Shown: positions 1 to 64,000 of the stretch, piece after piece
Layout of the letters: every line of letters begins with the position of its first letter
Position numbering within the stretch: position 1 is the first letter of the stretch
Assembly: GCA_021018995.1 (NCBI GenBank)
Contig: CM037595.1
Coordinates: 78,617,159 to 78,681,158, forward strand
Length of the DNA stretch: 64,000 nt
DNA from: Chloranthus sessilifolius
Taxonomy: Eukaryota > Streptophyta > Magnoliopsida > Chloranthales > Chloranthaceae
Direction of reading: 5' to 3'
Made by a program: the position numbers and the translations under genes
Notes under the pieces: model-generated
Database searches by the model: none
Seen by the model: the letters and a program-made list of their open reading frames with translations, nothing else
What the model was told of the DNA's origin: nothing

Positions 1-86
1 ATACAGCTCATGAGCAGCATCAGCCACCAACACCTCCAGTGGCTCCGACACCACCAGTGTCTTCAGCTTTTACCTAGTTTAGGAGG

Positions 87-1076
87 ATGAGACCTCCTAG
101 CTTTTCAGGACAGGTAGACACCATGGCAGTTGAGAACTGGCTGAGTGAGATGGAAAAGGTTTTTAGTGTGCTCACGTGTACAGAGGACAAGAGCGTCCAT
201 TGGGCAGCCTACATGTTAGACGGGGAGGCTGGGCCATGGTGGAAGCCCGTTTCACAGACTAGGGCTCAGGAGACCCAGACATGCCATGGACATGGGACGA
301 GTTCGTCGAGGAATTCAATAAACAGTACTTCTCGAAAGTGGTGAGGAACCAGATGGAAGTTCAATTTTTACAGTTAGTACAAGGGAAGATGACTGTGAGA
401 GAATACGGAGTCGAGTTCATGCGACTCGTTCGCTTTGCGCCCGACTATGTCATCACAAAGATGATGAAAGCAAAGAGGTTTCAGCAAGGTTTGAAGCTGG
501 ACGTGAGGCGAGGAGTAGTACCATTCCAACTGAGGATCTATGGTGAGGTCATTAGCAAAGTGCTCATAGTGGAGGAAGAAAATAATAATAAATACCGCCA
601 GAGAGAGCAACAAGGAAGGTGGAATACGGACCAGAGCAGAACGGGGAATTATGAACCGGTGAACAAAAAGTCGATGACTGCTGTTCCAAGGAGGTTATGG
701 GAGATCGATGCAGCAGAGCAACCAGCAAAAATTTCCATTGCTTGCGTCGGGGAGGCCGATGAGATACAAGAGCCCTGCTATTACTACCGGAGCTATAGTT
801 ACTCAGGGGTTCTCGCGAGTAGCTTCTTCCACACCTCGTGAGATTTGTGCCAAGTGTGGCAAGTCTCATAGAATAGCTGACTGTAGGTAGGGAACTCAGG
901 GTTGCTTTAGATGTGGCAAGGTGGGCCACTTGATCAAGGAATGCCCTGAGATGAATAAAGGGAAGACGGCTTCAGCACCTATTCCACGACCTATACAAGC
1001 GAGGAAGCCAATTGTCCAAGGGAGAGCCTACGCAGTCACAGCTCAAGAGGCTCAGAATACAAACGATGTTATTTAA
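87..1076 (+). pseudogene. Tekay-like gag remnant with two CCHC zinc knuckles
   Basis: Translation starting MRPPSFSGQVD leads into a Retrotrans_gag-type domain (for example WDEFVEEFNKQYF, and a helix-rich stretch around 330-560). Gag forms the virus-like particle and binds element RNA. Two zinc knuckles follow: CAKCGKSHRIADC near 846-887 and CFRCGKVGHLIKEC at 903-944, both C-x2-C-x4-H-x4-C. A paired knuckle is usual for this lineage. The N-terminus may begin before base 87. The remnant is an old, broken copy. Confidence 0.85.
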
Positions 1077-1255
1077 GGTGAACTTCCTTTTAAATAAAGA
1101 ATTTCAATTCTAGAAATTTTTAGATAGAGAAGGTGCATCCATATTTAGAAGATATAAGAAAAACTTGCATGTGATAAATTCTAGTATGATAATAAACACT
1201 ATATATATGTGTATATATGGTTAAGTATGTTACAAATATATAAGAAGAAAAGCTA
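1077..1255. other. AT-rich stretch between gag and protease
   Basis: About 180 bp of AT-rich sequence with TATATATGTGTATATATGG-like runs separates the end of gag from the protease. It shows no coding signature, whereas related elements usually have a short coding linker here. It could be an inserted fragment or a strongly decayed linker; I cannot tell which. Confidence 0.45.
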
Positions 1256-1570
1256 TGTGACATACGAAGCTCGAGTGTTGACAGACTCGGGGTCTACCCA
1301 CTCTTTGTTACCCCTCGCTTCACCAAGAGGATGAAAGTCGACCCGGAGGAGTTAGACTTCGTTTTAACCGTGGCTGTTCCTACTGGAAAATTGGTTGATA
1401 TCGAAAAGGGTTGCAACTCCGTGATCGTGAGGGTCATGGATGGAGACGTCTTTGAGCTACCGGTGAACTTAATTCTGTTAGACATGCAAGGATTCAACGT
1501 GATCCTTGGCATGGATTGGTTATTGACTCACTGTACGATGGTAGATTGCAAGAACAAGGTCGTCATCTTC
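1256..1570 (+). pseudogene. Retropepsin-like aspartic protease remnant
   Basis: The active-site loop DSGSTHS is encoded from about 1284. Further on, DMQGFNVILGMDWL (about 1480-1521) matches the conserved second half of plant Ty3-gypsy proteases (ILGMDWL). The enzyme cuts the element polyprotein. It lies in order between gag and RT. Confidence 0.85.
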
Positions 1571-1739
1571 AGACCCAATACGAGTAGATCATTTAGATTT
1601 CGAGGAGAGAGGTCGACACACATGCCACTTATCTCGGCAGTCAGGGCTGAGCGATTAATCAGAAAAGGGTGTAGTGGATACTTGGCATTTTTGAAGGAGC
1701 ATAAAGAGGAGAAGAATGTTATCTCTGAGATAGCAGTTG

Positions 1740-3095
1740 TGTGAGACTTCACCGATGTATTTCCGGAGGAGTTACTCGGATTACCTCCAGAGTGAGAAGT
1801 AGAATTCGCTATCGACTTAGCACTAGGAACGGAGCCTGTTTCTAAAGCACCATATAGAATGGCTCCTGCTGAGTTGAAGGAGTTGAAAGAGCAGTTATAA
1901 GAACTAATAGATAAGGGGTTTGTTATACTGAGCGTGTCTCCATGGGGAGCACCGGTCTTGTTTGTAAAGAAGAAAGATGGGTCAATGCATTTGTCCATTG
2001 ACTATCGACAATTGAACAAACTTACTATTAAGAATTGATACCCTTTGCCTACGGTAGATGACCTGTTTGATCAACTGCAAGGAGCAAGGTATTTCTCCAA
2101 GATCGATCTGAGATCTGGATACCATCAGTTGAGAGTCAAGGCAGAGGATATTAAGAAGACTGCATTCAGGACTCGATACGGACACTATGAGTTCCTAGTG
2201 ATGCCGTTTGGGTTAACAAATGCCCCGGCATCATTCATGGATCTGATGAATAGGGTGTTTAAACCACACCTAGACTCTTGTGTAGTAGTGTTTGTTGACA
2301 ACATCCTGATCTATCCGAAATCCAAAGAAGAGCATGAGAAGCACTTAAGAATAGCCCTACAGACTCTACGTGAACACCAGTTGTATGCCAAGCTCAGCAA
2401 ATGTGAGTTTTGGTTAGAAGAAGTTAACTTTTTGGGACATATCGTCTCAAAGCTTGGTGTCACTGAAGATCCAGCAAAGATTGAAGCAGTGGTGAATTGG
2501 GAGCAACCAAAGACCGTGACTGACATCCGTAGTTTCCTTGGATTAGCAGGTTACTATTGGCGTTTCGTTGAGGGTTTTTCAAAGATATCAGGACCAGTCA
2601 CGAGACTTACACGGAAGGATGCAAGGTTTGAATGGACTGAGGCATGCGAGAAGAGTTTTCAAGAACTCAAGAAGAGACTCACTTTAGCTCCAGTGTTAGC
2701 TATTCCTTCAGGCAGTGGAGGGTTCGCAGTATATAGTGATGCTTCATATACTGGTTTGGGCTGTGTGCTTAATCAACACAAAAAGGTGATAGTGTATGGG
2801 TCGAGACAGTTGAAAGAGCATGAGAAGAATTATCCGACACATGACCTGGAATTAGCAACAGTCATTTTCGCGCTCAAGATTTGGAGACATTACTTGTACG
2901 GTGAGACGTTTGAGATATTCACCGACCATAAGAGCCTCAGATATCTGTTTACACAAAAGGAACTAAATATGAGGCAGCGCAGATGGATGAAGTTTCTCAA
3001 AGACTATGACTGTTCCATATAGTACCATCCAGGCAAGGCTAATGTAGTGGTTGATGCCTTGAGTCGGAAGAGTTCAACTCAATTGGCTAGTTTAA
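1740..3095 (+). pseudogene. Reverse transcriptase plus RNase H remnant (Ty3-gypsy)
   Basis: RT blocks appear in order: a connector ending VKKKDGS-like near 1965, [20 protein letters not shown] (2045 onward), [20 protein letters not shown], the catalytic-box region FVD near 2296, and [17 protein letters not shown] near 2535. RNase H follows with [13 protein letters not shown] (about 2731) and [22 protein letters not shown] (about 2920). The pair copies element RNA into DNA and removes the template. This is the best-preserved part of the copy. Confidence 0.93.
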
Positions 3096-3229
3096 TTTTG
3101 GGTATGCACAGATGGAAATTGGTTGAAGATCTGACACTATATGATGCAAACATTGAGTCACAAGCTACAGGAGCCTTCTTAGCTAATATCTCAGTGAGAC
3201 CGATGATATTTGAGCATATCCATGAACTA

Positions 3230-4500
3230 TAGATGAAAGACCCGGCGCTAACTAAGATTCGTCAAGATGTAATTGAAGGCATTGGATCTGAGTTTTCGAC
3301 CAAAGAGGATGGTTCCTTATTGTTCAAGGGCCGTCTCTGTATTCTAGACAATGCCGATTTGCGGCGAACAATTCTTGATGAATCTCACAAGTCAAGCTAT
3401 GCTATCACCCGGGAAGCACAAAGATGTATCAAGATTTGAAAAAGAATTACTGGTGGAGAGGCTTGAAACAAGATGTGGCAGAGTACGTGCCGCAGTATTT
3501 GACGTGTCAGCAAGTCAAGATCGATCATAGACACCCCACAGGCCTATTGCAGCCTCTACCTATACCGGAATGGAAGTGGGAATCGATCTCTATGGACTTC
3601 ATCGTTGGGCTACCACGTATTGCAAAGAAGTACAATGCCATTTGGGTAGTAGTCGATCGATTGACCAAATCAGCACACTTCTTGCCTTACAAAATGATGT
3701 ACATGGTGGAAAGACTAGCAGAGCTGTATATGAAAGAGATTGTCCGTTTGCATGGGATTCCGAGTAGCATTATTTCAGACCGTGACCCATTATATATGTC
3801 AACGTTTTGGAAGAAATTTTAAGAAGGAATGGGAACGCGACTAGATATCAGTACGACATTCCATCCGCAAACCGATGGATAGACTGAGAGGGTCAATCAG
3901 ATCATTGAGGACATGCTTAGAGCATGTATGTTGGAATTGCAAGGATCATGGGATCAGCACCTGCTGTTGATTGAGTTTGTATACAACAACAGTTTTCAGA
4001 TGAGCATTGGGATGGCACCATATGAAGCTCTTTATGGACGGCGATGTAGATCACCCATCAATTGGAAAGAAATCGGGGAGAAATTTATTTTGGGACCCGA
4101 GATACTTGAAGATAATGCCACCTATGTTCGAATGATAAGGGCCAAACTCAAAGCGGCTCAGAGCAGACCGAAAAGCTACGCCGATATCAAGCGGACGAGT
4201 GTAGACTTCAAGGTGGGTGAACACGTGTTCGTGAAAGTGTCACCTATGAAGCGAGTGATGAGGTTTGGAAAGAGAGGGAAGCTAAGTCCTCGCTATCTTG
4301 GACCGTTTGAAGTTTTGGGTGGAGTAGGGGACGTTGCTTACCGCATTGGGTTGCCATCGTTATTTGATCAGGTACACAATGTGTTCCATGTATCTATGCT
4401 CAGGAAGTACCTTAACGACCCTGATCACGTGTTGAGCGGTCAATCATTCGAGATGCATGAGGACATGACTATGATCGAAGAGCCGGTGGAGAATTTGGAT
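3230..4500 (+). pseudogene. Integrase remnant (Ty3-gypsy)
   Basis: After RNase H comes an integrase: an N-terminal zinc-binding area (YWWRGLKQDVAEYV then LTCQQVK near 3440-3520), the core with SMDFIVGLPR (about 3591), ISDRDPLYMSTFW (about 3772) and HPQTDG followed by RVNQIIEDMLRACM (about 3860-3930), and the C-terminal GPFEVLGGVGDVAYR and HNVFHVSMLRKY (about 4300-4410), which is typical of chromoviruses. Integrase inserts the DNA copy into the host genome. Confidence 0.9.
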
Positions 4501-4645
4501 TGAAAGGAACAAGTGTTGCGAACAAAAGTGATTCCATTAGTACTTGTTCGATGGGAGCATCATTTGGCCGAAGAAGCTACATGGGAATGAGAGGCCGACG
4601 TGAAAGAACAGTATCCGAGCTTGTTTGCGACAGCTTGAGAGTTAA
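4501..4645 (+). pseudogene. C-terminal chromodomain remnant
   Basis: The stretch LVRWEHHLAEEATWE (about 4540-4590) is the hallmark of the chromodomain fused to integrase in plant chromoviruses, where it is thought to steer insertion towards certain chromatin. It directly follows the integrase and is shortly followed by the end of coding sequence. Confidence 0.8.
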
Positions 4646-4648
4646 AAT

Positions 4649-4849
4649 TGTATCACCGCAAGCATGGTTGTGGATTTAAATTATATGTTGTAATTCAATG
4701 TCGATCTTTTGATCAATTCATTCAAGAGAAACAATTTTATCCACATAGCGTTCCTAATGCAATGTTAAATGCCGTGATGATGTATTTTGTAGAACCAATG
4801 ACCAACTGATCATGTTTTACCAAGGAACTAAAAGAAACAGAAAGCTTTA
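4649..4849. other. Unresolved junction, possible LTR start
   Basis: TGTATCACCGC at 4649, just after the chromodomain, resembles a Tekay LTR start (TGTAACAYCC). The following 200 bp carry no coding signal. The junction between the chromovirus and element A probably lies here, but I could not place it. Confidence 0.35.
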
Positions 4850-5484
4850 AAAATCGGAAGAATCTGATCAAAACCGATTAATCAATTTTCAAATCGATTA
4901 ATCGATTTGGGATTTCTATTAATCAATTTTGGTCGATTAGTCGACTGGCATGCACCAGTGAGTGGAAATTTAATGAAGATTTAGGAAATGAAAGAAGTGA
5001 AATTTTTGATTAATTGATCGTGGATTTCGATTAATCGATCAAGAGATTCGATTAATCGAGTAACTTAAATTTTTTTGAAAAACTTTAAGAATTTTCACGA
5101 TTTCGATTAATCGAAGTAAAATTTTGATTAATCGATTTGGGATTTCGATTAATCGAACTGGAAGTTCGACTTATCGAGTCACTTAAGAATTTTGGGAAAA
5201 ATTTGAAGGACCTTACAATTTCGATTAATCGAAGTAAAATTCGATTAATCGATTTTGGGATTTCGATTAATCGACTTGGAGTTTCGATTAATCGACTGGC
5301 TCACACCAGTGAGCTCGAAAACTTAAAAATTTAAATGACTACGATTTTGATTAATCGAAATGATTTCGATTAATTGATTTTGGAAATCGATTAATCGATT
5401 TCGCCCGGCTGATTTTGGAAATCGATTAATTGATTTTGGAAATCGATTAATCGATTTCGCCCGATTAATCGATTAATCGGAGTC
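4850..5484. repeat. Array of TCGATTAATCGA palindromes
   Basis: More than fifteen copies of the 12-bp palindrome TCGATTAATCGA, or slightly changed forms of it, occur every 20-50 bp, separated by unrelated words such as TTTGGGATT and CTTAAAAATT. The array ends a few bases before a TATA box and an opposite-strand gene of element A. The same word family fills 18080-18560 in a Tekay-type LTR. Confidence 0.9.
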
Positions 5485-5497
5485 TATATATATATAA
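5485..5497 (+). promoter_or_regulatory. TATA box of the antisense gene of element A
   Basis: A run CTATATATATATAA directly follows the palindrome array and is about 225 bp before the ATG at 5722. The intervening sequence is pyrimidine-rich (TTCTTCTTCTTCTC), as in plant 5' leaders. Confidence 0.55.
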
Positions 5498-5721
5498 TGA
5501 GGGGGATTTCACCTCATTCAAAATCATTTGAAGTTTTTCCTTGCACCCCTTCTTCTTCTTCTCTCTGACCGACTTTGCAACTAGGGTTTTTGGGCATTTT
5601 AGATCGATTTCGGATCGAAATCGCGTAGCATTGGATCGAATACCAAAGGTAAACCCTAGATTTTTACCTTCTTTCCATTTCAAATCGTTAAACCCTAGTT
5701 TTTCTTGAATTTTCACCTAAA

Positions 5722-7218
5722 ATGCCGCCTAAAATGCGTTTGTCTTCGAAGAAGGCAACATCTAAGCTCCCGGTTCGGCGTAAGAACGCCGCACCGCCAC
5801 CACCTACTCCATCACCTGTGAGGACTCCATCATCGTCGGCATCGGATACCACATCCGGTTTGACGAGCGCGTCTTCGTGCAAATCTTCACCGATCCCACC
5901 ACCACCCGAGAATATCACCCAACCAAATGAGTGGTGGGCAGCTAAGACCATCGAAGATGACACTATTTACAAATCCCGATGTAGCGGGCGAGACCTAATG
6001 GGCTTAAAATTCTCTCGTGAAGGCCGGCCTCGACAACCTTTTGAATCCAATCCGCGGGTCCTACTACCCTAGATTGGTCTGCCTATTTTACAAAGGGCTC
6101 AAGGAGGGGCCTATCGACGACGTAGTCACGACCACCATTGAGGCTCGTGACTATACTTTTACTCGTCACCACATCCACGAGGTTCTCGAATGTTACCTCG
6201 ACTTTGTGCCCGAGACCACCCTCTTCCCACCCTTTACGGAAGAGGTGAAATTTGAAGAAATAATGACCCGCATGACTAAAGGGAAGAAGGGGTCAGGATC
6301 GTCCATTAGGAGGGTCGATCTCCCCCATTACATGTGGATGCTTGATTCCATAATCAAGTGCAACCTCTACCCCATGTGCCACGACACCGAGCGGGTGGAG
6401 TTAGTGCAGCAGGCACTCTACGCGGCCTTATGTGGCCGTTGGTTTGACGCTACGAAGATCATCCTCGAGGGGATGGCCTATATAAAGGGAAAGTTAATGA
6501 AGGGTAATTTGAGGCCCAAAGAAAAAATGCCCTATGTTTGACTCATCTCAAGCATGCTGGAGTGTTACTCAGACACTCTGGAGTATGCCGTTTTGCCCCA
6601 CGAGGAGAGGGCTACGGATCACGTGAAGCAATTCTCCATTGCTTCATGGATCCGTAGCTACAATTTGCTCAAGAGGTCCCTGCCAGCTCAGGGCCCTGCA
6701 CCAGTACCAGCAGCAGCAGCACCAGTAGCACCACCACCACCCCCACCACCACATCAGGACCCACCCATGGGGGGGCACCCTCCCATACCACCGCCTCACC
6801 TACGCCGCCAGTGCAGTCTATGGTAGCTACACCGACTTCTTCATATCGCCGGTGAGCGACTCGCCAGGTGCCTATGATAGAGGATGTGTTGGCCCAGATG
6901 GAGGCCAACAACAAGAGGATGAATCGACGGATGGAATTTTTGATGTACCACACTCTACGGTACATCTATCTGTTGGACTACCAGCAATGCCTCGCGCAGG
7001 AGAAGGCATGGACTACGGGTCAGATAGCTTTCCATACGGGTGCAGTTTTCCATGCGAGCACATTTGCTGCTGATGCATCTGGCTCGGTGCCCAAGAGGCT
7101 GCTGCGAGATGACCTAGTCACCACACGAGCAGCCGTTCATGAGAAGCTGCTCGGCACCACTCGGCCGGAGAGGAGGCCACGTGAGCTTCAGCGGAGGATA
7201 TTTCTTTTTGCATTGTAA
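5722..7218 (+). pseudogene. Antisense cargo gene of element A: 'putative plant transposon protein' domain
   Basis: On the strand opposite to element A's gag lies a gene with a basic Ser/Pro-rich N-terminus (MPPKMRLSSKKATSK), then a conserved domain (YYPRLVCLFYKGLKEG, YTFTRHHIHEVLECYLDF, VDLPHYMWMLDSIIKCNLYP, LISSMLECYSD; roughly 6040-6660) that matches the family often named 'putative plant transposon protein' (Pfam PF20167, from memory). A Pro/Ala-rich linker (about 6680-6810) and a helical tail with QMEANNKRMNRRMEFLMYH (about 6890-6950) follow. The function of this family is unknown to me. The position, antisense between the pol trace and the missing 3' end of A, is the slot used for additional antisense genes in Tat-lineage elements. 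The copy has a few breaks. Confidence 0.7.
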
Positions 7219-7560
7219 TTCAAACACTGGAAATGCTCAACGATGTAAATTTTAGAAAATTATAATGAAATCAAAACCATTTGTAATGGTCCCATGTTGG
7301 GAAGTAGTTTGATTATTTCGTCCACATGTCAGACTTGATTGTGTAAGTGCTGAATGATTATAATGTATCATAACTTTTTAGCAAGATTGAGGTGAATGGT
7401 AGTTAACGAGTGATTGCATCACTTATCATTTGAAAGTTTTCAGTTTTATCCTCAAGGGGATTTTGAAAATCATTTGACTCATTGTCCGAAAGAGAAATAA
7501 AGGGGTGAAGAAGAGGTAAGGTTTATTGATATGAGGGTAACTTCTTATTTAACCAAAATT
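7219..7560. other. 3' flank of the antisense gene, no gene seen
   Basis: AT-rich sequence after the antisense gene with AATGAAAT-type possible polyadenylation signals near 7266. Nothing else was recognised. Confidence 0.4.
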
Positions 7561-8260
7561 TGAAATAGTAGTCAACTACTTTCTTCTCGGGTGGATAATG
7601 CGGTGCCATAATTGAGCTCTCCATCATGGTTTGGCACCATCAAATCCTCAAATTCTATGGTTAGCAGGAGTTTTATCCTCCTCCAATCACCGTACGATGA
7701 TATCTAGTAGTGTGAAGATGTCAGGGATGCCCTCGTGGCTTGCTTATACTTCTCAAATAAGACTACCAGGAATGTCCTCACAATTTTCTTATGCTTCCCT
7801 AAATTCATTGACTGTTCATTTGTCGTATTGCTTTCGCTCAATTGTGCTTATTTTCTGTATATTTTCTTGAAACAACCTGCTAACGTAAGAATTATGAGGT
7901 TTGATAGAACCTTGCATTTTCATTTTTTCTGCTCTAACATTAACTCCCATGGCTGGAGGGTGTGTGAGAATCCAAAGTTTTCTATATTTCATAAAGAGAG
8001 TTTCATGATCCACTAGTCCTTTTGATCAACTCGCTCAAATAGGAAGGTGGTCAATGAGTTAGATGATTACCAAAATGGTTTCAAAAATAATGACCTACGA
8101 CCGGCGAATGCCTTACGATGACTGCGAGGATGATACATGTAAGAGTATGCCTGTCTAGGCTATGAGACATGATGATGACTGAATTATAATTCCAAGGGTT
8201 AGGAAGTCCTTCCCTTGTGACAAGTTCCTAGGCATGCTGCCGAGATAATGTAGCTACTCC
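7561..8260 (-). repeat. Spacer shared by elements A, B and C, with a trace of the pol end
   Basis: 7600-7830 is clearly homologous to 43570-43800 in element B and, inverted, to 55770-56010 in element C (shared words GATATCTAGTAGT, GGGATGCCCTCGT, AGGAGTTTTATCCTCCTCC). 8195-8255 resembles the B sequence coding for the last residues of pol (44171-44240). The block lies just downstream of pol in all three copies, so it is a conserved noncoding part of this family. Confidence 0.75.
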
Positions 8261-9239
8261 CCTTGTGGTTTTTGATTTCCCTCCAGGTGAGGCGATTGTG
8301 TAGGCATTATTTCTTAGCACCAGCTCCTCGACTTCGAGTTCTTGGCCAGGTAAGAATTATAGGTGAGAGATATTGTTGGGCAATGTATATATTTTTATTT
8401 TGTATATATTTTGTATATTTTTTGTTATTATTGTGGTATTATTGTACAACATCAGTTCCTTAAGCGGAGACTGACTCAGGAAGTCCGTTTGGTGGGACAT
8501 GTTGAATGGTCAGATTGATTGTTCGATTAGATGATACTGTTTTGGGGTCCTCGATCCCTCTTGATCTGATTGATTTGGGATGAGAGAGATGTTATGTTTA
8601 GGTTTGTGTTTTTGATGATATGAGATTTGTCAAAATAGGTGTGGCGTCTTTTAACTTCTTCTTTTGATAAATCTTTTATAGTCAGGGCCTCCTTGTCGGG
8701 AGGGACCTTCTTTAATTTTTCGATAGGGTGAGGCATTTTGAAAAGTTGGAGCATAGAGTTGTTAGAGTATTTTTCGGAGTGATATATAGGTTGTTGGAAA
8801 GTTGTTCATGGGTGAAGTTGCAGTGGAAACTGTTGAGAGGGAAGGTAGTGTTGTAAAGGTAATGAGAAGATAAGGCAGAGGTAGAGGAGGAGGAGACGCG
8901 AGGGCGTAGACCAAGGTGGACCTTTTCTCCATGTGGGACGGTTTTATCTTCTCTTATTTCGTTTGATGTGTATTTTGGGTTTATCGTGAGGTTGTTTTGA
9001 AGTTTTGTTTATAATTTTTGGAGGAGGTTTAGTGTCGAGAGTTTGGTGTAGTAGTTTTGTTGGTTGGGGGGGGGGGGTTCCGTGAAGGTTTTGATCGTGA
9101 GATCTATGGAGATTTGGATCTGGCGATCATAAGCGATTTTAGTTGTGATGTTGTTGTCATGCTGTGGCAAGATTCGACGATCAAGTGGCATATTGATTTG
9201 GATGTGGATTGGGGTCGTAGGATTTAAGTTTGGTTTGAT
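8261..9239. other. Unassigned interior of element A
   Basis: About 1 kb with no recognised domain on either strand. It holds an AT-rich patch (8370-8450), a purine-rich patch (8840-8910) and a run of about 13 G at 9066-9078. It occupies the place where pol would be expected. Confidence 0.4.
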
Positions 9240-10420
9240 TTTGAAAGTAGGAGCGATGATCGGCTCCTTGATAGGTTCGGTGTTGGCTCAAAGGTGAGTG
9301 GAGTTGGCATTGTAGGAATAGGTTCAGTTTTAGTGATGGGTTCATGTTCAAAAATAGGCTCGGGTTTGACGATAGGTTCAGGTTTAACAATGGGTTCTAG
9401 TTTGATGAAGGGTTCGCCTTTGATGGTGGGTTCGAGCTTGTGGATGGGTGTAGGGTCGATGATAGGTTTGGGTCTAGGTTCGACGACTGGTTTAAGTTCA
9501 ATGATTGGTTTGGTTTCATGTTCGATGAGACGTTCAAGTTCGATCATGGATTTAGGTTCGATGATGGGTTCATGTTCGAGGATAGGTTTAGATTCACCGA
9601 TAGTTTGGGGCTTGATGTCAGATTTGTATTCGGTGATCAGTTTAGGTTGGACGATAGGTTCAAGTTTGATGACAGGTTTAGATCTGATGATAGGTTTAGG
9701 TTCGGTGACAAGTTTAGGTTCGATGATTTGTTTGAGTTTGATGATAGGCTTAGATTTGATAATAGGTTTGGGTTTGGGGTTCAGTTTTGGGGTTGGTGAG
9801 GTGATAAGTTCGGTGGTGAGTTCAGGTTTTAAAGCGGGTGTAGAGATTGCTTTGTGAGTTGGTTATGAGATTGGTTCGACAGTTGATCCTGGGGTGAGTG
9901 AAATGGATGGTTCAGAGGTATGTTTGATAACAGACTTAGGTTCAAGATTTTGTTTTGAAGTTGGTGAGGTGGTAGTGAGTTTAGGTTTAGAGGCGGGTGT
10001 AGAAGTTGACTCGAGAGCTAGTTCGGAAGTTGGGGGGGTGAGGTTTTTGTTCTTGTGCTTGATCAGGGGTTCAAGTTTCAAAGTTGGTTCAGGTGTAAGG
10101 GGGCTGGCAACTTGAGGAAGGGGCTAATTTGGTTTCGAAATCTGTGGGGCAATGTGTTTGGTACTGTGTTCAATTTTAGGGGTTTGTTTCATAGTTGAAT
10201 TAGAAGCGAGAGGGCTAGTGATTTTGGGGTTACATTGGATTACGGGTTTGGGTTCGGAGTTAAGTTTTGTGATTGGTTTAAGTATGAATGGTGTCGTATA
10301 ATACCGATTGATTAGTTCGAAAATTACTTTTAGAATTGGCACGTGAGCCTGTTCAGGGGTAGTTTGTGTTATTAGTTTGGGCGACTGTTCAAGAGGTGTG
10401 GGGGTTGATTCGTTTGTTGG
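9240..10420 (-). pseudogene. Gag-linked Pro/Glu/Lys repeat domain of element A (distal part)
   Basis: The minus strand encodes a degenerate repeat of the type EPKPII / KPEPIV (for example KLEPIVKPEPIVKPEPIFEHE near 9370-9430) for several hundred residues. At DNA level this is a 6/12/18-bp repeat of GGTTCGATGATAGGTTTA-like words on the plus strand. The plus-strand open frames rich in Gly/Leu/Ile (9294-9857) are shadows of it. The repeat follows gag in element A and has no counterpart in the pol-bearing element C, whose gag tail is Asn/Gln- and Pro-rich. Function unknown; the composition suggests an extended, disordered region. Confidence 0.6.
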
Positions 10421-10425
10421 TAGGT
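10421..10425. other. Target-site duplication TAGGT (left copy)
   Basis: TAGGT lies directly before the solo LTR, and TAGGT recurs at 12658-12662 directly after it. Confidence 0.75.
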
Positions 10426-10574
10426 TTTCATAACCTGAGATTTTTGGGAACCGTGCACATCACATACCATGCATGTGTATCACATATCATGCACGTGTAT
10501 TTGTGATTCACAAGGAAACCAAAAAAACTACATATATACCCTATGTGTGTATATGTGAAACATTCCAGCTTTTA

Positions 10575-10583
10575 CTATATAAG
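10575..10583 (+). promoter_or_regulatory. TATA box of solo LTR 1
   Basis: CTATATAAG occurs about 150 bp into the LTR, followed by a purine-rich leader-like stretch (AGTGAAAGTGGGGAGGAGAG). The position fits a U3/R border. Confidence 0.55.
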
Positions 10584-10904
10584 TGAAAGTGGGGAGGAGA
10601 GTCTCTCCTACGTAACTTAAATTGGCATAGATAGAGAGAAGGTAAAATAGAGAGAAAGAGGAGAAGGTTTGCAAAAGAGGAGGAGAGGTTCATTGGTTTT
10701 AAGCAGTAGAGAACCTTAGAAATTTTTACGTTTAGACGAAGCTTGGATCAAACTATAGGAGATCTATCGAGTAAGGTATGGTTTTAGATGCTTACGTATG
10801 TTTTAAGTAGAGCATAAACTACTAGACTAATTATCCTTGACATTAATAAGCCTCTCATGAAGAAGGTAATAGTTCTTGAACAGATAGAGAACTTACATCT
10901 TTTC

Positions 10905-11212
10905 GTTGCTCCCTCGAGCGGTCTAAATGGCTCGCTCGAGCGAGGACAGAAGGAATATTTTGAGCATATTCACGTTTTGGACTCGCTCGAGCGAGACCCA
11001 CAGTGAAGGAGAAGCTCGCTCGAGCGAGGCATCGCATAGAGCTCCAGGTACTTCAAATTATAATCGCTCGAGCGAGGAATAATTACCGCTCGAGCGATGA
11101 ATAGTGCTCGCTCGAGTGATGAATAATGACCGCAAGAGCGATGAATTGTGATCGCTCGAGCAAGGTCAAGTGCTCGCTCGAGCGATATTAAATGACCGCT
11201 CGCACGAGGATT
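10905..11212. repeat. Array of CGCTCGAGCG palindromes in solo LTR 1
   Basis: About eleven copies of a palindrome of up to 14 bp (CTCGCTCGAGCGAG) occur every 20-60 bp, several as exact copies (near 10930, 10980, 11010). Spacers are unrelated AT-rich words (GAATAATTAC, GATGAATAGTG). The array lies about 300 bp downstream of the TATA box, so it would be in the transcript leader. Confidence 0.9.
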
Positions 11213-11520
11213 TACCCGATTTTCTCATTTCTTTTAGTGTAAATTATGAGAGCTGTGTTTCGAAAGGTTCTAGAGACCATTCTAAGTAAATTCGTAACAC
11301 ATGCGATGTAGGTGAGACGTGAGTTGTTACGCGTAAACCTCTACGAGAAAGGAGCGCGTTGGATTTTGCTTGAGGTAGGGAATATCTTGAAACATGTACT
11401 TAATTCGTCAAAACTTTGTATGTAGAGTATTTTAATCATGTAGAGCATCTCAAGAGAATAGTCATATTAAATATGTTTCCAAAACGTGTGTGTGTGGGTG
11501 AACTTAAACGGAACCATGAA

Positions 11521-11807
11521 GTCCCCAGGGGACGTAGAATTGTAATAATGAGCATCTGAATGATGCATTAAACCTGTAGCATCCCAGGGATGCAGATGAA
11601 ACCAAATGGTGAAACAAAAGAAGAGCGATGATGCCTAATGTAATAAAATTAGCACAATCACGGTGAATAACTATATGTAGACCACATTCGATATTTTCTT
11701 ATTAGAATACCCCACCGACGTGGCGGGATAACCATGACTGACTCGGTAGGATATCCGTGACCAGTACGGCGGCCAAACAGTACACCTATAGCACATCCCA
11801 GGGATGT
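11521..11807 (+). repeat. Hairpin series in solo LTR 1
   Basis: Four perfect short inverted repeats stand in a row: GTCCCCAGGGGAC (11521-11533), GCATC-TGAAT-GATGC (11552-11566), GCATCCCAGGGATGC (11579-11593) and ACATCCCAGGGATGT (11793-11807). The last two differ by a paired G-C to A-T change that keeps the stem. Counterparts lie in LTR 2 at 18865-19223. Confidence 0.8.
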
Positions 11808-12153
11808 TAAATTGAGAATAGACCCCGCCGCCTAAGAGAAAGGGGCCTGGGTGGTATTGAATTTTAACATATAACAAGTGTTTATTTAGACGACGATGGT
11901 GGGTATTCCATCAGGGATCGACGCTATATTGCTCGGAGACTACTTAAGTTAAGATTTAAGTGATTAGGCCGAATCCATTACTATACCAGTAAGATGAGAA
12001 TAAACAAAGTCATGCAAAGTAACAGTTGTATCTATCATTTTATTTCCAATTATTCTATTATCTTTCAGCAGTTTTATAAGATAAATTGTGTCTTTAAACT
12101 GTTTTAACATATATGTGAGAGCTTAATTTATATGTTCACTGTGTTTCCCTATT

Positions 12154-12200
12154 GAGCTAGGATGTAGCTCACCCTTAGACTATACTTCGCAGGTCCAGGA
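12154..12200 (+). promoter_or_regulatory. Conserved U5-side hairpin block of Tekay-type LTRs
   Basis: GAGCTA-GGATG-TAGCTC forms a perfect 6-bp stem, followed by CACCCTTAGACTATAC and TTCGCAGG. The same block occurs at 19575-19620 and 29177-29222. The hairpin covaries between copies (see findings). Confidence 0.75.
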
Positions 12201-12657
12201 CTAGTGGCAGCAGAAACTTCTGGAGACGTTGATCCGGGGATTCGGATTACGTGCCCACAGAAGAATCAAAGCCTCCTCCTGAGGAGTTCTTCTAAGAGAC
12301 CCATTGCGTACTTTGAGAGTGAGTTGAGAGTATTAGGTACGGCTTGTTATGTGAAGCCTCTTTTTTTTTGTTTAATGTAATTAATTACCTTGATTCTTTT
12401 AACAAACCTTCTGGGGTGAACAGTTAACACCGATAGTTCGGGTCAGTTCTTATGCCCATGAATTGGCATGGGACTAGAACTGACTTTAGAGTTTCTTTTA
12501 TTTTAAATGCATGAGAACTTGTTTAGAGTAGATGCTTGTGCCTTACTTATAGTCTTTGGCTTGTATATACCAATGCTCCGTACAGAATTGCAGAGCATAG
12601 CCTTGAAGGCCGTGCTGATGGCATGGATTTCGGGGTGTCGAAATCTGGGCTGTCACA

Positions 12658-13200
12658 TAGGTTGTCGGATTCAAGGGTAGGTTGAATCGGGTCGAAGATG
12701 GGTGTGTTGAGCATGGCGATGAGTTTGGTGATGGGTTGATTTAGTTTAGGGGTGGTTTTGGTGATAGTTTGGATTTTAGTGATCTTGGTGATCGATTCAG
12801 GGCGAAAGATAATTTCACGTTTATAGGTACGAGGGATAGGGTTAATTGGTTGAGAGTGAATGGTATGGACGTAGTCCGAGAGAGGTTCAATTCTGTGAAT
12901 CAGGCAAGCTGGGTGGAATGGGGCAGGAGTGAATGAGTTTACAGTCTCGTATGTGGGTCGAGGGCTTGATGGAGTTTGTTCAAATAACGGGTTGTTGCAG
13001 GTGATGTTAGTTTGCGCAGTGTCAGGGAGTTGGTTTTGATCATAATGCAAGCTTGTGTATTGGTTGGTGTATAATGGTTGGTAAGGGTGTTGATCTTAGT
13101 TTGTGTGTGGTAGTTGGTTTTGGTCAGGGTATAGGTTTGTGTATAGATCTTGAGCTTGGTCATATGGGTGGTATGGTTGAGGGTTTGTTTGGTTTTGTTC
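12658..13200 (-). pseudogene. Gag-linked repeat-rich region of element A (proximal part)
   Basis: The minus strand encodes a Thr/Asn/Pro/Tyr-rich stretch (TLTKTNYHTQTKINTLTNHY; then PRPTYETVNSFTPAPFHPA and ITKIQTITKTTPKLNQPITK) that leads from gag into the Pro/Glu/Lys repeats beyond the inserted solo LTR. The first part resembles the Asn/Gln-rich gag tail of element C (47960-48160). No catalytic domain was seen. Confidence 0.5.
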
Positions 13201-13456
13201 TTGATTCGTGTTGATTTATTCGGAGTTATAGCTTCATTTAGGGTGTTTTTCTAGGGTCGTTTGATGAGGGTCCTTTGGGTGTTAGTGTGGAGAGGTTAAG
13301 GCTCCCATCCTTTATGTGACGTTGTATGCGTGTAGCGCATTGATAAAGGACAGCGAAGTCAAGGTGGTCACTTAGGATGAGATCACTCTGGAGGGGTTCG
13401 AGGGTGTTGCTGATCATGATTTCTATCGCATCGTGTTCTTTTATTTGATTCCCCGT
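13201..13456 (-). pseudogene. Gag linker of element A
   Basis: Continuation of the gag region between the core domain and the repeat-rich tail. The sequence is weakly conserved and I could not assign it further. Confidence 0.35.
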
Positions 13457-13878
13457 TCAGGCGGTGAGCCTTCTCCAGTGGTTGGCGAACGTCGCGAAGT
13501 CTTCGTCGCCTTCTTGTCTTGTGTGCATCAAGTCAATGAGACTGATTTCTTCATTAGTGAGGTGTTGGTATTGGTCTAAGAATCTGTCGGCTAAGTCTTC
13601 AAAGGTCTCAATTTTGGCTAGAGGCAAGGTAGTGAACCAGTCAAGGGCTTCTCCTTCTAAAGATCGTTCGAAGTAGTGGATGAGGAGCCCATGATTGGTG
13701 CGGATTGGTCGACAGTCATTACAGAATAGGGGCAAGTGGTGTTTTGGATTGCCTGTACTGTTGTATTTGTTGAACTTTGGAGGTTTAAAGCCAACGGGTA
13801 CTGTGAAGTCAACGTCTTCGCAAAATTTGTTGAATCCAAAGGACTGTTTTGAGCGCCCCCTCTTAGCCATGTAGTCAT
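13457..13878 (-). pseudogene. Tat/Retand-type gag core of element A
   Basis: The minus strand encodes SFGFNKFCEDVDFTVPVGF, KFNKYNSTGNPKHHL, and FERSLEGEALDWFTTL then RFLDQYQHL, the core of Retrotrans_gag in Tat-lineage elements. It aligns well with the gag of element C (47221-47640: SFGFDKFCRDIEYDLPIGF, TKYNGTGNPNHHLALF). Gag forms the particle and packages RNA, and a non-autonomous element needs it or a helper's copy. Confidence 0.88.
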
Positions 13879-14094
13879 CTAGAAGGCGGTGGAGGTCATT
13901 TGTGTTTATGGCAGTGCCTTTTCTAGGTGTCTCGAGGGAGGGTTGTCCTCAGTATTTGTTGTTGTAGGAGGTGTGAAGGGTGTGTGTGTCATGTGTTAGG
14001 AGAGTCGGAGCACATGGAGGAGTCCGCGTGCTTTCCTCTTACCTGTTCCTCGAAGTAACCTGTCTTTGGTCTCTTGTAACTCTATTTAAGTGGG

Positions 14095-14361
14095 TCAGAG
14101 ACTGGAGCAATGCATCGACTTCTTTTCCTCCTTATGTGAGTGCAATGGAAGTGCGGTCTGTGACTTGACTAGTGGTGGAGTTTTCTCCGTCGTCACTTTC
14201 TCCCTTGCTGCGCTGTGATTTGTGCTCTCATTGACCGTATTTACCTGAGTACGATGCTGGGCTGTCCAGGGAGACAACCTAACGTTACACTCGGGATCAC
14301 TAGAGAGGTCCCATGAGGGTGGGTCGATATCATTAAAGTTTAATTTTCTAATGCCGGCCAT
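14095..14361 (-). pseudogene. Gag N-terminus of element A
   Basis: A minus-strand frame starting MAGIRKLNFNDIDPPSWDLS precedes the gag core in the sense order and is the likely gag start, about 375 bp after the LTR. No known domain lies in this part. Confidence 0.5.
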
Positions 14362-14734
14362 TTTAAAACTATTTTTTTTTTCATATATTTTTTATTTTTT
14401 GTTTTGTTTGTAAAAACTTATTATGCAGGTGAGTGTGTGTAAAAAGTGATAGAGTAAAGTGAAAAAATAAAAATAATAACAAATTAAATAATGCAAGGAA
14501 ATAGAAAACTAAATTAATTAAATTGGGGCAACCTTTGTGAAAAAGAGTCCCATCACAATTGCCAGTCTGTTGGTATGTACTTTTTTTGGGTTCCTCTTCG
14601 GTCCCCAGAAAGAGTGGCCCAATTCTAAATGGAGAATATTTATATGCGCCCGTAGTGATACATTAGAATGACAAAATGATAATATTTAAATGTAAAAGAA
14701 TAAAAGAAGGCGAATTCTAAATGGAGAATACCTG
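14362..14734 (-). other. Untranslated leader of element A
   Basis: AT-rich sequence between LTR and gag. An 18-bp word (AATTCTAAATGGAGAATA) occurs twice, near 14620 and 14713. 14561-14640 is homologous to 31171-31250, next to the LTR at 31295. No clear tRNA primer site was identified. Confidence 0.5.
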
Positions 14735-14819
14735 TGTAGATGCGATCGCCAGTTGCAGATGTTTATCGACGCTGCAACACGTCACTGATTAGTTTGCTTT
14801 CTTAATCCTGTTCTAAGTC

Positions 14820-15330
14820 TAATTGCTTTAGTTTTCCTAGTCCTACCGAGAGTCTAATTATTCTGAAAGTTTTAATTATTCTAAAAGTTTAGTTGAACTA
14901 GTCTCCTAATCCTACTAGGAGTCTGACTATTTCAAGAGTCCTAATCTTATTAGAAGTCTAATTAATATTAGTCTCCTAATTCTATTAAGAGTCTAATTAA
15001 TCGAAGTATTCTGATTCTATTAGAACTTTAATTAATTTAAATATTCTAATTCTATTGGAATTCTAGTAAATTTAGGTATCCTAATCCTATTAGAATTTTA
15101 ATTTAAGTATTCTAATTCTATTGGAATTTTAACTAATTTAAGTATTCTAATTCTATTAAAACTCTAATTAATTTAGGTATTCTAATTCTATTAGAATTCT
15201 AATTAATTTAAGTGTCTGCATTCTATAAAAAATTATTTTAAATATTCTATTTCTATTGGAAATCTAATTATTTTAAGTTTCCTATTTCAACTAGGAATCT
15301 AATTATTTTAGGTTTCCTACTTCTACTAAG
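14820..15330. repeat. Degenerate AT-rich tandem repeat in LTR of element A
   Basis: Repeating units near 35-40 bp built from TATTCTAATTCTATTAGAA and CTAATTAATTTAAG. The matching part of the other LTR is 31480-32130. The words TTCTAAT and ATTAGAA can pair within a unit. Confidence 0.8.
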
Positions 15331-16059
15331 AATCTTAAAAAAGGGGGTTTGGGTCCGCTATGCTAAGGAGGATCGGCCCCATTTTCGGGTACCCTCCGTA
15401 AGCTCCCTTGGGCAAATCGGTTGGCTAAGGGTCATTAAAAATAGTATCAATTGAAAAACTGATTTGTGTATTGAAAAGTTAAGATTTTGATGATTAAAAT
15501 TAAAGGATTTTGCAAGATTAAGATTATAACTGAAATATTATAAACTAAGAGAAATTAAAACTAAAATTAAAAATAAACGCTACGAACTAAAATGATTAAA
15601 AACTAAGAACTGGTTCTAGAAATTAATATCTAGAACCAGAGATGAAGAAATTACGGATTTGAATCTAAAAGGTATGAGTTAAAATTGAAGATCTGAAAAT
15701 TTGCAAGATTATAAACTAGAAGAGAAAAAGTAAGTAAGGAAGTAAAAATTAAAACTAAAATCTAGAACGAAAATTTAAGGATTTAAAGCTAAGACCTGAT
15801 TTTAGAAGCTTAGAGATTAAAAACTAGAATCAGAAACTAGAATTAAAATCTGAAATGTAAGACTAGAAATTTGAATCTAAGATCTATGAAATTAAAAGCT
15901 AAAAGCTAGAACTTAGGAACTAGAAAGGAAACTAAAAACTAGAGCTGAGAAATTACCTAGGTGCTGGAGAGAATTTTGAAATTCCTAAACTCGGAAGAAA
16001 GGAACTCGAAAACTCGATTGCTTGATCTCTCGAATTGTGTGTGTTTTATATTTGGGGTA

Positions 16060-16560
16060 AGGTGGTCTATTTATAGGTATTCCGACAATTGCGCGCCCTG
16101 CGGGGTACGCTTAATTGGTCGGTGGAATTCAATTACGCGCCCTGTCTGGGTCGCTTAATTGAATTGTGCACCTTGTTCTAGACGCTTAATACACTTTGAA
16201 TTTGTCACAGATTCAGTGAGTGACCGACTGAGTGGCTCAGTCAGGTGTCTGAGTTCTAATCAAATTAGAAGTAATTGCGCACCCTACTTGGAGCGTGCAA
16301 TTCGATTATGCGATAGGTCAGCTGTGCTTAATCGGGGAATTCAAGCGGTCAAGGGAACTAGAGACCTGGTAAAAAATGGACTAATTATGCACGGGTGGTG
16401 GGGCGCGTAATTGATTGCGCACTCTTTCCTAGGCATAGAATCGGATCCTAAGGCGGTCCGTGGGATGGGTGGCCTGGTCCGAATTTGACCAATTGCGCGC
16501 CAGCTGTATGGCGCTCAATCGAATTGCGCACACTGTATAGGGCGTGAAATTCAGGATTCT
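16060..16560. repeat. Array of GC-core hairpins in LTR of element A
   Basis: Six or more imperfect inverted repeats of the plan AATTGCGCGCC - 8 to 12 nt - GGCGCTCAATT or CGCTTAATT occur between 16085 and 16550. The same word family occurs at 32950-33340, 45430-45850, 35830-36225, 38100-38450, 61085-61440 and 63775-64000. Confidence 0.75.
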
Positions 16561-16588
16561 CCTCGGGCTAAGTCGGGCTTGAACTACA

Positions 16589-16830
16589 AGGCTATTGTTT
16601 CAGCCTGTGCTTCGACTATATAATATTGTTTCAGTATATAGTCCCCATATTAGGGTTGTGGGTCTGAGCCACAGAGCCATTGTTTAGCCTGTGCTTCGAC
16701 TATATAATATTGTTTTAGTATATAGTCCCCATATTAGGGTTGTGGGTCTGAGCCACAGAGCTATTGCTCAGCCTGTGTTCAGCCATATACTATTGTTTCA
16801 GTATATGATCCCCGTATTAGGGTTTTAAAG
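16589..16830. repeat. Tandem hairpin set with constant loop in LTR of element A
   Basis: About 2.8 copies of an 85-bp repeat. Perfect stems stand around an ATTGTTT loop: AGGCT/AGCCT (16589-16606), GACTATATA/TATATAGTC (16614-16643 and 16698-16727) and CATATACT/AGTATATG (16784-16807). The last keeps pairing with a different sequence. Confidence 0.85.
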
Positions 16831-16930
16831 TTTTCAGAGAAGGTAAGTCTCTTCTGAAAGTCGTGAGCAAGGTCAAAGGTTGACCAAATAGGTTTGTATA
16901 CTCCGAGTGAGTAAAATTGGGGTGTTTACA

Positions 16931-17501
16931 AAAAGGTGTTGAATTCACAGGGAAGCACGTAATTTGATTAATTCTAAAGAGTAATGAACCTTAGGAAGTA
17001 CCAAAGGCGAAATTTTTATACGATGAAGATCAACAACTACAGAAAAGATAATTAATGAAATATAAATAAAGTTTATCGAAGGAAAACAATAAACAATCAA
17101 ACACTTATGATGAGATAATCAAGGGGTCCGCTAAATAAATTTTCTACTAACAAGCCAATCACTCTAACGAAAAATTATTAACCCTCATTTTACTACAAGC
17201 ATGATGATTCGAAAAGAATGTGATTATGAGATCCGACATATACTATCCTAATACTATGATGTGTTCAATTACGACATGGTTCATGCAAAAGGCATCCTAT
17301 ATCATCAATCGCATGACAACCTATATCGGTCTACAAGATCGATCTAGGTGGAATAACTCTTCTATTGTTGCCGATCTATAAGATCAACGACTATAAATGA
17401 GTATTCGAGATATGCATAAATTATAGTTGTACGATTCAATAATTATGATAAGAAATGATGGGATTGAAAATAAATTAATTACTTATCTAGGGGTTGCGTT
17501 C
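16931..17501 (-). mobile_element. LTR-like fragment, right-hand part of a split element
   Basis: This non-coding piece carries a GCTTCCCTGTGAATTCAA word on the minus strand, of the sort found at the inner end of plant Ty3-gypsy LTRs. It is bounded by the LTR of element A and by Tekay-type LTR 2, and its continuation is probably 20087-20660. Family not identified. Confidence 0.4.
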
Positions 17502-18079
17502 TGTAATATGTCAAAAAATTGAGCGTTTAACTTTGACCTCGAGAATTGTGCCCGATTGCTCATAGGGTTGACTAAGTGATGGTCAAACAATGCACTCATG
17601 GAGTGATGAACTGAAGTAGTGCGAATGTGACCTAAGTGTAGAGTATGGTGTTAAATTACAGTCACATATACCTATCTCTGGTGTATGCACTTAACACCGA
17701 AACCAAAGGAGGATATAAGGGTTTAATAACCCTAGAATCCTTTTATCTTGGTTGGTAAAGGAATTAAAAAGAGAGAGAGAGGGAGAAAGCAAGAAGAGTT
17801 ATTGAGGTAGGAGTGAATACAAATCAAAGGGCTGATTAGAGCATTTATTGTCGGATTCAAAGCGATTTGGGATCGTTGAAGCAAAGGCTGGAACCCTAGC
17901 CATCAAACCCAACAAAGCAATCTTTTAAAGGGATTTATCGAGGTGAGTTTTAATTGAAGTTAATGCGTAGATTATAAATGATTAAATTCAGTCAAGTAGG
18001 GTTAAAAGGATAGATTAAAGGCTTAGAAAAGAAGGGGAAAAGATTTGGAAGAACAACCTGAAAGGGGGCTGAATCTGGC

Positions 18080-18560
18080 CAAATCGATTAATCAAAATTA
18101 GGATTCGATTAATCGATTTTGGCCCAGAAGTTGAAAAGTCAGGGATGCCCGATTTCGATTAATCGAATTGGATTTCGATTGATCGATTTGGAAGGTCGAT
18201 TAATCGATTTGGAAATCGACTAATCGACTGAGTACCTCCAGTGGTTGGAGAAACAAGACCTGGGGAAATCGACTAATCGAGTTGGGAAATCGATTAATCG
18301 ACTTTGGATTTTGATTAATCGATTTGGGATCGACTAATCGATTTCAGATTTTCAACCATTCGATTTGAGAATCGACCTTATTATGTTAGAGACTTCGATT
18401 AATCGATTTGGGATCGATTAATCGAATTTAAATCTCGATTAATTGATTTTGGGAATCGATTAATCGATTTGGGGTTCGATTTATCAATTTTGGGAATCGA
18501 TTAATCGAATTGTGCTTCGATTAATCGATTTTGGGAATCGATTAATCGACTTTGGCAGTT
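18080..18560. repeat. TCGATTAATCGA palindrome array in LTR 2
   Basis: About twenty copies of TCGATTAATCGA or close variants (TCGACTAATCGAC, TCGATTGATCGA) occur every 20-30 bp with TTTGGGA / GAAATC spacers. The word is the same as at 4850-5484. Confidence 0.9.
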
Positions 18561-18864
18561 TTACTTGACTTTATAGTTTTACTTTGAGATTCATGGAGGG
18601 TCTAGGACCTTCTTCATACATCTTTAGTGATGTATTGCATGTGTTATGATGTATCATAGGTGGTACATGTGTAAGCGAGCACAAGGAGCCGCGTGGGACC
18701 TTGATGTTTGGACCTTCAGAGAGTTGAGGTAGGGAACACCTTGAACATGTACTTTAATTGCAAGAGCATGTATGTAGTGATATGTTTATCAGAATTGAAA
18801 ATGTTTTATCTATGAAAAGCTTTGTGAAAATGGGTGTGTGTGTGACACCAAGAATGTGATAAAG

Positions 18865-19223
18865 GCATCTGTGTGATGCGAATAACTGAGATTAAGTAAT
18901 TTAATGAGAATGAGACATCCCCAGGGGATGAGAAAGTAATAAAGGCATCAGTGTGATGCGAGTAAGTTATACATCCCAGGGATGTATATATGATTGAATA
19001 ATTACTGTTGAGGCCTAACTGATATAAGATAGCATTTTACACGGTGAATAACTATATGTAAAGCACATGTTATTTTTGTTATTTGAGGTTTGTTTAGAAT
19101 ACCCCACCGACGTGGCGGGATACCCACAACTGACGCGACAAGATATCTTTGACCGGTACGGCGGCCAATTCGTACACCAGTGCGGAGGTCTATCCGTACA
19201 CAGTAAGCACATCCCAGGGATGT
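18865..19223 (+). repeat. Hairpin series in LTR 2
   Basis: GCATC-TGTGT-GATGC (18865-18879), CATCCCCAGGGGATG (18916-18930), GCATC-AGTGT-GATGC (18945-18959), ACATCCCAGGGATGT (18971-18985 and 19209-19223). The loops differ, and the stems stay perfect. Confidence 0.8.
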
Positions 19224-19574
19224 TGATTTGAGATTTAACCCCGCCGCCTATTGAGAAAGGGGCTTGGGTAGTATTCCCAGGGAATACATATAACAACTGT
19301 CTATTTAGGTGATGATGGTGGGCATTCCATCGGGGCTCGATGCTATATTGCTCGGGGATTACTTAAGTTGAAGATTTAACTTTTGCTTTAGGCCTGTTCA
19401 GTGTCATTCATGATAAATCAACAGTAAAGTAAGGCATACGAATTACCAGTAACTTGAATGCAAATCACCATCTTTTAAACTGTTTTCTAGCAAATGCATA
19501 GACACATCATGCTTAGAATATCATGGAATATATGTGAGATTTTGATTTATATGTTCATTGTGTTGTTCTCTATT

Positions 19575-19620
19575 GAGCTAGGATGTAGCTCACACTTTAG
19601 ACTATACGTCGCAGGTCCAT
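19575..19620 (+). promoter_or_regulatory. Conserved U5-side hairpin block of LTR 2
   Basis: GAGCTA-GGATG-TAGCTC, identical to LTR 1, followed by GACTATACGTCGCAGG. Confidence 0.7.
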
Positions 19621-20086
19621 TATTAGCAGCGGCCGAGGCTTCGGGAGACGTTGATCCGGGTGATTCGGATTACGTGCCTGGGGACGAGTTGGAGCCTCCT
19701 CCCGAGGACTTCTTCTAGGAGACTCTGCTGTGTACTTTGATAGAGAGTCAGTTTTGAGAGCAGATTGTATGACTTGATATGTCAAACCTTTATTTTTGTT
19801 AAACAATGTAATTAGATAGATATGATTCTTTTGAGCAAACCATTTGGGGTGATCTGTTTATCACCGATGGTTCAGATCGGTTCTCTGTTCATGCAGTGGC
19901 ATGAGAGTAGAATCGTCTTTTGAATATGCCAGATGGGCATATTGATTTTCTGCCTTATGCAGTTAATTGCTTTATCTTATTAATTGTTGCTTGTTATACC
20001 ATTGTCCCGTGCATAGTTTTGGGGCACGGTCTGGAGGATCGTGCTGATGGCACGGGTTTTGGGGTGCAGAAATCCGGGCTGTCACA

Positions 20087-20660
20087 GTCCTCCTTGATCG
20101 AGGAGTTTATTCGTTCATCCTCGATCCGAATGCAACACACGAATCCGAACCCATCAAAATCGTTCTTTAATTTATCAAATATTTAGATCTTTTAGGAAAA
20201 TATTAGGAACCTTACAAACCTTTGATTCCTAATTACAAACTAATTATAAAAAGCTAAAACTAAGCACTCAAAACAATGGAGAAACTTGAAAAAATAACTA
20301 AGAAAATTTGACCAAGAAGAAGAGAGTCTCAAACCCTAAACATTGCTTTATTTTTGTAGGGCGCGTCTGAAAGAATTTCCTTTTACAAGTCAATCGATTG
20401 AATTCCAAAATTCAATCGATTGACTTCAAAATCTGAAATTGGCGGGCTCAAATATCTTAAAGTCAATCGATTGATTTTGGAAAATCAATCAATTGAATTT
20501 AAATTCGGATTTGAGCAACAAAAAAGTGTCATAAACTCAATCGATTGATTTTTGGAACTCAATTGATTGATTTTTAAATTCAGATTTTGAAGTCAAAACA
20601 TGTGTCAAAAACTCAATCGATTGATTTTGACATGTGCAGTATTTAGATCTCTTCATCAAT
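20087..20660 (-). mobile_element. LTR-like fragment, left-hand part of a split element
   Basis: Non-coding sequence that probably continues 16931-17501 across LTR 2. On the minus strand it has an array of CAATCGATTG palindromes, then an AAAAATAAAG TATA-like word near 20350 and a TTAGGGTTTGAGACTC leader-like stretch, i.e. the order array, TATA, leader seen in the Athila-like LTRs nearby. Family not identified. Confidence 0.4.
20370..20640. repeat. CAATCGATTG palindrome array
   Basis: Seven or so copies of CAATCGATTG or one-base variants (CAATTGATTG) every 15-60 bp, with spacers rich in AAATTC / TTTTGGAA. Confidence 0.85.
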
Positions 20661-21121
20661 GACTGGATCAATCAATACTTTCACAATTTTTTATGTTTCC
20701 GTTGGCTACAGGGTTCAATGCTTCCATGTTGTCCTTATTTACACTCATTTATGCTTTTGTAAGATCCAACGATCAAGAACACCTGAAACTACTAAAACTA
20801 TGAAACAACCGTCAGATTGCTTTCATCGAATGGCTAAATATGAAATATAGTAATATTTCAGTACATATTTATTATACGCCCGACTTCCAACATATAATTC
20901 AGAATTATACATTGGACTCCATGCATACAATTGGATGTATACTATAAATAGGGCCCTACCCCTCTCATTCTTAAAACACAATATTTATGTTTTCTCTCTT
21001 CAGAACCCCTCGAGGTTAGCTCTGAGATTCTGAATTAGAGCAGAGTTTAACTCTAAGTGTTTGGGCTTAGAACTTTGACTCTCTTCTAGTAATCTCGTAG
21101 AGTAGTCATTCTAGATGGGGT
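20661..21121. other. Unassigned stretch with a TATA box
   Basis: Non-coding. CTATAAATAGGGCCC at 20941 is a strong plant TATA box on the plus strand, followed by a TCTCTCTTC-type leader and CCCTCGAGGTTAGC. It may be the U3/R part of another truncated LTR; no partner copy lies in the window. Confidence 0.4.
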
Positions 21122-21124
21122 TGT

Positions 21125-21670
21125 GACCGGTCTCCAAAATGGTAAAAATTATACCCAAATCTCGGCCTTGTTAGCTCTCACTAAACTACTAATGAATGCT
21201 TTTAAGTGTTGCAACAAGTTCAAAGACCGGACTTATGTAAAAATAATTAAAAGAGAAAAGTTACATGGAACTCAAAGCAATGGCAAGAGAATTCAAGAGG
21301 AATCAGTTAAAAGAAATGCACAGAATGGTCATTTCGATCGGTCAAGACTGAATTCTTGACAAGTCAAGATCACTCAGCAGAAAGGTGCCCCAGGAAGCAA
21401 AAGAAAGAAGAGAAATTGTCCAAGAGAACCAGTCGAAATATCATATTCGACGGGTCAATAGCAGAGGAGCTTCAGAAATACCAAAGTGGGTCGGTCGAAT
21501 CCAGTTCGACTGGTCAAGAGAGAGCAAACAGAACAATGTAGAATCCGCTGAAAATGTGTACCGGTCGAGATCTATTCGACCGATCAGAAAACTAAAGAAA
21601 TTTGAAGCCTGCGAAGTCTCCGCGATCTGAAGAGCCAAATTGAAGTTCGACCGGTTGAAACTCAGTCTCA
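21125..21670. repeat. TCGACCGGTCGA word array in plus Athila-like LTR
   Basis: About ten full or half copies of TTCGACCGGTCGAA (for example GTTCGACTGGTC, ATTCGACCGATC, GTTCGACCGGTTGAA). It lies upstream of the TATA box at 21833. Confidence 0.8.
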
Positions 21671-21831
21671 ATCGAGACAGAGTTTTCATGCAAAAATTCA
21701 GCTCTTCTAGCTGGGTTTTCTCTGGCGTTGCAGATCCCTTCTAGATTCTTCTTCCTTCCACTAATTTTTAGGGATCTTGGAGAGATAATTGTCGTGTATA
21801 ATTATTCTAGGGCCTTATACATCTATAAATA

Positions 21832-21841
21832 AGGACCCGAG
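21832..21841 (+). promoter_or_regulatory. TATA box of plus Athila-like LTR
   Basis: TCTATAAATAAGGACCC is conserved in the inverted partner (24421-24437). The transcript would start near 21865. Confidence 0.65.
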
Positions 21842-22609
21842 GTTTAGGTTTTAGGTGAATTTTGACGACAAACTTTTCTAGAGAGTTTTTGTGTGAGTCT
21901 TTGTAGGTTTAGGTTAGTTCCAATTCTGAAATAGAGTAAGATTGATTTTAATCATTGATCGATGAGCGATTCAGCAATGATGAAGGTCTTTCGATCAATG
22001 CGAAGCTAAACGATTCAGGCGGGGATCTCTTGTAAATTTTGGATAAGTATACAATAAAGTTATGTTTTTCTTTTATTTTGAGTCCTGTTTTATGGTACGA
22101 TTACATGTTTAAGGTTTCGAGAGTCATCGAGAATGACCGATTGTAAATTTTTAATTATATTTGATTTAATTCCAATGGCCTTGTAGGGATTGGGGTTAGA
22201 TTAGTTAGGATATTCATCAACGGACTAGGACTTGTAGGGCAGTTTTAGTTGGTTACATGCAATGATGCCTTGACTCTTAGATATGTCTAATTCATATATG
22301 ATGCGACAGAGCTTGTAGCCTGGAGCGGAGGTAACTGAGATTCATTATAGAAAAGGAATAGGGTTTATTGTATACGAGTCTGAGATCCAAGAGAGATCCC
22401 AGACTGCCTTCTCATCTCTTATTTTAAAACTGTTTAGGTTTTCTCTTTATTTTTTGTATTTAGGAAACTTAATTTGATATATTTAAGTTATTAAAATAAA
22501 ATAGAGATTAGATATGATAAATGACAAGTCTTTGTAGTTTGACACCCGTGTACATGCTCTAGTACATTCGAACTTGTGCACTTGCAAGGTTTCTATTTAT
22601 AAACGATCA

Positions 22610-23641
22610 AGTTTTTAGCGTCGTTGCCAGGGATCGACTCCGGGTCACCTGCGTGACTGGTGAGAATACTCAAACTCAGAATTTCTTGCTTAGAAAATAT
22701 TTTGCACTTTCACCATGCTTAGGTCCGGAAATCAAAAGATTAGTTCAAATTTGAAATTTTAGGATCTTAAGAAAGACTACACCCGGTGAGCTTTAGAACT
22801 TTTTCCTCATTCTTGATGAGTGCTAAAATAAATTCGGAGTATCTTCGGAATTTGTGCGTACTTTTAAATCTCATACACTTCTTATTGGTTTGTTTATTTT
22901 GCATTATTGTATATCATCGCACTGGAGCGCATTGTGTTTGAACTCAAGACAAATAGGCATCCTTACTACCTTGTGAGGAAATAATCGAAGGTCGTCTTTG
23001 ATTCATTTGAACCTAAAATGCCCCACCTCATGTTGATTTACCTTTTTGCACCCCTTTGAGCTTTACTGAAATTTTTATGGTAATATATTTTTTTGATAGG
23101 CTATATTAACCATACCCCACACCAGTTTAGAAAATTCAAAGCCTAACCCTTCAATCTCTAAGAAATTGGGACAGAGGGATGAGAATAAGAGAGTAAGTGG
23201 AGAGGTATGCTTGTAGGGAGCCTATGGCAGAAAAAAAAATCAATTGTGAAGGGGGAGATAAAGAAATTAAAAAAGAGAGTAGAAAAATGGAAGGAAATGA
23301 AAATGTATAAGGTGATGTCAAAAAGAAAAGAAAAAGAAGAAAAAAGAAAGAAAAGAAAGTTGAGAAAAAGTAAAAAAAAAAGAAAATGGAAATTCTGAAA
23401 AATTCGAAAAAAGAGAGTGAAAAATGAAAAAATTGAATGTAATCTTTTCCAGTTTCTCAGAGAAATTTGAATCCAATTTCCCTTTCTTTCTTAACCTTCA
23501 CTCGAGCCCCAGTACAACCTTGAAAAAAAACCATTTTGATCCAATCTCTGTTGGCAAATGCCTTATGGAGAGTGATAATGCAATGCTTATGGTGTTTTGA
23601 TATAACACGCTTAGATACAAGCATCATTCTTTATGAGATTT
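22610..23641 (+). mobile_element. Short interior of the plus Athila-like element
   Basis: About 1 kb without coding domains. 22640-23110 is leader-like; 23215-23440 is a purine-rich stretch (AAGAAAAGAAAGAAAAG-like words); 23440-23640 is homologous, inverted, to 25830-26040, i.e. to the noncoding zone near the 3' end of the partner element (shared AGCCCCAGTACAACC and TTTCTTAACCTTCAC). No gag or pol was seen between primer site and 3' zone. Confidence 0.6.
22616..22640 (+). promoter_or_regulatory. Primer-binding site of the plus Athila-like element
   Basis: AGCGTCGTTGCCAGGGATCG, six bases after the LTR end, is very close to TGGCGCCGTTGCCGGGGA, the tRNA-Asp-type primer site known from plant Athila/Tat elements. 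It sets the orientation and shows that 21122-22609 is a 5' LTR. Confidence 0.75.
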
Positions 23642-25190
23642 TGATCTTTTTATTTACAAACGTTGGAAGTGCACAAGTTTGAATGTACTAAGGCAAGTAC
23701 AAGGGTGTCAAACCACAGAGATTTATCGTTTATCTCTTATTTAACTTCTATTTTATGAAATATTTTGTAGCATTAGTTGTCCTAATTTATTCTAAAATAA
23801 ATAAAAGAAAATATAAATAGTTGGAAATAGGAAAAGAGAAGGCAGTTAGGAATCTCTCTTGGATTTCAGATTAGTAGCCAATAAAGCCTACTACTTTCCT
23901 ATACCCTGGTACCCCAACTCCTGACTACAAGCTCAGTTGCATCGTTTATGACTTAGCGAGATCTAATCATGAGTTAGATAACCTAATCGTTAAGCATCAT
24001 TTCATGTAACCAACTAAGACTAACCTACAAGGTCGTAGCTCGTCTGTGAGTATCCTATCTAATCTAGTTCCTAAGCCCTACCAGGACAATAAGAGTAGAT
24101 TAAATATAATTAAACCATTACAATCTCTCATTCTCGATGACTCTCAGAACCTCCAACATGCAATCATACCATTCTAGGGATTAAAAATAGAAAAAGAAAT
24201 AAAACTTTATTGAATTCCCATATGAAATTTACAAGAGATCCCTGGCCGAAGCTTTATACATGCATCGATTCAGAGTTCTTCTTCATCACTGAAGGAGGCT
24301 CTGATCGATGATCACAATCAATCTCTCTCCATTCCAGACTATTCCTAACCTAATCTATGGAAAGTCAAGTCAGAGCCCTCTAGAAAAGTTTCAGTGCGAG
24401 TCCCCTAAAACCTAAACCTAGGGTCCTTATTTATAGATTACAAAGCCTTAGAATAAGTATACATGACAAGTAACCCTATAAAATTCCTAAAAATCCTCTA
24501 AGGAAGAAGAATCTGGATGGGAATCACGCAACTTTGAGTAATCCAGTCGTTTGGAAGAGAAATCCGGAGAAGATCTCGACGTTGAACCTCATCTACAGCT
24601 GTGCGAACCTGGATTTTCGCTCAGAAATCTTGTTGTGACCGGTCGAAAGTGAAGCACTGACCGATCAACTTTTGAGTCCTTCTCCAGGTTGAAGTCGCCC
24701 CGCGAAGCTTCAGTTTTCATTAATTTCTAGACTGGTCGAACCAGGTGTGACCGGTTGAAATATTCTTCTATGATTTTTCCATTCTGTTTCTTGCATTTTC
24801 GACCGGTGAGCTGAGTCCTGACCGGTCTCTCTTTATATTTCTAAAGCTTTAGGAGTTCTGATCAGTCGAATCCGATGCCTCGACCGGTCCATTCTTGCTC
24901 TATTCTCTTCTTTGTGGACTCCTCTCTGTTGCTCTATCCTGACTGGCCGAATTTGTAATTTCGACCAGTCCAAAAGACCTTTGAGTTCTTTCCTTTCAGC
25001 TGTTTTCTTTTGGGTTCTTGCCTTTGCTTGGGTTGCTTCCTATTTTTGCTCTTTTAACACTTTTATCATTTAACCCGCTTTCACACCTGTTGCAACACAA
25101 CTTGAACTAAAATTGCACATTAGTAGTTAAGTGAGGATTAACTAAGCCAAGATTTGGGGATAATTTATACAACTTTTGAGTCCAATCACA
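23642..25190 (-). mobile_element. Athila-like LTR (minus orientation, 3' LTR)
   Basis: In minus direction it starts TGTGATTGGACTC at 25190 directly after a polypurine tract, and ends AAAAAGATCA at 23642. It has a TATA box near 24427-24436, and the GACCGGTC word array (24980-24630) lies upstream of it. Identity to 21122-22609 is visible throughout but clearly below that of young LTR pairs, so the two belong to one old family or to sister families. Confidence 0.8.
24630..24980. repeat. TCGACCGGTCGA word array in minus Athila-like LTR
   Basis: About ten copies or half copies (GTGACCGGTCGAAA, TTCGACCGGTGAGC, CTCGACCGGTCC, TTTCGACCAGTCC), at the position equivalent to 21125-21670. Confidence 0.8.
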
Positions 25191-25215
25191 CCCCCAAACC
25201 TCAACTTTGCTAGTC
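25191..25215 (-). promoter_or_regulatory. Polypurine tract of minus Athila-like element
   Basis: The minus strand reads GTTGAGGTTTGGGGG right before the LTR start. TTTGCTCGGGGACTAGCAAA just upstream is the sequence commonly found there in plant Athila/Tat elements. It primes plus-strand DNA synthesis. Confidence 0.7.
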
Positions 25216-26647
25216 CCCGAGCAAAGACAACATTAAAACCATAACTCAGAAGCAAATTATTTTAATAATATACAAACTAGTCTAAGAAATTAAAGAGCCA
25301 CTTTCGTAGGGAGCACAGTTACATTTAGCATATGTAACAAGCCTTTAAACCCCTAGGTGATCCCTAGTGGAGGAGTTTTGTCTCCTGAGAGTTTTCAGTG
25401 AAGACGCCCACAAACTTCAAAAACTGTTTCAAAACCATCGGTAAAAGAAATTTCAAAATCAGTTTTCATATAATATATACATTCAAAATAAAAACACATT
25501 TCAGCTTGCAAATTTTTATTTTCATGTACCGATATCATGACAGTTCCACTGTTGTTTATTCCAATCAACCTAACGCTTCGATCTTTAAAACAATCTTTCA
25601 TCCATGCCTAGAGTATGGTGTGTGCATGTGCCAATGCTTAAATCGTTCTATCTCTGGATTAATCCAAACCTGGAATCATCGGATCCCATGTTTTGACTCA
25701 ATCCTAACCTTAGGTATATGCTCACAAAAAAGTCACTCCAATGAATGGGCTATGTTTTCACTCACACGTGGGATGGAGTTGCAACACAAATTAAAGGATC
25801 CCACATGATATAAGAAAGGTGGTGTATCACAGAAATTTAAAAAGTAATCTCATGAAAGAATGATATTTATTTTTTAAGCATGTTATACTATGTACCATAG
25901 TTATTGTATCATTACCCTCCACAAGGCATTTACCACCTGAGATCAGATCAAAGAGGTTTTTTTCAAAGGTTGTAGTGGGGCTTGGGTGAAGGTTAAGAAA
26001 GAAGGGAAATTGTATCCAAATTTTTTTGAGAAATTGGGAAAAAGGTACACTTAGTTTTCTCATTTTCACTCCCCCTACTGCATTTTTCAGAATTTTACTC
26101 TCTTTTTATTTTCTGCTCAAATTTTCTCCTTTTTATTCCTTCATCTTCCTAATACTACTTCGTGTTCTTCAATATATGATGGAAGACATTCAAGATCATG
26201 AATCACACAGTTGGGCACAACACTCCTAAACCTAAGTGGTGCTATGTCCTCATTGCACACAACTAAAAATATTATACAAGCAAAGAGGCAACTATAATAG
26301 GTGAGAGGTGAACCAGCAATAAACACAGTAGCTCGGACAAATCGAGACGATAGTGCAGCATTTTAACCCTTTGGATAGGTCAGACACAGACCCCAAAATC
26401 ATTAAACAAGAACAATCATGGGCTCAGACCCCCAAACCTGTTCCAAAAAATCATCCACACCTCCACAACATAGTTAGCAAGCGCGAAACAAAAATAACAA
26501 ATTATATATATACATACATATATATATATATATATATATTCAAAATGTATAATATACAGACTCCTGTGTACAAAAATTGAAAACCTAGGAAAAAGCTAAA
26601 CAAGTTTAAGCAGTTGCAGCGACCCAAAAGGTGAAGAGCGGCGATCC
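25216..26647 (-). mobile_element. 3' noncoding interior of minus Athila-like element
   Basis: No coding domain. 25830-26040 matches 23440-23640 inverted. A (TA)n run lies at 26503-26539. The sequence continues beyond the inserted solo LTR at 29520. Confidence 0.6.
26503..26539. repeat. (TA)n microsatellite
   Basis: About 37 bp of TATATA interrupted by TACATACA. Confidence 0.9.
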
Positions 26648-26652
26648 ATTGG
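26648..26652. other. Target-site duplication ATTGG (left copy)
   Basis: ATTGG immediately before the LTR start; the second copy is at 29520-29524. Confidence 0.9.
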
Positions 26653-27465
26653 TGTAACATCCCGAAAATTTGGACTTTGAATAGTGTACCTCGGGACGAG
26701 TGCCCGACTTTGAATAGAGTACCTTCAGATGCGTGCCCGTCTGATCACTTATTTGATCAAGTGAAGTCAACTTGATGACCTTGGTTGGACTAGTTTAGTG
26801 CGAAAGTGCACACTCGTGTAGTGTAAAAGCATTTAAGTGGGGCCATATACGTCTGAAACGTGTATGTGTTTCACATGAGAGCCGATCCTTTTTGCTTTAG
26901 GGGAAGGCTAGCTTCTTTTAGAAGCTTAGCTGTGTGAAAGAGTTGAGGCTTGGGGTTAGGGCTTTGGAAGAGAGAAAGAGGAAGAAGAAGAAGGAGAAAT
27001 CTTGCGGATCCGGATGCGTCGAGTTTAGGTTTTTTGTGTGAAAACGTTTTGTGGACTCGTAGAAAGGAAGTTTTGCCGCCGGCTTCGACGTTTGTGCGTT
27101 GGTTGTGTGATTTGGAGCCGTTTGGGGGTTTGGAAGCCCATTCTTTGAGCGAAGAGATCGTGTGTTTTGATCGGTTAATCGTAGCATGGGTTTGTGTGGA
27201 AGGTTTACTGACGATTGAGAGGGGTTGGTTGTGATCGTGGAGTTCGGAGATGCTCGGTTTGGGTTTTGGAAACCCTCTTGCGAAACAAAGAAGATGATCC
27301 GATCTTTGAGTTAATCGGTCGATTCAAGGTAGGAAATCCATGCTAGGTGAGTTTATATACTTTATTTTATGGTTGTATAATTATATGTGAGATTTGGGTT
27401 AAATTTGAGGAAGAAGAATTAGATTTTGAATGAGAAAACCCAAGGTTTGGGCGAAATCTGTAATT

Positions 27466-27710
27466 TTTGATCGATCGAATTGATTTCGATCAATAGAATT
27501 TGGCTTAAGACTGATGAAATTCATTTCCTGAAGGTTTTCGATCTATCGAAATGGATTTTGATCGATCGAGTTTCAAATTCAATCGATTGAAAGGTATAGA
27601 ACAGAGAGTGTTATGAATTTCTGTTGGAATTCGATCGATCGAAATGGATTTCGATCGATCGAGTTTCAAATTCGATCAATCGAAATTAGATTTCGATTGA
27701 TCGAATTTGA
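27466..27710. repeat. TTCGATCGATCGAA palindrome array in solo LTR 3
   Basis: About ten copies or variants (TCGATCTATCGA, TCAATCGATTGA, TCGATCAATCGA) alternate with ATGGATT and GTTTCAAA spacers. It lies 0.8-1.05 kb into the LTR, like the arrays of LTR 1 and 2. Confidence 0.88.
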
Positions 27711-28547
27711 CTATGCGCGCCGACAGTGCTTCGGTATTTTAGCCTTAACTTTCTATCCCGAACTCGAAATCAGGTGATTCTTGAGGCGTTGGAAAGAGAA
27801 CAACTAGACCTACAACTTTCATGTATATTAAAATTAATGAATCAAATTTTATAAAGGTTAAAATTTGGAGGGAAGTTATATCAAGTTTGAGTTGGCGCGT
27901 TTCGACTGAAGTACCTATACAATCTCGATATTTTAGCCGTAACATTTTGTACCGAACTCTGATTGACAAGATTCTTGTTGCATTGGAAAGATGACTTCGA
28001 GATCTACAATTTTTATGTTTTAAATAACTCATGAATCTAAAATTTTAAAGGTCAAAATTTTATGGGAAGGTACGCCAAATTTTAGATTATCATGAATTTG
28101 TCCGTTTCCACCTCGTGTTGAGAAACATTTATAGATGTCTAAGTTTCTAGTAACTAGAGTTAGTCTTTGATACATGTTATGTTCGTGATGTAGATTGAGG
28201 ATGAAAAGCCATAGATAGAGCTTCGCTTGGCTTCGTGCAACATTGAGGTTAAGGTAGGGGAAATTTACCATCTAATTGCATTTTTGATTTTGTTCATAGA
28301 TGATGTGATATGAATGAATACTTGGTAACTATTTTAGAAAATATGAAAGTTTTGAAGTATGAATTTGTAATTGAACGCATGTGTCTATTCATTTCGTTTA
28401 TGTATTGGTTTTCGTTCCGTTCACGTATCTTGTTGTGTTTCGTTCCGTATCCATTTGTGTTTCGTCCCATTTCCGAATTCATTCATGTTTCTGGTAAGGA
28501 TGAGAACTCTTTGAATCTGAACAACGAGTGGCAGAGAGGAGTTGAGT

Positions 28548-28838
28548 CTCCGAAGAGGGGTTGAGTCCCCGGGGTTTTTACTCTGTTCCCACTTATGGGA
28601 TGCTTTGACCCCTCATTAATTTGTGACCCTATGTGATGTGATTTGATGATACTTTGTGTGCAAAGAGGGGTTGAGTCCCCGAGGTTACGACCTTGTTCCC
28701 ACTTATGGGATGCTTTGGCCATCTGATATATGTGCTTCGGTTCACCGCTTATGGGATGTGTTGGTGATACTTTGTGTGTAAAGAGGGGTTGAGTCCTCAA
28801 GGTTTTTACCTTGTTCTCGCTATGGGATGCTTTGGCTT
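28548..28838. repeat. 115-bp tandem repeat in solo LTR 3
   Basis: Three imperfect copies of a block that begins AAGAGGGGTTGAGTCCCC and ends TTATGGGATGCTTTGG (starts near 28551, 28662 and 28780). GGGG and CCCC in the first word can pair. Confidence 0.85.
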
Positions 28839-29176
28839 TCGATACGTTTGTTCCGTTTCTTGATACGCCTCATTTCTCGTATGCTTCGATTTGATGATAT
28901 GGTGCTCCGTTTTGTTATGCTCTTACCGTGATATGTCACCGTTTCTAATATGTTCTGTTTTAATTTATTCTACTTCTATTTTCAGCTATGTTTTGATAAG
29001 TATCTTTGTTTTTCATATGTATTTGTTCTCGATATTCTTTGTTTCCGCTGCGCTATGTTTTGAAAATGAAAATGTAATATTTGCAACTCAGTTTGATACA
29101 AATGATTTTGAAATTATGTCACCGAATCTATGCACTTCAATGATAAGATGTGAATTGTGTTTGAATTTCTTCTACT

Positions 29177-29222
29177 GGGCTTAGATGAAGCTCACCCTTC
29201 GACTATACGTCACAGGTTTGGC
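29177..29222 (+). promoter_or_regulatory. Conserved U5-side hairpin block of LTR 3
   Basis: GGGCTT-AGATG-AAGCTC then CACCCTTCGACTATACGTC. The stem differs from LTR 1 and 2 but still pairs fully (one G-U). Confidence 0.7.
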
Positions 29223-29519
29223 AGTTAGCGAGATATGGGATTTGGGGTTGAGGACTTGTGGAGTAGTAAGATTTCAGGATCGTAGATTGCATTTGAGTTT
29301 TGGTAAGTGTAGTTTTGTAATTCTTTGAATACACTTGTAGGTACTTAATTACTGTTCTTTCACTGTAGAACTGGAGTTTATGTTTTCGCTTTGTTGTACC
29401 AATATTTTCTGTATCAGATTGTGATCTACGATCTGGTAGTTCGGATTTTCCCATTTGGGTTAAGTAAAAAAAAAAAAAAAGTCTCAAAATTTTAGGTTGG
29501 GAAAATTCGGGCTGTCACA

Positions 29520-30340
29520 ATTGGTCTTTAAAACCAAAGGATCCAACCCTTCCAAAAAGATATTTCTCTTCCTAGCCCGGGTGGGTGCATCTAATAGAAG
29601 ATGTAAAATACATTGGGCCAAGCAAGGAAATTACACCAAAGGCGGAGGCGGAGGTGGGGAAGGCAGGCGATATCTCTGGCGTTTGGGAGGGAGAATAGTC
29701 TCCCATATGTCTTTCTCGACTTCTGGCATTGTGGTGCCTCCCTTCGCAAACGATTGGTAATAGCCGTCTGGATCGCGGACGAGTCTGGTTCACCGGCCAT
29801 GGCGAAAAAGGGTTTTAAGGAAATGGAAGATGAAGAGATGGGTGAAACGAACGAGATGGGGGTTGGTTTTATAGTGGAGGGTGGTGGAGAAGATGAAGGC
29901 TTGTGATTTAATGGGGAAGGTGGACGGTTGGAAGGTGAGAGGGCGAGCGACAAAAGTTCAAATGACACACACTGCTCAAGGAAGAAGAAAACTGTTGGGG
30001 AAAACTAGAGCAAGACCGGTCGAAAATAGATTTCGATTGGTCATAAGGGCTTTAAATAGGCCCATGCTTACAACTTGACCGGTCGAAACAGTCCCAACCG
30101 GTCTAAATATTAGAGCAAAGGAAATTTCTCTAGTGCTGCTTCAAAGTCGTAGTGCAAAATCCCATTTTTCGATCAGTTGAATTTTATTTCGACTGGTCTG
30201 AGCACAACAAAAATTGGCTTTTGCTATGTTCCTTAATTTATGAGCAACCTGACTGGTTGAAACAAATTCTATTAGAGAGCTCTGTTCTCAGCCTAGATTT
30301 TATTAACACATCTAAATCCTTAAACTAATAGTTTACAATT
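29520..30340 (-). pseudogene. Internal transcription unit of minus Athila-like element (ORF of unknown function)
   Basis: A minus-strand frame (29968-29591) starts MSFELLSLALSPSNRPPSP and continues with MAGEPDSSAIQTAITNRLRR; I recognise no domain. Upstream lie a TATA-like TATTTAAA (30051-30058, minus) and GACCGGTC words (30005-30280), the word family of this element's own LTR. The unit stands between gag and the 3' noncoding zone. A GGGAGGCAACCTAAG word on the minus strand near 30345 is of the kind found at the end of pol in plant Athila/Tat elements. Part of an old, broken element. Confidence 0.4.
30005..30280. repeat. GACCGGTCGAAA words inside minus Athila-like element
   Basis: Six or so copies or half copies (AAGACCGGTCGAAAA, TTGACCGGTCGAAAC, CAACCGGTCTAA, TTCGACTGGTCTG) around an internal TATA-like box. 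Confidence 0.75.
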
Positions 30341-30359
30341 GCTTAGGTTGCCTCCCAAG

Positions 30360-31294
30360 GAGCACTACGGATGCGTCGGTAGCTCGACAAGGTCAAAGCG
30401 CTCATCAGAGCACTGGCGAATCAGAGGAAGACGAAGTCTCCCCAGCCATTGCTTTGCCTTCCCTCACATCAATCGGTCACTCAGGCAACTGGGCCTCTTC
30501 TCTTTTGTTTAAAGCTACAACTAGTTCCCCTATTCAAGTTGCTAGTGCAATTCATGAATCTGTGAGAGCGCGGAGCAAATGCTCATGGTGTTCGCTCTGT
30601 TGCTGCCAAGTTTGGACTGCCTACAACATAGCTTCCTCCAGAGAGTTACTCTCGCAAGGCATATGATGTTGCTGCCCCAAAAATGGCGGAGCATTCGTCG
30701 ACTGAAAAGGCTGATTATTTCTCCACATACCATTGTGCTGCCAGGATAGACTTGGGTGGTTCCTCCAACTTGGATTATAAATATTAACACATCCACAATT
30801 GTTATCCAAACGCTAGAAGGAACCCACTGCAGCCGGATGATTTTGGGTTAATGTGGGGGTCATAGAGGTAGTAGGATGCGCAGGAACCTCTTGGGCAGGG
30901 TTTTGGTTAAGACCATGAACCTCACCTCCATGTGATGTTGGGTGTGATTTTATACCCAACATGGACTGGAATTTCATCTTCCAAAGTTTGAACTTTGGAA
31001 GAAAAGTCATCTTTGACTTCAAGTTATACAACCCTCCTCGCTTTGGAGGTGTGCTTCTCAAAATTTTTGGACCAGTCCATCTCGGTGCCAGGCGTGGCAC
31101 TGATTCCACACTGAGGATCCCTAAAAATTTCCATGCACTTGTTGCGGTATATGATAGAAATATACCCCCACAGGTGTTGGTGTGCGCTTTTTCTGGGTTC
31201 CTTTCAGTCACTGTTGAATCAGTAGCCCAATTCTGTCCAAATGGATTCTGGCAATGCAGTGTTTGGAATGTTAACAATAAAGGAGAGATTTTCC
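30360..31294 (-). pseudogene. Gag remnant of minus Athila-like element
   Basis: The minus strand encodes INIYNPSWRNHPSLSW-like sequence (about 30715-30800), close to the YNPGWRNHPNFSW motif I know from plant Athila-type gag. Upstream in sense direction (31290-30813) are readable stretches such as NWATDSTVTERNPEKAHTN, and in another frame FRDPQCGISATPGTEMDW. I could not assign which frame is original. No pol domain follows, so this element too seems to have been gag-only. The plus-strand frame at 30961-31314 is probably a shadow. Confidence 0.5.
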
Positions 31295-31479
31295 TAGTTG
31301 GTTGCGATCGCTAGTTGCAGATATTTAACGACACTGCAACACGTCAGTGATCATGCTTTAGAGCGGGTGTGGGTTACTTCTTTATTGAATCGTCCGCCTG
31401 CGAACGTCAGCAGCACTGACTCTTCTTATAATTTAGATAGTTTAGTTTTCCTTTTCTGTTCCTGTTATTAATGTAATTC

Positions 31480-32130
31480 TGGTTGGTTTAGATTTCCTAA
31501 TTCTATTATGAGTCTAGTTGTGGTCTTATTTGGAGTCTAATTAATTTAGTGCCCTAATACTACTAGAAGTCTAATTAATATTAGTCTCCTAATTGTGCTA
31601 GGAGTCTAATTAATCTAAATATTCTAATTTTACTAAGAATGCAAGTATGTTAATTCTAATGGAGTTCTAATTGAATCAAGCATGCTAATTATACTGAAAT
31701 TCTAGGTAAAGCAAGTATACTAGTTCTATTACAACTCTGATTGAAATAGAGAACTAATTTTACTAGAACTCTAATTAAAATAAAGGAATTAATTTTATTC
31801 AAATCTAATTAAAATATATAAATTAATTTTATTAAAATCTAATTAAAATAAATAAACTAATTTTATTAAAATTTTGATTAAAGTAACTATACTAAAAATC
31901 TAATTAAAATAAAGGAACTCATTTTATCAAATTTTCTAATCAGGTCGAGGAATTAACTTTACTAAAAAGAATTTGATCGCAAATAATGAATTAACTTTAG
32001 TAAATTTTAATTGAGATAAAGGAACTACCTTTTACTAATTCTAATTAAAGCAATAAATTATATATTATACTAAAATTCTAACTGAAGCAATGAATTAATT
32101 TTACTAAAGTTCTAATTAAAGCAATGAATT
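31480..32130. repeat. Degenerate AT-rich tandem repeat in LTR of element B
   Basis: Repeating CTAATTAAAATAAA / TTTTATTAAAATCTAATT units, counterpart of 14820-15330. Confidence 0.75.
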
Positions 32131-32949
32131 AATCCTACTAAAAATTTAAGAAAAAGGGGTTTTGTGCCTACTATGCTAAGGAGGATTGGCCTCGTTCCCG
32201 AGTACCCTCCGTAAGCTCCCTTGGGCAAATCGGGTGGCTGAGATTAAAGCAAATTGAATTTTGGATTATAAAATAGTATTTTTGGATTTTTAGAGTCGTT
32301 TTCGGGATTATAATGATGAATTAAATTATGAAACTAGAATTTTATAAAACTAAATTAATATTTGGGGTTTTAGAAATATTAAACTAAGGAATTAAAACTA
32401 GAATTTAAAATTTTAAGGACTGAATTCGAGTTCGAAATCAGAAAATCAGACTGTATGATTAAGGACTGGTTCTAGAAACTAAGAACTAGAATCAGAGATT
32501 AATGATAGGACTGAAGATTAAGATATTAGAATAAAATTAAAGTCTATGGTTGGTGAATTAGGCCATCAGATTAAGGACTGGTTCTAGAAATGGGGGAGTA
32601 GAACCAGAGATTAAAATTACAGTCTAAAAAAGATGCTACGGTCTAAAACTGAAAATATTTTATGTTAATAATTAATACTAAGGAATCCTAAATCTAAAGA
32701 CTAAATGGCTACGGTCGTAAACTAAAACTAAATTCTTACTTGAGGTTGGGCCTGTGGAGAGGAATCTTAAAAATTCGGAGCTTGAATCTTGAAATCATAG
32801 TTATGTTCTCTATGGGTTTGTTCTCGAAATTCTTTGTATTTGCCGTTCTCTCTCTGTGAAATTTTTAGCCTCTTTCGTCCTACCTCCTGGTCGAATTAAA
32901 AAAAAGGGCTTTTATAGGTTTTTTCTAATAAAATGCCCTGTTTCAGGCA

Positions 32950-33340
32950 TTTAACTGAATTGCGCACCGGTCTCTCGGTGCTTAATCGCTTTGAGTGGGT
33001 CACAGACTCAGTGAGCGACCGGCTGACTTGCTCAGTGAGTTTTCTAGTTCTAACACTATTAGGACTAATTGCACGCTTAGTGTGGGGTGCGAAATCTGAT
33101 TAAGCATCTCTTTAGGGGTGCTTAATTGAGGAAGCTTGGGGGTCAAGGACTGTAAGACTAGGTCGGGCATAGGCCACTTGCGCGCCGGTGGTGGGGCGCT
33201 CAATTCGATCGCACGTCTCATATGAGGCACGTAATTAAGTCTCAAGGTGGTCTGGGAAAAGGAAGTCTGGTCTGAAAGGGGACTAATTGCACGTGTGTAG
33301 TTTCACGTGTAATCAAATTGAGAAAGTGATTTTAGGTGCG
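32950..33340. repeat. GC-core hairpin array in LTR of element B
   Basis: Examples: ATTAAGCATC - 8 nt - GGTGCTTAAT (33099-33126 area) and ATTGCACGTG - 8 nt - CACGTGTAAT (33286-33313 area), each a 10-bp stem with one wobble position. Others are weaker. Confidence 0.7.
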
Positions 33341-33379
33341 TAATTCTTGGATGTTCGAGTTCGGGTCGTGTCTGAAATA

Positions 33380-33770
33380 TAAGACTATTGTTTCAGCTTG
33401 TATTTCAACTATATACTATTGTTTTAGTATGTAGTCTCCCTACATTGGGATCTGAGCCACAGAGCTATTATTTCAGAATGTGCTAAGCCATGTACTATTG
33501 TTTCAGTGCATGGTCTCTACGTGAGGATTATGGGGTCGAAATGCTAGACTATTATTTCAGTCTATATTTTGACTGTATACTATTATTTTAGTATAGTCTC
33601 CCTACGTCTGGATCTGAGCCACAGAGCTATTGTTTCAGCCTGCGCTCACCCATGTACTATTGTTTCAACGCATGGTCTCTACGTTAGGGTTATGGGGTCT
33701 AAAATGCTAGACTATTATTTCAATCTGTATTTTGACTATATACTATTATTTCAATATATAGTCTCACATA
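33380..33770. repeat. Tandem hairpin set with constant loop in LTR of element B
   Basis: Four to five copies of the repeat seen at 16589-16830. Stems around the loop ATTGTTTC or ATTATTTC include CCATGTACT/AGTGCATGG (33488-33513), AGACT/AGTCT (33546-33563) and TATACT/AGTATA (33576-33595). Confidence 0.85.
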
Positions 33771-33852
33771 TGGCCCTAAAACAGGGTAAAGGAATCAAAG
33801 GTTGACCAAATAAATTTGTATATTCTGAGATGACAAAGTGGGAGTGTCTACA

Positions 33853-33866
33853 GAGGCCCCTCTTCG
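33853..33866 (-). promoter_or_regulatory. Polypurine tract of element B
   Basis: The minus strand reads GAAGAGGGGCCTC immediately before the LTR start TGTAGACAC. Confidence 0.65.
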
Positions 33867-34119
33867 GCGCGCTCTTGTGAAGTAAGAACGCGTCGAAGAA
33901 GTAGACACCCCTCATTCGAGGTGTCTTCTCGTTTCTCTTAGGATAGCACAAATGTGAACTAGGGATGTTGACATGACAGGCTTGGTTTTCTTATCTATCA
34001 GTGCAAGCTAAGATGGAGCATTCGGGGGCCCAGTCGTAGCTGTCGAAAGGCATGTTCCATGCCGTGGATGCCTGTGAACTCGTCAGATATCGTGACCATG
34101 TCATAAAATGACGGGAAAT

Positions 34120-34283
34120 CGTGTATCCTATTTCGTGGGTGCAAGGGGCATCCCATCGCATGGCGTGACCTGCTGCGAGTGACAGTCAAACAGAAAGTAG
34201 AATCATTATATCCTAATCTATGGGAGCAAGGGACATCCCGCCGCATGTCGCGACCTGCTGCAAGGGGTAATCAAATAGAGGGG
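34120..34283. repeat. Two-copy tandem repeat of about 85 bp
   Basis: TATCCTATTTCGTGGGTGC...CGACCTGCTGC-type blocks start near 34123 and 34208; both contain GCAAGGGRCATCCCRYCGCAT and ACCTGCTGC. Confidence 0.7.
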
Positions 34284-34989
34284 TATGACGCAGTCGAGGT
34301 ACCAAAGGGCGTCATACAAATGTCTATAAGGTCCGGGGACTAATAATAAAATGTAATATAATGTCGAAGGCTTTCACAAGTCATGTCAGACCGGGCGCGT
34401 CATTACTAACACCAATGAGCACCAGGCGTTCCTTTTTCAATAGGCGTTTGTAAGTTCTTAGATTAAATATACTCATTGTTCAGTTTCTCAGGGGAATGAC
34501 TAGTTTAGGCTGGTAATTGAGGTAAATTTTGGTAGGTAAAGTCTCTTTGTTTATTTTTATTTTAGTTTCTTCTCTTAATAGTTTGATTATTTTCTTTTTT
34601 TTTGGTAGTAAAAGATTTTTCTTTTGGAAGTAAGTAAGGGGTTTTGAAATTTTGGGAGTTTAATTTAAGATCAATTCGGTAGTAAATCGGCAGAAAATGT
34701 GGCTTTCGAGATGTCGTTGAGCAGATCCACCAGTAAGGGAATTGTGGACCTGACTATTTATGTGGTTGTCAAGATGACATTTGGCATGCCGGATACTCCA
34801 TCTAACCTTCTTGGCGAATACTGATAATTGTCTCTTATGGGAGGACTACAGTGATTAACGAGTCGAGAGAGGCATGTTTTGAAAATATTTTGATTTAATC
34901 ATAGCTAACTATATTTCTACAAGGAATATCGAGTAATTAAAAAGTGGGTAGTACTTACCTGGGGGTGATACTTACCTGAATTATGCGTA

Positions 34990-35785
34990 GCTTGTGTAGT
35001 TCGTGATGGGACTGATCGGTTGTCGGGGTGATACTGCGATGGGACTTTGGTGATTTCTTCTCTTTTCTTTATGTCTGCTGTGGCAGAGCTTGGTGGTCGC
35101 CAATGTGATGAAACATCTTGGGGGAAGTGATGTCGCGATGGGACTTAGGAAAATTTTCTTTCTTTGGTTGTGCGTTGGATGAGTCTTGGTGGGACGTGGG
35201 GATTCTGACAAGATGTTCGCTCTGAAACTTGGCATTGGTCAGATGCGATGGGACATGGGAGGAGTCCCGAATCTTCATGCATTTTTGTTGCGGCAGTGGC
35301 GTCTGGAACTATTATGTAACGAGCAATTCGGGAAGAGGGCTCCTTGCTTTTAGCGATGGGACACGATCGAGCTATCTCCCTTTTCATCATATGGCATGGC
35401 AGGTGTTGTTTGAGCTTTTCGGGTAGTGAAATTTGCGATGGGATATTGGTTGAGCATAGTTAGTGATGGGATGCTGGTAGGATATTTACGCGATAAGTGT
35501 GTCTTATTTCTTTCTTTGGCAGAACTTGGGTTATGAAAAAAATCACGTTGTGGTTGCATCGTGATTGGCTTAGTTTTTTTGGTCGTGTGCCCGCATTTTC
35601 TGGAAATTTGCTTTTGGCTTTTCACGATGGGACATGAGGGCATGACTAATTTATTATGATGGGACTGGATATTGAGGTGGTATCATGTGTGTGCATGTTA
35701 TAGTGGTGGGATGTGCGTGAGCGACTGCCCCTCTCTCCTTCTTTCTCTCTGAACAGCCTGTGAGGCTACGTGATGGGACAGGAGA
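34990..35785. repeat. Interspersed GCGATGGGAC motif
   Basis: About twelve copies of GCGATGGGAC or one-base variants (near 35003, 35038, 35133, 35189, 35247, 35353, 35433, 35463, 35624, 35658, 35702, 35771) at irregular spacing, in otherwise unrelated noncoding sequence between the polypurine tract and the antisense units. Confidence 0.85.
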
Positions 35786-35829
35786 GTTTTGATCAAGGTG
35801 AGGTAGAAAGGTGTGAAGGTATAGATTTT

Positions 35830-36225
35830 GTCCAAATTCAGGCATTGCGTGCCTAGTTTAGGTCGCTCAATATGATTGCGTGCCTGCTTTTGGGCTGCGA
35901 TCATAGGTTCGAAGGGCCATTTACGCGTGTCTGAGTATTCGCGTGAATGGATTATGCGCTCTAATCATTGCGTGTGATTGAGGTGTCACCTGGTCATTGT
36001 GCGGGCGACTTTTTGTATTACGTGGTGCGAGGTAGTGGTTTAATAAGGTTGTGCAGTTTATAGTTGGCGCGAGATCGATGTGTCGCCAGGTCAGTGTATG
36101 GGCGCCGTTGGTGCAGGCGATGGTTTCTTTACGTGCTCGGATCAGAGCGTGTGTCTTGGATCGAGCGCAGTATGCGCAGTGCGTGAATGATTTAAGCGCA
36201 TGTGTCTAGGCGCGTGATTAAGTCC
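35830..36225. repeat. GC-core word array upstream of an antisense promoter (element B)
   Basis: Words of the LTR hairpin family (GATTGCGTGCC, GTGCGGGCGAC, GGCGCGTGATTAAG) are dense here and stop at a TATA box at 36231. Confidence 0.6.
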
Positions 36226-36230
36226 GTACT

Positions 36231-36238
36231 CTATATAA
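36231..36238 (+). promoter_or_regulatory. TATA box of antisense unit B1
   Basis: CTATATAACCAAGG, followed by TTCTCATTCTCTGGTTTAG. Element C has the matching CTATATAAGCAAAG on the minus strand at 63752-63760. Confidence 0.6.
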
Positions 36239-36239
36239 C

Positions 36240-36760
36240 CAAGGGAGCCTTCATTTGTTTCTCATTCTCTGGTTTAGTCTCGAGTTTTACTTTTTTTGGA
36301 TATCTTATGTTCTAAAATTCATGTTTTAGTGATATTAGATGATCTAATCATCCGATTGGGATGCCATTTCTTCTTATGTTCGTGATTTCGTGTGATCTTC
36401 TCCCTGAGGTGATGCTCGGGAACGGTGTTATTATGAGAATGGGCGGTATTGGGAATGAGGGCGCTAGTCTTCACATCAATCCCTTTTAGGGAGCAGTGAA
36501 GGCAGCGTTGAGGAGGCGGCGGCGGAGGAGGTGAAGATGGCAAAAGAGAAGGTGTTACAAGTGGAGGGATGTATTACCCAACCAATCCTTCTTAAAGCCT
36601 ACGATTGGAAGCTCCGCTCCTCTCTTTGTGTTGATTTCAGGTTTCCAGTTTTCATTTTGAATTGTAAGTTAGGTTCTAGGATTTCATTTTGGGTTGTATA
36701 TTCAGGAGGTATGACTCCAGTGATACTTGTAAAATTTTTAAGTTATAAATAAAGAGGTAT
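36240..36760 (+). ncRNA. Antisense transcription unit B1 (coding potential unclear)
   Basis: Between a TATA box and a conserved 3' hairpin plus AATAAA. It is homologous to 63210-63590 (minus) in element C, including GAGAATGGGCGGTATTGGGAATGAG-like and GGGAGCAGTGAAGGCAGCG words. Neither strand keeps a long frame in both copies, so I mark it as a possible noncoding transcript or a decayed gene. Confidence 0.4.
36695..36752 (+). terminator. 3'-end module of unit B1: hairpin plus AATAAA
   Basis: TTGTATATTCA then GGAG-GTATGA-CTCC (36705-36718), and AATAAA at about 36747. It is one of six such modules in the window (see findings). Confidence 0.6.
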
Positions 36761-37700
36761 TTCTTTGTTTATTGTACTCATTTATTTGTTAAACCTATTT
36801 AATGGATTAGTTATTTGATTTGTTTGACTAAGTTTAGGCTTTGACTTAGCTTAGAGTTTTGGGATTCATTCCGGATTTATTTAGGGTTTATCCTGAGATT
36901 AATTTGCTTTATTGAGTTTTGTTTAGAGAGTTCACTTGGTTCTGATGGGTTTGTTGGGGGCATCTTTTTTTTGTGGTCCCAAACAAGTCAGGGTCTTGCT
37001 TTAGAGAGTTTTTTTATTGTTTGTTTTGTTTAAGGTTTTAGGATATTTTGTTTTAGTCTTTTTATTTAATTCGAGATGACACTTGTTAGAAGTATGTGAG
37101 TTTTGAAAGAGTTCTAGATGGTTGTTGGGTGTTTTACTCCTATTGGTTTATCTAAGCTTGTCACGGATTGTGGTTTTTCAGAGGGGGTTATGTGTTTGGT
37201 TTGGATTTAATTAGATTAGAAGGGTTTAAAGGTGTGACACTTTTCATTTTGTAATTTAGGAAGGTATAGTTTATAAGTGTGAGCCCAAAGGCTTTGGTTC
37301 TTGTTGTTTTGAATTTTATTTCAAGTTTAGGATTAAAAGTTTTGGGGCATATTTTTTTGTTTGTGATTTTGGACTTTTTTTTTCTTTCATTAATGTCTTT
37401 TCTTCCTTTCTATTTTTTATTTTGGGTATTGAACCCAAAGAGTTATGTTCATTGAGTGGATTATTGGGAATGGACAGGATTGGTAATGTGAGGTGATAGT
37501 AGGGTTGGTGCTATCAACCCAACTTGAAGTGGTTTCTCGAATAAATTCGGATTCGGGAATTGCCTGAACGTGCTGGTTTTAAATTCTTGTTTTAAGTTGT
37601 ATATCCAGAGGGTATGCCCTCTGTGTGTTTTGTAATTATTTTTTCATTTATGAAGTGATTATGTTTCTTAATTCCATTTGTGGTTATTTAGTAAATTTAG
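36761..37700 (+). ncRNA. Antisense unit B2 (coding potential unclear)
   Basis: T-rich sequence with no domain. 37440-37600 (TTGGGAATGGACAGGATTGG, GGTTGGTGCTATCAACCCAACTT) is homologous to 61975-62400 (minus) in element C and, more weakly, to unit B1. It ends in the module at 37596-37650. Confidence 0.35.
37596..37650 (+). terminator. 3'-end module of unit B2: hairpin
   Basis: GTTGTATATC then CAGAGGG-TATG-CCCTCTG (37606-37623), a perfect 7-bp stem, and T-rich sequence with TTTGTAATTA after it. Confidence 0.65.
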
Positions 37701-38099
37701 TTTGGTTTACTTTGTAGCTTACTTTGTTTGTGTCGGGAATGAGGTTTATTTATTTAAGTTTGGTTTGATTTGGTGTATTTATTTTGGATCGGGGCATGTT
37801 GGAGGCATTTTTTTAGTTTAATTTGGGTCTTAGTTGAAGTGTATAAGTGATGGGGGGCATTTTCTTTCGTTTTGGTCTTAGTTGATGTGTGTAAATGATG
37901 TTGGGGAGCATTTTTTTTTAGTTTAATTTGGGGTGTATATATATATATATATATATTATTTAGAAGTGTTTTTGGATTGGTCTTTGCAGGGGCGTGGTTT
38001 AGGTTGGTAATTAATGTTGGAAGTCTCCTAATTTGGTCTTGTGAACTTGCTGTTATGGGCATATATTCTGTGTTTTTAGGGGATTGTGTGCTTCACTCT
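37701..38099. other. T-rich noncoding stretch with TA microsatellite
   Basis: Low-complexity T/G-rich DNA. TTTAGTTTAATTTGGG-type words recur near 37800, 37860 and 37918, and a (TA)n run lies at 37936-37957. No gene seen. Confidence 0.5.
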
Positions 38100-38450
38100 G
38101 AGCACAGGAACAAATTGCACGCTGGCAAAGACGCGCGCGATTCCGGGGGTCAGAAGGCTATTAAGCTCTGGCGTTCGGTCGTTTAACCGAGTTAAATGCG
38201 TGGTATAGGGCGGAAGATTAGGGAGGTGGCCGATCACTGTACAGGTGGCCTTGGCATTTACGCACCTCTGTGTGGACACACAAGATGATTACGCGTCTGA
38301 TAGGCTACTCGCAACCAGTGCTTCGGGTTAGTTTGAACGGGTGACAATCAGTTTATGCGCTCAAGGATGGGCGTGTGATCTGAATTAAATGCAGGGAAGG
38401 TGGTGCGTGATTTAATTGAGCGCATGAATTAAAGTGCGCGATTTAGCCAT
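38100..38450. repeat. GC-core word array upstream of the PMD gene promoter (element B)
   Basis: GACGCGCGCGATTC, ATTACGCGTCTG, GGTGCGTGATTTAATTGAGCGC and AAAGTGCGCGATTT words crowd the 350 bp before the TATA box. They belong to the same family as the LTR hairpins. Confidence 0.65.
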
Positions 38451-38454
38451 GTCC

Positions 38455-38462
38455 TATAAATA
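38455..38462 (+). promoter_or_regulatory. TATA box of the PMD gene in element B
   Basis: CTATAAATAG, 170 bp before the ATG at 38631, followed by a pyrimidine-rich leader. The copy in element C has TTATATAAATT at 61073-61081 on the minus strand. Confidence 0.65.
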
Positions 38463-38630
38463 GTTCAAAATTTTTCATTTTCACGCTATCCGGTTTTGTC
38501 TTCGATTCTCTAGTTTCCTTGTTTCCTTGCGCTCTAGTTTTCGTGTTTTCACTATATCTTGCGATCCGACAGTCCGTTTCAGGCACCATTTCTTCCATTC
38601 TCTTTAATTTTTTAACCTCTTTTTTCTAGG

Positions 38631-41600
38631 ATGGAGGCTAAGGGTTGTAGTAGACATGATCTTACTGTTTCCAAGTTGGAGAGGATCATGATGGGGGAGA
38701 TAGGTGAGATGTCCAAGGCTCGGACCGATGCTGTTGTCGGGGAGGTGGATGTCGGGGAGATTGTTAGAGAGGAGGTACCGGGGGGTGATCAGGTGGAGGT
38801 CAGAGAGGAGGTACTCGAGATTGAGTAGGGTGTAGCTGAGAAGGAGGGTGAGAGGGTTGAGGGTGAGAGAGCTGAGGGCGAGAGAGACGAGGAGGAGAGA
38901 GCTGAGGACGAGGCTGAGGAGCACCAGGGAGAGGAGCATCAGGCTCGCAGACACTCCCGCTGGAGGATTTCTCTGCTCGAGGCTGGGTAAGTACCCGTGA
39001 GCAAGAGTTCCTTCATTTTTTTAGGCATTTAGGTTTTGATATAGACTTATTAGGATATGAAAACCCTTCTAATTTATGTCGAACCTGCATTGATCATTGA
39101 CTGTGTGCTCACCCATGCATCATGACAGCATCTAGAGATAGGCCACGTTTCTGCTTTATTGTTCTTATCATGTTTTGTGTGCTTGTTATGAATTTTCATT
39201 GTGTGTTTTGGCATACTTCGTTGGCTTCTTGGTGGATTTGTCTGTCTCTCGTCGTAGGTATGTGTGTTAGTCTTATTTTCATTATTTTTTTTTGTTGGTC
39301 GTTGTACCATTCGATAGGAGCCCCCACAGCTGGCTATCAGCTCGGCATGGACCAAGTCTCATATTTGGTACCGTACCTTGCAGAAGTTTCAGTGAGCGCG
39401 GTTGGTGCTTCCACCTTCAGGCCGATCCTGGAGCTAGGGCCCCTTCAGGTTGATCATGGTCTGATTGCGGCAATCTTGGAGAGGTGGAGGGAGGAGCATC
39501 AGGCGCTTCTCTTTCCAGTGGGTATGTTGCTATCGGCTCCAGAGGACCGGGTCCGCATCACCAGTCTTCGTTTTGAGGGCGAGCCAATCACGGGGCGGAT
39601 GGCGGGAGTGTATTTGGAAGTGTGTGAGGAGATTTTGGGTGTGCCGTATAGGTTGAGGGGATCGGGGCCGGGTGTAGTTTGAGTCACTTGGTTCTTTGAT
39701 ACATTCTCTAGTGGCTTCGTCCCTCCAAGGCATCATTCAAAGGGGAGGACGTCTTATGAGGCGTGTTGTGTGGTGGTGGCGGGTCAGGAGTTCGTAGTTG
39801 AGTCAGGGTTGGCTGCGGATAGAGTGCTTCGAGCATTCTTGATGCACTTCTTTAGTGCAGTACTCTTTTCTTCTTCAACTTAGGGATGCGCCACTGGGTT
39901 GTTTTTATTGACTCTTAGGGACTTGGATCGGGTCCCTACCTATGTGTGGGGTGTGGCCGCATTAGCACATCTTTATGAGCAGCTTTATCATCAGGGACGG
40001 GGTGTCACGACGATCGGAGGATTCCTTCCCTTCCTCCAGGTGAGTTTTAGTTAATCAGTGTCATGACGTCTTTGTTTTTCTTGGTCTTTTAGGGGTAGCT
40101 ATTTAACATTTCTTCTTTTTACGTTTTCTAGTTTTGGGCGTATGATCACTTCGCCTTTCTTCGCTCAGGGGTTTCGTTGGAGGTGAGGTTCATGTTTCCA
40201 CAGATGCATGTGTGGAGGGTAGCGCTACAGGGTCGTCGCTGGTCTTCAAATCTTCAGACCGTGCATGGTCTTTTTGAGGACATGCATGCAGGGTAGGTAT
40301 ATATCATTGTGTGCTCATTTTGTTTCGTTTTAGTTGGGCTTTTGGAGTCTAAGGTTTCATTGACGAGTTGGCTTGCTTGTTTGGTTGTAGGTGATCTGGA
40401 GGCCCTACGAGGATGGGGAAGATGTTGCTGTGCCAGTGATTCAGTCTGGTCAGCCTTTCGTTGACATGGACATATGGGTCCATTGTTTTGAGAAGGTGGA
40501 GAGGATCCACCTATCTCGAGCGGTACGACAGTTTGGGTTCACTTAGGGAGTCCCTCCAGAGATTCGCCACAAGGTGGCGAAGAGGATGACCGGCCCCCCT
40601 GGCCGAAACTTTGTAGAGCGGATGGTACTTTAGATGGCTGATTTTAGAGCTGGGGGGACCAGGGTGACAGGGGCGCGTGATGAGGCAGATGTGCGAGAGT
40701 TTGTGAGGTGGTATAGGGCATTGGGTGGTGGGAGCCTCTTCACACATCCCTTCCATGGGAGTGGCTCTTTTGTGGTAGGCGGGCTGAAGTTGACGTCGGC
40801 ATTGAGCGAGAGATTGGCCGCGTTGGAGTAGGGCCATCTCACAGCGAATGTGCGGGGGGCATTAGATGCACTTCATTGAGTGATGGAGCAGATGGGGTGC
40901 ACCCATCGTCCTGATGAGGATATGCTGCGCTCCCTAGCTACCTTGGTTGCTCAGGCTAGGGGAGCGGAGGATGAGTTGGGGGCTCGGCTAGCGGAGACTC
41001 GACGTCTCCTGGTGAGTTAGTTTATTGGTTTAATTACTTATGTATCACATTAACTTAGTCTTCCTATCATTTTGATATAGTCGTGGTGTCTCATTTTATT
41101 TTGGGTAGTCCGAGAGGGAGGCCGAGGTTGCCAGTCATCTGGCAATGATCGGGTTGGTACGCAGTCAGTAATAGGACGGCCGGGTGGTGGAGGCCAGCCT
41201 ACGATATGAGATTGATCGATTGATAAGTATCTATACTAACATGATTTTATTAATTTTTAGCATTGTGAGCTTGCCAACTGATGTGTTTATTATTATTCGT
41301 AGAGAGCCGAGCTTGCTGCTGGAGGTCCCACTCCGGCATTTGATCCATCTTCAGTTGCTTCCTCTAGTTGGGAGGATCCAGCAATGGCTCAGCTTTGGGC
41401 TGAGCTGGAGCACTGGGTAAGTTTCCTCAATCCTTCAACTCGTTTGTATAATTGTAGTAGTTCGTTGGGTGTTATTGTTTCGCTTTCTTACTAGTTTATT
41501 AACATTGTGTTGGTCTTTTAGCGTCGGATTGTCGAGGACTTCTAGGCGAGGGAGGCGACTGCTGCCTCTCTGCGCTTTGATAGTCATAATTTTTGGTTTG

Positions 41601-42540
41601 GTGTAATTCAGTTTAGATTTATTTTATTTTATTTTATTTGTGTTGTTTTGTTTGATTTTGTGTGCAAGTTGTTTCGGACTCCGCTCGTGAGGCTCCCCCT
41701 CAAGGCCGCTCCTATTCCTTCCCAGGTATGTTTTAATTATTGTGTTCGTAGCTTATTTGTCATCATAGCGTTATCTGATGTATTTATTCATTTTCGCATT
41801 GTAGCCACCTACGTTTGTTATTCATTCCATGCAGTCTGCTGATCCAGTGACCTCTGCGACGGTTGAGCGACTTCTGGGGGAGAGGGCGGATCTGGTATGA
41901 CTCTTTCCTTTTCAAAGTTTTTCTATGTTCGTATATATGTGCATTGGTTTTCTTTGACTTGGTCTGGTTACGTAGGTTCGTCAGCTTGAGGAGGCACGCC
42001 TAGAGGTGACAAGAGCACGCGCCACTCCTGAGGTGAGACGGATCTTTGGAGACACTCCGAGTCGCGATGACTTGTTCGTTGAGATGATGGTCACACAGAA
42101 GGCTCAGATTGAGGCATTAGAGGCAGCGCATCGGATGACGCTGGCAGAGATGCAGGCGTCTCTAGATGGGTTGCAGTTTCGTCTGATGAGGAGTGAGCGG
42201 AGAGTGTGCAGGTTTGCTATCCAGCTTGATGGATCGGAGTCGAGGGCCACGGGTTCCTTGGTCGGGCAGTCTCATCACACGTCACGTGATATTGTCAAGG
42301 GTGATGCTTGTGAGGATTCTGTCGTTTGTGAGGTTCGCGAGGTACCCTCCTCGTTCTCAATCGAGTCAGTCTGTTAATCAGACAAGTGAGGGGGATTCTG
42401 TAGCGGGGTCGCGTCGTCTAGAGGTTTCGCGGACTCCAGGGTCTGGGATTGTATTTTCGGAGGATCAGTCTACGGACCTTCGAGCTGATGATACCGGGGA
42501 CAGTGGTGATCGGCCATCCCAGCGGCAGCGTAGGGAGTAA
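38631..42540 (+). pseudogene. Antisense cargo gene of element B: plant mobile domain (aminotransferase-like) protein
   Basis: The gene runs opposite to element B. It begins MEAKGCSRHDLTVSKLERIM with an acidic Glu/Val-rich stretch. The plant mobile domain (PMD, PF10536 from memory) is recognisable at about 39310-40220: HGLIAAILERWREEHQ, LRFEGEPITGRMAG, VPTYVWGVAALAHLYEQ, IGGFLPFLQ and FWAYDHFAFL. A helical, coiled-coil-like tail (LEAAHRMTLAEMQASLDGL) ends at 42540. Blocks are separated by 60-110 bp gaps with GT..AG borders, for example 40040-40131 and 40293-40388, so it looks like a multi-intron gene. PMDs occur in host genes (MAIN/MAIL1 in Arabidopsis, tied to silencing and splicing) and in transposons; the role here is unknown. 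The copy has several breaks. Confidence 0.75.
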
Positions 42541-42680
42541 CGGTGCATGTGTATTTTTCATTTTATCCATTGTGTGTGTGTTGTATATACAGGGGGTATG
42601 CTCCTGGTGACAAGTGTAAAGAAAGAAAAGAATAATTTTGATATATATAGAGAGATTTTTTTATTTAGATGCACCTAATT
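42541..42680 (+). terminator. 3'-end module of the PMD gene in element B
   Basis: TTGTATATAC then AGGGG-GTATG-CTCCT (42591-42605; one G-U pair), followed by AAGAATAATTTT. It is homologous to 57000-57040 (minus) after the PMD gene of element C. Confidence 0.6.
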
Positions 42681-43000
42681 GGCTCCTTTTCTTTTAGTTA
42701 CCTCTCGCATTTGTCCTTCACTTTTTAGTTTCTTTAGCACCGTCAACCGTCATTAGGACTTGGATGCTTCCTGAGCTGGCTTGGTGGTAGTTTGAAGGTT
42801 GCTTCGTGTCTACACATGTAAAGGTAATGCTATCAATAATTTTTATTCTCCCCCTTGCTAGTTGTCAAGGGAGGCGAGTATCTCAGACCGAGGTCTGGTA
42901 GTAAAGGATGGATATGTTGCACTTTTTCATTTCTTTTTCTTTTTCTTTTTGAGTAAAAATAATGCAACAAGGAAAGCAAATAACTAGAATCATAATAAAA
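42681..43000. other. Noncoding stretch after the PMD gene
   Basis: 42760-42930 is homologous, inverted, to 56690-56860 in element C (GTCTACACATGTAAAGGTAATGCTATC and CTCAGACCGAGGTCTGGTAG-like words). CAGACCGAGGTCTG (near 42885-42898) is a palindrome. No coding signal. Confidence 0.5.
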
Positions 43001-44110
43001 ATAAAAAATAAAAATGCCCTAGCGTAGGAGCGTGGTAGGATCGACAATATAATGTCTTTGGTAGCATTCTCCGGACAGTAACTTCGTTATTCCTCATCTT
43101 CCTTGGTGGACGAGCCGGCGCTACTAAGGTGATTCTCGTTCTAATCTAAAAAAAATGCCCCAGTGTCTAGATGCAATGGAGCTTTTCTGGGTTTTAGATG
43201 AGCACTTTGGGTCTATACGAAGTCATGAGTACTTGGTGAGTTAGTTTTGAAGAAAAGCTTATTAGTACAATCATCGAACTAGGAAAGGTCATTTTAATTA
43301 TGTCAGTTGTGTACAAGGGTCTACCTTTGGGTGTCAGTCATCCTATCCCATGGTTATTAGGGAGAAGTACGGTAGGTATAGTAAGTTATTGCATCAATCA
43401 TCATTCATCGATTCTCGGTTTCATTCTTAGGAGTATCCTGTAAGGGCTTCCGATATATCATTCAAAAACAAAATAAGTAGAAGAGGGGTGAGGCTCAGTG
43501 ATGTGGGGAATAATTTATATCTAACACTTTGTAAAAGGGATGAGTAAGAATTTTTTCTCAGAGGGGATACGGGGTGCCATAATTGAGCTCTTCGTCGTGT
43601 TTAAGTACCATCAAAATCTCATATTCTATGGTTAGAAGGAGTTTATCCTCCTCCTGCCACCTTGCGACGATATCTAGTAGTATGGGGACATCAGGGATGC
43701 CCTCGTAACTTACTTATATATTTCTAGTAAAGTTACCAGAGATATCCTCATGGCCTGCTTGTGCTTCCCTGTGCTCATTGACTTGTTCATTCGTCATAAT
43801 GCTCTCACTCGATTTTTTTATATATATTTTTGAAAGCATCCTACTAGCACAAGAATAATGAGTTTTGATTAAACCTAGCATCTTCATTTTTTTTGCTCTA
43901 ACGTCTCCTCTAATGGCGGGGGAAGGAGAAATGAGGATTGGGTGCTACTTATGCTTTTAAAAGAGATTAGATATGTCACTTGTCCTTTGATCAGGTTGCT
44001 TGAGTAAGAAAGTGGGCAATAAATTAGAGGTCTTAAGGATATTATGAGAATTAATGACATACGACCGACGAATGGGTCGTGACAACTACAGGGGTGGTAA
44101 GTATAAGTAT
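43001..44110 (-). repeat. Spacer shared by elements A, B and C (B copy)
   Basis: Noncoding sequence just downstream of pol. It is homologous to 7561-8160 in A and, inverted, to 55441-56450 in C; the best block is 43570-43800. It is conserved between copies whose antisense genes differ. Confidence 0.75.
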
Positions 44111-44630
44111 TTAATCACAGGATGTAATGATCACAGGGTTAAGGGTAGTATTTTCTAAGGTACATGGCGTTCCAAGGCTAGGGAGTTCTTTCCCATCTTG
44201 GTTCGCCAGTTTGTATGCATTTCCAGGGTATGCGGCTGTTATAACATAAGGGCCTTCCCAGTTCGATTTCAGTTTTTCTTTCGGATGGGCGTGCTTGGAA
44301 GGCATGATTTTCTTCAAGACTAATTCTCCAATATTAAAGGTTCGTCCAAGAACTTTTTTATCGTAAGCCCTGGCCACTCTCCTCTGATATACCTAAGCAT
44401 GATCAGCTACCCTTAGACGTGTTTCATTGAGCTGCTCTAGCTATGCGAGTAGGAAAATTCTCCTCTCGTCTAAGGATAACTCATCATTGAGTTGAATCCG
44501 CAAGGATGGTACTTGTATCTCATATGATAGGACTGCCTCCATCCCATAGGTGAGGAGGTAGGGAGTTTGGCCAATGGTCGTACGAATAGAGGCCCTATAG
44601 GCCCAGAGTGCTTTGTTATTCACTGAAAAG
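44111..44630 (-). pseudogene. End of pol (integrase C-terminus) of element B
   Basis: The minus strand encodes NNKALWAYRASIRTTIGQTP YLLTYGMEAVL and, further on, MARAYDKKVLGRTFNIGELV with NWEGPYVITAAYPGNAYKLA, the end of a Tat-type integrase. It aligns with 54960-55440 in element C. The rest of pol is not on this side of the window. Confidence 0.88.
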
Positions 44631-45180
44631 CACCACTTTTCACCTCTTAACCTAGCCTTTGATGGACCTTAAATCCCACTAATAATCATTTGTTAAGTAT
44701 GTTTTGCAATTAGTAATAAAATGTGCAGCTTAATACAAAACCCTAGCTTTTTGGCCCAAAGAGAGAGAATACAAGCAAAGATGACAGCTGAGCCAAAGCT
44801 TAATGGAACACTTTGGTAGTGCTCACCATGGTGACTCACTGTTGCTGATCATCATTGATCTAAAGTCTAGCAGATGACTGAAGTCAGCTGAGAAGGAAGG
44901 ATGCTGCAACAACAGCAAGTGTAGTGCAGCAGAGTGTCAAGAAACAGACCTCACAAAGTTGAGGATACTCCTCGCGAAGCTAAAGATGCAGTGGAAGAAG
45001 CTCTCGCGCAGATAGGTTGCGCAATCAAGAGGAGAGTTGTAAAGACATCGCGAAGATCTTGCAGTGTAAAACCTTTAGAATTCGTGGTCACGAAGCGCTC
45101 GCGGAGATCAAGCCTCAAAGCAACCACGTGAAGAACCTAGCGAGTCCATATGCATAGAGAACAAAAAGTCACCTCGCGGA
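44631..45180. mobile_element. Unassigned LTR-like fragment between elements B and C
   Basis: Begins TGAAAAGCACCACTTTTCACC, an LTR-like start with self-complementarity (GAAAAG...CTTTTC). It contains scattered CTCGCG words (near 44970, 45000, 45050, 45095, 45174). It has no coding domain and no second copy here. It may be the target into which element C inserted. Confidence 0.35.
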
Positions 45181-46850
45181 TGTAGACACCCCCATTTCGC
45201 CCTCTCGGAGTACACGAATTTGTTTGGTCAGCCCTTGACCTTTTTAACCCTCGACATGGGACCATGCAACTGTACATGGCTGAACACAGGCTAAAACAAT
45301 AGCTTTGTGGCTCATATCCCAATGTAGGGAGGCTATATACTAAGCAATAGTATATAGTTGGGACGCAAACTGAAACAATAGTCCCGCATTCTCTTGAGAC
45401 CGTACTCGGACAACCCTGAATTAAGCACCTGAAAACCCACGCGTATTTTGATCACGCATAGAACCACAAGCGCGCGATCAGTCCCCTTTCAGACCAAACT
45501 TCCTTTCACAGACCGTTCCGAGACTCAATTACGCGCCTGGAACCAGACACGCGATCGGATTGAGCGCTACACCACCAGCATGCAATTGGCCTATGCCCGA
45601 CCTAGTCTCCTACCCTTGACCCCTACGTTTCCTCGATTAAGCGCTGCAGGTAACACGCTTAATAGGATTACACAGGTCCCATCATATGCGTAATTAGTCC
45701 TAATTTCGTTAGGACTAGGAAACCCGCTGAGTAATTCAGCCGGTCGCTCACTGAGTCGGTGACCCACTCAAAGCGATTAAGCATCATAAAACTAGCGCGT
45801 AATTCAATTAAATGCCCAAAAATAGGCGCGTAATTGAATGAAAACCTATAAAACCTTTTTTCTCAAAGAGAGAAGAGGCTGGCAATTTTGAGAGAGAGCG
45901 AAACTTTTTTGGGACTTCGAAATCAGAGAACTCTGAGGACAAGCCCATAGAGCAAATTAGTCATGATGTCGAGATTCAAACCCCCGAATCTTCGATGATT
46001 CCTCTCCGCAGCCCTGACCCTAGGTAAGAATTTAATTTTGCTTTAGACTTAGGATTTCCCCTCAGTTTAATTAATCAATTCTATTTCTAATTTTTAGACC
46101 GTAGCACATTCTTCGGACCGAAATTCTCTATATCCGATTCTAGTTCTCGGTTTCTAGAACCGGTCCTTAATCTAGCGGTCCGATATACCGACCTTATGCT
46201 CTGATTCTACTCTAAAATCTTAATTTACAGTCCTATCATTAATTTCTGGTTCTAACTCTCAAAGTTCAGATACAGTCCTTAATCATACAGCCTGATTTTT
46301 CTAATTTCGGATCCGAATTCAGTTCTAAAATTTTAATCTATAATTTAATTCTATATTTTCATACTGTCAAAAATAAAAAATATATATAAATTTCAGTTCA
46401 TAACTTTAGTTTCTCAATCTAATTTCTTATTATAATTTCAAATTTAATTCTAAAAATCCCTCTTTTATTATTTAACCATCGACCTATCATTTATCTCAGC
46501 CATCCGATTTGCCCATGAGAGCTTACGGAAGGTACTCGGGAATGAGGCCAATCCTCCTTAGCATAGCGGGCCCAACCCCCCCTTTTTTTCTAGATTGTTT
46601 AGGGTTAACTAGTTAGTTACAGTTAGTTTTTCTATTTTAATATAATTGGCTAATTGCATCAAATAGGCCTTCATATCATTATTTGCTTTGATTCAATTTA
46701 GTCTTCTAGTTCAGTCAATTTATTATCTCAACCAGAATTTAAGAAAGTTAATTTGTTTATTATTAGTTAGATTTTTACCATAATTGATCCGTAGATTACG
46801 ATTCTAAGAAAAAGAGTTAATCTTGTTGCCTCGGTCATTTATTCCTATTT
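45181..46850 (+). mobile_element. Tat-type 5' LTR of element C
   Basis: It starts TGTAGACACCCCCATTTC and runs through the same ordered parts as LTR A and LTR B: one and a half hairpin repeats (45270-45400), GC-core words (45430-45850), the block CCGATTTGCCCATGAGAG...GCTTACGGAAGGTACTCGG (46500-46570), then AT-rich sequence. I could not place its inner end or primer site; gag begins near 46858. Confidence 0.75.
45333..45357 (+). repeat. LTR hairpin of element C
   Basis: CTATATACT-AAGCAAT-AGTATATAG, a perfect 9-bp stem; the sense-strand counterpart of the hairpins in LTR A and LTR B. Confidence 0.85.
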
Positions 46851-46857
46851 TAGTAAA

Positions 46858-48440
46858 TTGATTTATTGCTTCAATAAGAGTCGCAGTAATAGCCATAACG
46901 ACAGAAGTAATAGCTCTGGACAAAATCTCACCACCCAACAAATTGTAGAACTTAGCATCCAAAGAATACAAAGAGGAGGCGATGATTCAGAAGAGTTGCT
47001 TCGAGGATTGGCTGTTATATATGAAACCATTAGGGGATAATAAAATTCGGGAGAGCAGGAGCGACAAGAGAGACCACCTTCTACCCCAAGCACGGTGTCA
47101 GCGCGCGCTATGCCCTTGAGGCAATACATTCACATGTTCTTTAATGACAGTTTGCCAGACAAGGGTATCTCACGCATCACTCCCAAAGACAACACTATAA
47201 AGATCGAAGACATCTAAAAAATGCTCAATGAATACATGGCTAAGAGGGAATGCCCAGGTCGCTCGTTCGGATTCGATAAATTCTGTCGAGACATTGAATA
47301 TGACCTACCCATAGGATTTAAACCAACAAAATTTACTAAATACAATGGCACCGGAAATCCAAACCATCACTTGGCCCTCTTTTATAATGATTGCCGACCT
47401 ATACGCGACAATTAAGGACTTCTCATTCACTACTTTCAACATTCATTAGAAGGGGAAGCTCTAGACTGGTTCGCGGAGCTCCCACTTTATAAGATAGAAA
47501 CTTTTGATGAGCTAGTCGGTCGATTCCTAGGCCAATACAAACACTTGATTCAAGAGACCGTTAGCCTCATGGACCTGATGGCGGACAAGCAAGGACCAGA
47601 TGAAGAATTCACTGACTTCTTCGTTAGATGGCGAAAGCTTGCTGCTAGAACTGGTACTTCAATGAAAGAGAAAGATTCAATTGACATCATCATTGACAAT
47701 ACTAAGGAACCACTAAGGAGTGCCCTAGTCATCAGCGATTACCCCGACTTCACTGCACTTCACCCTCGAGCATCCCGACTAACGCAACACATCAAGGGCG
47801 GAGACCTTGCAGTATCCATAGTCACGTCAAAGGTGGGTTCCTCCAACGAGTCGAAACTGAAAAATCATAAGAAAGCCTCAGGAACCGAACAAGTTAATAC
47901 GATTGTCAATCAAAGACAAAATTTGAATAATGAGAACTTCCCACCACGCAACTTCGGGCAGAACCAAACCCAACAATGATGCGCTAGTCAAAATCAAGGC
48001 GCTAATAAAAAAAGGTACGCAAACCAGAACCAGGGTCAAAACCAGAACCAAGGCCAATATCAAAATAGAAACTAATATCCTAACTCTTATCAGGCCCAAA
48101 ACGCAACACATAATCGACCAGTCCATGCACCGAATTATAACAGCGTACCTCCACCTCTGAACTTTAACCCAGCTAGGGGACCCTACCAGCCAAAGCGGGA
48201 ACACTATCCCCCTTTACCTGATACTATTTCCAACATTTTTCGCCTCCTTAGCGCCCATAATCTCTTATGATTCCCAAAAGAAAAGCCTAGGCCGTGGCCT
48301 GCAAATCTAGATTATGGTAAATATTGTTCTTTCCATCGGTACGTGGGACACAACCTAGAGAGCTGTTGGGTTCTCAGGGACGTGATCTATGACATGAACG
48401 ACCAGAATCAAATTAATTGGGAAGCGCTTAGGAGCCCTAA
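46858..48440 (+). pseudogene. Gag remnant of element C
   Basis: N-terminal Ser/Asn/Gln-rich part, then the core: SFGFDKFCRDIEYDLPIGF (about 47260), FTKYNGTGNPNHHLALF, GEALDWFAELPLYKIETFDE, and LGQYKHLIQETVSLMDLM with FTDFFVRWRKLAAR (to about 47650). An Asn/Gln-rich tail follows (to about 48160). A zinc-knuckle-like CSFHRYVGHNLESCW stands near 48330-48375. Gag forms particles and binds RNA. Confidence 0.88.
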
Positions 48441-48489
48441 CCCTAATAGCAATCAACCCTAACAAAATTTAGGGATCATAAATAACCCC

Positions 48490-49305
48490 ATGCCCAACCA
48501 CAACCAAGGGACACCGACCCAGGTCACTACTGTAGATCTCCCCTCTGACACTGTTACTACTCTTATGAGAACTCCTCCCTCCTTACATCCCCCTGCCTTG
48601 ATCACACGGATCGCACCACCGAGCCCACCTCTATATCCAAAGTTTACTCAAATACGAGTCCATTCCTTTAGGGCCAGGCGGCCATTCCTCCATCATTCCC
48701 CACTAGAGCCATCGACCCCACCACATCCTGAATCACCAGTGTTACCACCCCCGCCACACGACTCTGGATCTGAGTATGGAGACTATGCTCTTCAAACCAC
48801 CGTTTCGACTGTCGCACGGGTAGATAGTGTCACCCACATGACTCCCAACCAAGAGAGTGAAGCCAGAACTGAGTATCCGTCAGATGAAGAGCAAAGTGAA
48901 AGAAAAGAACACCTAAATCCATGCGAGACGTTGGTCTCCACTTTCTTAGAGGAAGAGGATCACACGCAATACCTCCCACCTTGGAGTAGTGCCATACGGA
49001 CATGCACTCCGACCCCTAACTTCACTCGCTTCACAAATGCACTGACGTCGAGTCACACTAGGTTCGACCAGCAACTGGCCTACCCTATTCTCAAGTCAGG
49101 AACCAACTATCCACCTCCCCCTTTCCCCCAGAATAAAGATTTCACGTATGCACAACTACCCGAGGGGAACACGAGAGAAAGGGAAGCTGATATGCCACCC
49201 CCACCGCACGTCATCCCACCACCAATTCTCGTACCACAACCACCTCAGCCACCTGCACCTAGGGCCCATCGGTCGGGCAAAGAAATAGCACTTGATCTAG
49301 GGTAA
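48490..49305 (+). pseudogene. Pro-rich linker of element C polyprotein
   Basis: Open stretch of 271 residues rich in Pro, Ser and Thr (LHPPALITRIAPPSPPLYPK; PPPPFPQNK; PPPHVIPPPILVPQPPQPP), no known domain. It sits between the gag zinc motif and the protease, as in related plant elements, and is probably disordered. Confidence 0.6.
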
Positions 49306-49399
49306 GAGTATGATCTGTTATGACATCTCCAAAAGATCCCAGCCCAGATATCTATACTAGAACTCATCAAGAAGTCACCTGATCATCATCGACTATTAA

Positions 49400-49850
49400 T
49401 AAGGACACTCGAGGACACTTAAGTGGACGAAGACACGACTCTGGATGAGCTTTATCAAATTACCTCTGTCATGGCACAACCTCCTGCCCTCACATTCACG
49501 GACGCAGACATGCCTAAGGAGTCACTTCATGAGAGCGCTGCCCCCATATATCTTACAGTCATAATAAGAGGATTTTCTGTACCCCATGCACTAGTTGATA
49601 TGGGTGCGAGACTCAATATTTTCCCTCTCACCACATTGAAAACACTTGAATACACAGAACAAGACGTCAGGCCCTTGACCTTGTCGCTCATAGCCTACGA
49701 CGGCTCATGTCATTTCGTAAAAGGAACTATTAAACTTCAGGTCTGCCTTGGACCCGTGACAAAGGATGCTACGTTCCATGTTGCTGACTCCGCTAATACA
49801 TATAATCTCATTTTAGGCAGAAAATGATTAGAATCAATGAAGGTTGTCGC
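49400..49850 (+). pseudogene. Protease remnant of element C
   Basis: Contains TVIIRGFSVPHALVDMGARLNIFPL (active-site loop region) and NTYNLILGRKW-like sequence at its end, typical of Tat-lineage proteases. The frame opens with DEDTTLDELYQITSV. Confidence 0.8.
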
Positions 49851-50076
49851 ATCCACATACCATCAATGCTTTAAATTTCTGTATGAGGACTCCATCGTCC
49901 GTATATACACTGATACACCTCTTCAAGAGATGGATACCGATTACGCAGCAAGCATTCTAACAGCCCATGAATTTGTACTAAATACCGGCCACATCCAAAA
50001 GATGTGAATTCCTGATAAAGCATCTGCCGTAGAAGTCTGCTCACCTGCCCTTCCTGGTTTTTGACAACAAGAGCTG

Positions 50077-50406
50077 ATGAGGAGGGAGGTTGGCCCAGAC
50101 CTTGCTAAATTATACGACATCAACCCAACTACGATGAAAGGGTGGGAGCTTATGTACCAACTCGGATACGTCCCCCACACTGGACTCGGTAAGAATGAGC
50201 AAGATCGTGTGAGACCTATATTCCCGACTAAAATATGCAAGCACATAGGAATAGGTTACCAATCGAACAGCCAACCAGCCGATTTATTCCCTACCTCACT
50301 GAAATGGTCTCTTTATGACTACTTCGTCTATGGAACTACTAAGAAAGCAGATGTGCCGAAGCAGAAGGAAATATCCTTCACCAAACCCCAAGAGACGGAA
50401 ATTTAA
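50077..50406 (+). pseudogene. G-patch-like segment of element C
   Basis: WELMYQLGYVPHTGLGKNEQ (about 50142-50202) fits the G-patch plan (hydrophobic, Gly, Gly-Leu-Gly-Lys), a short RNA-binding glycine-rich domain. It follows the protease, the place where betaretroviruses also carry a G-patch. The rest of the segment is not recognised. Confidence 0.6.
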
Positions 50407-52130
50407 CTAATATCCAAAGCATTTAATGATTTGACGAACCTAAATGATGATATCGATGAAGCCCTCGAAGGAGTCAAACCTTTGTTTGACACTAAAAATC
50501 CCATAGAGGGAAGAAAGAAGGACCCTCCAGAAATTGAACCACAATTACAGGACTGAGAATCTACAGATGATGAAGATTTTCACATAGCGGCCTTCCGAGA
50601 CGATGAAGAATACTCACGTTCACCATGGGAAGGGGATGACACTGTGCAAGAAAATATTAATTCATATAGCATCAGCCTTTGCATCGGCCTTGGAGGATGG
50701 GAATGCCCGTGGGACTCGCCTTGTATCTTTCACCCATATCAACCCCGGTGCGAAGCATGCACTCACATACTAGAGCAATTTGCTAGCAAGATCACACATC
50801 CCCTAAAGACCAAAGTGGACGGATCTGACCCTACAACCATAAGCACGACCAGTAATCCACCAACCTTGCTATTGGCATCAGAGGAGAGAGAACCTGATGG
50901 TCAGTTGTTCGACTCAGGAGGCATCCATGAGTCCGAAGAGGAGTTTGAACTAGACACTCTTTCATCCCCAGATGCACCAGAACTCCAAATATTTTGGCAA
51001 TCGCTCGAGGAAGAGTGGCAACCTCCACCAAGTGATGACGAGGACTACTAGATAGACCTCCCTACACTCGAATTGGTAGAGCAAGCCAACCTAGAACTTC
51101 ATGCCTTATCAGATCAAGAGAGCGAATTGGATAATATCATCGACTCTAACTTGGAAGGATGGGAATGTCCTTGAGAATCTCCCTACATTTCTTACCATTA
51201 CCAGCCCAGTTGTCGAGCATGTGCGCTCATCCTAACATATCATGAAGATCAAGAGAAAGAGCTCCCTCCCCCTGGGGACCCTTTAGGAGATTCCCCCTCG
51301 CGGGAAGGACAATCATCTCATAACTTCAACGACAATAGTTCAATTGATTACGATCTATTGAGCTTCTTTGGGGAAGAGACAATCAACCTAGTAGAGGAAA
51401 CTCAAACTATGATACCCTGTCATTAGCATTACTTATTCAAAAGATCCCATTGGATGAGGACTCCAAAACAAAAAAAAAATGCCAAATTTGCAATAAATCT
51501 GCGTTCCCCGAAGGATCACCCGAACGACTCCAGCAATTGTCTCGCTCCCTCAACTAGAGGAAGCGGCTCTCCCGGTGCCTTTTGAGGCCTCCAACCCTGT
51601 ACCATATTTATCATAAAAAAAGTACAAAACATAAAAAACCCTAAAAAGCTAGTAATATAAAATCTAAAAAAATCAGAAAACCTTGAAAAAGAAAGGGAAC
51701 TCTTTACCCCGACTCAATTCTGCAGTCAACGAGGGGACCCGTCTCACGTGTAAGGACGCAAAGCCTACAGGCTAAGTAATAAGCCAGTCATCATACCGGA
51801 AGAGATACTCCACGACTTCGAAAGAAGAATCAATGGCCTTGACCTTCACTTTACTAAAGATCTTTTGGTCATAAATTGCATCGATGAAGAGTTGCCTTAC
51901 GCAAGATTAAATCCCCAGCCTAGTAATTTTGGGGTATATGAGCTCATCGAGGATGAAGGAGGAACACCAGGCCCAGATGAGACTCAGGGCTTCCGGCAAA
52001 CGTTTTGACGAATAGACCCAGGCTGTCGCCGAACCCACGGAGGAAATCGATTTTGGCACCGATGAGAAGCCTAAGAAACTGTTGATTAGTGCGACCCTCA
52101 ATCCTAGAGAACGTCAACAGATTGTATAAG
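50407..52130 (+). pseudogene. Acidic, Cys-motif-bearing linker of element C polyprotein
   Basis: Region rich in Asp/Glu (DDEEYSRSPWEGDD, EESEEEFELDTLSS-like). A motif GWECPWDSPCIF..YQPRCEAC at about 50695-50762 recurs as GWECP..SPYISYHYQPSCRAC at about 51160-51222, each in acidic surroundings. The last third carries no clear motif. I recognise no family; position between G-patch and RT. Confidence 0.5.
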
Positions 52131-52139
52131 TCCTATAGG

Positions 52140-53000
52140 AACATCTTGACTCTTTCGCATGGTCCTACGAGGACATGCCTGGTTTAGACCCAAGTCTAGT
52201 AGAACATCATCTTGTCTTAGAATCCGATGCAAAACCTGTTAAGAAAAAACTCCGCAGGATGCACCCCCAAACAATCCTTCAAGTCAGAGAGGAAGTTGAC
52301 AAGTTACACAAAGCTAAATTCATCCAAGTTATCCTCTACCCCAACTGGATCGCCAACATACTACCTGTCGCCAAGAAAGACGGTAGGGTACGGGTTTGCA
52401 TTGACTTTCGAAACCTTAATTAGGCATGCCCAAAAGATGATTTTCCACTCTCACATATTGACACTCTTGTTGACAACACCACTGGACATGAGATGCTATC
52501 CTTCATGGACGGTTTCTCTGGATATAATCAGATCAAGTTAGCAGAGTCTGACCAAGAGAATACTTCCTTCACCACGCCATGGGGAACTTACTGCCACGTC
52601 GTCATGCCTTTTAGGCTCAAGAATGCAGGAGCCACATATCAACATGCCATGATGGTTATTTTCACGACATGATGTATAAGTGTGTAGAAGTTTATGTCGA
52701 TGACATATTAGTGAAATCTCAAACACTAGTAGGACAAGCTGAAGCCCTTCGGCTAGTGCTACAGAGAGCTAAGAAATATCAACTAAAAATGAATCCTAAG
52801 AAATGTATTTTCGGAGTCACCTCCAGAAAATTACTTGGTTTTATAATTAGCAACCAAGAGATTGAAGTCGACCCTGTGAAAGTGAGCCATTTTAGAGATG
52901 TTGCCTCCCAACAATATCAAGGAATTATGATATTTGATAGGAAGATTACAGTTCATCAGGAGATTTATCTCTCAGCATTTAGACCAATGTGATCCTTTCT
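52140..53000 (+). pseudogene. Reverse transcriptase remnant of element C
   Basis: DSFAWSYEDMPGLDPSLVEH (about 52150), VREEVDKLHKAKFIQ, PNWIANILPVAKKDGRVRVC, IDFRNLN, then the catalytic box YVDDILVKS at 52693 and FGVTSRKLLGFIIS. This is the Tat-lineage wording (MPGLDP, IDFRDLN). Confidence 0.92.
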
Positions 53001-53440
53001 ACAAACTACTTAAAGGAAGGATTGAGTACAGATGGGATGACCAATGCCAACAAGCTTTTAATAATATTAAAAAATACCTCCTTAACCCACCAATACTATC
53101 GCCACCAATTCCCGGAAGACCCTAATCCTATACCTTTCGGCAAATGATAAAGTGATGGGAGTAATCTTAGGATAATATGAAGAAGATGGCAAGAGAGAGA
53201 AGGTCATTTGCTACCCAGTAGAACGATGGTCGAATACAAACAAAAGTACACCCCTATGGAAAAGGTATGCCTCACATTGGTATGGGCTTCAACTAAATTA
53301 CGACATTACTTTAGAGCACATAAGATATTAGCGCTAGCCCGAATGGATCCTTTGAAGTACATATTCCAAAATCCCGCCACATCAAGGAAGATTGCCCACT
53401 AGCATATGCTATTACAAGAGTTTGATATCATGTACATTAC
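53001..53440 (+). pseudogene. RT connection / first RNase H zone of element C
   Basis: FYKLLKGRIEYRWDDQCQQAF (about 53000), YLLNPPILSPP, then YTPMEKVCLTLVWASTKLRHYF and the MDPLKYIFQNPATSRKIA region. It corresponds to the decayed first RNase H of Tat-lineage pol. Confidence 0.8.
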
Positions 53441-53540
53441 CCAGAAGTCGATCAAGGGGCACGCCATTGTAGATTACCTCGCAGATCTTCCACTCCCGAA
53501 CAATAAACTCATACACGCGGACTTCCCCGATGAAGACTTA

Positions 53541-53970
53541 CTCACAATTCATGATGAAGAGCCCGATAAATCCTCATGGACTCTCTATTTCGACGATGCT
53601 CTAAATCACAAAGGGAAGGGCATCAAGATAGTCCTTCTAAGCCCGAAAGGAGTGGTGATACCCAAGGCTTTCTAATTAGACTTCCCTGTTACCAAGAATG
53701 TTGTAGAATACGAAGCTTTTATCGCTGGATTACAGACAATATTACAATTAGGTGTCAAACAGTTAAAGACCATAGGCAATTCCAAACTAGTAATCTCGCA
53801 AGTCATAGGAGAATGGAAAACTAAGGAAAGGAGATTGATGACATACCTAGAGACTGCTCAATATTTAGTAAAGAAATTTGAAAAGATCTCTTTCACACAC
53901 ATCCCTAGATTAGAAAATGAGTTAGCAAATTTCTTCGCCACACTAGCCTCTATCATCCAGATACCTATCG
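53541..53970 (+). pseudogene. Second (archaeal-type) RNase H of element C
   Basis: WTLYFDDALNHKGKGIKIVL (about 53578), VVEYEAFIAGLQTILQLGVK (about 53700) and RLENELANFFATLAS (about 53910) match the additional archaeal-type RNase H that defines the plant Tat lineage (established by published work on Tat elements). Confidence 0.85.
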
Positions 53971-54299
53971 GCCAAAATATCAAGACCTTCTTCATTGAAA
54001 GATTAACAGTACCCGCCCACAAAGTAGCATGGACCGTTATAAGGGAACTACCAATTCTCTCTGCCAACACGGAATCAAAAGAAATAATCACTCCAGAAAA
54101 TCACGCTCAAAAACCGAAGTCGCCACGTTTAGATTCGAGAAATCACCAATCGACGACGGACAACCATGGTATTTTGACATCTGGAATTTCTTCAAACATC
54201 AACACGGTCTCCATACGCCACGAAGATCAAACGAAAGACTATAAGAAATCGGTGCGCCCGATTCTGTATACTCAGCAAAACATTATACAAAGAAGCCTT

Positions 54300-55440
54300 C
54301 ACTAAGAGAGTACTACTGTAATGCATCACGATTGCCGAAGGACAATATATCATTCGAGAAGCACACGCCAGTGCTTGCGGTGCCCACTCTAGTAGATAAA
54401 GACTCGCCGATCAAGTTACACGATAAGGCTACTTCTGGCCGACGATGATAAGAGACTGTCACCTCTACGTTCAATCCTGCAAATAATGTCAAGAGCACGC
54501 CGCACTTATCAAAGCTCCATCAGTTGCGCTAAACACTATGACCTCGCCATGGCCATTTTCGATGTGGGCCTTCGACATCATTAGACCGTTTACAGACATC
54601 GTTGGGAATACTCATAAGCATGCGTTCATACTTACAGCGACCAAATACAATACCAAATAGGCAGAGGCCGAGTCTTATGTCAGAATCACCACTTCGACAC
54701 TTGCGAGGTTTATAGTTTGAAATATAATTACCCGGTTTGGAGTACCCAGAATGTTCATCACCGACAACGGATCGCAAATCATTACAGAAAAGACGAAGAA
54801 GTTATGCAAGAAATACGGCATTGATTTGTGCCACTCATCACCGTTCTACCCTCAAGGCAATGGACAAGCAGAAGCGACAAACAAGAAGCTGATTCAAATC
54901 CTGAAATGAACTGTGGAAACAAGCAATGGAGCCGACTAGCTTGAACGATTATCGAAAGCACTCTAGGCCTATAAGACCGCTATTCGTACGGCCACTAGCC
55001 AAACTCCCTACCTCCTCACCTATGGGATGGAGGCGTCCTACCATATGAGATACAAGTACCATCTTTACGCATCTAACTCGATAATGAACTATCCTTAGAC
55101 AAGAGGAGAATTTCTTTACTTACTCAGTTAGAGCAACTCGATGAAACACGCCTAAGGGCAGCTGATCACGCTTAGGTGTATCAGAGGAGAATGGCCAGGG
55201 CCTATGATAAGAAAGTCCTTGAATGAACCTTTAACATTGGCGAGCTAGTCTTAAAGAAAATTATGCATTCCAAACACGCCCATCCAAAAGGAAAACTGAA
55301 ACCAAACTGGGAAGGCCCTTACGTTATAACAGCAGCATACCCTCGAAATACATATAAATTGGCGAACCAAGACGGGGAAGAGCTCCCTAGCCCCTGGAAT
55401 GCCATGTACCTTAGAAAATACTATCCTTAGTCTTATGATC
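54300..55440 (+). pseudogene. Integrase remnant of element C
   Basis: Zinc-binding zone with IIREAHASACGAHS (about 54350) and YFWPTMIRDCHLYVQSC; core with MWAFDIIRPF (about 54560), FGVPRMFITDNGSQI (about 54735) and SPFYPQGNGQAEATNKKLIQ (about 54840); C-terminal NIGELVLKKIMHSKHA and NWEGPYVITAAYP (to about 55430). No chromodomain follows, as expected for Tat. Confidence 0.88.
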
Positions 55441-56999
55441 ATCACATCCCGTGGTTAAAATACTTATACTTATAATCCCGTAGTCATCACGACCCATCCA
55501 TTGGTCGTATGTCCTCAATCCTTAGAATATCCTTAAAAATCTCCGACTTGTTGCTCACCATTTACACTCGGGCGATTTGATTGAAGGATTAGTGACCTAC
55601 CTAAAACTTTTTTCAAAAGCGTAAGAAACACCCGATTCTCATTCCCTATCCTCGCCATTGGAGGACACGTTAGAGCAAAAAAATGAAGATGTTAGGTTCA
55701 ATCAAAACTCATTATCCTTGCACCAGCAGGATGCTTTCAAAAGAAATGTACAAATAAAAAAATATATATATATCGAGCGAGAGCATTACGATGAATGAAC
55801 AAGTCAATGAACTCAAGAAAGCATAAGCAGGTCGTGAGGACATCTCCGGCAACTTTACTGGAAGTGTATAAGCAAGCTATGAGGGCATCCCTGATATTCT
55901 CATACTACTAGATGTCGTCGTTAGGTGGCGGGAGGAGGATAAACCCCTGCTAGCCATAGAATGCGAGATTTTGATGGTACCGAAACATGACGAAGAGCTC
56001 GATCATGGCATTCCATACCCCTCAGAGGAGAAGATTGTTACTTATCCCTTTTGCAAAGGTATTAGTTACGAACTATTCCCCATATCACTAAGCCTTACCT
56101 CTCCCCTTTCTGGTTTTATTTTGGACGATGAATCTAAGACTTCACAGGATATTCCTAGGAATGAAACTGAAAACCACTGAATGACGATTGATGCAATCAC
56201 CCATTATACTTACCATATTTTTTCCGAATAACCACAGAATAGGATGATCAATACCCTAAGATAGACCCCTGTATGCTATTAATCGAAGGACCTCCCCCTG
56301 GTTCGGAGACGTATCGATGCACTTTTCTGCAAGACTAATTCACCTAATACCCATGACTATTTATAGAACCAAAATGCTTATATAAGGCCTAGGGAAGCTC
56401 CATTGCATCCATACGCTGGGACATTTTTTTTAAAGAAAAAGGAAAATTATATTAGGAACGCTGACTCGACCATGAAAAAGATGAAGAATGATGAAGATAC
56501 CGCTCAGAGAGCACTATCAAAATACCGTACCGCAAGCTCAACCACGCTTCCACGTTGGGGCATTTAATTTTTTTTTTTTTTTAATTTGTCATTATTTTTG
56601 TCATTTGCTTTCCCTGTTGTACTATTTATTATTTCAAAAAAGAAGAAGAAAAAAAAAAGGAAAGAAAGTCAAAAAAACAGAAAAAGAAAAAAACTTATAT
56701 CCACCTTTCTATCACCAGACCCCGGTCTGAGATATTTTCTCCCTTGACAACTTGCAAGGGGGGGAACAAAACTACTGATAGCATTACTTTTACATGTGTA
56801 GATGCAAAGCAACCTTCAAACCAGCAATAGGCCAGCTTAGAAAGCATCCAAGTCCCAGTGACGGCTGACGACACCGAAGGCAAAAAGAAAACACCAAAAG
56901 GTAATCAAAGGAGGAGAAGCGAATCAGGTACATATGAACCAAAAATCCCTATATATATATAAACATATTCCAAAAAAATATAGTCCTTTCTTTTTCTTC
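55441..56999 (+). repeat. Spacer shared by elements A, B and C (C copy)
   Basis: Noncoding. 55770-56010 is homologous to the spacers of B and A; 56690-56860 to 42760-42930 of B. A run of about 15 T lies near 56568, and an A-rich stretch at 56636-56700. Confidence 0.75.
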
Positions 57000-57072
57000 A
57001 CATTTGTCACTGAGGACACTCCCCCTATATACAACGCACATACAACGAATATAAACAAACGCACACACACCC
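57000..57072 (-). terminator. 3'-end module of the PMD gene in element C
   Basis: On the minus strand: GTTGTATATA, then GGGGA-GUG-UCCUC (57012-57024), then AGTGACAAATG; homologous to 42580-42615 in B with a changed but still paired stem. Confidence 0.55.
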
Positions 57073-60000
57073 CTAATCCCTACGCTGTCGCTGAGGAGGA
57101 TGAGTGCCGCTATCACCGGTATCGTTAGCCTGGAGGTCCGTAGACTGATCATCTAAAAACACAATCCCGGCACTCGAAATCCTCGAAACCTCTAAATGGC
57201 GAGGACCCGCCACCGAACCCCCCTCACTAGCCTAACTAATCGACCGCCTCGACTGAGAATGAGGAGGAAGCCTCGCATGACTCCCCTGAACGACAGAATC
57301 CTCACGACTATTGCTCATATCGTAATCGGGAGGTATGTGAGGCCGGTGAAGAACCCGTAGCCTCGACTCTAACCTCACGATGACTAGCTACCCGCTTTCG
57401 CCCCTCGTCAGCAGATCAGAACCGATCCAAGGACACCTGCATCTCCGCCCGTGTCGTCCAACACACTGCCACTAGTACCTCCGTATGAGTCCTCTGCGTG
57501 ACCAACATCTCAACCACCAGATCCTCACGACTCTCCACCTCTCTGAGGACTCGTCTCGCCTCTGGAGTAGCCAGCGCCCGCGCTGCCTCTAGCCATGCCT
57601 CCTCGAGCTGACAAACCTGTATAACTCTATTGAATCAAAAGAAGTAAACGTATGCATATACAAACAACAACAAAACTTGAAATGAAAAATACATATATAC
57701 CAGATCTAGCCTCTCTCCCAGAAGTCGCTCGATTGTCTCTGCGGTCACAGGATCAGCAGATGGCACCCGTGGGACGGCAAACGCAGACGACTATAACGAG
57801 AATAAACAAATGCATCAGATAAATATTATGATAACAAATAAGTTACGAACCCAATGACTAAAACATACCTAGGTAGGGATAGGAATGAACCCCTGAGGAG
57901 GAGCCTCGGGAGCGGAGTCCGGAACTGCTTGAACAATAAAAAAAATAACGAACAACAAGCCAATACGAACGCGTTAGAATAAATAGAAATGAACAATCCA
58001 AAGTAAATTGCACTAAACCATACCAGACTCTCAGAACGTAGAGAGGCAACGGTCGCCTCCCTCATCTGCAAGTCCTCAGCAACTTGACGCTGAAACACCG
58101 ACACACGTTAGTAAACCATCAAGCCAACATAATAATAATGCCTAACAAACCAGTACAGTAACACAAGTAAACTGAAGAGTGATGGAACTTACCCAATGCT
58201 CCAACTCAAACCACAAACGAGCTATCACTGGATCCTCCCGACTGGAGGAAGCCACTAAAGAAGGATCAAATGCCCGAGCCAAAGCCCCTGCAGCGAAAAG
58301 CTCTATTATCTAAAAACGCCACCAATGTGCCAACATTAGCAAGGATCCCTGAATCGTCAACAGTTAATAAGTCCAATCCAAGATACTTACCAATTGCGCG
58401 ATCTTCGAACATAAACTAGCCTCCACCACGCAACCCGCCTGCTGCTGGTCGCGCAACAGTTCAATCATCGCTGCCTAGCAAGCAACCTCAGACTCTCTCA
58501 GACTAGCCACAATAAAAACAAGGCCACTATATTAAAAACATTACAAGAATAAACCAATATAATGCATGGATGAATTAAAACCAATAAACTAACTCACCAG
58601 GAGCTGACAAGCCTCTGCTAGTCGAACTCCTAACTCATCCTCCGCCGCCCTGGCCCTGGCAACTGACTCAGTCAAAAAATGCAACATTTCCTCATCAGGA
58701 TGAGGAGCATGCTCCATCTGCTCTATCACCCTATGGAGGGCATCCAATGCTCCCCGCACACTCGCCGTGAGGTGGCCCTCCTCCAATGCGAGCAACTCTC
58801 CCTCAATGTCGACGCCGACTCCGGCCCGCCAACAGCGAAAGAATCACTACCATGAAAAGGACACGTGAAGAGACGCCCTCCACCCAACGCGCCAAACCAC
58901 CTCCTCCTATACTCTCGCACATCAGCCTCATCACGTGCCCCCGTGACTCTGGTCCCCCCGACTCTAAAATCAGCTATCTGGAGCGCCATCCGCTCTACAA
59001 AATTCTGGCCTGGAGGGTCGGTCATCCTCTTAGCCACCTTGTGGCTAGTCGCCGGAGGGACTCCCTGATCGAGTCCCAGCTGTCGTACCACCTGAGAGGT
59101 GTGGATCCCCTCCACTCGCTCAAAATAATGGACCCATATGTCCACATTGAAGAAGGATCGACCAGACTCAATCACCGCCTCACTTGCGTCCTCTACACCA
59201 TCATAGGGTCTCCAGATCACCTATCCGAAGGAACAAATCAATCCATGAGCGAACCCTAAGGGCCACAAAAAAAATAGATGAAGTCCAAACGAAAACATAA
59301 TGTCATACACATACTTGCCCTGCATGCATATCCTCGAAGAGGCCTCGTGCAGTCTGAAGGTTAGCTGACCAGCGACGACCCCTCAATGCCTCCCTCCACA
59401 TGCACATCCGCGGGAACGTGAATGAAATCTCCGACGGGACCCCCGAGCACAGAAAAGCGAAATGATCGTATGCCCAAAACTGAAAACATTAACATAACAA
59501 CAACGACCACACTAAAGGTTAAAAAAAACCGCTACCACGATACCAATTTAACTAAAACTCACCTGGATAAACGGGAGGAAACCTCCGATCGAATCTATCC
59601 CCTAACCCTGATGTTGAAACTTCTCGTAGAGATGTACCAACATAGTCGCACCCCACGCATAGGTCGGGACTCGGTCTAAATCCCTCAGAATCATCAAAAA
59701 TAACCTGGTGACACATCCCCGAGTCGAAGAAGAGAAAAGTACTACGCCCAAGAAGTGCATCAAGAATGCTCAGAGCACCCTATCCGCGGCCAATCCTAGC
59801 TCGGTCACGGGCTCCCAGCCCATCACTCTCGCACAACGTGCCTCATAAAGCGATGTTACCTCTAAATGACGCCTCAGAGGGTGAACCCAGTCGCAAACGT
59901 ATCAAAGAACCAAGTGACCCGAATAAAACCTGGCCCCGATCCACTCAACCTATAAGGCACACCCAGGATCTCCTCACATACCTCTAGATAACTCCCTGCC

Positions 60001-60901
60001 ATCCGCCCCGTGATCGGCTCACTCTTGAAATGAAGACCAGTAATGCGAACCTAGTCCTCAGGGGTCGACAACATCATACCGACTGGAAAGAGAAGCGCCT
60101 GATGCCTCTCGCTCCACGTCTCTATAATTGCCGCGATCAAGCCTCGATCGACCTGAAAAGGCTACAACTCCAAAATTGTCCCAAACTTGAAAGACACCAA
60201 CCGCTCCCGCTGAAACTTCGGCAAAGCACGGTACCAAGTATGAGACTCGGTCCATGCTGTGTTGATAGCTAGTTGCGGGGGCTCCTAGTGAACGAAACAC
60301 AAATAATGACAGTAAGACTAACGCATACCTATGACAAAAGATAAATAAATTTAGAGCTTAAAGCAAATGAAATATGCCCAAACCACATAATAATAACTTA
60401 TAACGGACACATAAAATATGATAAGAACAACTAAATAGAACATGTCGTCATAATACACAAGTAAACACGACCCCCATAATCAATGCAGGTTTGACATAAA
60501 TTAGAAGGGTTTACGGATCCTAACGAGCCTATGTCATAGCTTGAATGCCTAAGAAAATGGAAGAACTCTTGCTTATAGGGACCTACCCGGCCTCTGGTAA
60601 AGAAATCCTCCAGTGGATTGTGCCTACGATCCCGAGGCTCAGCGCCTGGCTGCTCCTCACCTTACTCACCATCAACTCTGTCGCCCTCCTCCTCGGCTAC
60701 CCCTGTCTTAGCCTCTGGTACCTCCTCCCTGACCACCATCTGGTCACCCTCGGGGACTCCCTCCGTGATCATCTACCTGATATCCGCCTCTATGGCAATG
60801 GCTCTAGCCTGTGCCCCCGAACTCTCACCCCCATCGCACATCAACATCCCCTCTAACTCAGAAATAGTGAGCTTTGGGCTACCAACACCCTCACCCTCCA
60901 T
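57073..60901 (-). pseudogene. Antisense cargo gene of element C: plant mobile domain protein
   Basis: Opposite strand to element C. The start MEGEGVGSPKLTISELEGML (60901) and the end SQRQRR-like (57073) match the gene of element B. PMD parts are visible near 60300-59250 (MDRVSYLVP, EVSAGAVGVF) and 59220-58900 (WRPYDGVEDASEAVIESGRS, DIWVHYFERVEGIHTSQVVR, GTRVTGARDEADVREY). A helical tail follows. Intron-like gaps occupy places equivalent to B, one with a GC donor (near 59310). The gene is between pol and the 3' end, as in B. The copy has many breaks. Role unknown. Confidence 0.72.
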
Positions 60902-61072
60902 CTGATACAAAGAGCTTGAAAAACTGAAGAAAATAGAAGAAACGGCACCCGAAACGGACGGCCGGATCACAGGATATCACGAAAATATGAAAAACGAGCA
61001 CACAGAAACTCGGAAACAAGAAAATCAAAGACTAAAATGGATCGCGCAACGAAAATGAGAAGTTCTGAACAA

Positions 61073-61081
61073 TTTATATAA
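61073..61081 (-). promoter_or_regulatory. TATA box of the PMD gene in element C
   Basis: The minus strand reads CTTATATAAATTG, about 170 bp before the ATG at 60901, the same spacing as in element B. Confidence 0.6.
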
Positions 61082-61084
61082 GTC

Positions 61085-61445
61085 GCCCGAATTGTGCACT
61101 TGAAATAAAGTGCTCAATCGGATCACGTGCACTCACGAAATGTTTAATTCTGATCAAACGCCCACTGATGAGCGCGCAAATTGTTTGTCGCCCGCTCACA
61201 TCTATCTGATCGGTTGATCACGCGCGTTACTGAGAGCGCGTAGTCACCTCAAACACCCACACGTCAACTCGAGAATGCCAACGGTCGTGTTCATCCTGCG
61301 CATAGGTTCAAACGCTTAAATGAATTAAATGCCTATGAACTAGCGCGTATTAACTCTTTACCCTTCTGAAATGCGAGCTCAAAGTTTGGCGCGTAATTAG
61401 ATTAAACGCTCAGGGATAGGCAAGTAATTTGCCCAGAAATAATTT
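61085..61445. repeat. GC-core word array upstream of the PMD promoter (element C)
   Basis: AATTGTGCACTTG, GAGCGCGCAAATTG, CACGCGCGTTACTGAGAGCGCG, CTAGCGCGTATTAA and TTGGCGCGTAATTAG words lie just before the TATA box (minus sense), as at 38100-38450 in B. Confidence 0.65.
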
Positions 61446-61900
61446 TTCACACCCAAGAAAGCAAACCAAAACTCGAAATTAGGACATTCCTGATATTTAC
61501 TATCGACCCGAATTACACCCTTGGTGAAACCACCAAAACAATTCTAATTTAAAGAAACATGCGCCATGAAAGGAAAAGAGAGCGCCCCAAAACTAAGACT
61601 AAACGACAAAAATGCCCTCTACTTCACATTGATCAATTACACCAAAAATAATGGTAGCCCCCATCTTCCATACATTCTAACAAAAAATATATACAAAAAA
61701 AAAATGCCCCCCATCGCATCGCCTCTATATCCCTTAAGCTAAAGCTAAAAAAAAAACACAAAAAAAGGGGAAACTACCCCTGGTGCTCCCTGAGTTTAAT
61801 AAATCTAAATTAAACTAAATCAAAATAAATAAACATCACATGAGTCAAGCACGATACCGAGAAAGTCGAACCAAAATAAGACAAGAGATATAGAGAACAC
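61446..61900. other. A-rich noncoding stretch of element C
   Basis: A/C-rich low-complexity DNA (AAAAAAAAATGCCCCCCATC near 61700), matching in reverse the T-rich 37700-38000 of element B. No gene seen. Confidence 0.45.
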
Positions 61901-61904
61901 AACC

Positions 61905-62460
61905 ACTTTATAGATCAATAAAACAATTACAACACACACCAAGGGCATACCCTCTGAGTATACAGTGAAAATAAGAAAGCTGAAATCAGCACGTTCAGGC
62001 AATGCTCGAATTCGAATTTATTTGGAAAACTAGAAATCTCAGAGAAGTTCGGAGAAGGAAAAGCACCTTGAGCGAAATCTAACTGTGATAGCCTCTTCCC
62101 CTTGTTCCGAACTGATAGGAAAGGAAGAGTGTCTCACAGAAAGCCACCCAGGATCTGTGGGATCCATTGTTGGAAGCTCCCCTTGGACACATTAAAAAAT
62201 GAGGAGCAACTAACACTGAATCCGCAGAGCCTACGGAGGAAAAATAAGCATCGGTCACGAGAACTCTGATCTTGCCTTATCCTTCGGTTTCCTCTCTACC
62301 ACCTTTTTCTCTTCCATCTCTTCCCCCGATGGGGTGACACTTCGAGTTGGATTGATAGCACCAACCTTAGCATCACCTTGAATTCCCAATCCCGTCCATT
62401 CTCATCATCCACTTAATAAGCACAGCTCATCGGGTCTAATACCCGGGATACGAAATAGAA
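61905..62460 (-). ncRNA. Antisense unit C2 (coding potential unclear)
   Basis: Counterpart of unit B2 (37440-37700): shared GGTTGGTGCTATCAA and TTGCCTGAACGTGCTG words on the minus strand. It ends in the hairpin AGGG-TATG-CCCT (61942-61953, read on minus) after CACTGTATACTCAG. Confidence 0.4.
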
Positions 62461-63200
62461 AGGAATAAAAGACATTAATAAATAAAAAATGCTCAAACTT
62501 ATAAACACAAGGTATCCCCCCCCAAAAAAAAACTTTTTAACCTATAAGCTTAAAATGAAAGTTCAAAATAAACAATAAACCCAAAGCCTTAAATTCACAC
62601 ATTTATAAACTCTGTTTTTTTTGAATCACCAATGGACAAGTGCCACACATTTGAACCCCCTACCAAGATGATTGAATCCAAAACCATACACACCCCCCTT
62701 TAAAAAGATCACAATTCATGACAACCAAGATGAACTAATAATTACACAACACTTGCCCCTCTAAAAGCACAAACTCCCCAAGTCTAGATAGACCAATAGG
62801 ATTGAAACACCCAACCACCATCTAGAACCCATGAAAAACTCACACATTCTAACAAGTATCATCTCAGACTACACCTTGAACAAAATAAAACACCTCAAAC
62901 AAAATAAACTACATTCAATAAGACCAAAACCTCAAACAAACAAAAAAAAACTCAAACAGGACAAAGCCTAAAAAAAATGCCCCAATAAGCCTGATAAAAT
63001 CAAGTGGCCCTACTAAGTAGGACCTAATAGGACGAATGAATAAACCAGGTCATTCTCATAACGAACTTTAAAATTATAAGCTAACTTAGATCTTAAAACT
63101 ATGATAAAGCAAGTAAGCCCAGTTAATTAATCAATAAGAATTTAAGCCCAATCAATGAGACAGTGAAAATATACAATAAAAAAAATGCCCCTTTATTTAT
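62461..63200. other. A-rich noncoding stretch of element C
   Basis: Reverse counterpart of the T-rich 36760-37400 of element B (shared TTTGACTTAGC / GACCCTGA-like words). No gene seen. Confidence 0.4.
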
Positions 63201-63204
63201 AATT

Positions 63205-63640
63205 TAAAATTTTACAAGTTTCATCGGAGGCATACCTCCCAAATTATAACCCAAAACAAAAACCTAAAATCTAACATACAACTCAAAATGAAAACCAAAA
63301 TTACGATGATCCAAACGAGGAGTAGAACGTCCAATCGGAGGCTTCAGAAATGTTGCCACCAGACTTGGGGAACTCAAACAAGCCACCGACAGAAGAGACG
63401 GAAAATGGGTTAGGGAGTGCAACCCTCCATTTATGGCACCTCTCCCCGCCATCTTCACTTCCTCCGTCGTCGCTCCATCAACGCTGCCTTCACTGCTCCC
63501 TAGAAAGGAACGGTGTGAAGACCAACGCTCTCATTCCCAACACTGTCCATTCTCAGAATAATATTGTGCTCAGACATCACACTAGCATAAAGATCATGTA
63601 AAATAACAAATATAGGAAGAAACCCCATCCCAATCTGACG
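63205..63640 (-). ncRNA. Antisense unit C1 (coding potential unclear)
   Basis: Counterpart of unit B1 (36350-36760): shared GAGAATGG, TTGGGAATGAG and GGGAGCAGTGAAGGCAGCG on the minus strand. It ends in GGAGG-TATG-CCTCC (63226-63239, read on minus) and AATAAA on the minus strand near 63195. Confidence 0.4.
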
Positions 63641-63751
63641 GTTAGATCACTCAATATCACTGAAACACGAATCTCAGAATGCTAGAATACTTAGAAAAGT
63701 CAAGACTCGAGACTAAACCCGAGAATGAAAAGAAAATGAAGACTTCTTTGC

Positions 63752-63760
63752 TTATATAGA
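63752..63760 (-). promoter_or_regulatory. TATA box of antisense unit C1
   Basis: The minus strand reads CTCTATATAAGC; same context as 36231 in element B. Confidence 0.55.
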
Positions 63761-63769
63761 GTATGGCCT

Positions 63770-64000
63770 TAATCACGCGCCTAAAAATGTGCACTTAATC
63801 TGATCACGCTAGGAAGATCACGCTCAATCGAAAACCTGCGCTCCTAACCAGCCGAGCAATATGGCTGTCGCCCTCACAGATAGCGCGACCTTATGATTCC
63901 GCGCTGCCCACCAGCCGCACAATCCGATTAAATGACTCACTTTTATCGCACAATTTGAAAGATCACCCGTACGCTGTCCGGGTGATGCTTCAGTCGCGCT
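63770..64000. repeat. GC-core word array at window end (element C)
   Basis: AATCACGCGCC, TGTGCACTTAATC, GATCACGCTCAATCG, GATAGCGCGACC and TCGCACAATTTG words precede (in minus sense) the TATA box at 63752, as at 35830-36225 in B. The array is cut by the window end. Confidence 0.55.

Follow-up and report, generated by a model that had tools for sequence, protein, structure and literature searches.

The domains encoded by the extra ORFs of Tat and Athila retrotransposons belong to poorly characterized plant families. The extra ORFs of plant Ty3/gypsy elements are heterogeneous, apparently of multiple origin, and form 314 groups (PMC6317226). The plant mobile domain (PMD) is present in 57% of Ogre elements (PMC6317226), and the Gypsy-encoded PMD clades PMD-A1/A2 have been described (PMC5418596). 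Antisense extra ORFs in Tat elements (which the initial annotation of this locus had rightly taken as known), PMD in Ogre, the heterogeneity of these ORFs, and Transposase_32 in Athila are all already in print. Among the papers listed in literature searches, only PMC11728184 reported PF20167 in an LTR element. The three elements described here, designated A, B, and C, can be compared with four systems. Ogre elements (TatIV/V) with a PMD ORF resemble B and C, in which PMD follows pol and, in C, a second RNase H precedes the integrase; in B and C, two decayed copies of which B is truncated, it is further shown how the gene is oriented, that it has introns and promoter-like boxes, and that selection acted on its codons. 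Retand has a long region between POL and the 3' LTR with antisense Transposase_28 ORFs, kept by non-autonomous or defective members too (PMC11963269), but the domain differs here and A keeps gag without nearly all of pol. In Athila 14 of sunflower an ORF of the same Pfam family, Transposase_32, lies in the 3' part (PMC11728184); that ORF is in sense, whereas here it is antisense to a Tat-type backbone. Finally, maize Grande carries gene23, which lies antisense behind pol and has a promoter of its own, and for which the excerpted text of the source names neither PMD nor Transposase_32 (PMC7264820).

Our comparison set consisted of the three elements in the window, i.e., the whole 64-kb stretch of DNA that was analyzed (Table 1). 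The blastn homologies bore out the initial annotation in that the LTR and post-pol spacer are common to A, B, and C, and gag to A and C. However, they had also been described as one family, and this does not hold: LTR identities are 61.8% (A/B), 53.4% (A/C), and 68.0% (B/C), below the 80-80-80 rule (at least 80% identity) that is the usual threshold for members of the same family. Pairwise E values were 3e-121 between the A and B LTRs and 4e-61 between those of A and C. Spacer identity is 67-79% overall (67-68% from A to B/C), and only the short integrase end of B and C reaches 85%. Since A is more distant from B and C than these are from each other both in the spacer (0.43/0.45 versus 0.26) and in the LTR (0.55/0.75 versus 0.43), the backbones belong to three diverged families, among which A is the outgroup (topology (A,(B,C))). 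Scans of viral contigs and of genome contigs, and a tblastn search of phages, all in collections that are viral or prokaryotic by description, retrieved 0 relatives.

Table 1 Features of elements A, B, and C and adjoining DNA, in window coordinates
Feature	Position	Strand	Evidence or remark
GATTAATCGA minisatellite and unassigned DNA, from chromovirus pol end (4639) to ORF	4640..5484		
Presumed 5' UTR of Transposase_32 ORF, with TATA-like stretch TATATATATATAA at 5485-5497	5485..5721	+	
ORF of likely Transposase_32 type ('putative plant transposon protein'), on the strand opposite to A	5722..7218	+	PF20167
A post-pol spacer	7389..8143	-	blastn E 1e-94 to B, 3e-97 to C
A pol remnant, ~50 codons near C-terminal end of pol	8189..8328	-	
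A interior, low-complexity K/P/I/T-rich ORF replacing pol	8329..13187	-	
Solo LTR inside A interior	10425-12659		TSD TAGGT
A gag, retrotransposon gag domain	13188..13978	-	PF03732 E=1.4e-7
A 5' LTR	14620..16928	-	TGTAAACACC at start; 3' end approximate; PBS-like leader next
LTR assigned to B 3' end	31236..33849	-	blastn to A, C LTRs; purine-rich gaagagggg just upstream
B antisense multi-exon PMD gene	38631..42540	+	domain exons 39320-40039, 40132-40296, 40391-41011
B post-pol spacer	43362..44107	-	blastn to A E 1e-94; within 7.3-kb B/C match
B pol end, integrase C-terminus, 5'-truncated	44114..44614	-	
C 5' LTR (TGTAGACACC)	45182..~46960	+	blastn to A, B LTRs; B/C E 0
C gag	47128..47976	+	PF03732 E=2.1e-8
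C pol, broken	49423..55430	+	stop 55428-55430
C post-pol spacer	55463..56216	+	blastn to A E 3e-97
C PMD gene, multi-exon, antisense	57073..60901	-	aligned to B along gene

Element C retains the most complete pol, with G-patch (E=1.2e-4) and protease-like (E=0.1) matches that are each under the cut-off, a reverse transcriptase from 52139 (RVT_1 E=7e-10 and 9e-9), a first RNase H at ~53018-53400 (RT_RNaseH E=3.4e-9, 53217 onward), a second at ~53568-53945 (RVT_3 E=7.7e-19, from 53568), and an integrase from 54526 (rve E=1.7e-9). A further RNase H is thus present after RH and before the integrase, the arrangement that marks Tat/Ogre elements. The PMD extra ORF of Ogre, which is not diagnostic alone, was found in B by PF10536 and in C by alignment. 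Given its two RNase H domains and G-patch together with the PMD gene, C probably belongs to the Tat lineage, Ogre type, as does B by homology. The consensus of the tRNA-Arg PBS had 0 matches in the window with up to 3 mismatches, and only a degenerate look-alike was seen by eye near 14625 in A. In the LTR of C, the LTR profile went unmatched over its last ~430 positions; a 3' LTR of C was not found either and would sit past the edge of the window. Element B is truncated at 44614 and of pol only the integrase end is kept, with 85% nucleotide identity to 55035-55392 of C and an SH3_Tf2-1 match (E=2e-4) under the cut-off. The LTR assigned to its 3' end is followed by a PBS-like leader homologous to that after the LTR of A (0/200 shuffles as good), and because of this A-like leader it may be owned by, or common to, a further copy besides B.

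The multi-exon antisense PMD genes initially annotated in B and C were both confirmed, by PF10536 and by aligned splice sites. In B the domain matched with E=1.5e-35 (three spliced exons, X at stops) and the gene contains stops; in C there are stops and frameshifts, and the C-terminal exon alone (E=0.088) is under the cut-off. Read by eye, the three exons that carry the domain have splice sites that align between B and C. The TATA boxes, TATAAATA at 38455-38462 in B and TATATAAA at 61080-61073 in C, are aligned as well. Over exons 2-4, B and C differ at 100/502 first, 86/501 second, and 181/501 third codon positions (p=4e-13), which shows that the antisense PMD gene has been under selection at the codon level. 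Four non-coding comparisons revealed no such bias (p 0.17-0.97, with p=0.97 for the A/C spacer), whereas for the B/C spacer p was 0.019, the pattern being unlike that of the PMD exons.

Element A is a pol-deleted Tat derivative in which the other parts are kept and pol is gone except for ~50 codons near its end, and is presumably non-autonomous. Its gag has 2 in-frame stops in 243 codons and matches that of C by blastn (E 1e-75), with 52% amino-acid identity over 243 residues and codon-position differences of 0.32/0.26/0.57, i.e., a strong third-position bias. The interior is interrupted by a solo LTR, which we take to be Tekay and which begins with TT, not TG. Once its flanks were merged at a single copy of the TSD, one frame was open across the joint, and owing to this continuity the gag side and the interior are regarded as one element. 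Comparison of the interior with C by tblastx yielded only linked pieces of 9-20 residues (21-24 bits). The pol stub is colinear and was detected in the whole window by nhmmer with a pol-end profile built from B and C only (E=1.2e-5; 0/200 shuffles as good). Neither a 3' LTR nor the upstream region of A was found in the window by LTR and upstream profiles, which were used only for non-detections, the copies that built them matching by construction.

To the left of the A spacer, the ORF matched PF20167 with E=1.7e-6 and 28.5 bits (profile positions 4-149 of 177), under the Pfam cut-off of 45 bits, and its reading frame is disrupted by one in-frame stop and two or more frameshifts. Thus, what had been annotated as an antisense 'putative plant transposon protein' gene of A persists as an ORF in that orientation, but a broken one below the cut-off, likely a decayed Transposase_32 relative. 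The slot between pol end and 3' LTR in which it was said to lie is recognizable in part: the ORF is indeed beyond the spacer, but the pol end is a stub and the 3' LTR is missing from what was found. Homology of A to B and C stops at 7389, 170 bp beyond the ORF. Left of this position nothing was recognized as homologous to the corresponding B and C parts, the chromovirus starting further left, and the ORF was therefore provisionally assigned to A by position and orientation only. Its putative promoter region (5485-5721) showed no similarity to that of B and C (99/200 shuffles as good), and the minisatellite-bearing stretch matched neither LTR nor upstream profiles, with no border of A visible there.

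We propose, with a probability of roughly 0.58, that A, B, and C derive from old Tat families and that A is a pol-deleted sister that received Transposase_32 in the slot by one replacement or acquisition; in favor of including the ORF weighs its orientation and place, the same as those of PMD in B and C. The elements would be old remnants of three related, distinct Tat families of Ogre type, with a post-pol antisense gene probably driven by its own promoter, TATA-type in B and C and perhaps the TATA-like stretch on the matching side in A. In the B/C ancestor this gene would have coded for a PMD protein, the introns being kept because they are wrongly oriented for splicing from genomic RNA and the protein sequence being maintained by selection. 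A would descend from a sister family by deletion of pol, leaving LTR, gag, the low-complexity ORF, the ~50 pol-end codons, and the spacer, and in its visible part the antisense slot would be filled by the Transposase_32 gene, most likely through one replacement, or an independent acquisition, on the A branch. The joint would lie at the spacer edge (7388/7389 in A, 43361/43362 in B) and could have arisen through end joining or when the template was switched between RNAs packaged together. Judging by host PMD proteins, the antisense proteins may have nuclear or silencing-related functions.

It is possible instead that the ORF is foreign to A, with A truncated at 7389 and 4640-7388 representing a fragment of another retroelement (e.g., Athila) or a free-standing gene. 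The sharp end of B/C homology, a stretch from ORF to spacer unmatched in the B/C gene flank (168/200 shuffles as good), the failure to find the 3' LTR and upstream region of A in the window, and the 3' sense ORF with Transposase_32 in Athila (PMC11728184) are all consistent with this. On the other hand, 170 bp separate the end of the ORF from the spacer, its orientation and position are exactly those of the slot, and the adjoining pol is that of a chromovirus, not of Athila (a label given by eye). Moreover, a repeat search of 4600-8200 (17 families), blind to a 5-bp TSD, detected no long flanking direct repeat: direct pairs straddling the ORF were only 14-20 nt long and imperfect, and no long ends around it were present among the 25 of 74 inverted pairs shown. 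The direct repeats 5523-5539/7425-7441 and 5517-5531/7463-7477 were rejected as insertion ends since their right copies sit within the spacer. That the chromovirus ending at 4639 instead owns the ORF, as an extra 3' ORF in sense, is hardly credible: it is on the same strand, 1.1 kb downstream of the chromodomain-like end, but is followed by the A spacer and by no recognizable chromovirus LTR, which is a weak objection.

The initial annotation had inferred that whole antisense cassettes are swapped in the slot. Different families do occupy the same spacer-relative place in antisense, but exchange on the same backbone could not be upheld. A true cargo-swap slot, with cassettes repeatedly exchanged among near-identical backbones and the spacer as a fixed joint, would explain two gene families in the same spacer-adjacent position and agrees with the 314 groups of extra ORFs (PMC6317226). 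It is nevertheless unlikely, as the single difference lies on the deepest split of three, the backbone LTRs are 53-68% identical, and the closer pair, B and C, carries the same gene. Since the gene difference coincides with the A/(B+C) split, one replacement, gain, or loss suffices. Repeated swapping is unsupported by A, B, and C, and the pattern fits the known variability of such elements. Very unlikely is a single ancient antisense gene that diverged past recognition into Transposase_32 and PMD with nothing exchanged. Place and orientation are alike, and domains of Tat/Athila extra ORFs are in any case poorly characterized; however, there was no Pfam cross-match up to E=10 (filters drop most weak matches) and no blastp similarity (best E=1.2), and a single long ORF stands against many exons.

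Returning to the replacement or acquisition on the A branch, a relative that has lost pol seems still to have an antisense gene from a different family. Should further copies bear this out, the extra gene would be interchangeable and useful to elements without their own pol, which would favor an accessory role (e.g., against silencing) over a part of the copying machinery. A more specific version, in which a pol-less Tat element retained LTR, gag, and a constrained non-coding spacer but swapped PMD for an Athila-type Transposase_32 flipped antisense, the slot being modular for nuclear accessory genes with their own promoter, is rather doubtful; if true, such a gene would be carried even by pol-borrowing elements.

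Single-sequence fold models were too poor for interpretation (mean pLDDT 44.9 for Transposase_32 and 36.3 for PMD), and a PDB sequence search returned one meaningless match for PMD (E=0.7) and none for Transposase_32. CpG depletion, considered as a test of shared age among A, B, and C, was not discriminating. A structured RNA in the spacer was also considered: an Rfam search gave no match, and RNAalifold z-scores (30 column shuffles each) were -6.2 in sense and -5.9 in antisense, but this candidate was rejected as controls were comparable (-12.7 for the LTR alignment, -4.9 for the B/C upstream region). The B/C spacer pair alone scored -1.6, and the single spacers -0.7 in A and B, no better than shuffles, and -2.7 in C.

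The window was rich in repeats, and the types of elements present pointed to a plant origin. Self-comparison revealed three related remnants of Tat-type LTR retrotransposons, A, B and C. The LTRs of all three start with TGTAAACACC or TGTAGACACT/C, with identities of 61.8% (A/B), 53.4% (A/C) and 68.0% (B/C) in alignments of 1567-2189 sites. A and C have gag in common (52% amino-acid identity, 243 residues), and all three share a spacer of ~755 bp (67-79% identity) that separates the 3' end of pol from that of the antisense gene. The initial annotation proposed a single family. Elements are conventionally assigned to one family at 80% identity, and by this convention A, B and C represent three families, with A outside B+C.

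Features identified in the window
Feature	Position	Strand	Details
Element A	from 16928	minus	self-comparison
Element B	cut off at 44614; LTR 33849-31236	minus	self-comparison
Element C	from 45182	plus	self-comparison
Spacer	A 7389-8143; B 43362-44107; C 55463-56216
Antisense gene, B	ATG 38631, stop 42540		several exons
Antisense gene, C	ATG 60901, stop 57073		several exons
Transposase_32 ORF	5722-7218	plus	at least two frameshifts, one stop
Chromovirus pol	to 4639	plus	RT + RNase H, integrase pieces, chromodomain match (just below cut-off)
Inverted arms, pair 1	21116-22610 with 23641-25196		67%
Inverted arms, pair 2	23330-23640 with 25846-26148		76%

Differences in gag between A and C by codon position (0.32, 0.26 and 0.57; p=3e-13) show that the lineages split while gag was under selection, prior to the decay of the present copies. 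The spacer looks constrained though non-coding, since its A/C differences (0.33) are fewer than those at gag third positions; neither single-sequence nor alignment folding gave a convincing RNA structure for it.

The antisense gene of B and C encodes a plant mobile domain (PMD, PF10536). When aligned, the two copies have matching splice sites at their three domain exons and matching TATA boxes ~170 bp upstream of the ATG, and the spliced domain exons of B matched PMD with E=1.5e-35. Across exons 2-4, differences between B and C number 100/502 at first, 86/501 at second and 181/501 at third positions (p=4e-13). This third-position excess shows that the antisense protein was maintained as B and C diverged; both copies are now broken. 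Codon periodicity was absent from four non-coding comparisons (A/C spacer, B/C LTR, B/C upstream region and B/C 3' flank; p 0.17-0.97), and the B/C spacer gave p=0.019 but with the highest value at the first position, unlike the coding pattern.

Matches of C to A by tblastx comprised LTR, gag and spacer, beyond which the interior of A yielded only linked pieces of 9-20 residues (21-24 bits). Run against the whole window, a pol-end profile built solely from B and C recovered one colinear piece of A at 8328-8189 (E=1.2e-5; 0/200 shuffles aligned equally well), whose counterpart in C lies at about 55240-55400, near the pol stop (55428-55430). With pol found in A only as this end piece, A is an internal-deletion derivative that kept ~50 codons. 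A low-complexity K/P/I/T-rich ORF fills the space between gag and the pol stub; a solo LTR (10425-12659, presumably Tekay) splits it, with TAGGT at both sides as target-site duplication. When the flanks are rejoined with a single TAGGT, one reading frame continues through the joint, and therefore the gag side and interior of A form one element. The part of this ORF at 9227-10424, in place of pol, is self-repeating, with 18-bp tandem units. An LTR-like stretch whose end is near 20090 has 70% identity to the last 1.2 kb of the solo LTR.

In A, the antisense slot would hold a different gene. The middle part of the ORF there matched Transposase_32 (PF20167, 'putative plant transposon protein') under the Pfam cut-off (E=1.7e-6), and a TATA-like stretch occurs at 5485. 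The homology among A, B and C ends at 7389, 170 bp past the ORF. Compared with the B/C counterparts, the intervening gap aligned no better than shuffled sequence (168/200 shuffles as good), nor did the two ends of the ORF (154/200 and 147/200) or 4640-5721 (45/60). A profile search of the window found no 3' LTR of A, and a repeat search of 4600-8200 found no long insertion ends around the ORF among the 17 direct-repeat families and the 25 of 74 inverted pairs listed, 5-bp duplications being below detection. Because of these results, its membership in A is judged by place and orientation, with a probability put at roughly two in three; as the leading alternative, the ORF would be a truncated neighbour. 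If the ORF belongs to A, one replacement or independent gain would be enough, because the topology is (A,(B,C)) and the single gene difference falls on the deep split. For the cargo-swap slot of the initial annotation, the trees of backbone and cassette would have to disagree, and three elements are too few to reveal this. Transposase_32 and PMD proteins showed no sequence relation by Pfam or blastp.

Extra ORFs are reported from Ty3/gypsy elements in 314 groups, probably acquired independently, with PMD in 57% of Ogre, Transposase_28 in 23% of Retand and ATHILA ORF-1 in 16% of Athila elements (PMC6317226). In 97% of the clusters formed by recent Retand elements, some of them non-autonomous, Transposase_28 ORFs lie antisense (PMC11963269), and antisense ORFs, including Grande gene23 with its separate promoter, have been reviewed (PMC7264820). 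Some PMD clades are described as exclusive to Gypsy, and host PMD proteins as acting in silencing (PMC5418596; PMD is also treated in PMC7156037 and PMC9289625). Transposase_32 is in a sense 3' ORF in a published Athila element (PMC11728184), whereas here it is antisense beside the Tat backbone of A, an arrangement for which we found no report in a search that most subscription papers lay outside. The observation is real and fairly neat, and mostly inside known variability. In the papers covered, no counterpart was found for a pol-deleted element such as A whose antisense slot probably holds a Transposase_32 gene, nor for direct evidence at codon level that an antisense PMD gene was under selection.

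The pol of C contains a G-patch (PF01585, E=1.2e-4) at 50065-50403, beyond the protease-like region; G-patch domains are reported from other plant Gypsy elements (PMC9289625). No 3' LTR of C was found in the window. In the stretch 31000-33849, the LTR assigned to B continues into a PBS-like leader that has homology to the leader of A. This suggests that B and a second copy in tandem have this LTR in common, or that it is the 5' LTR belonging to yet another, truncated element; no gag match was found there. We take the chromovirus pol to be Tekay. The two long inverted-arm pairs from self-comparison at 21116-26148 are possibly a fold-back type element, and palindromic minisatellites of the GATTAATCGA kind occur at three separate sites (4870-5483, 18081-18555 and 27453-27710).
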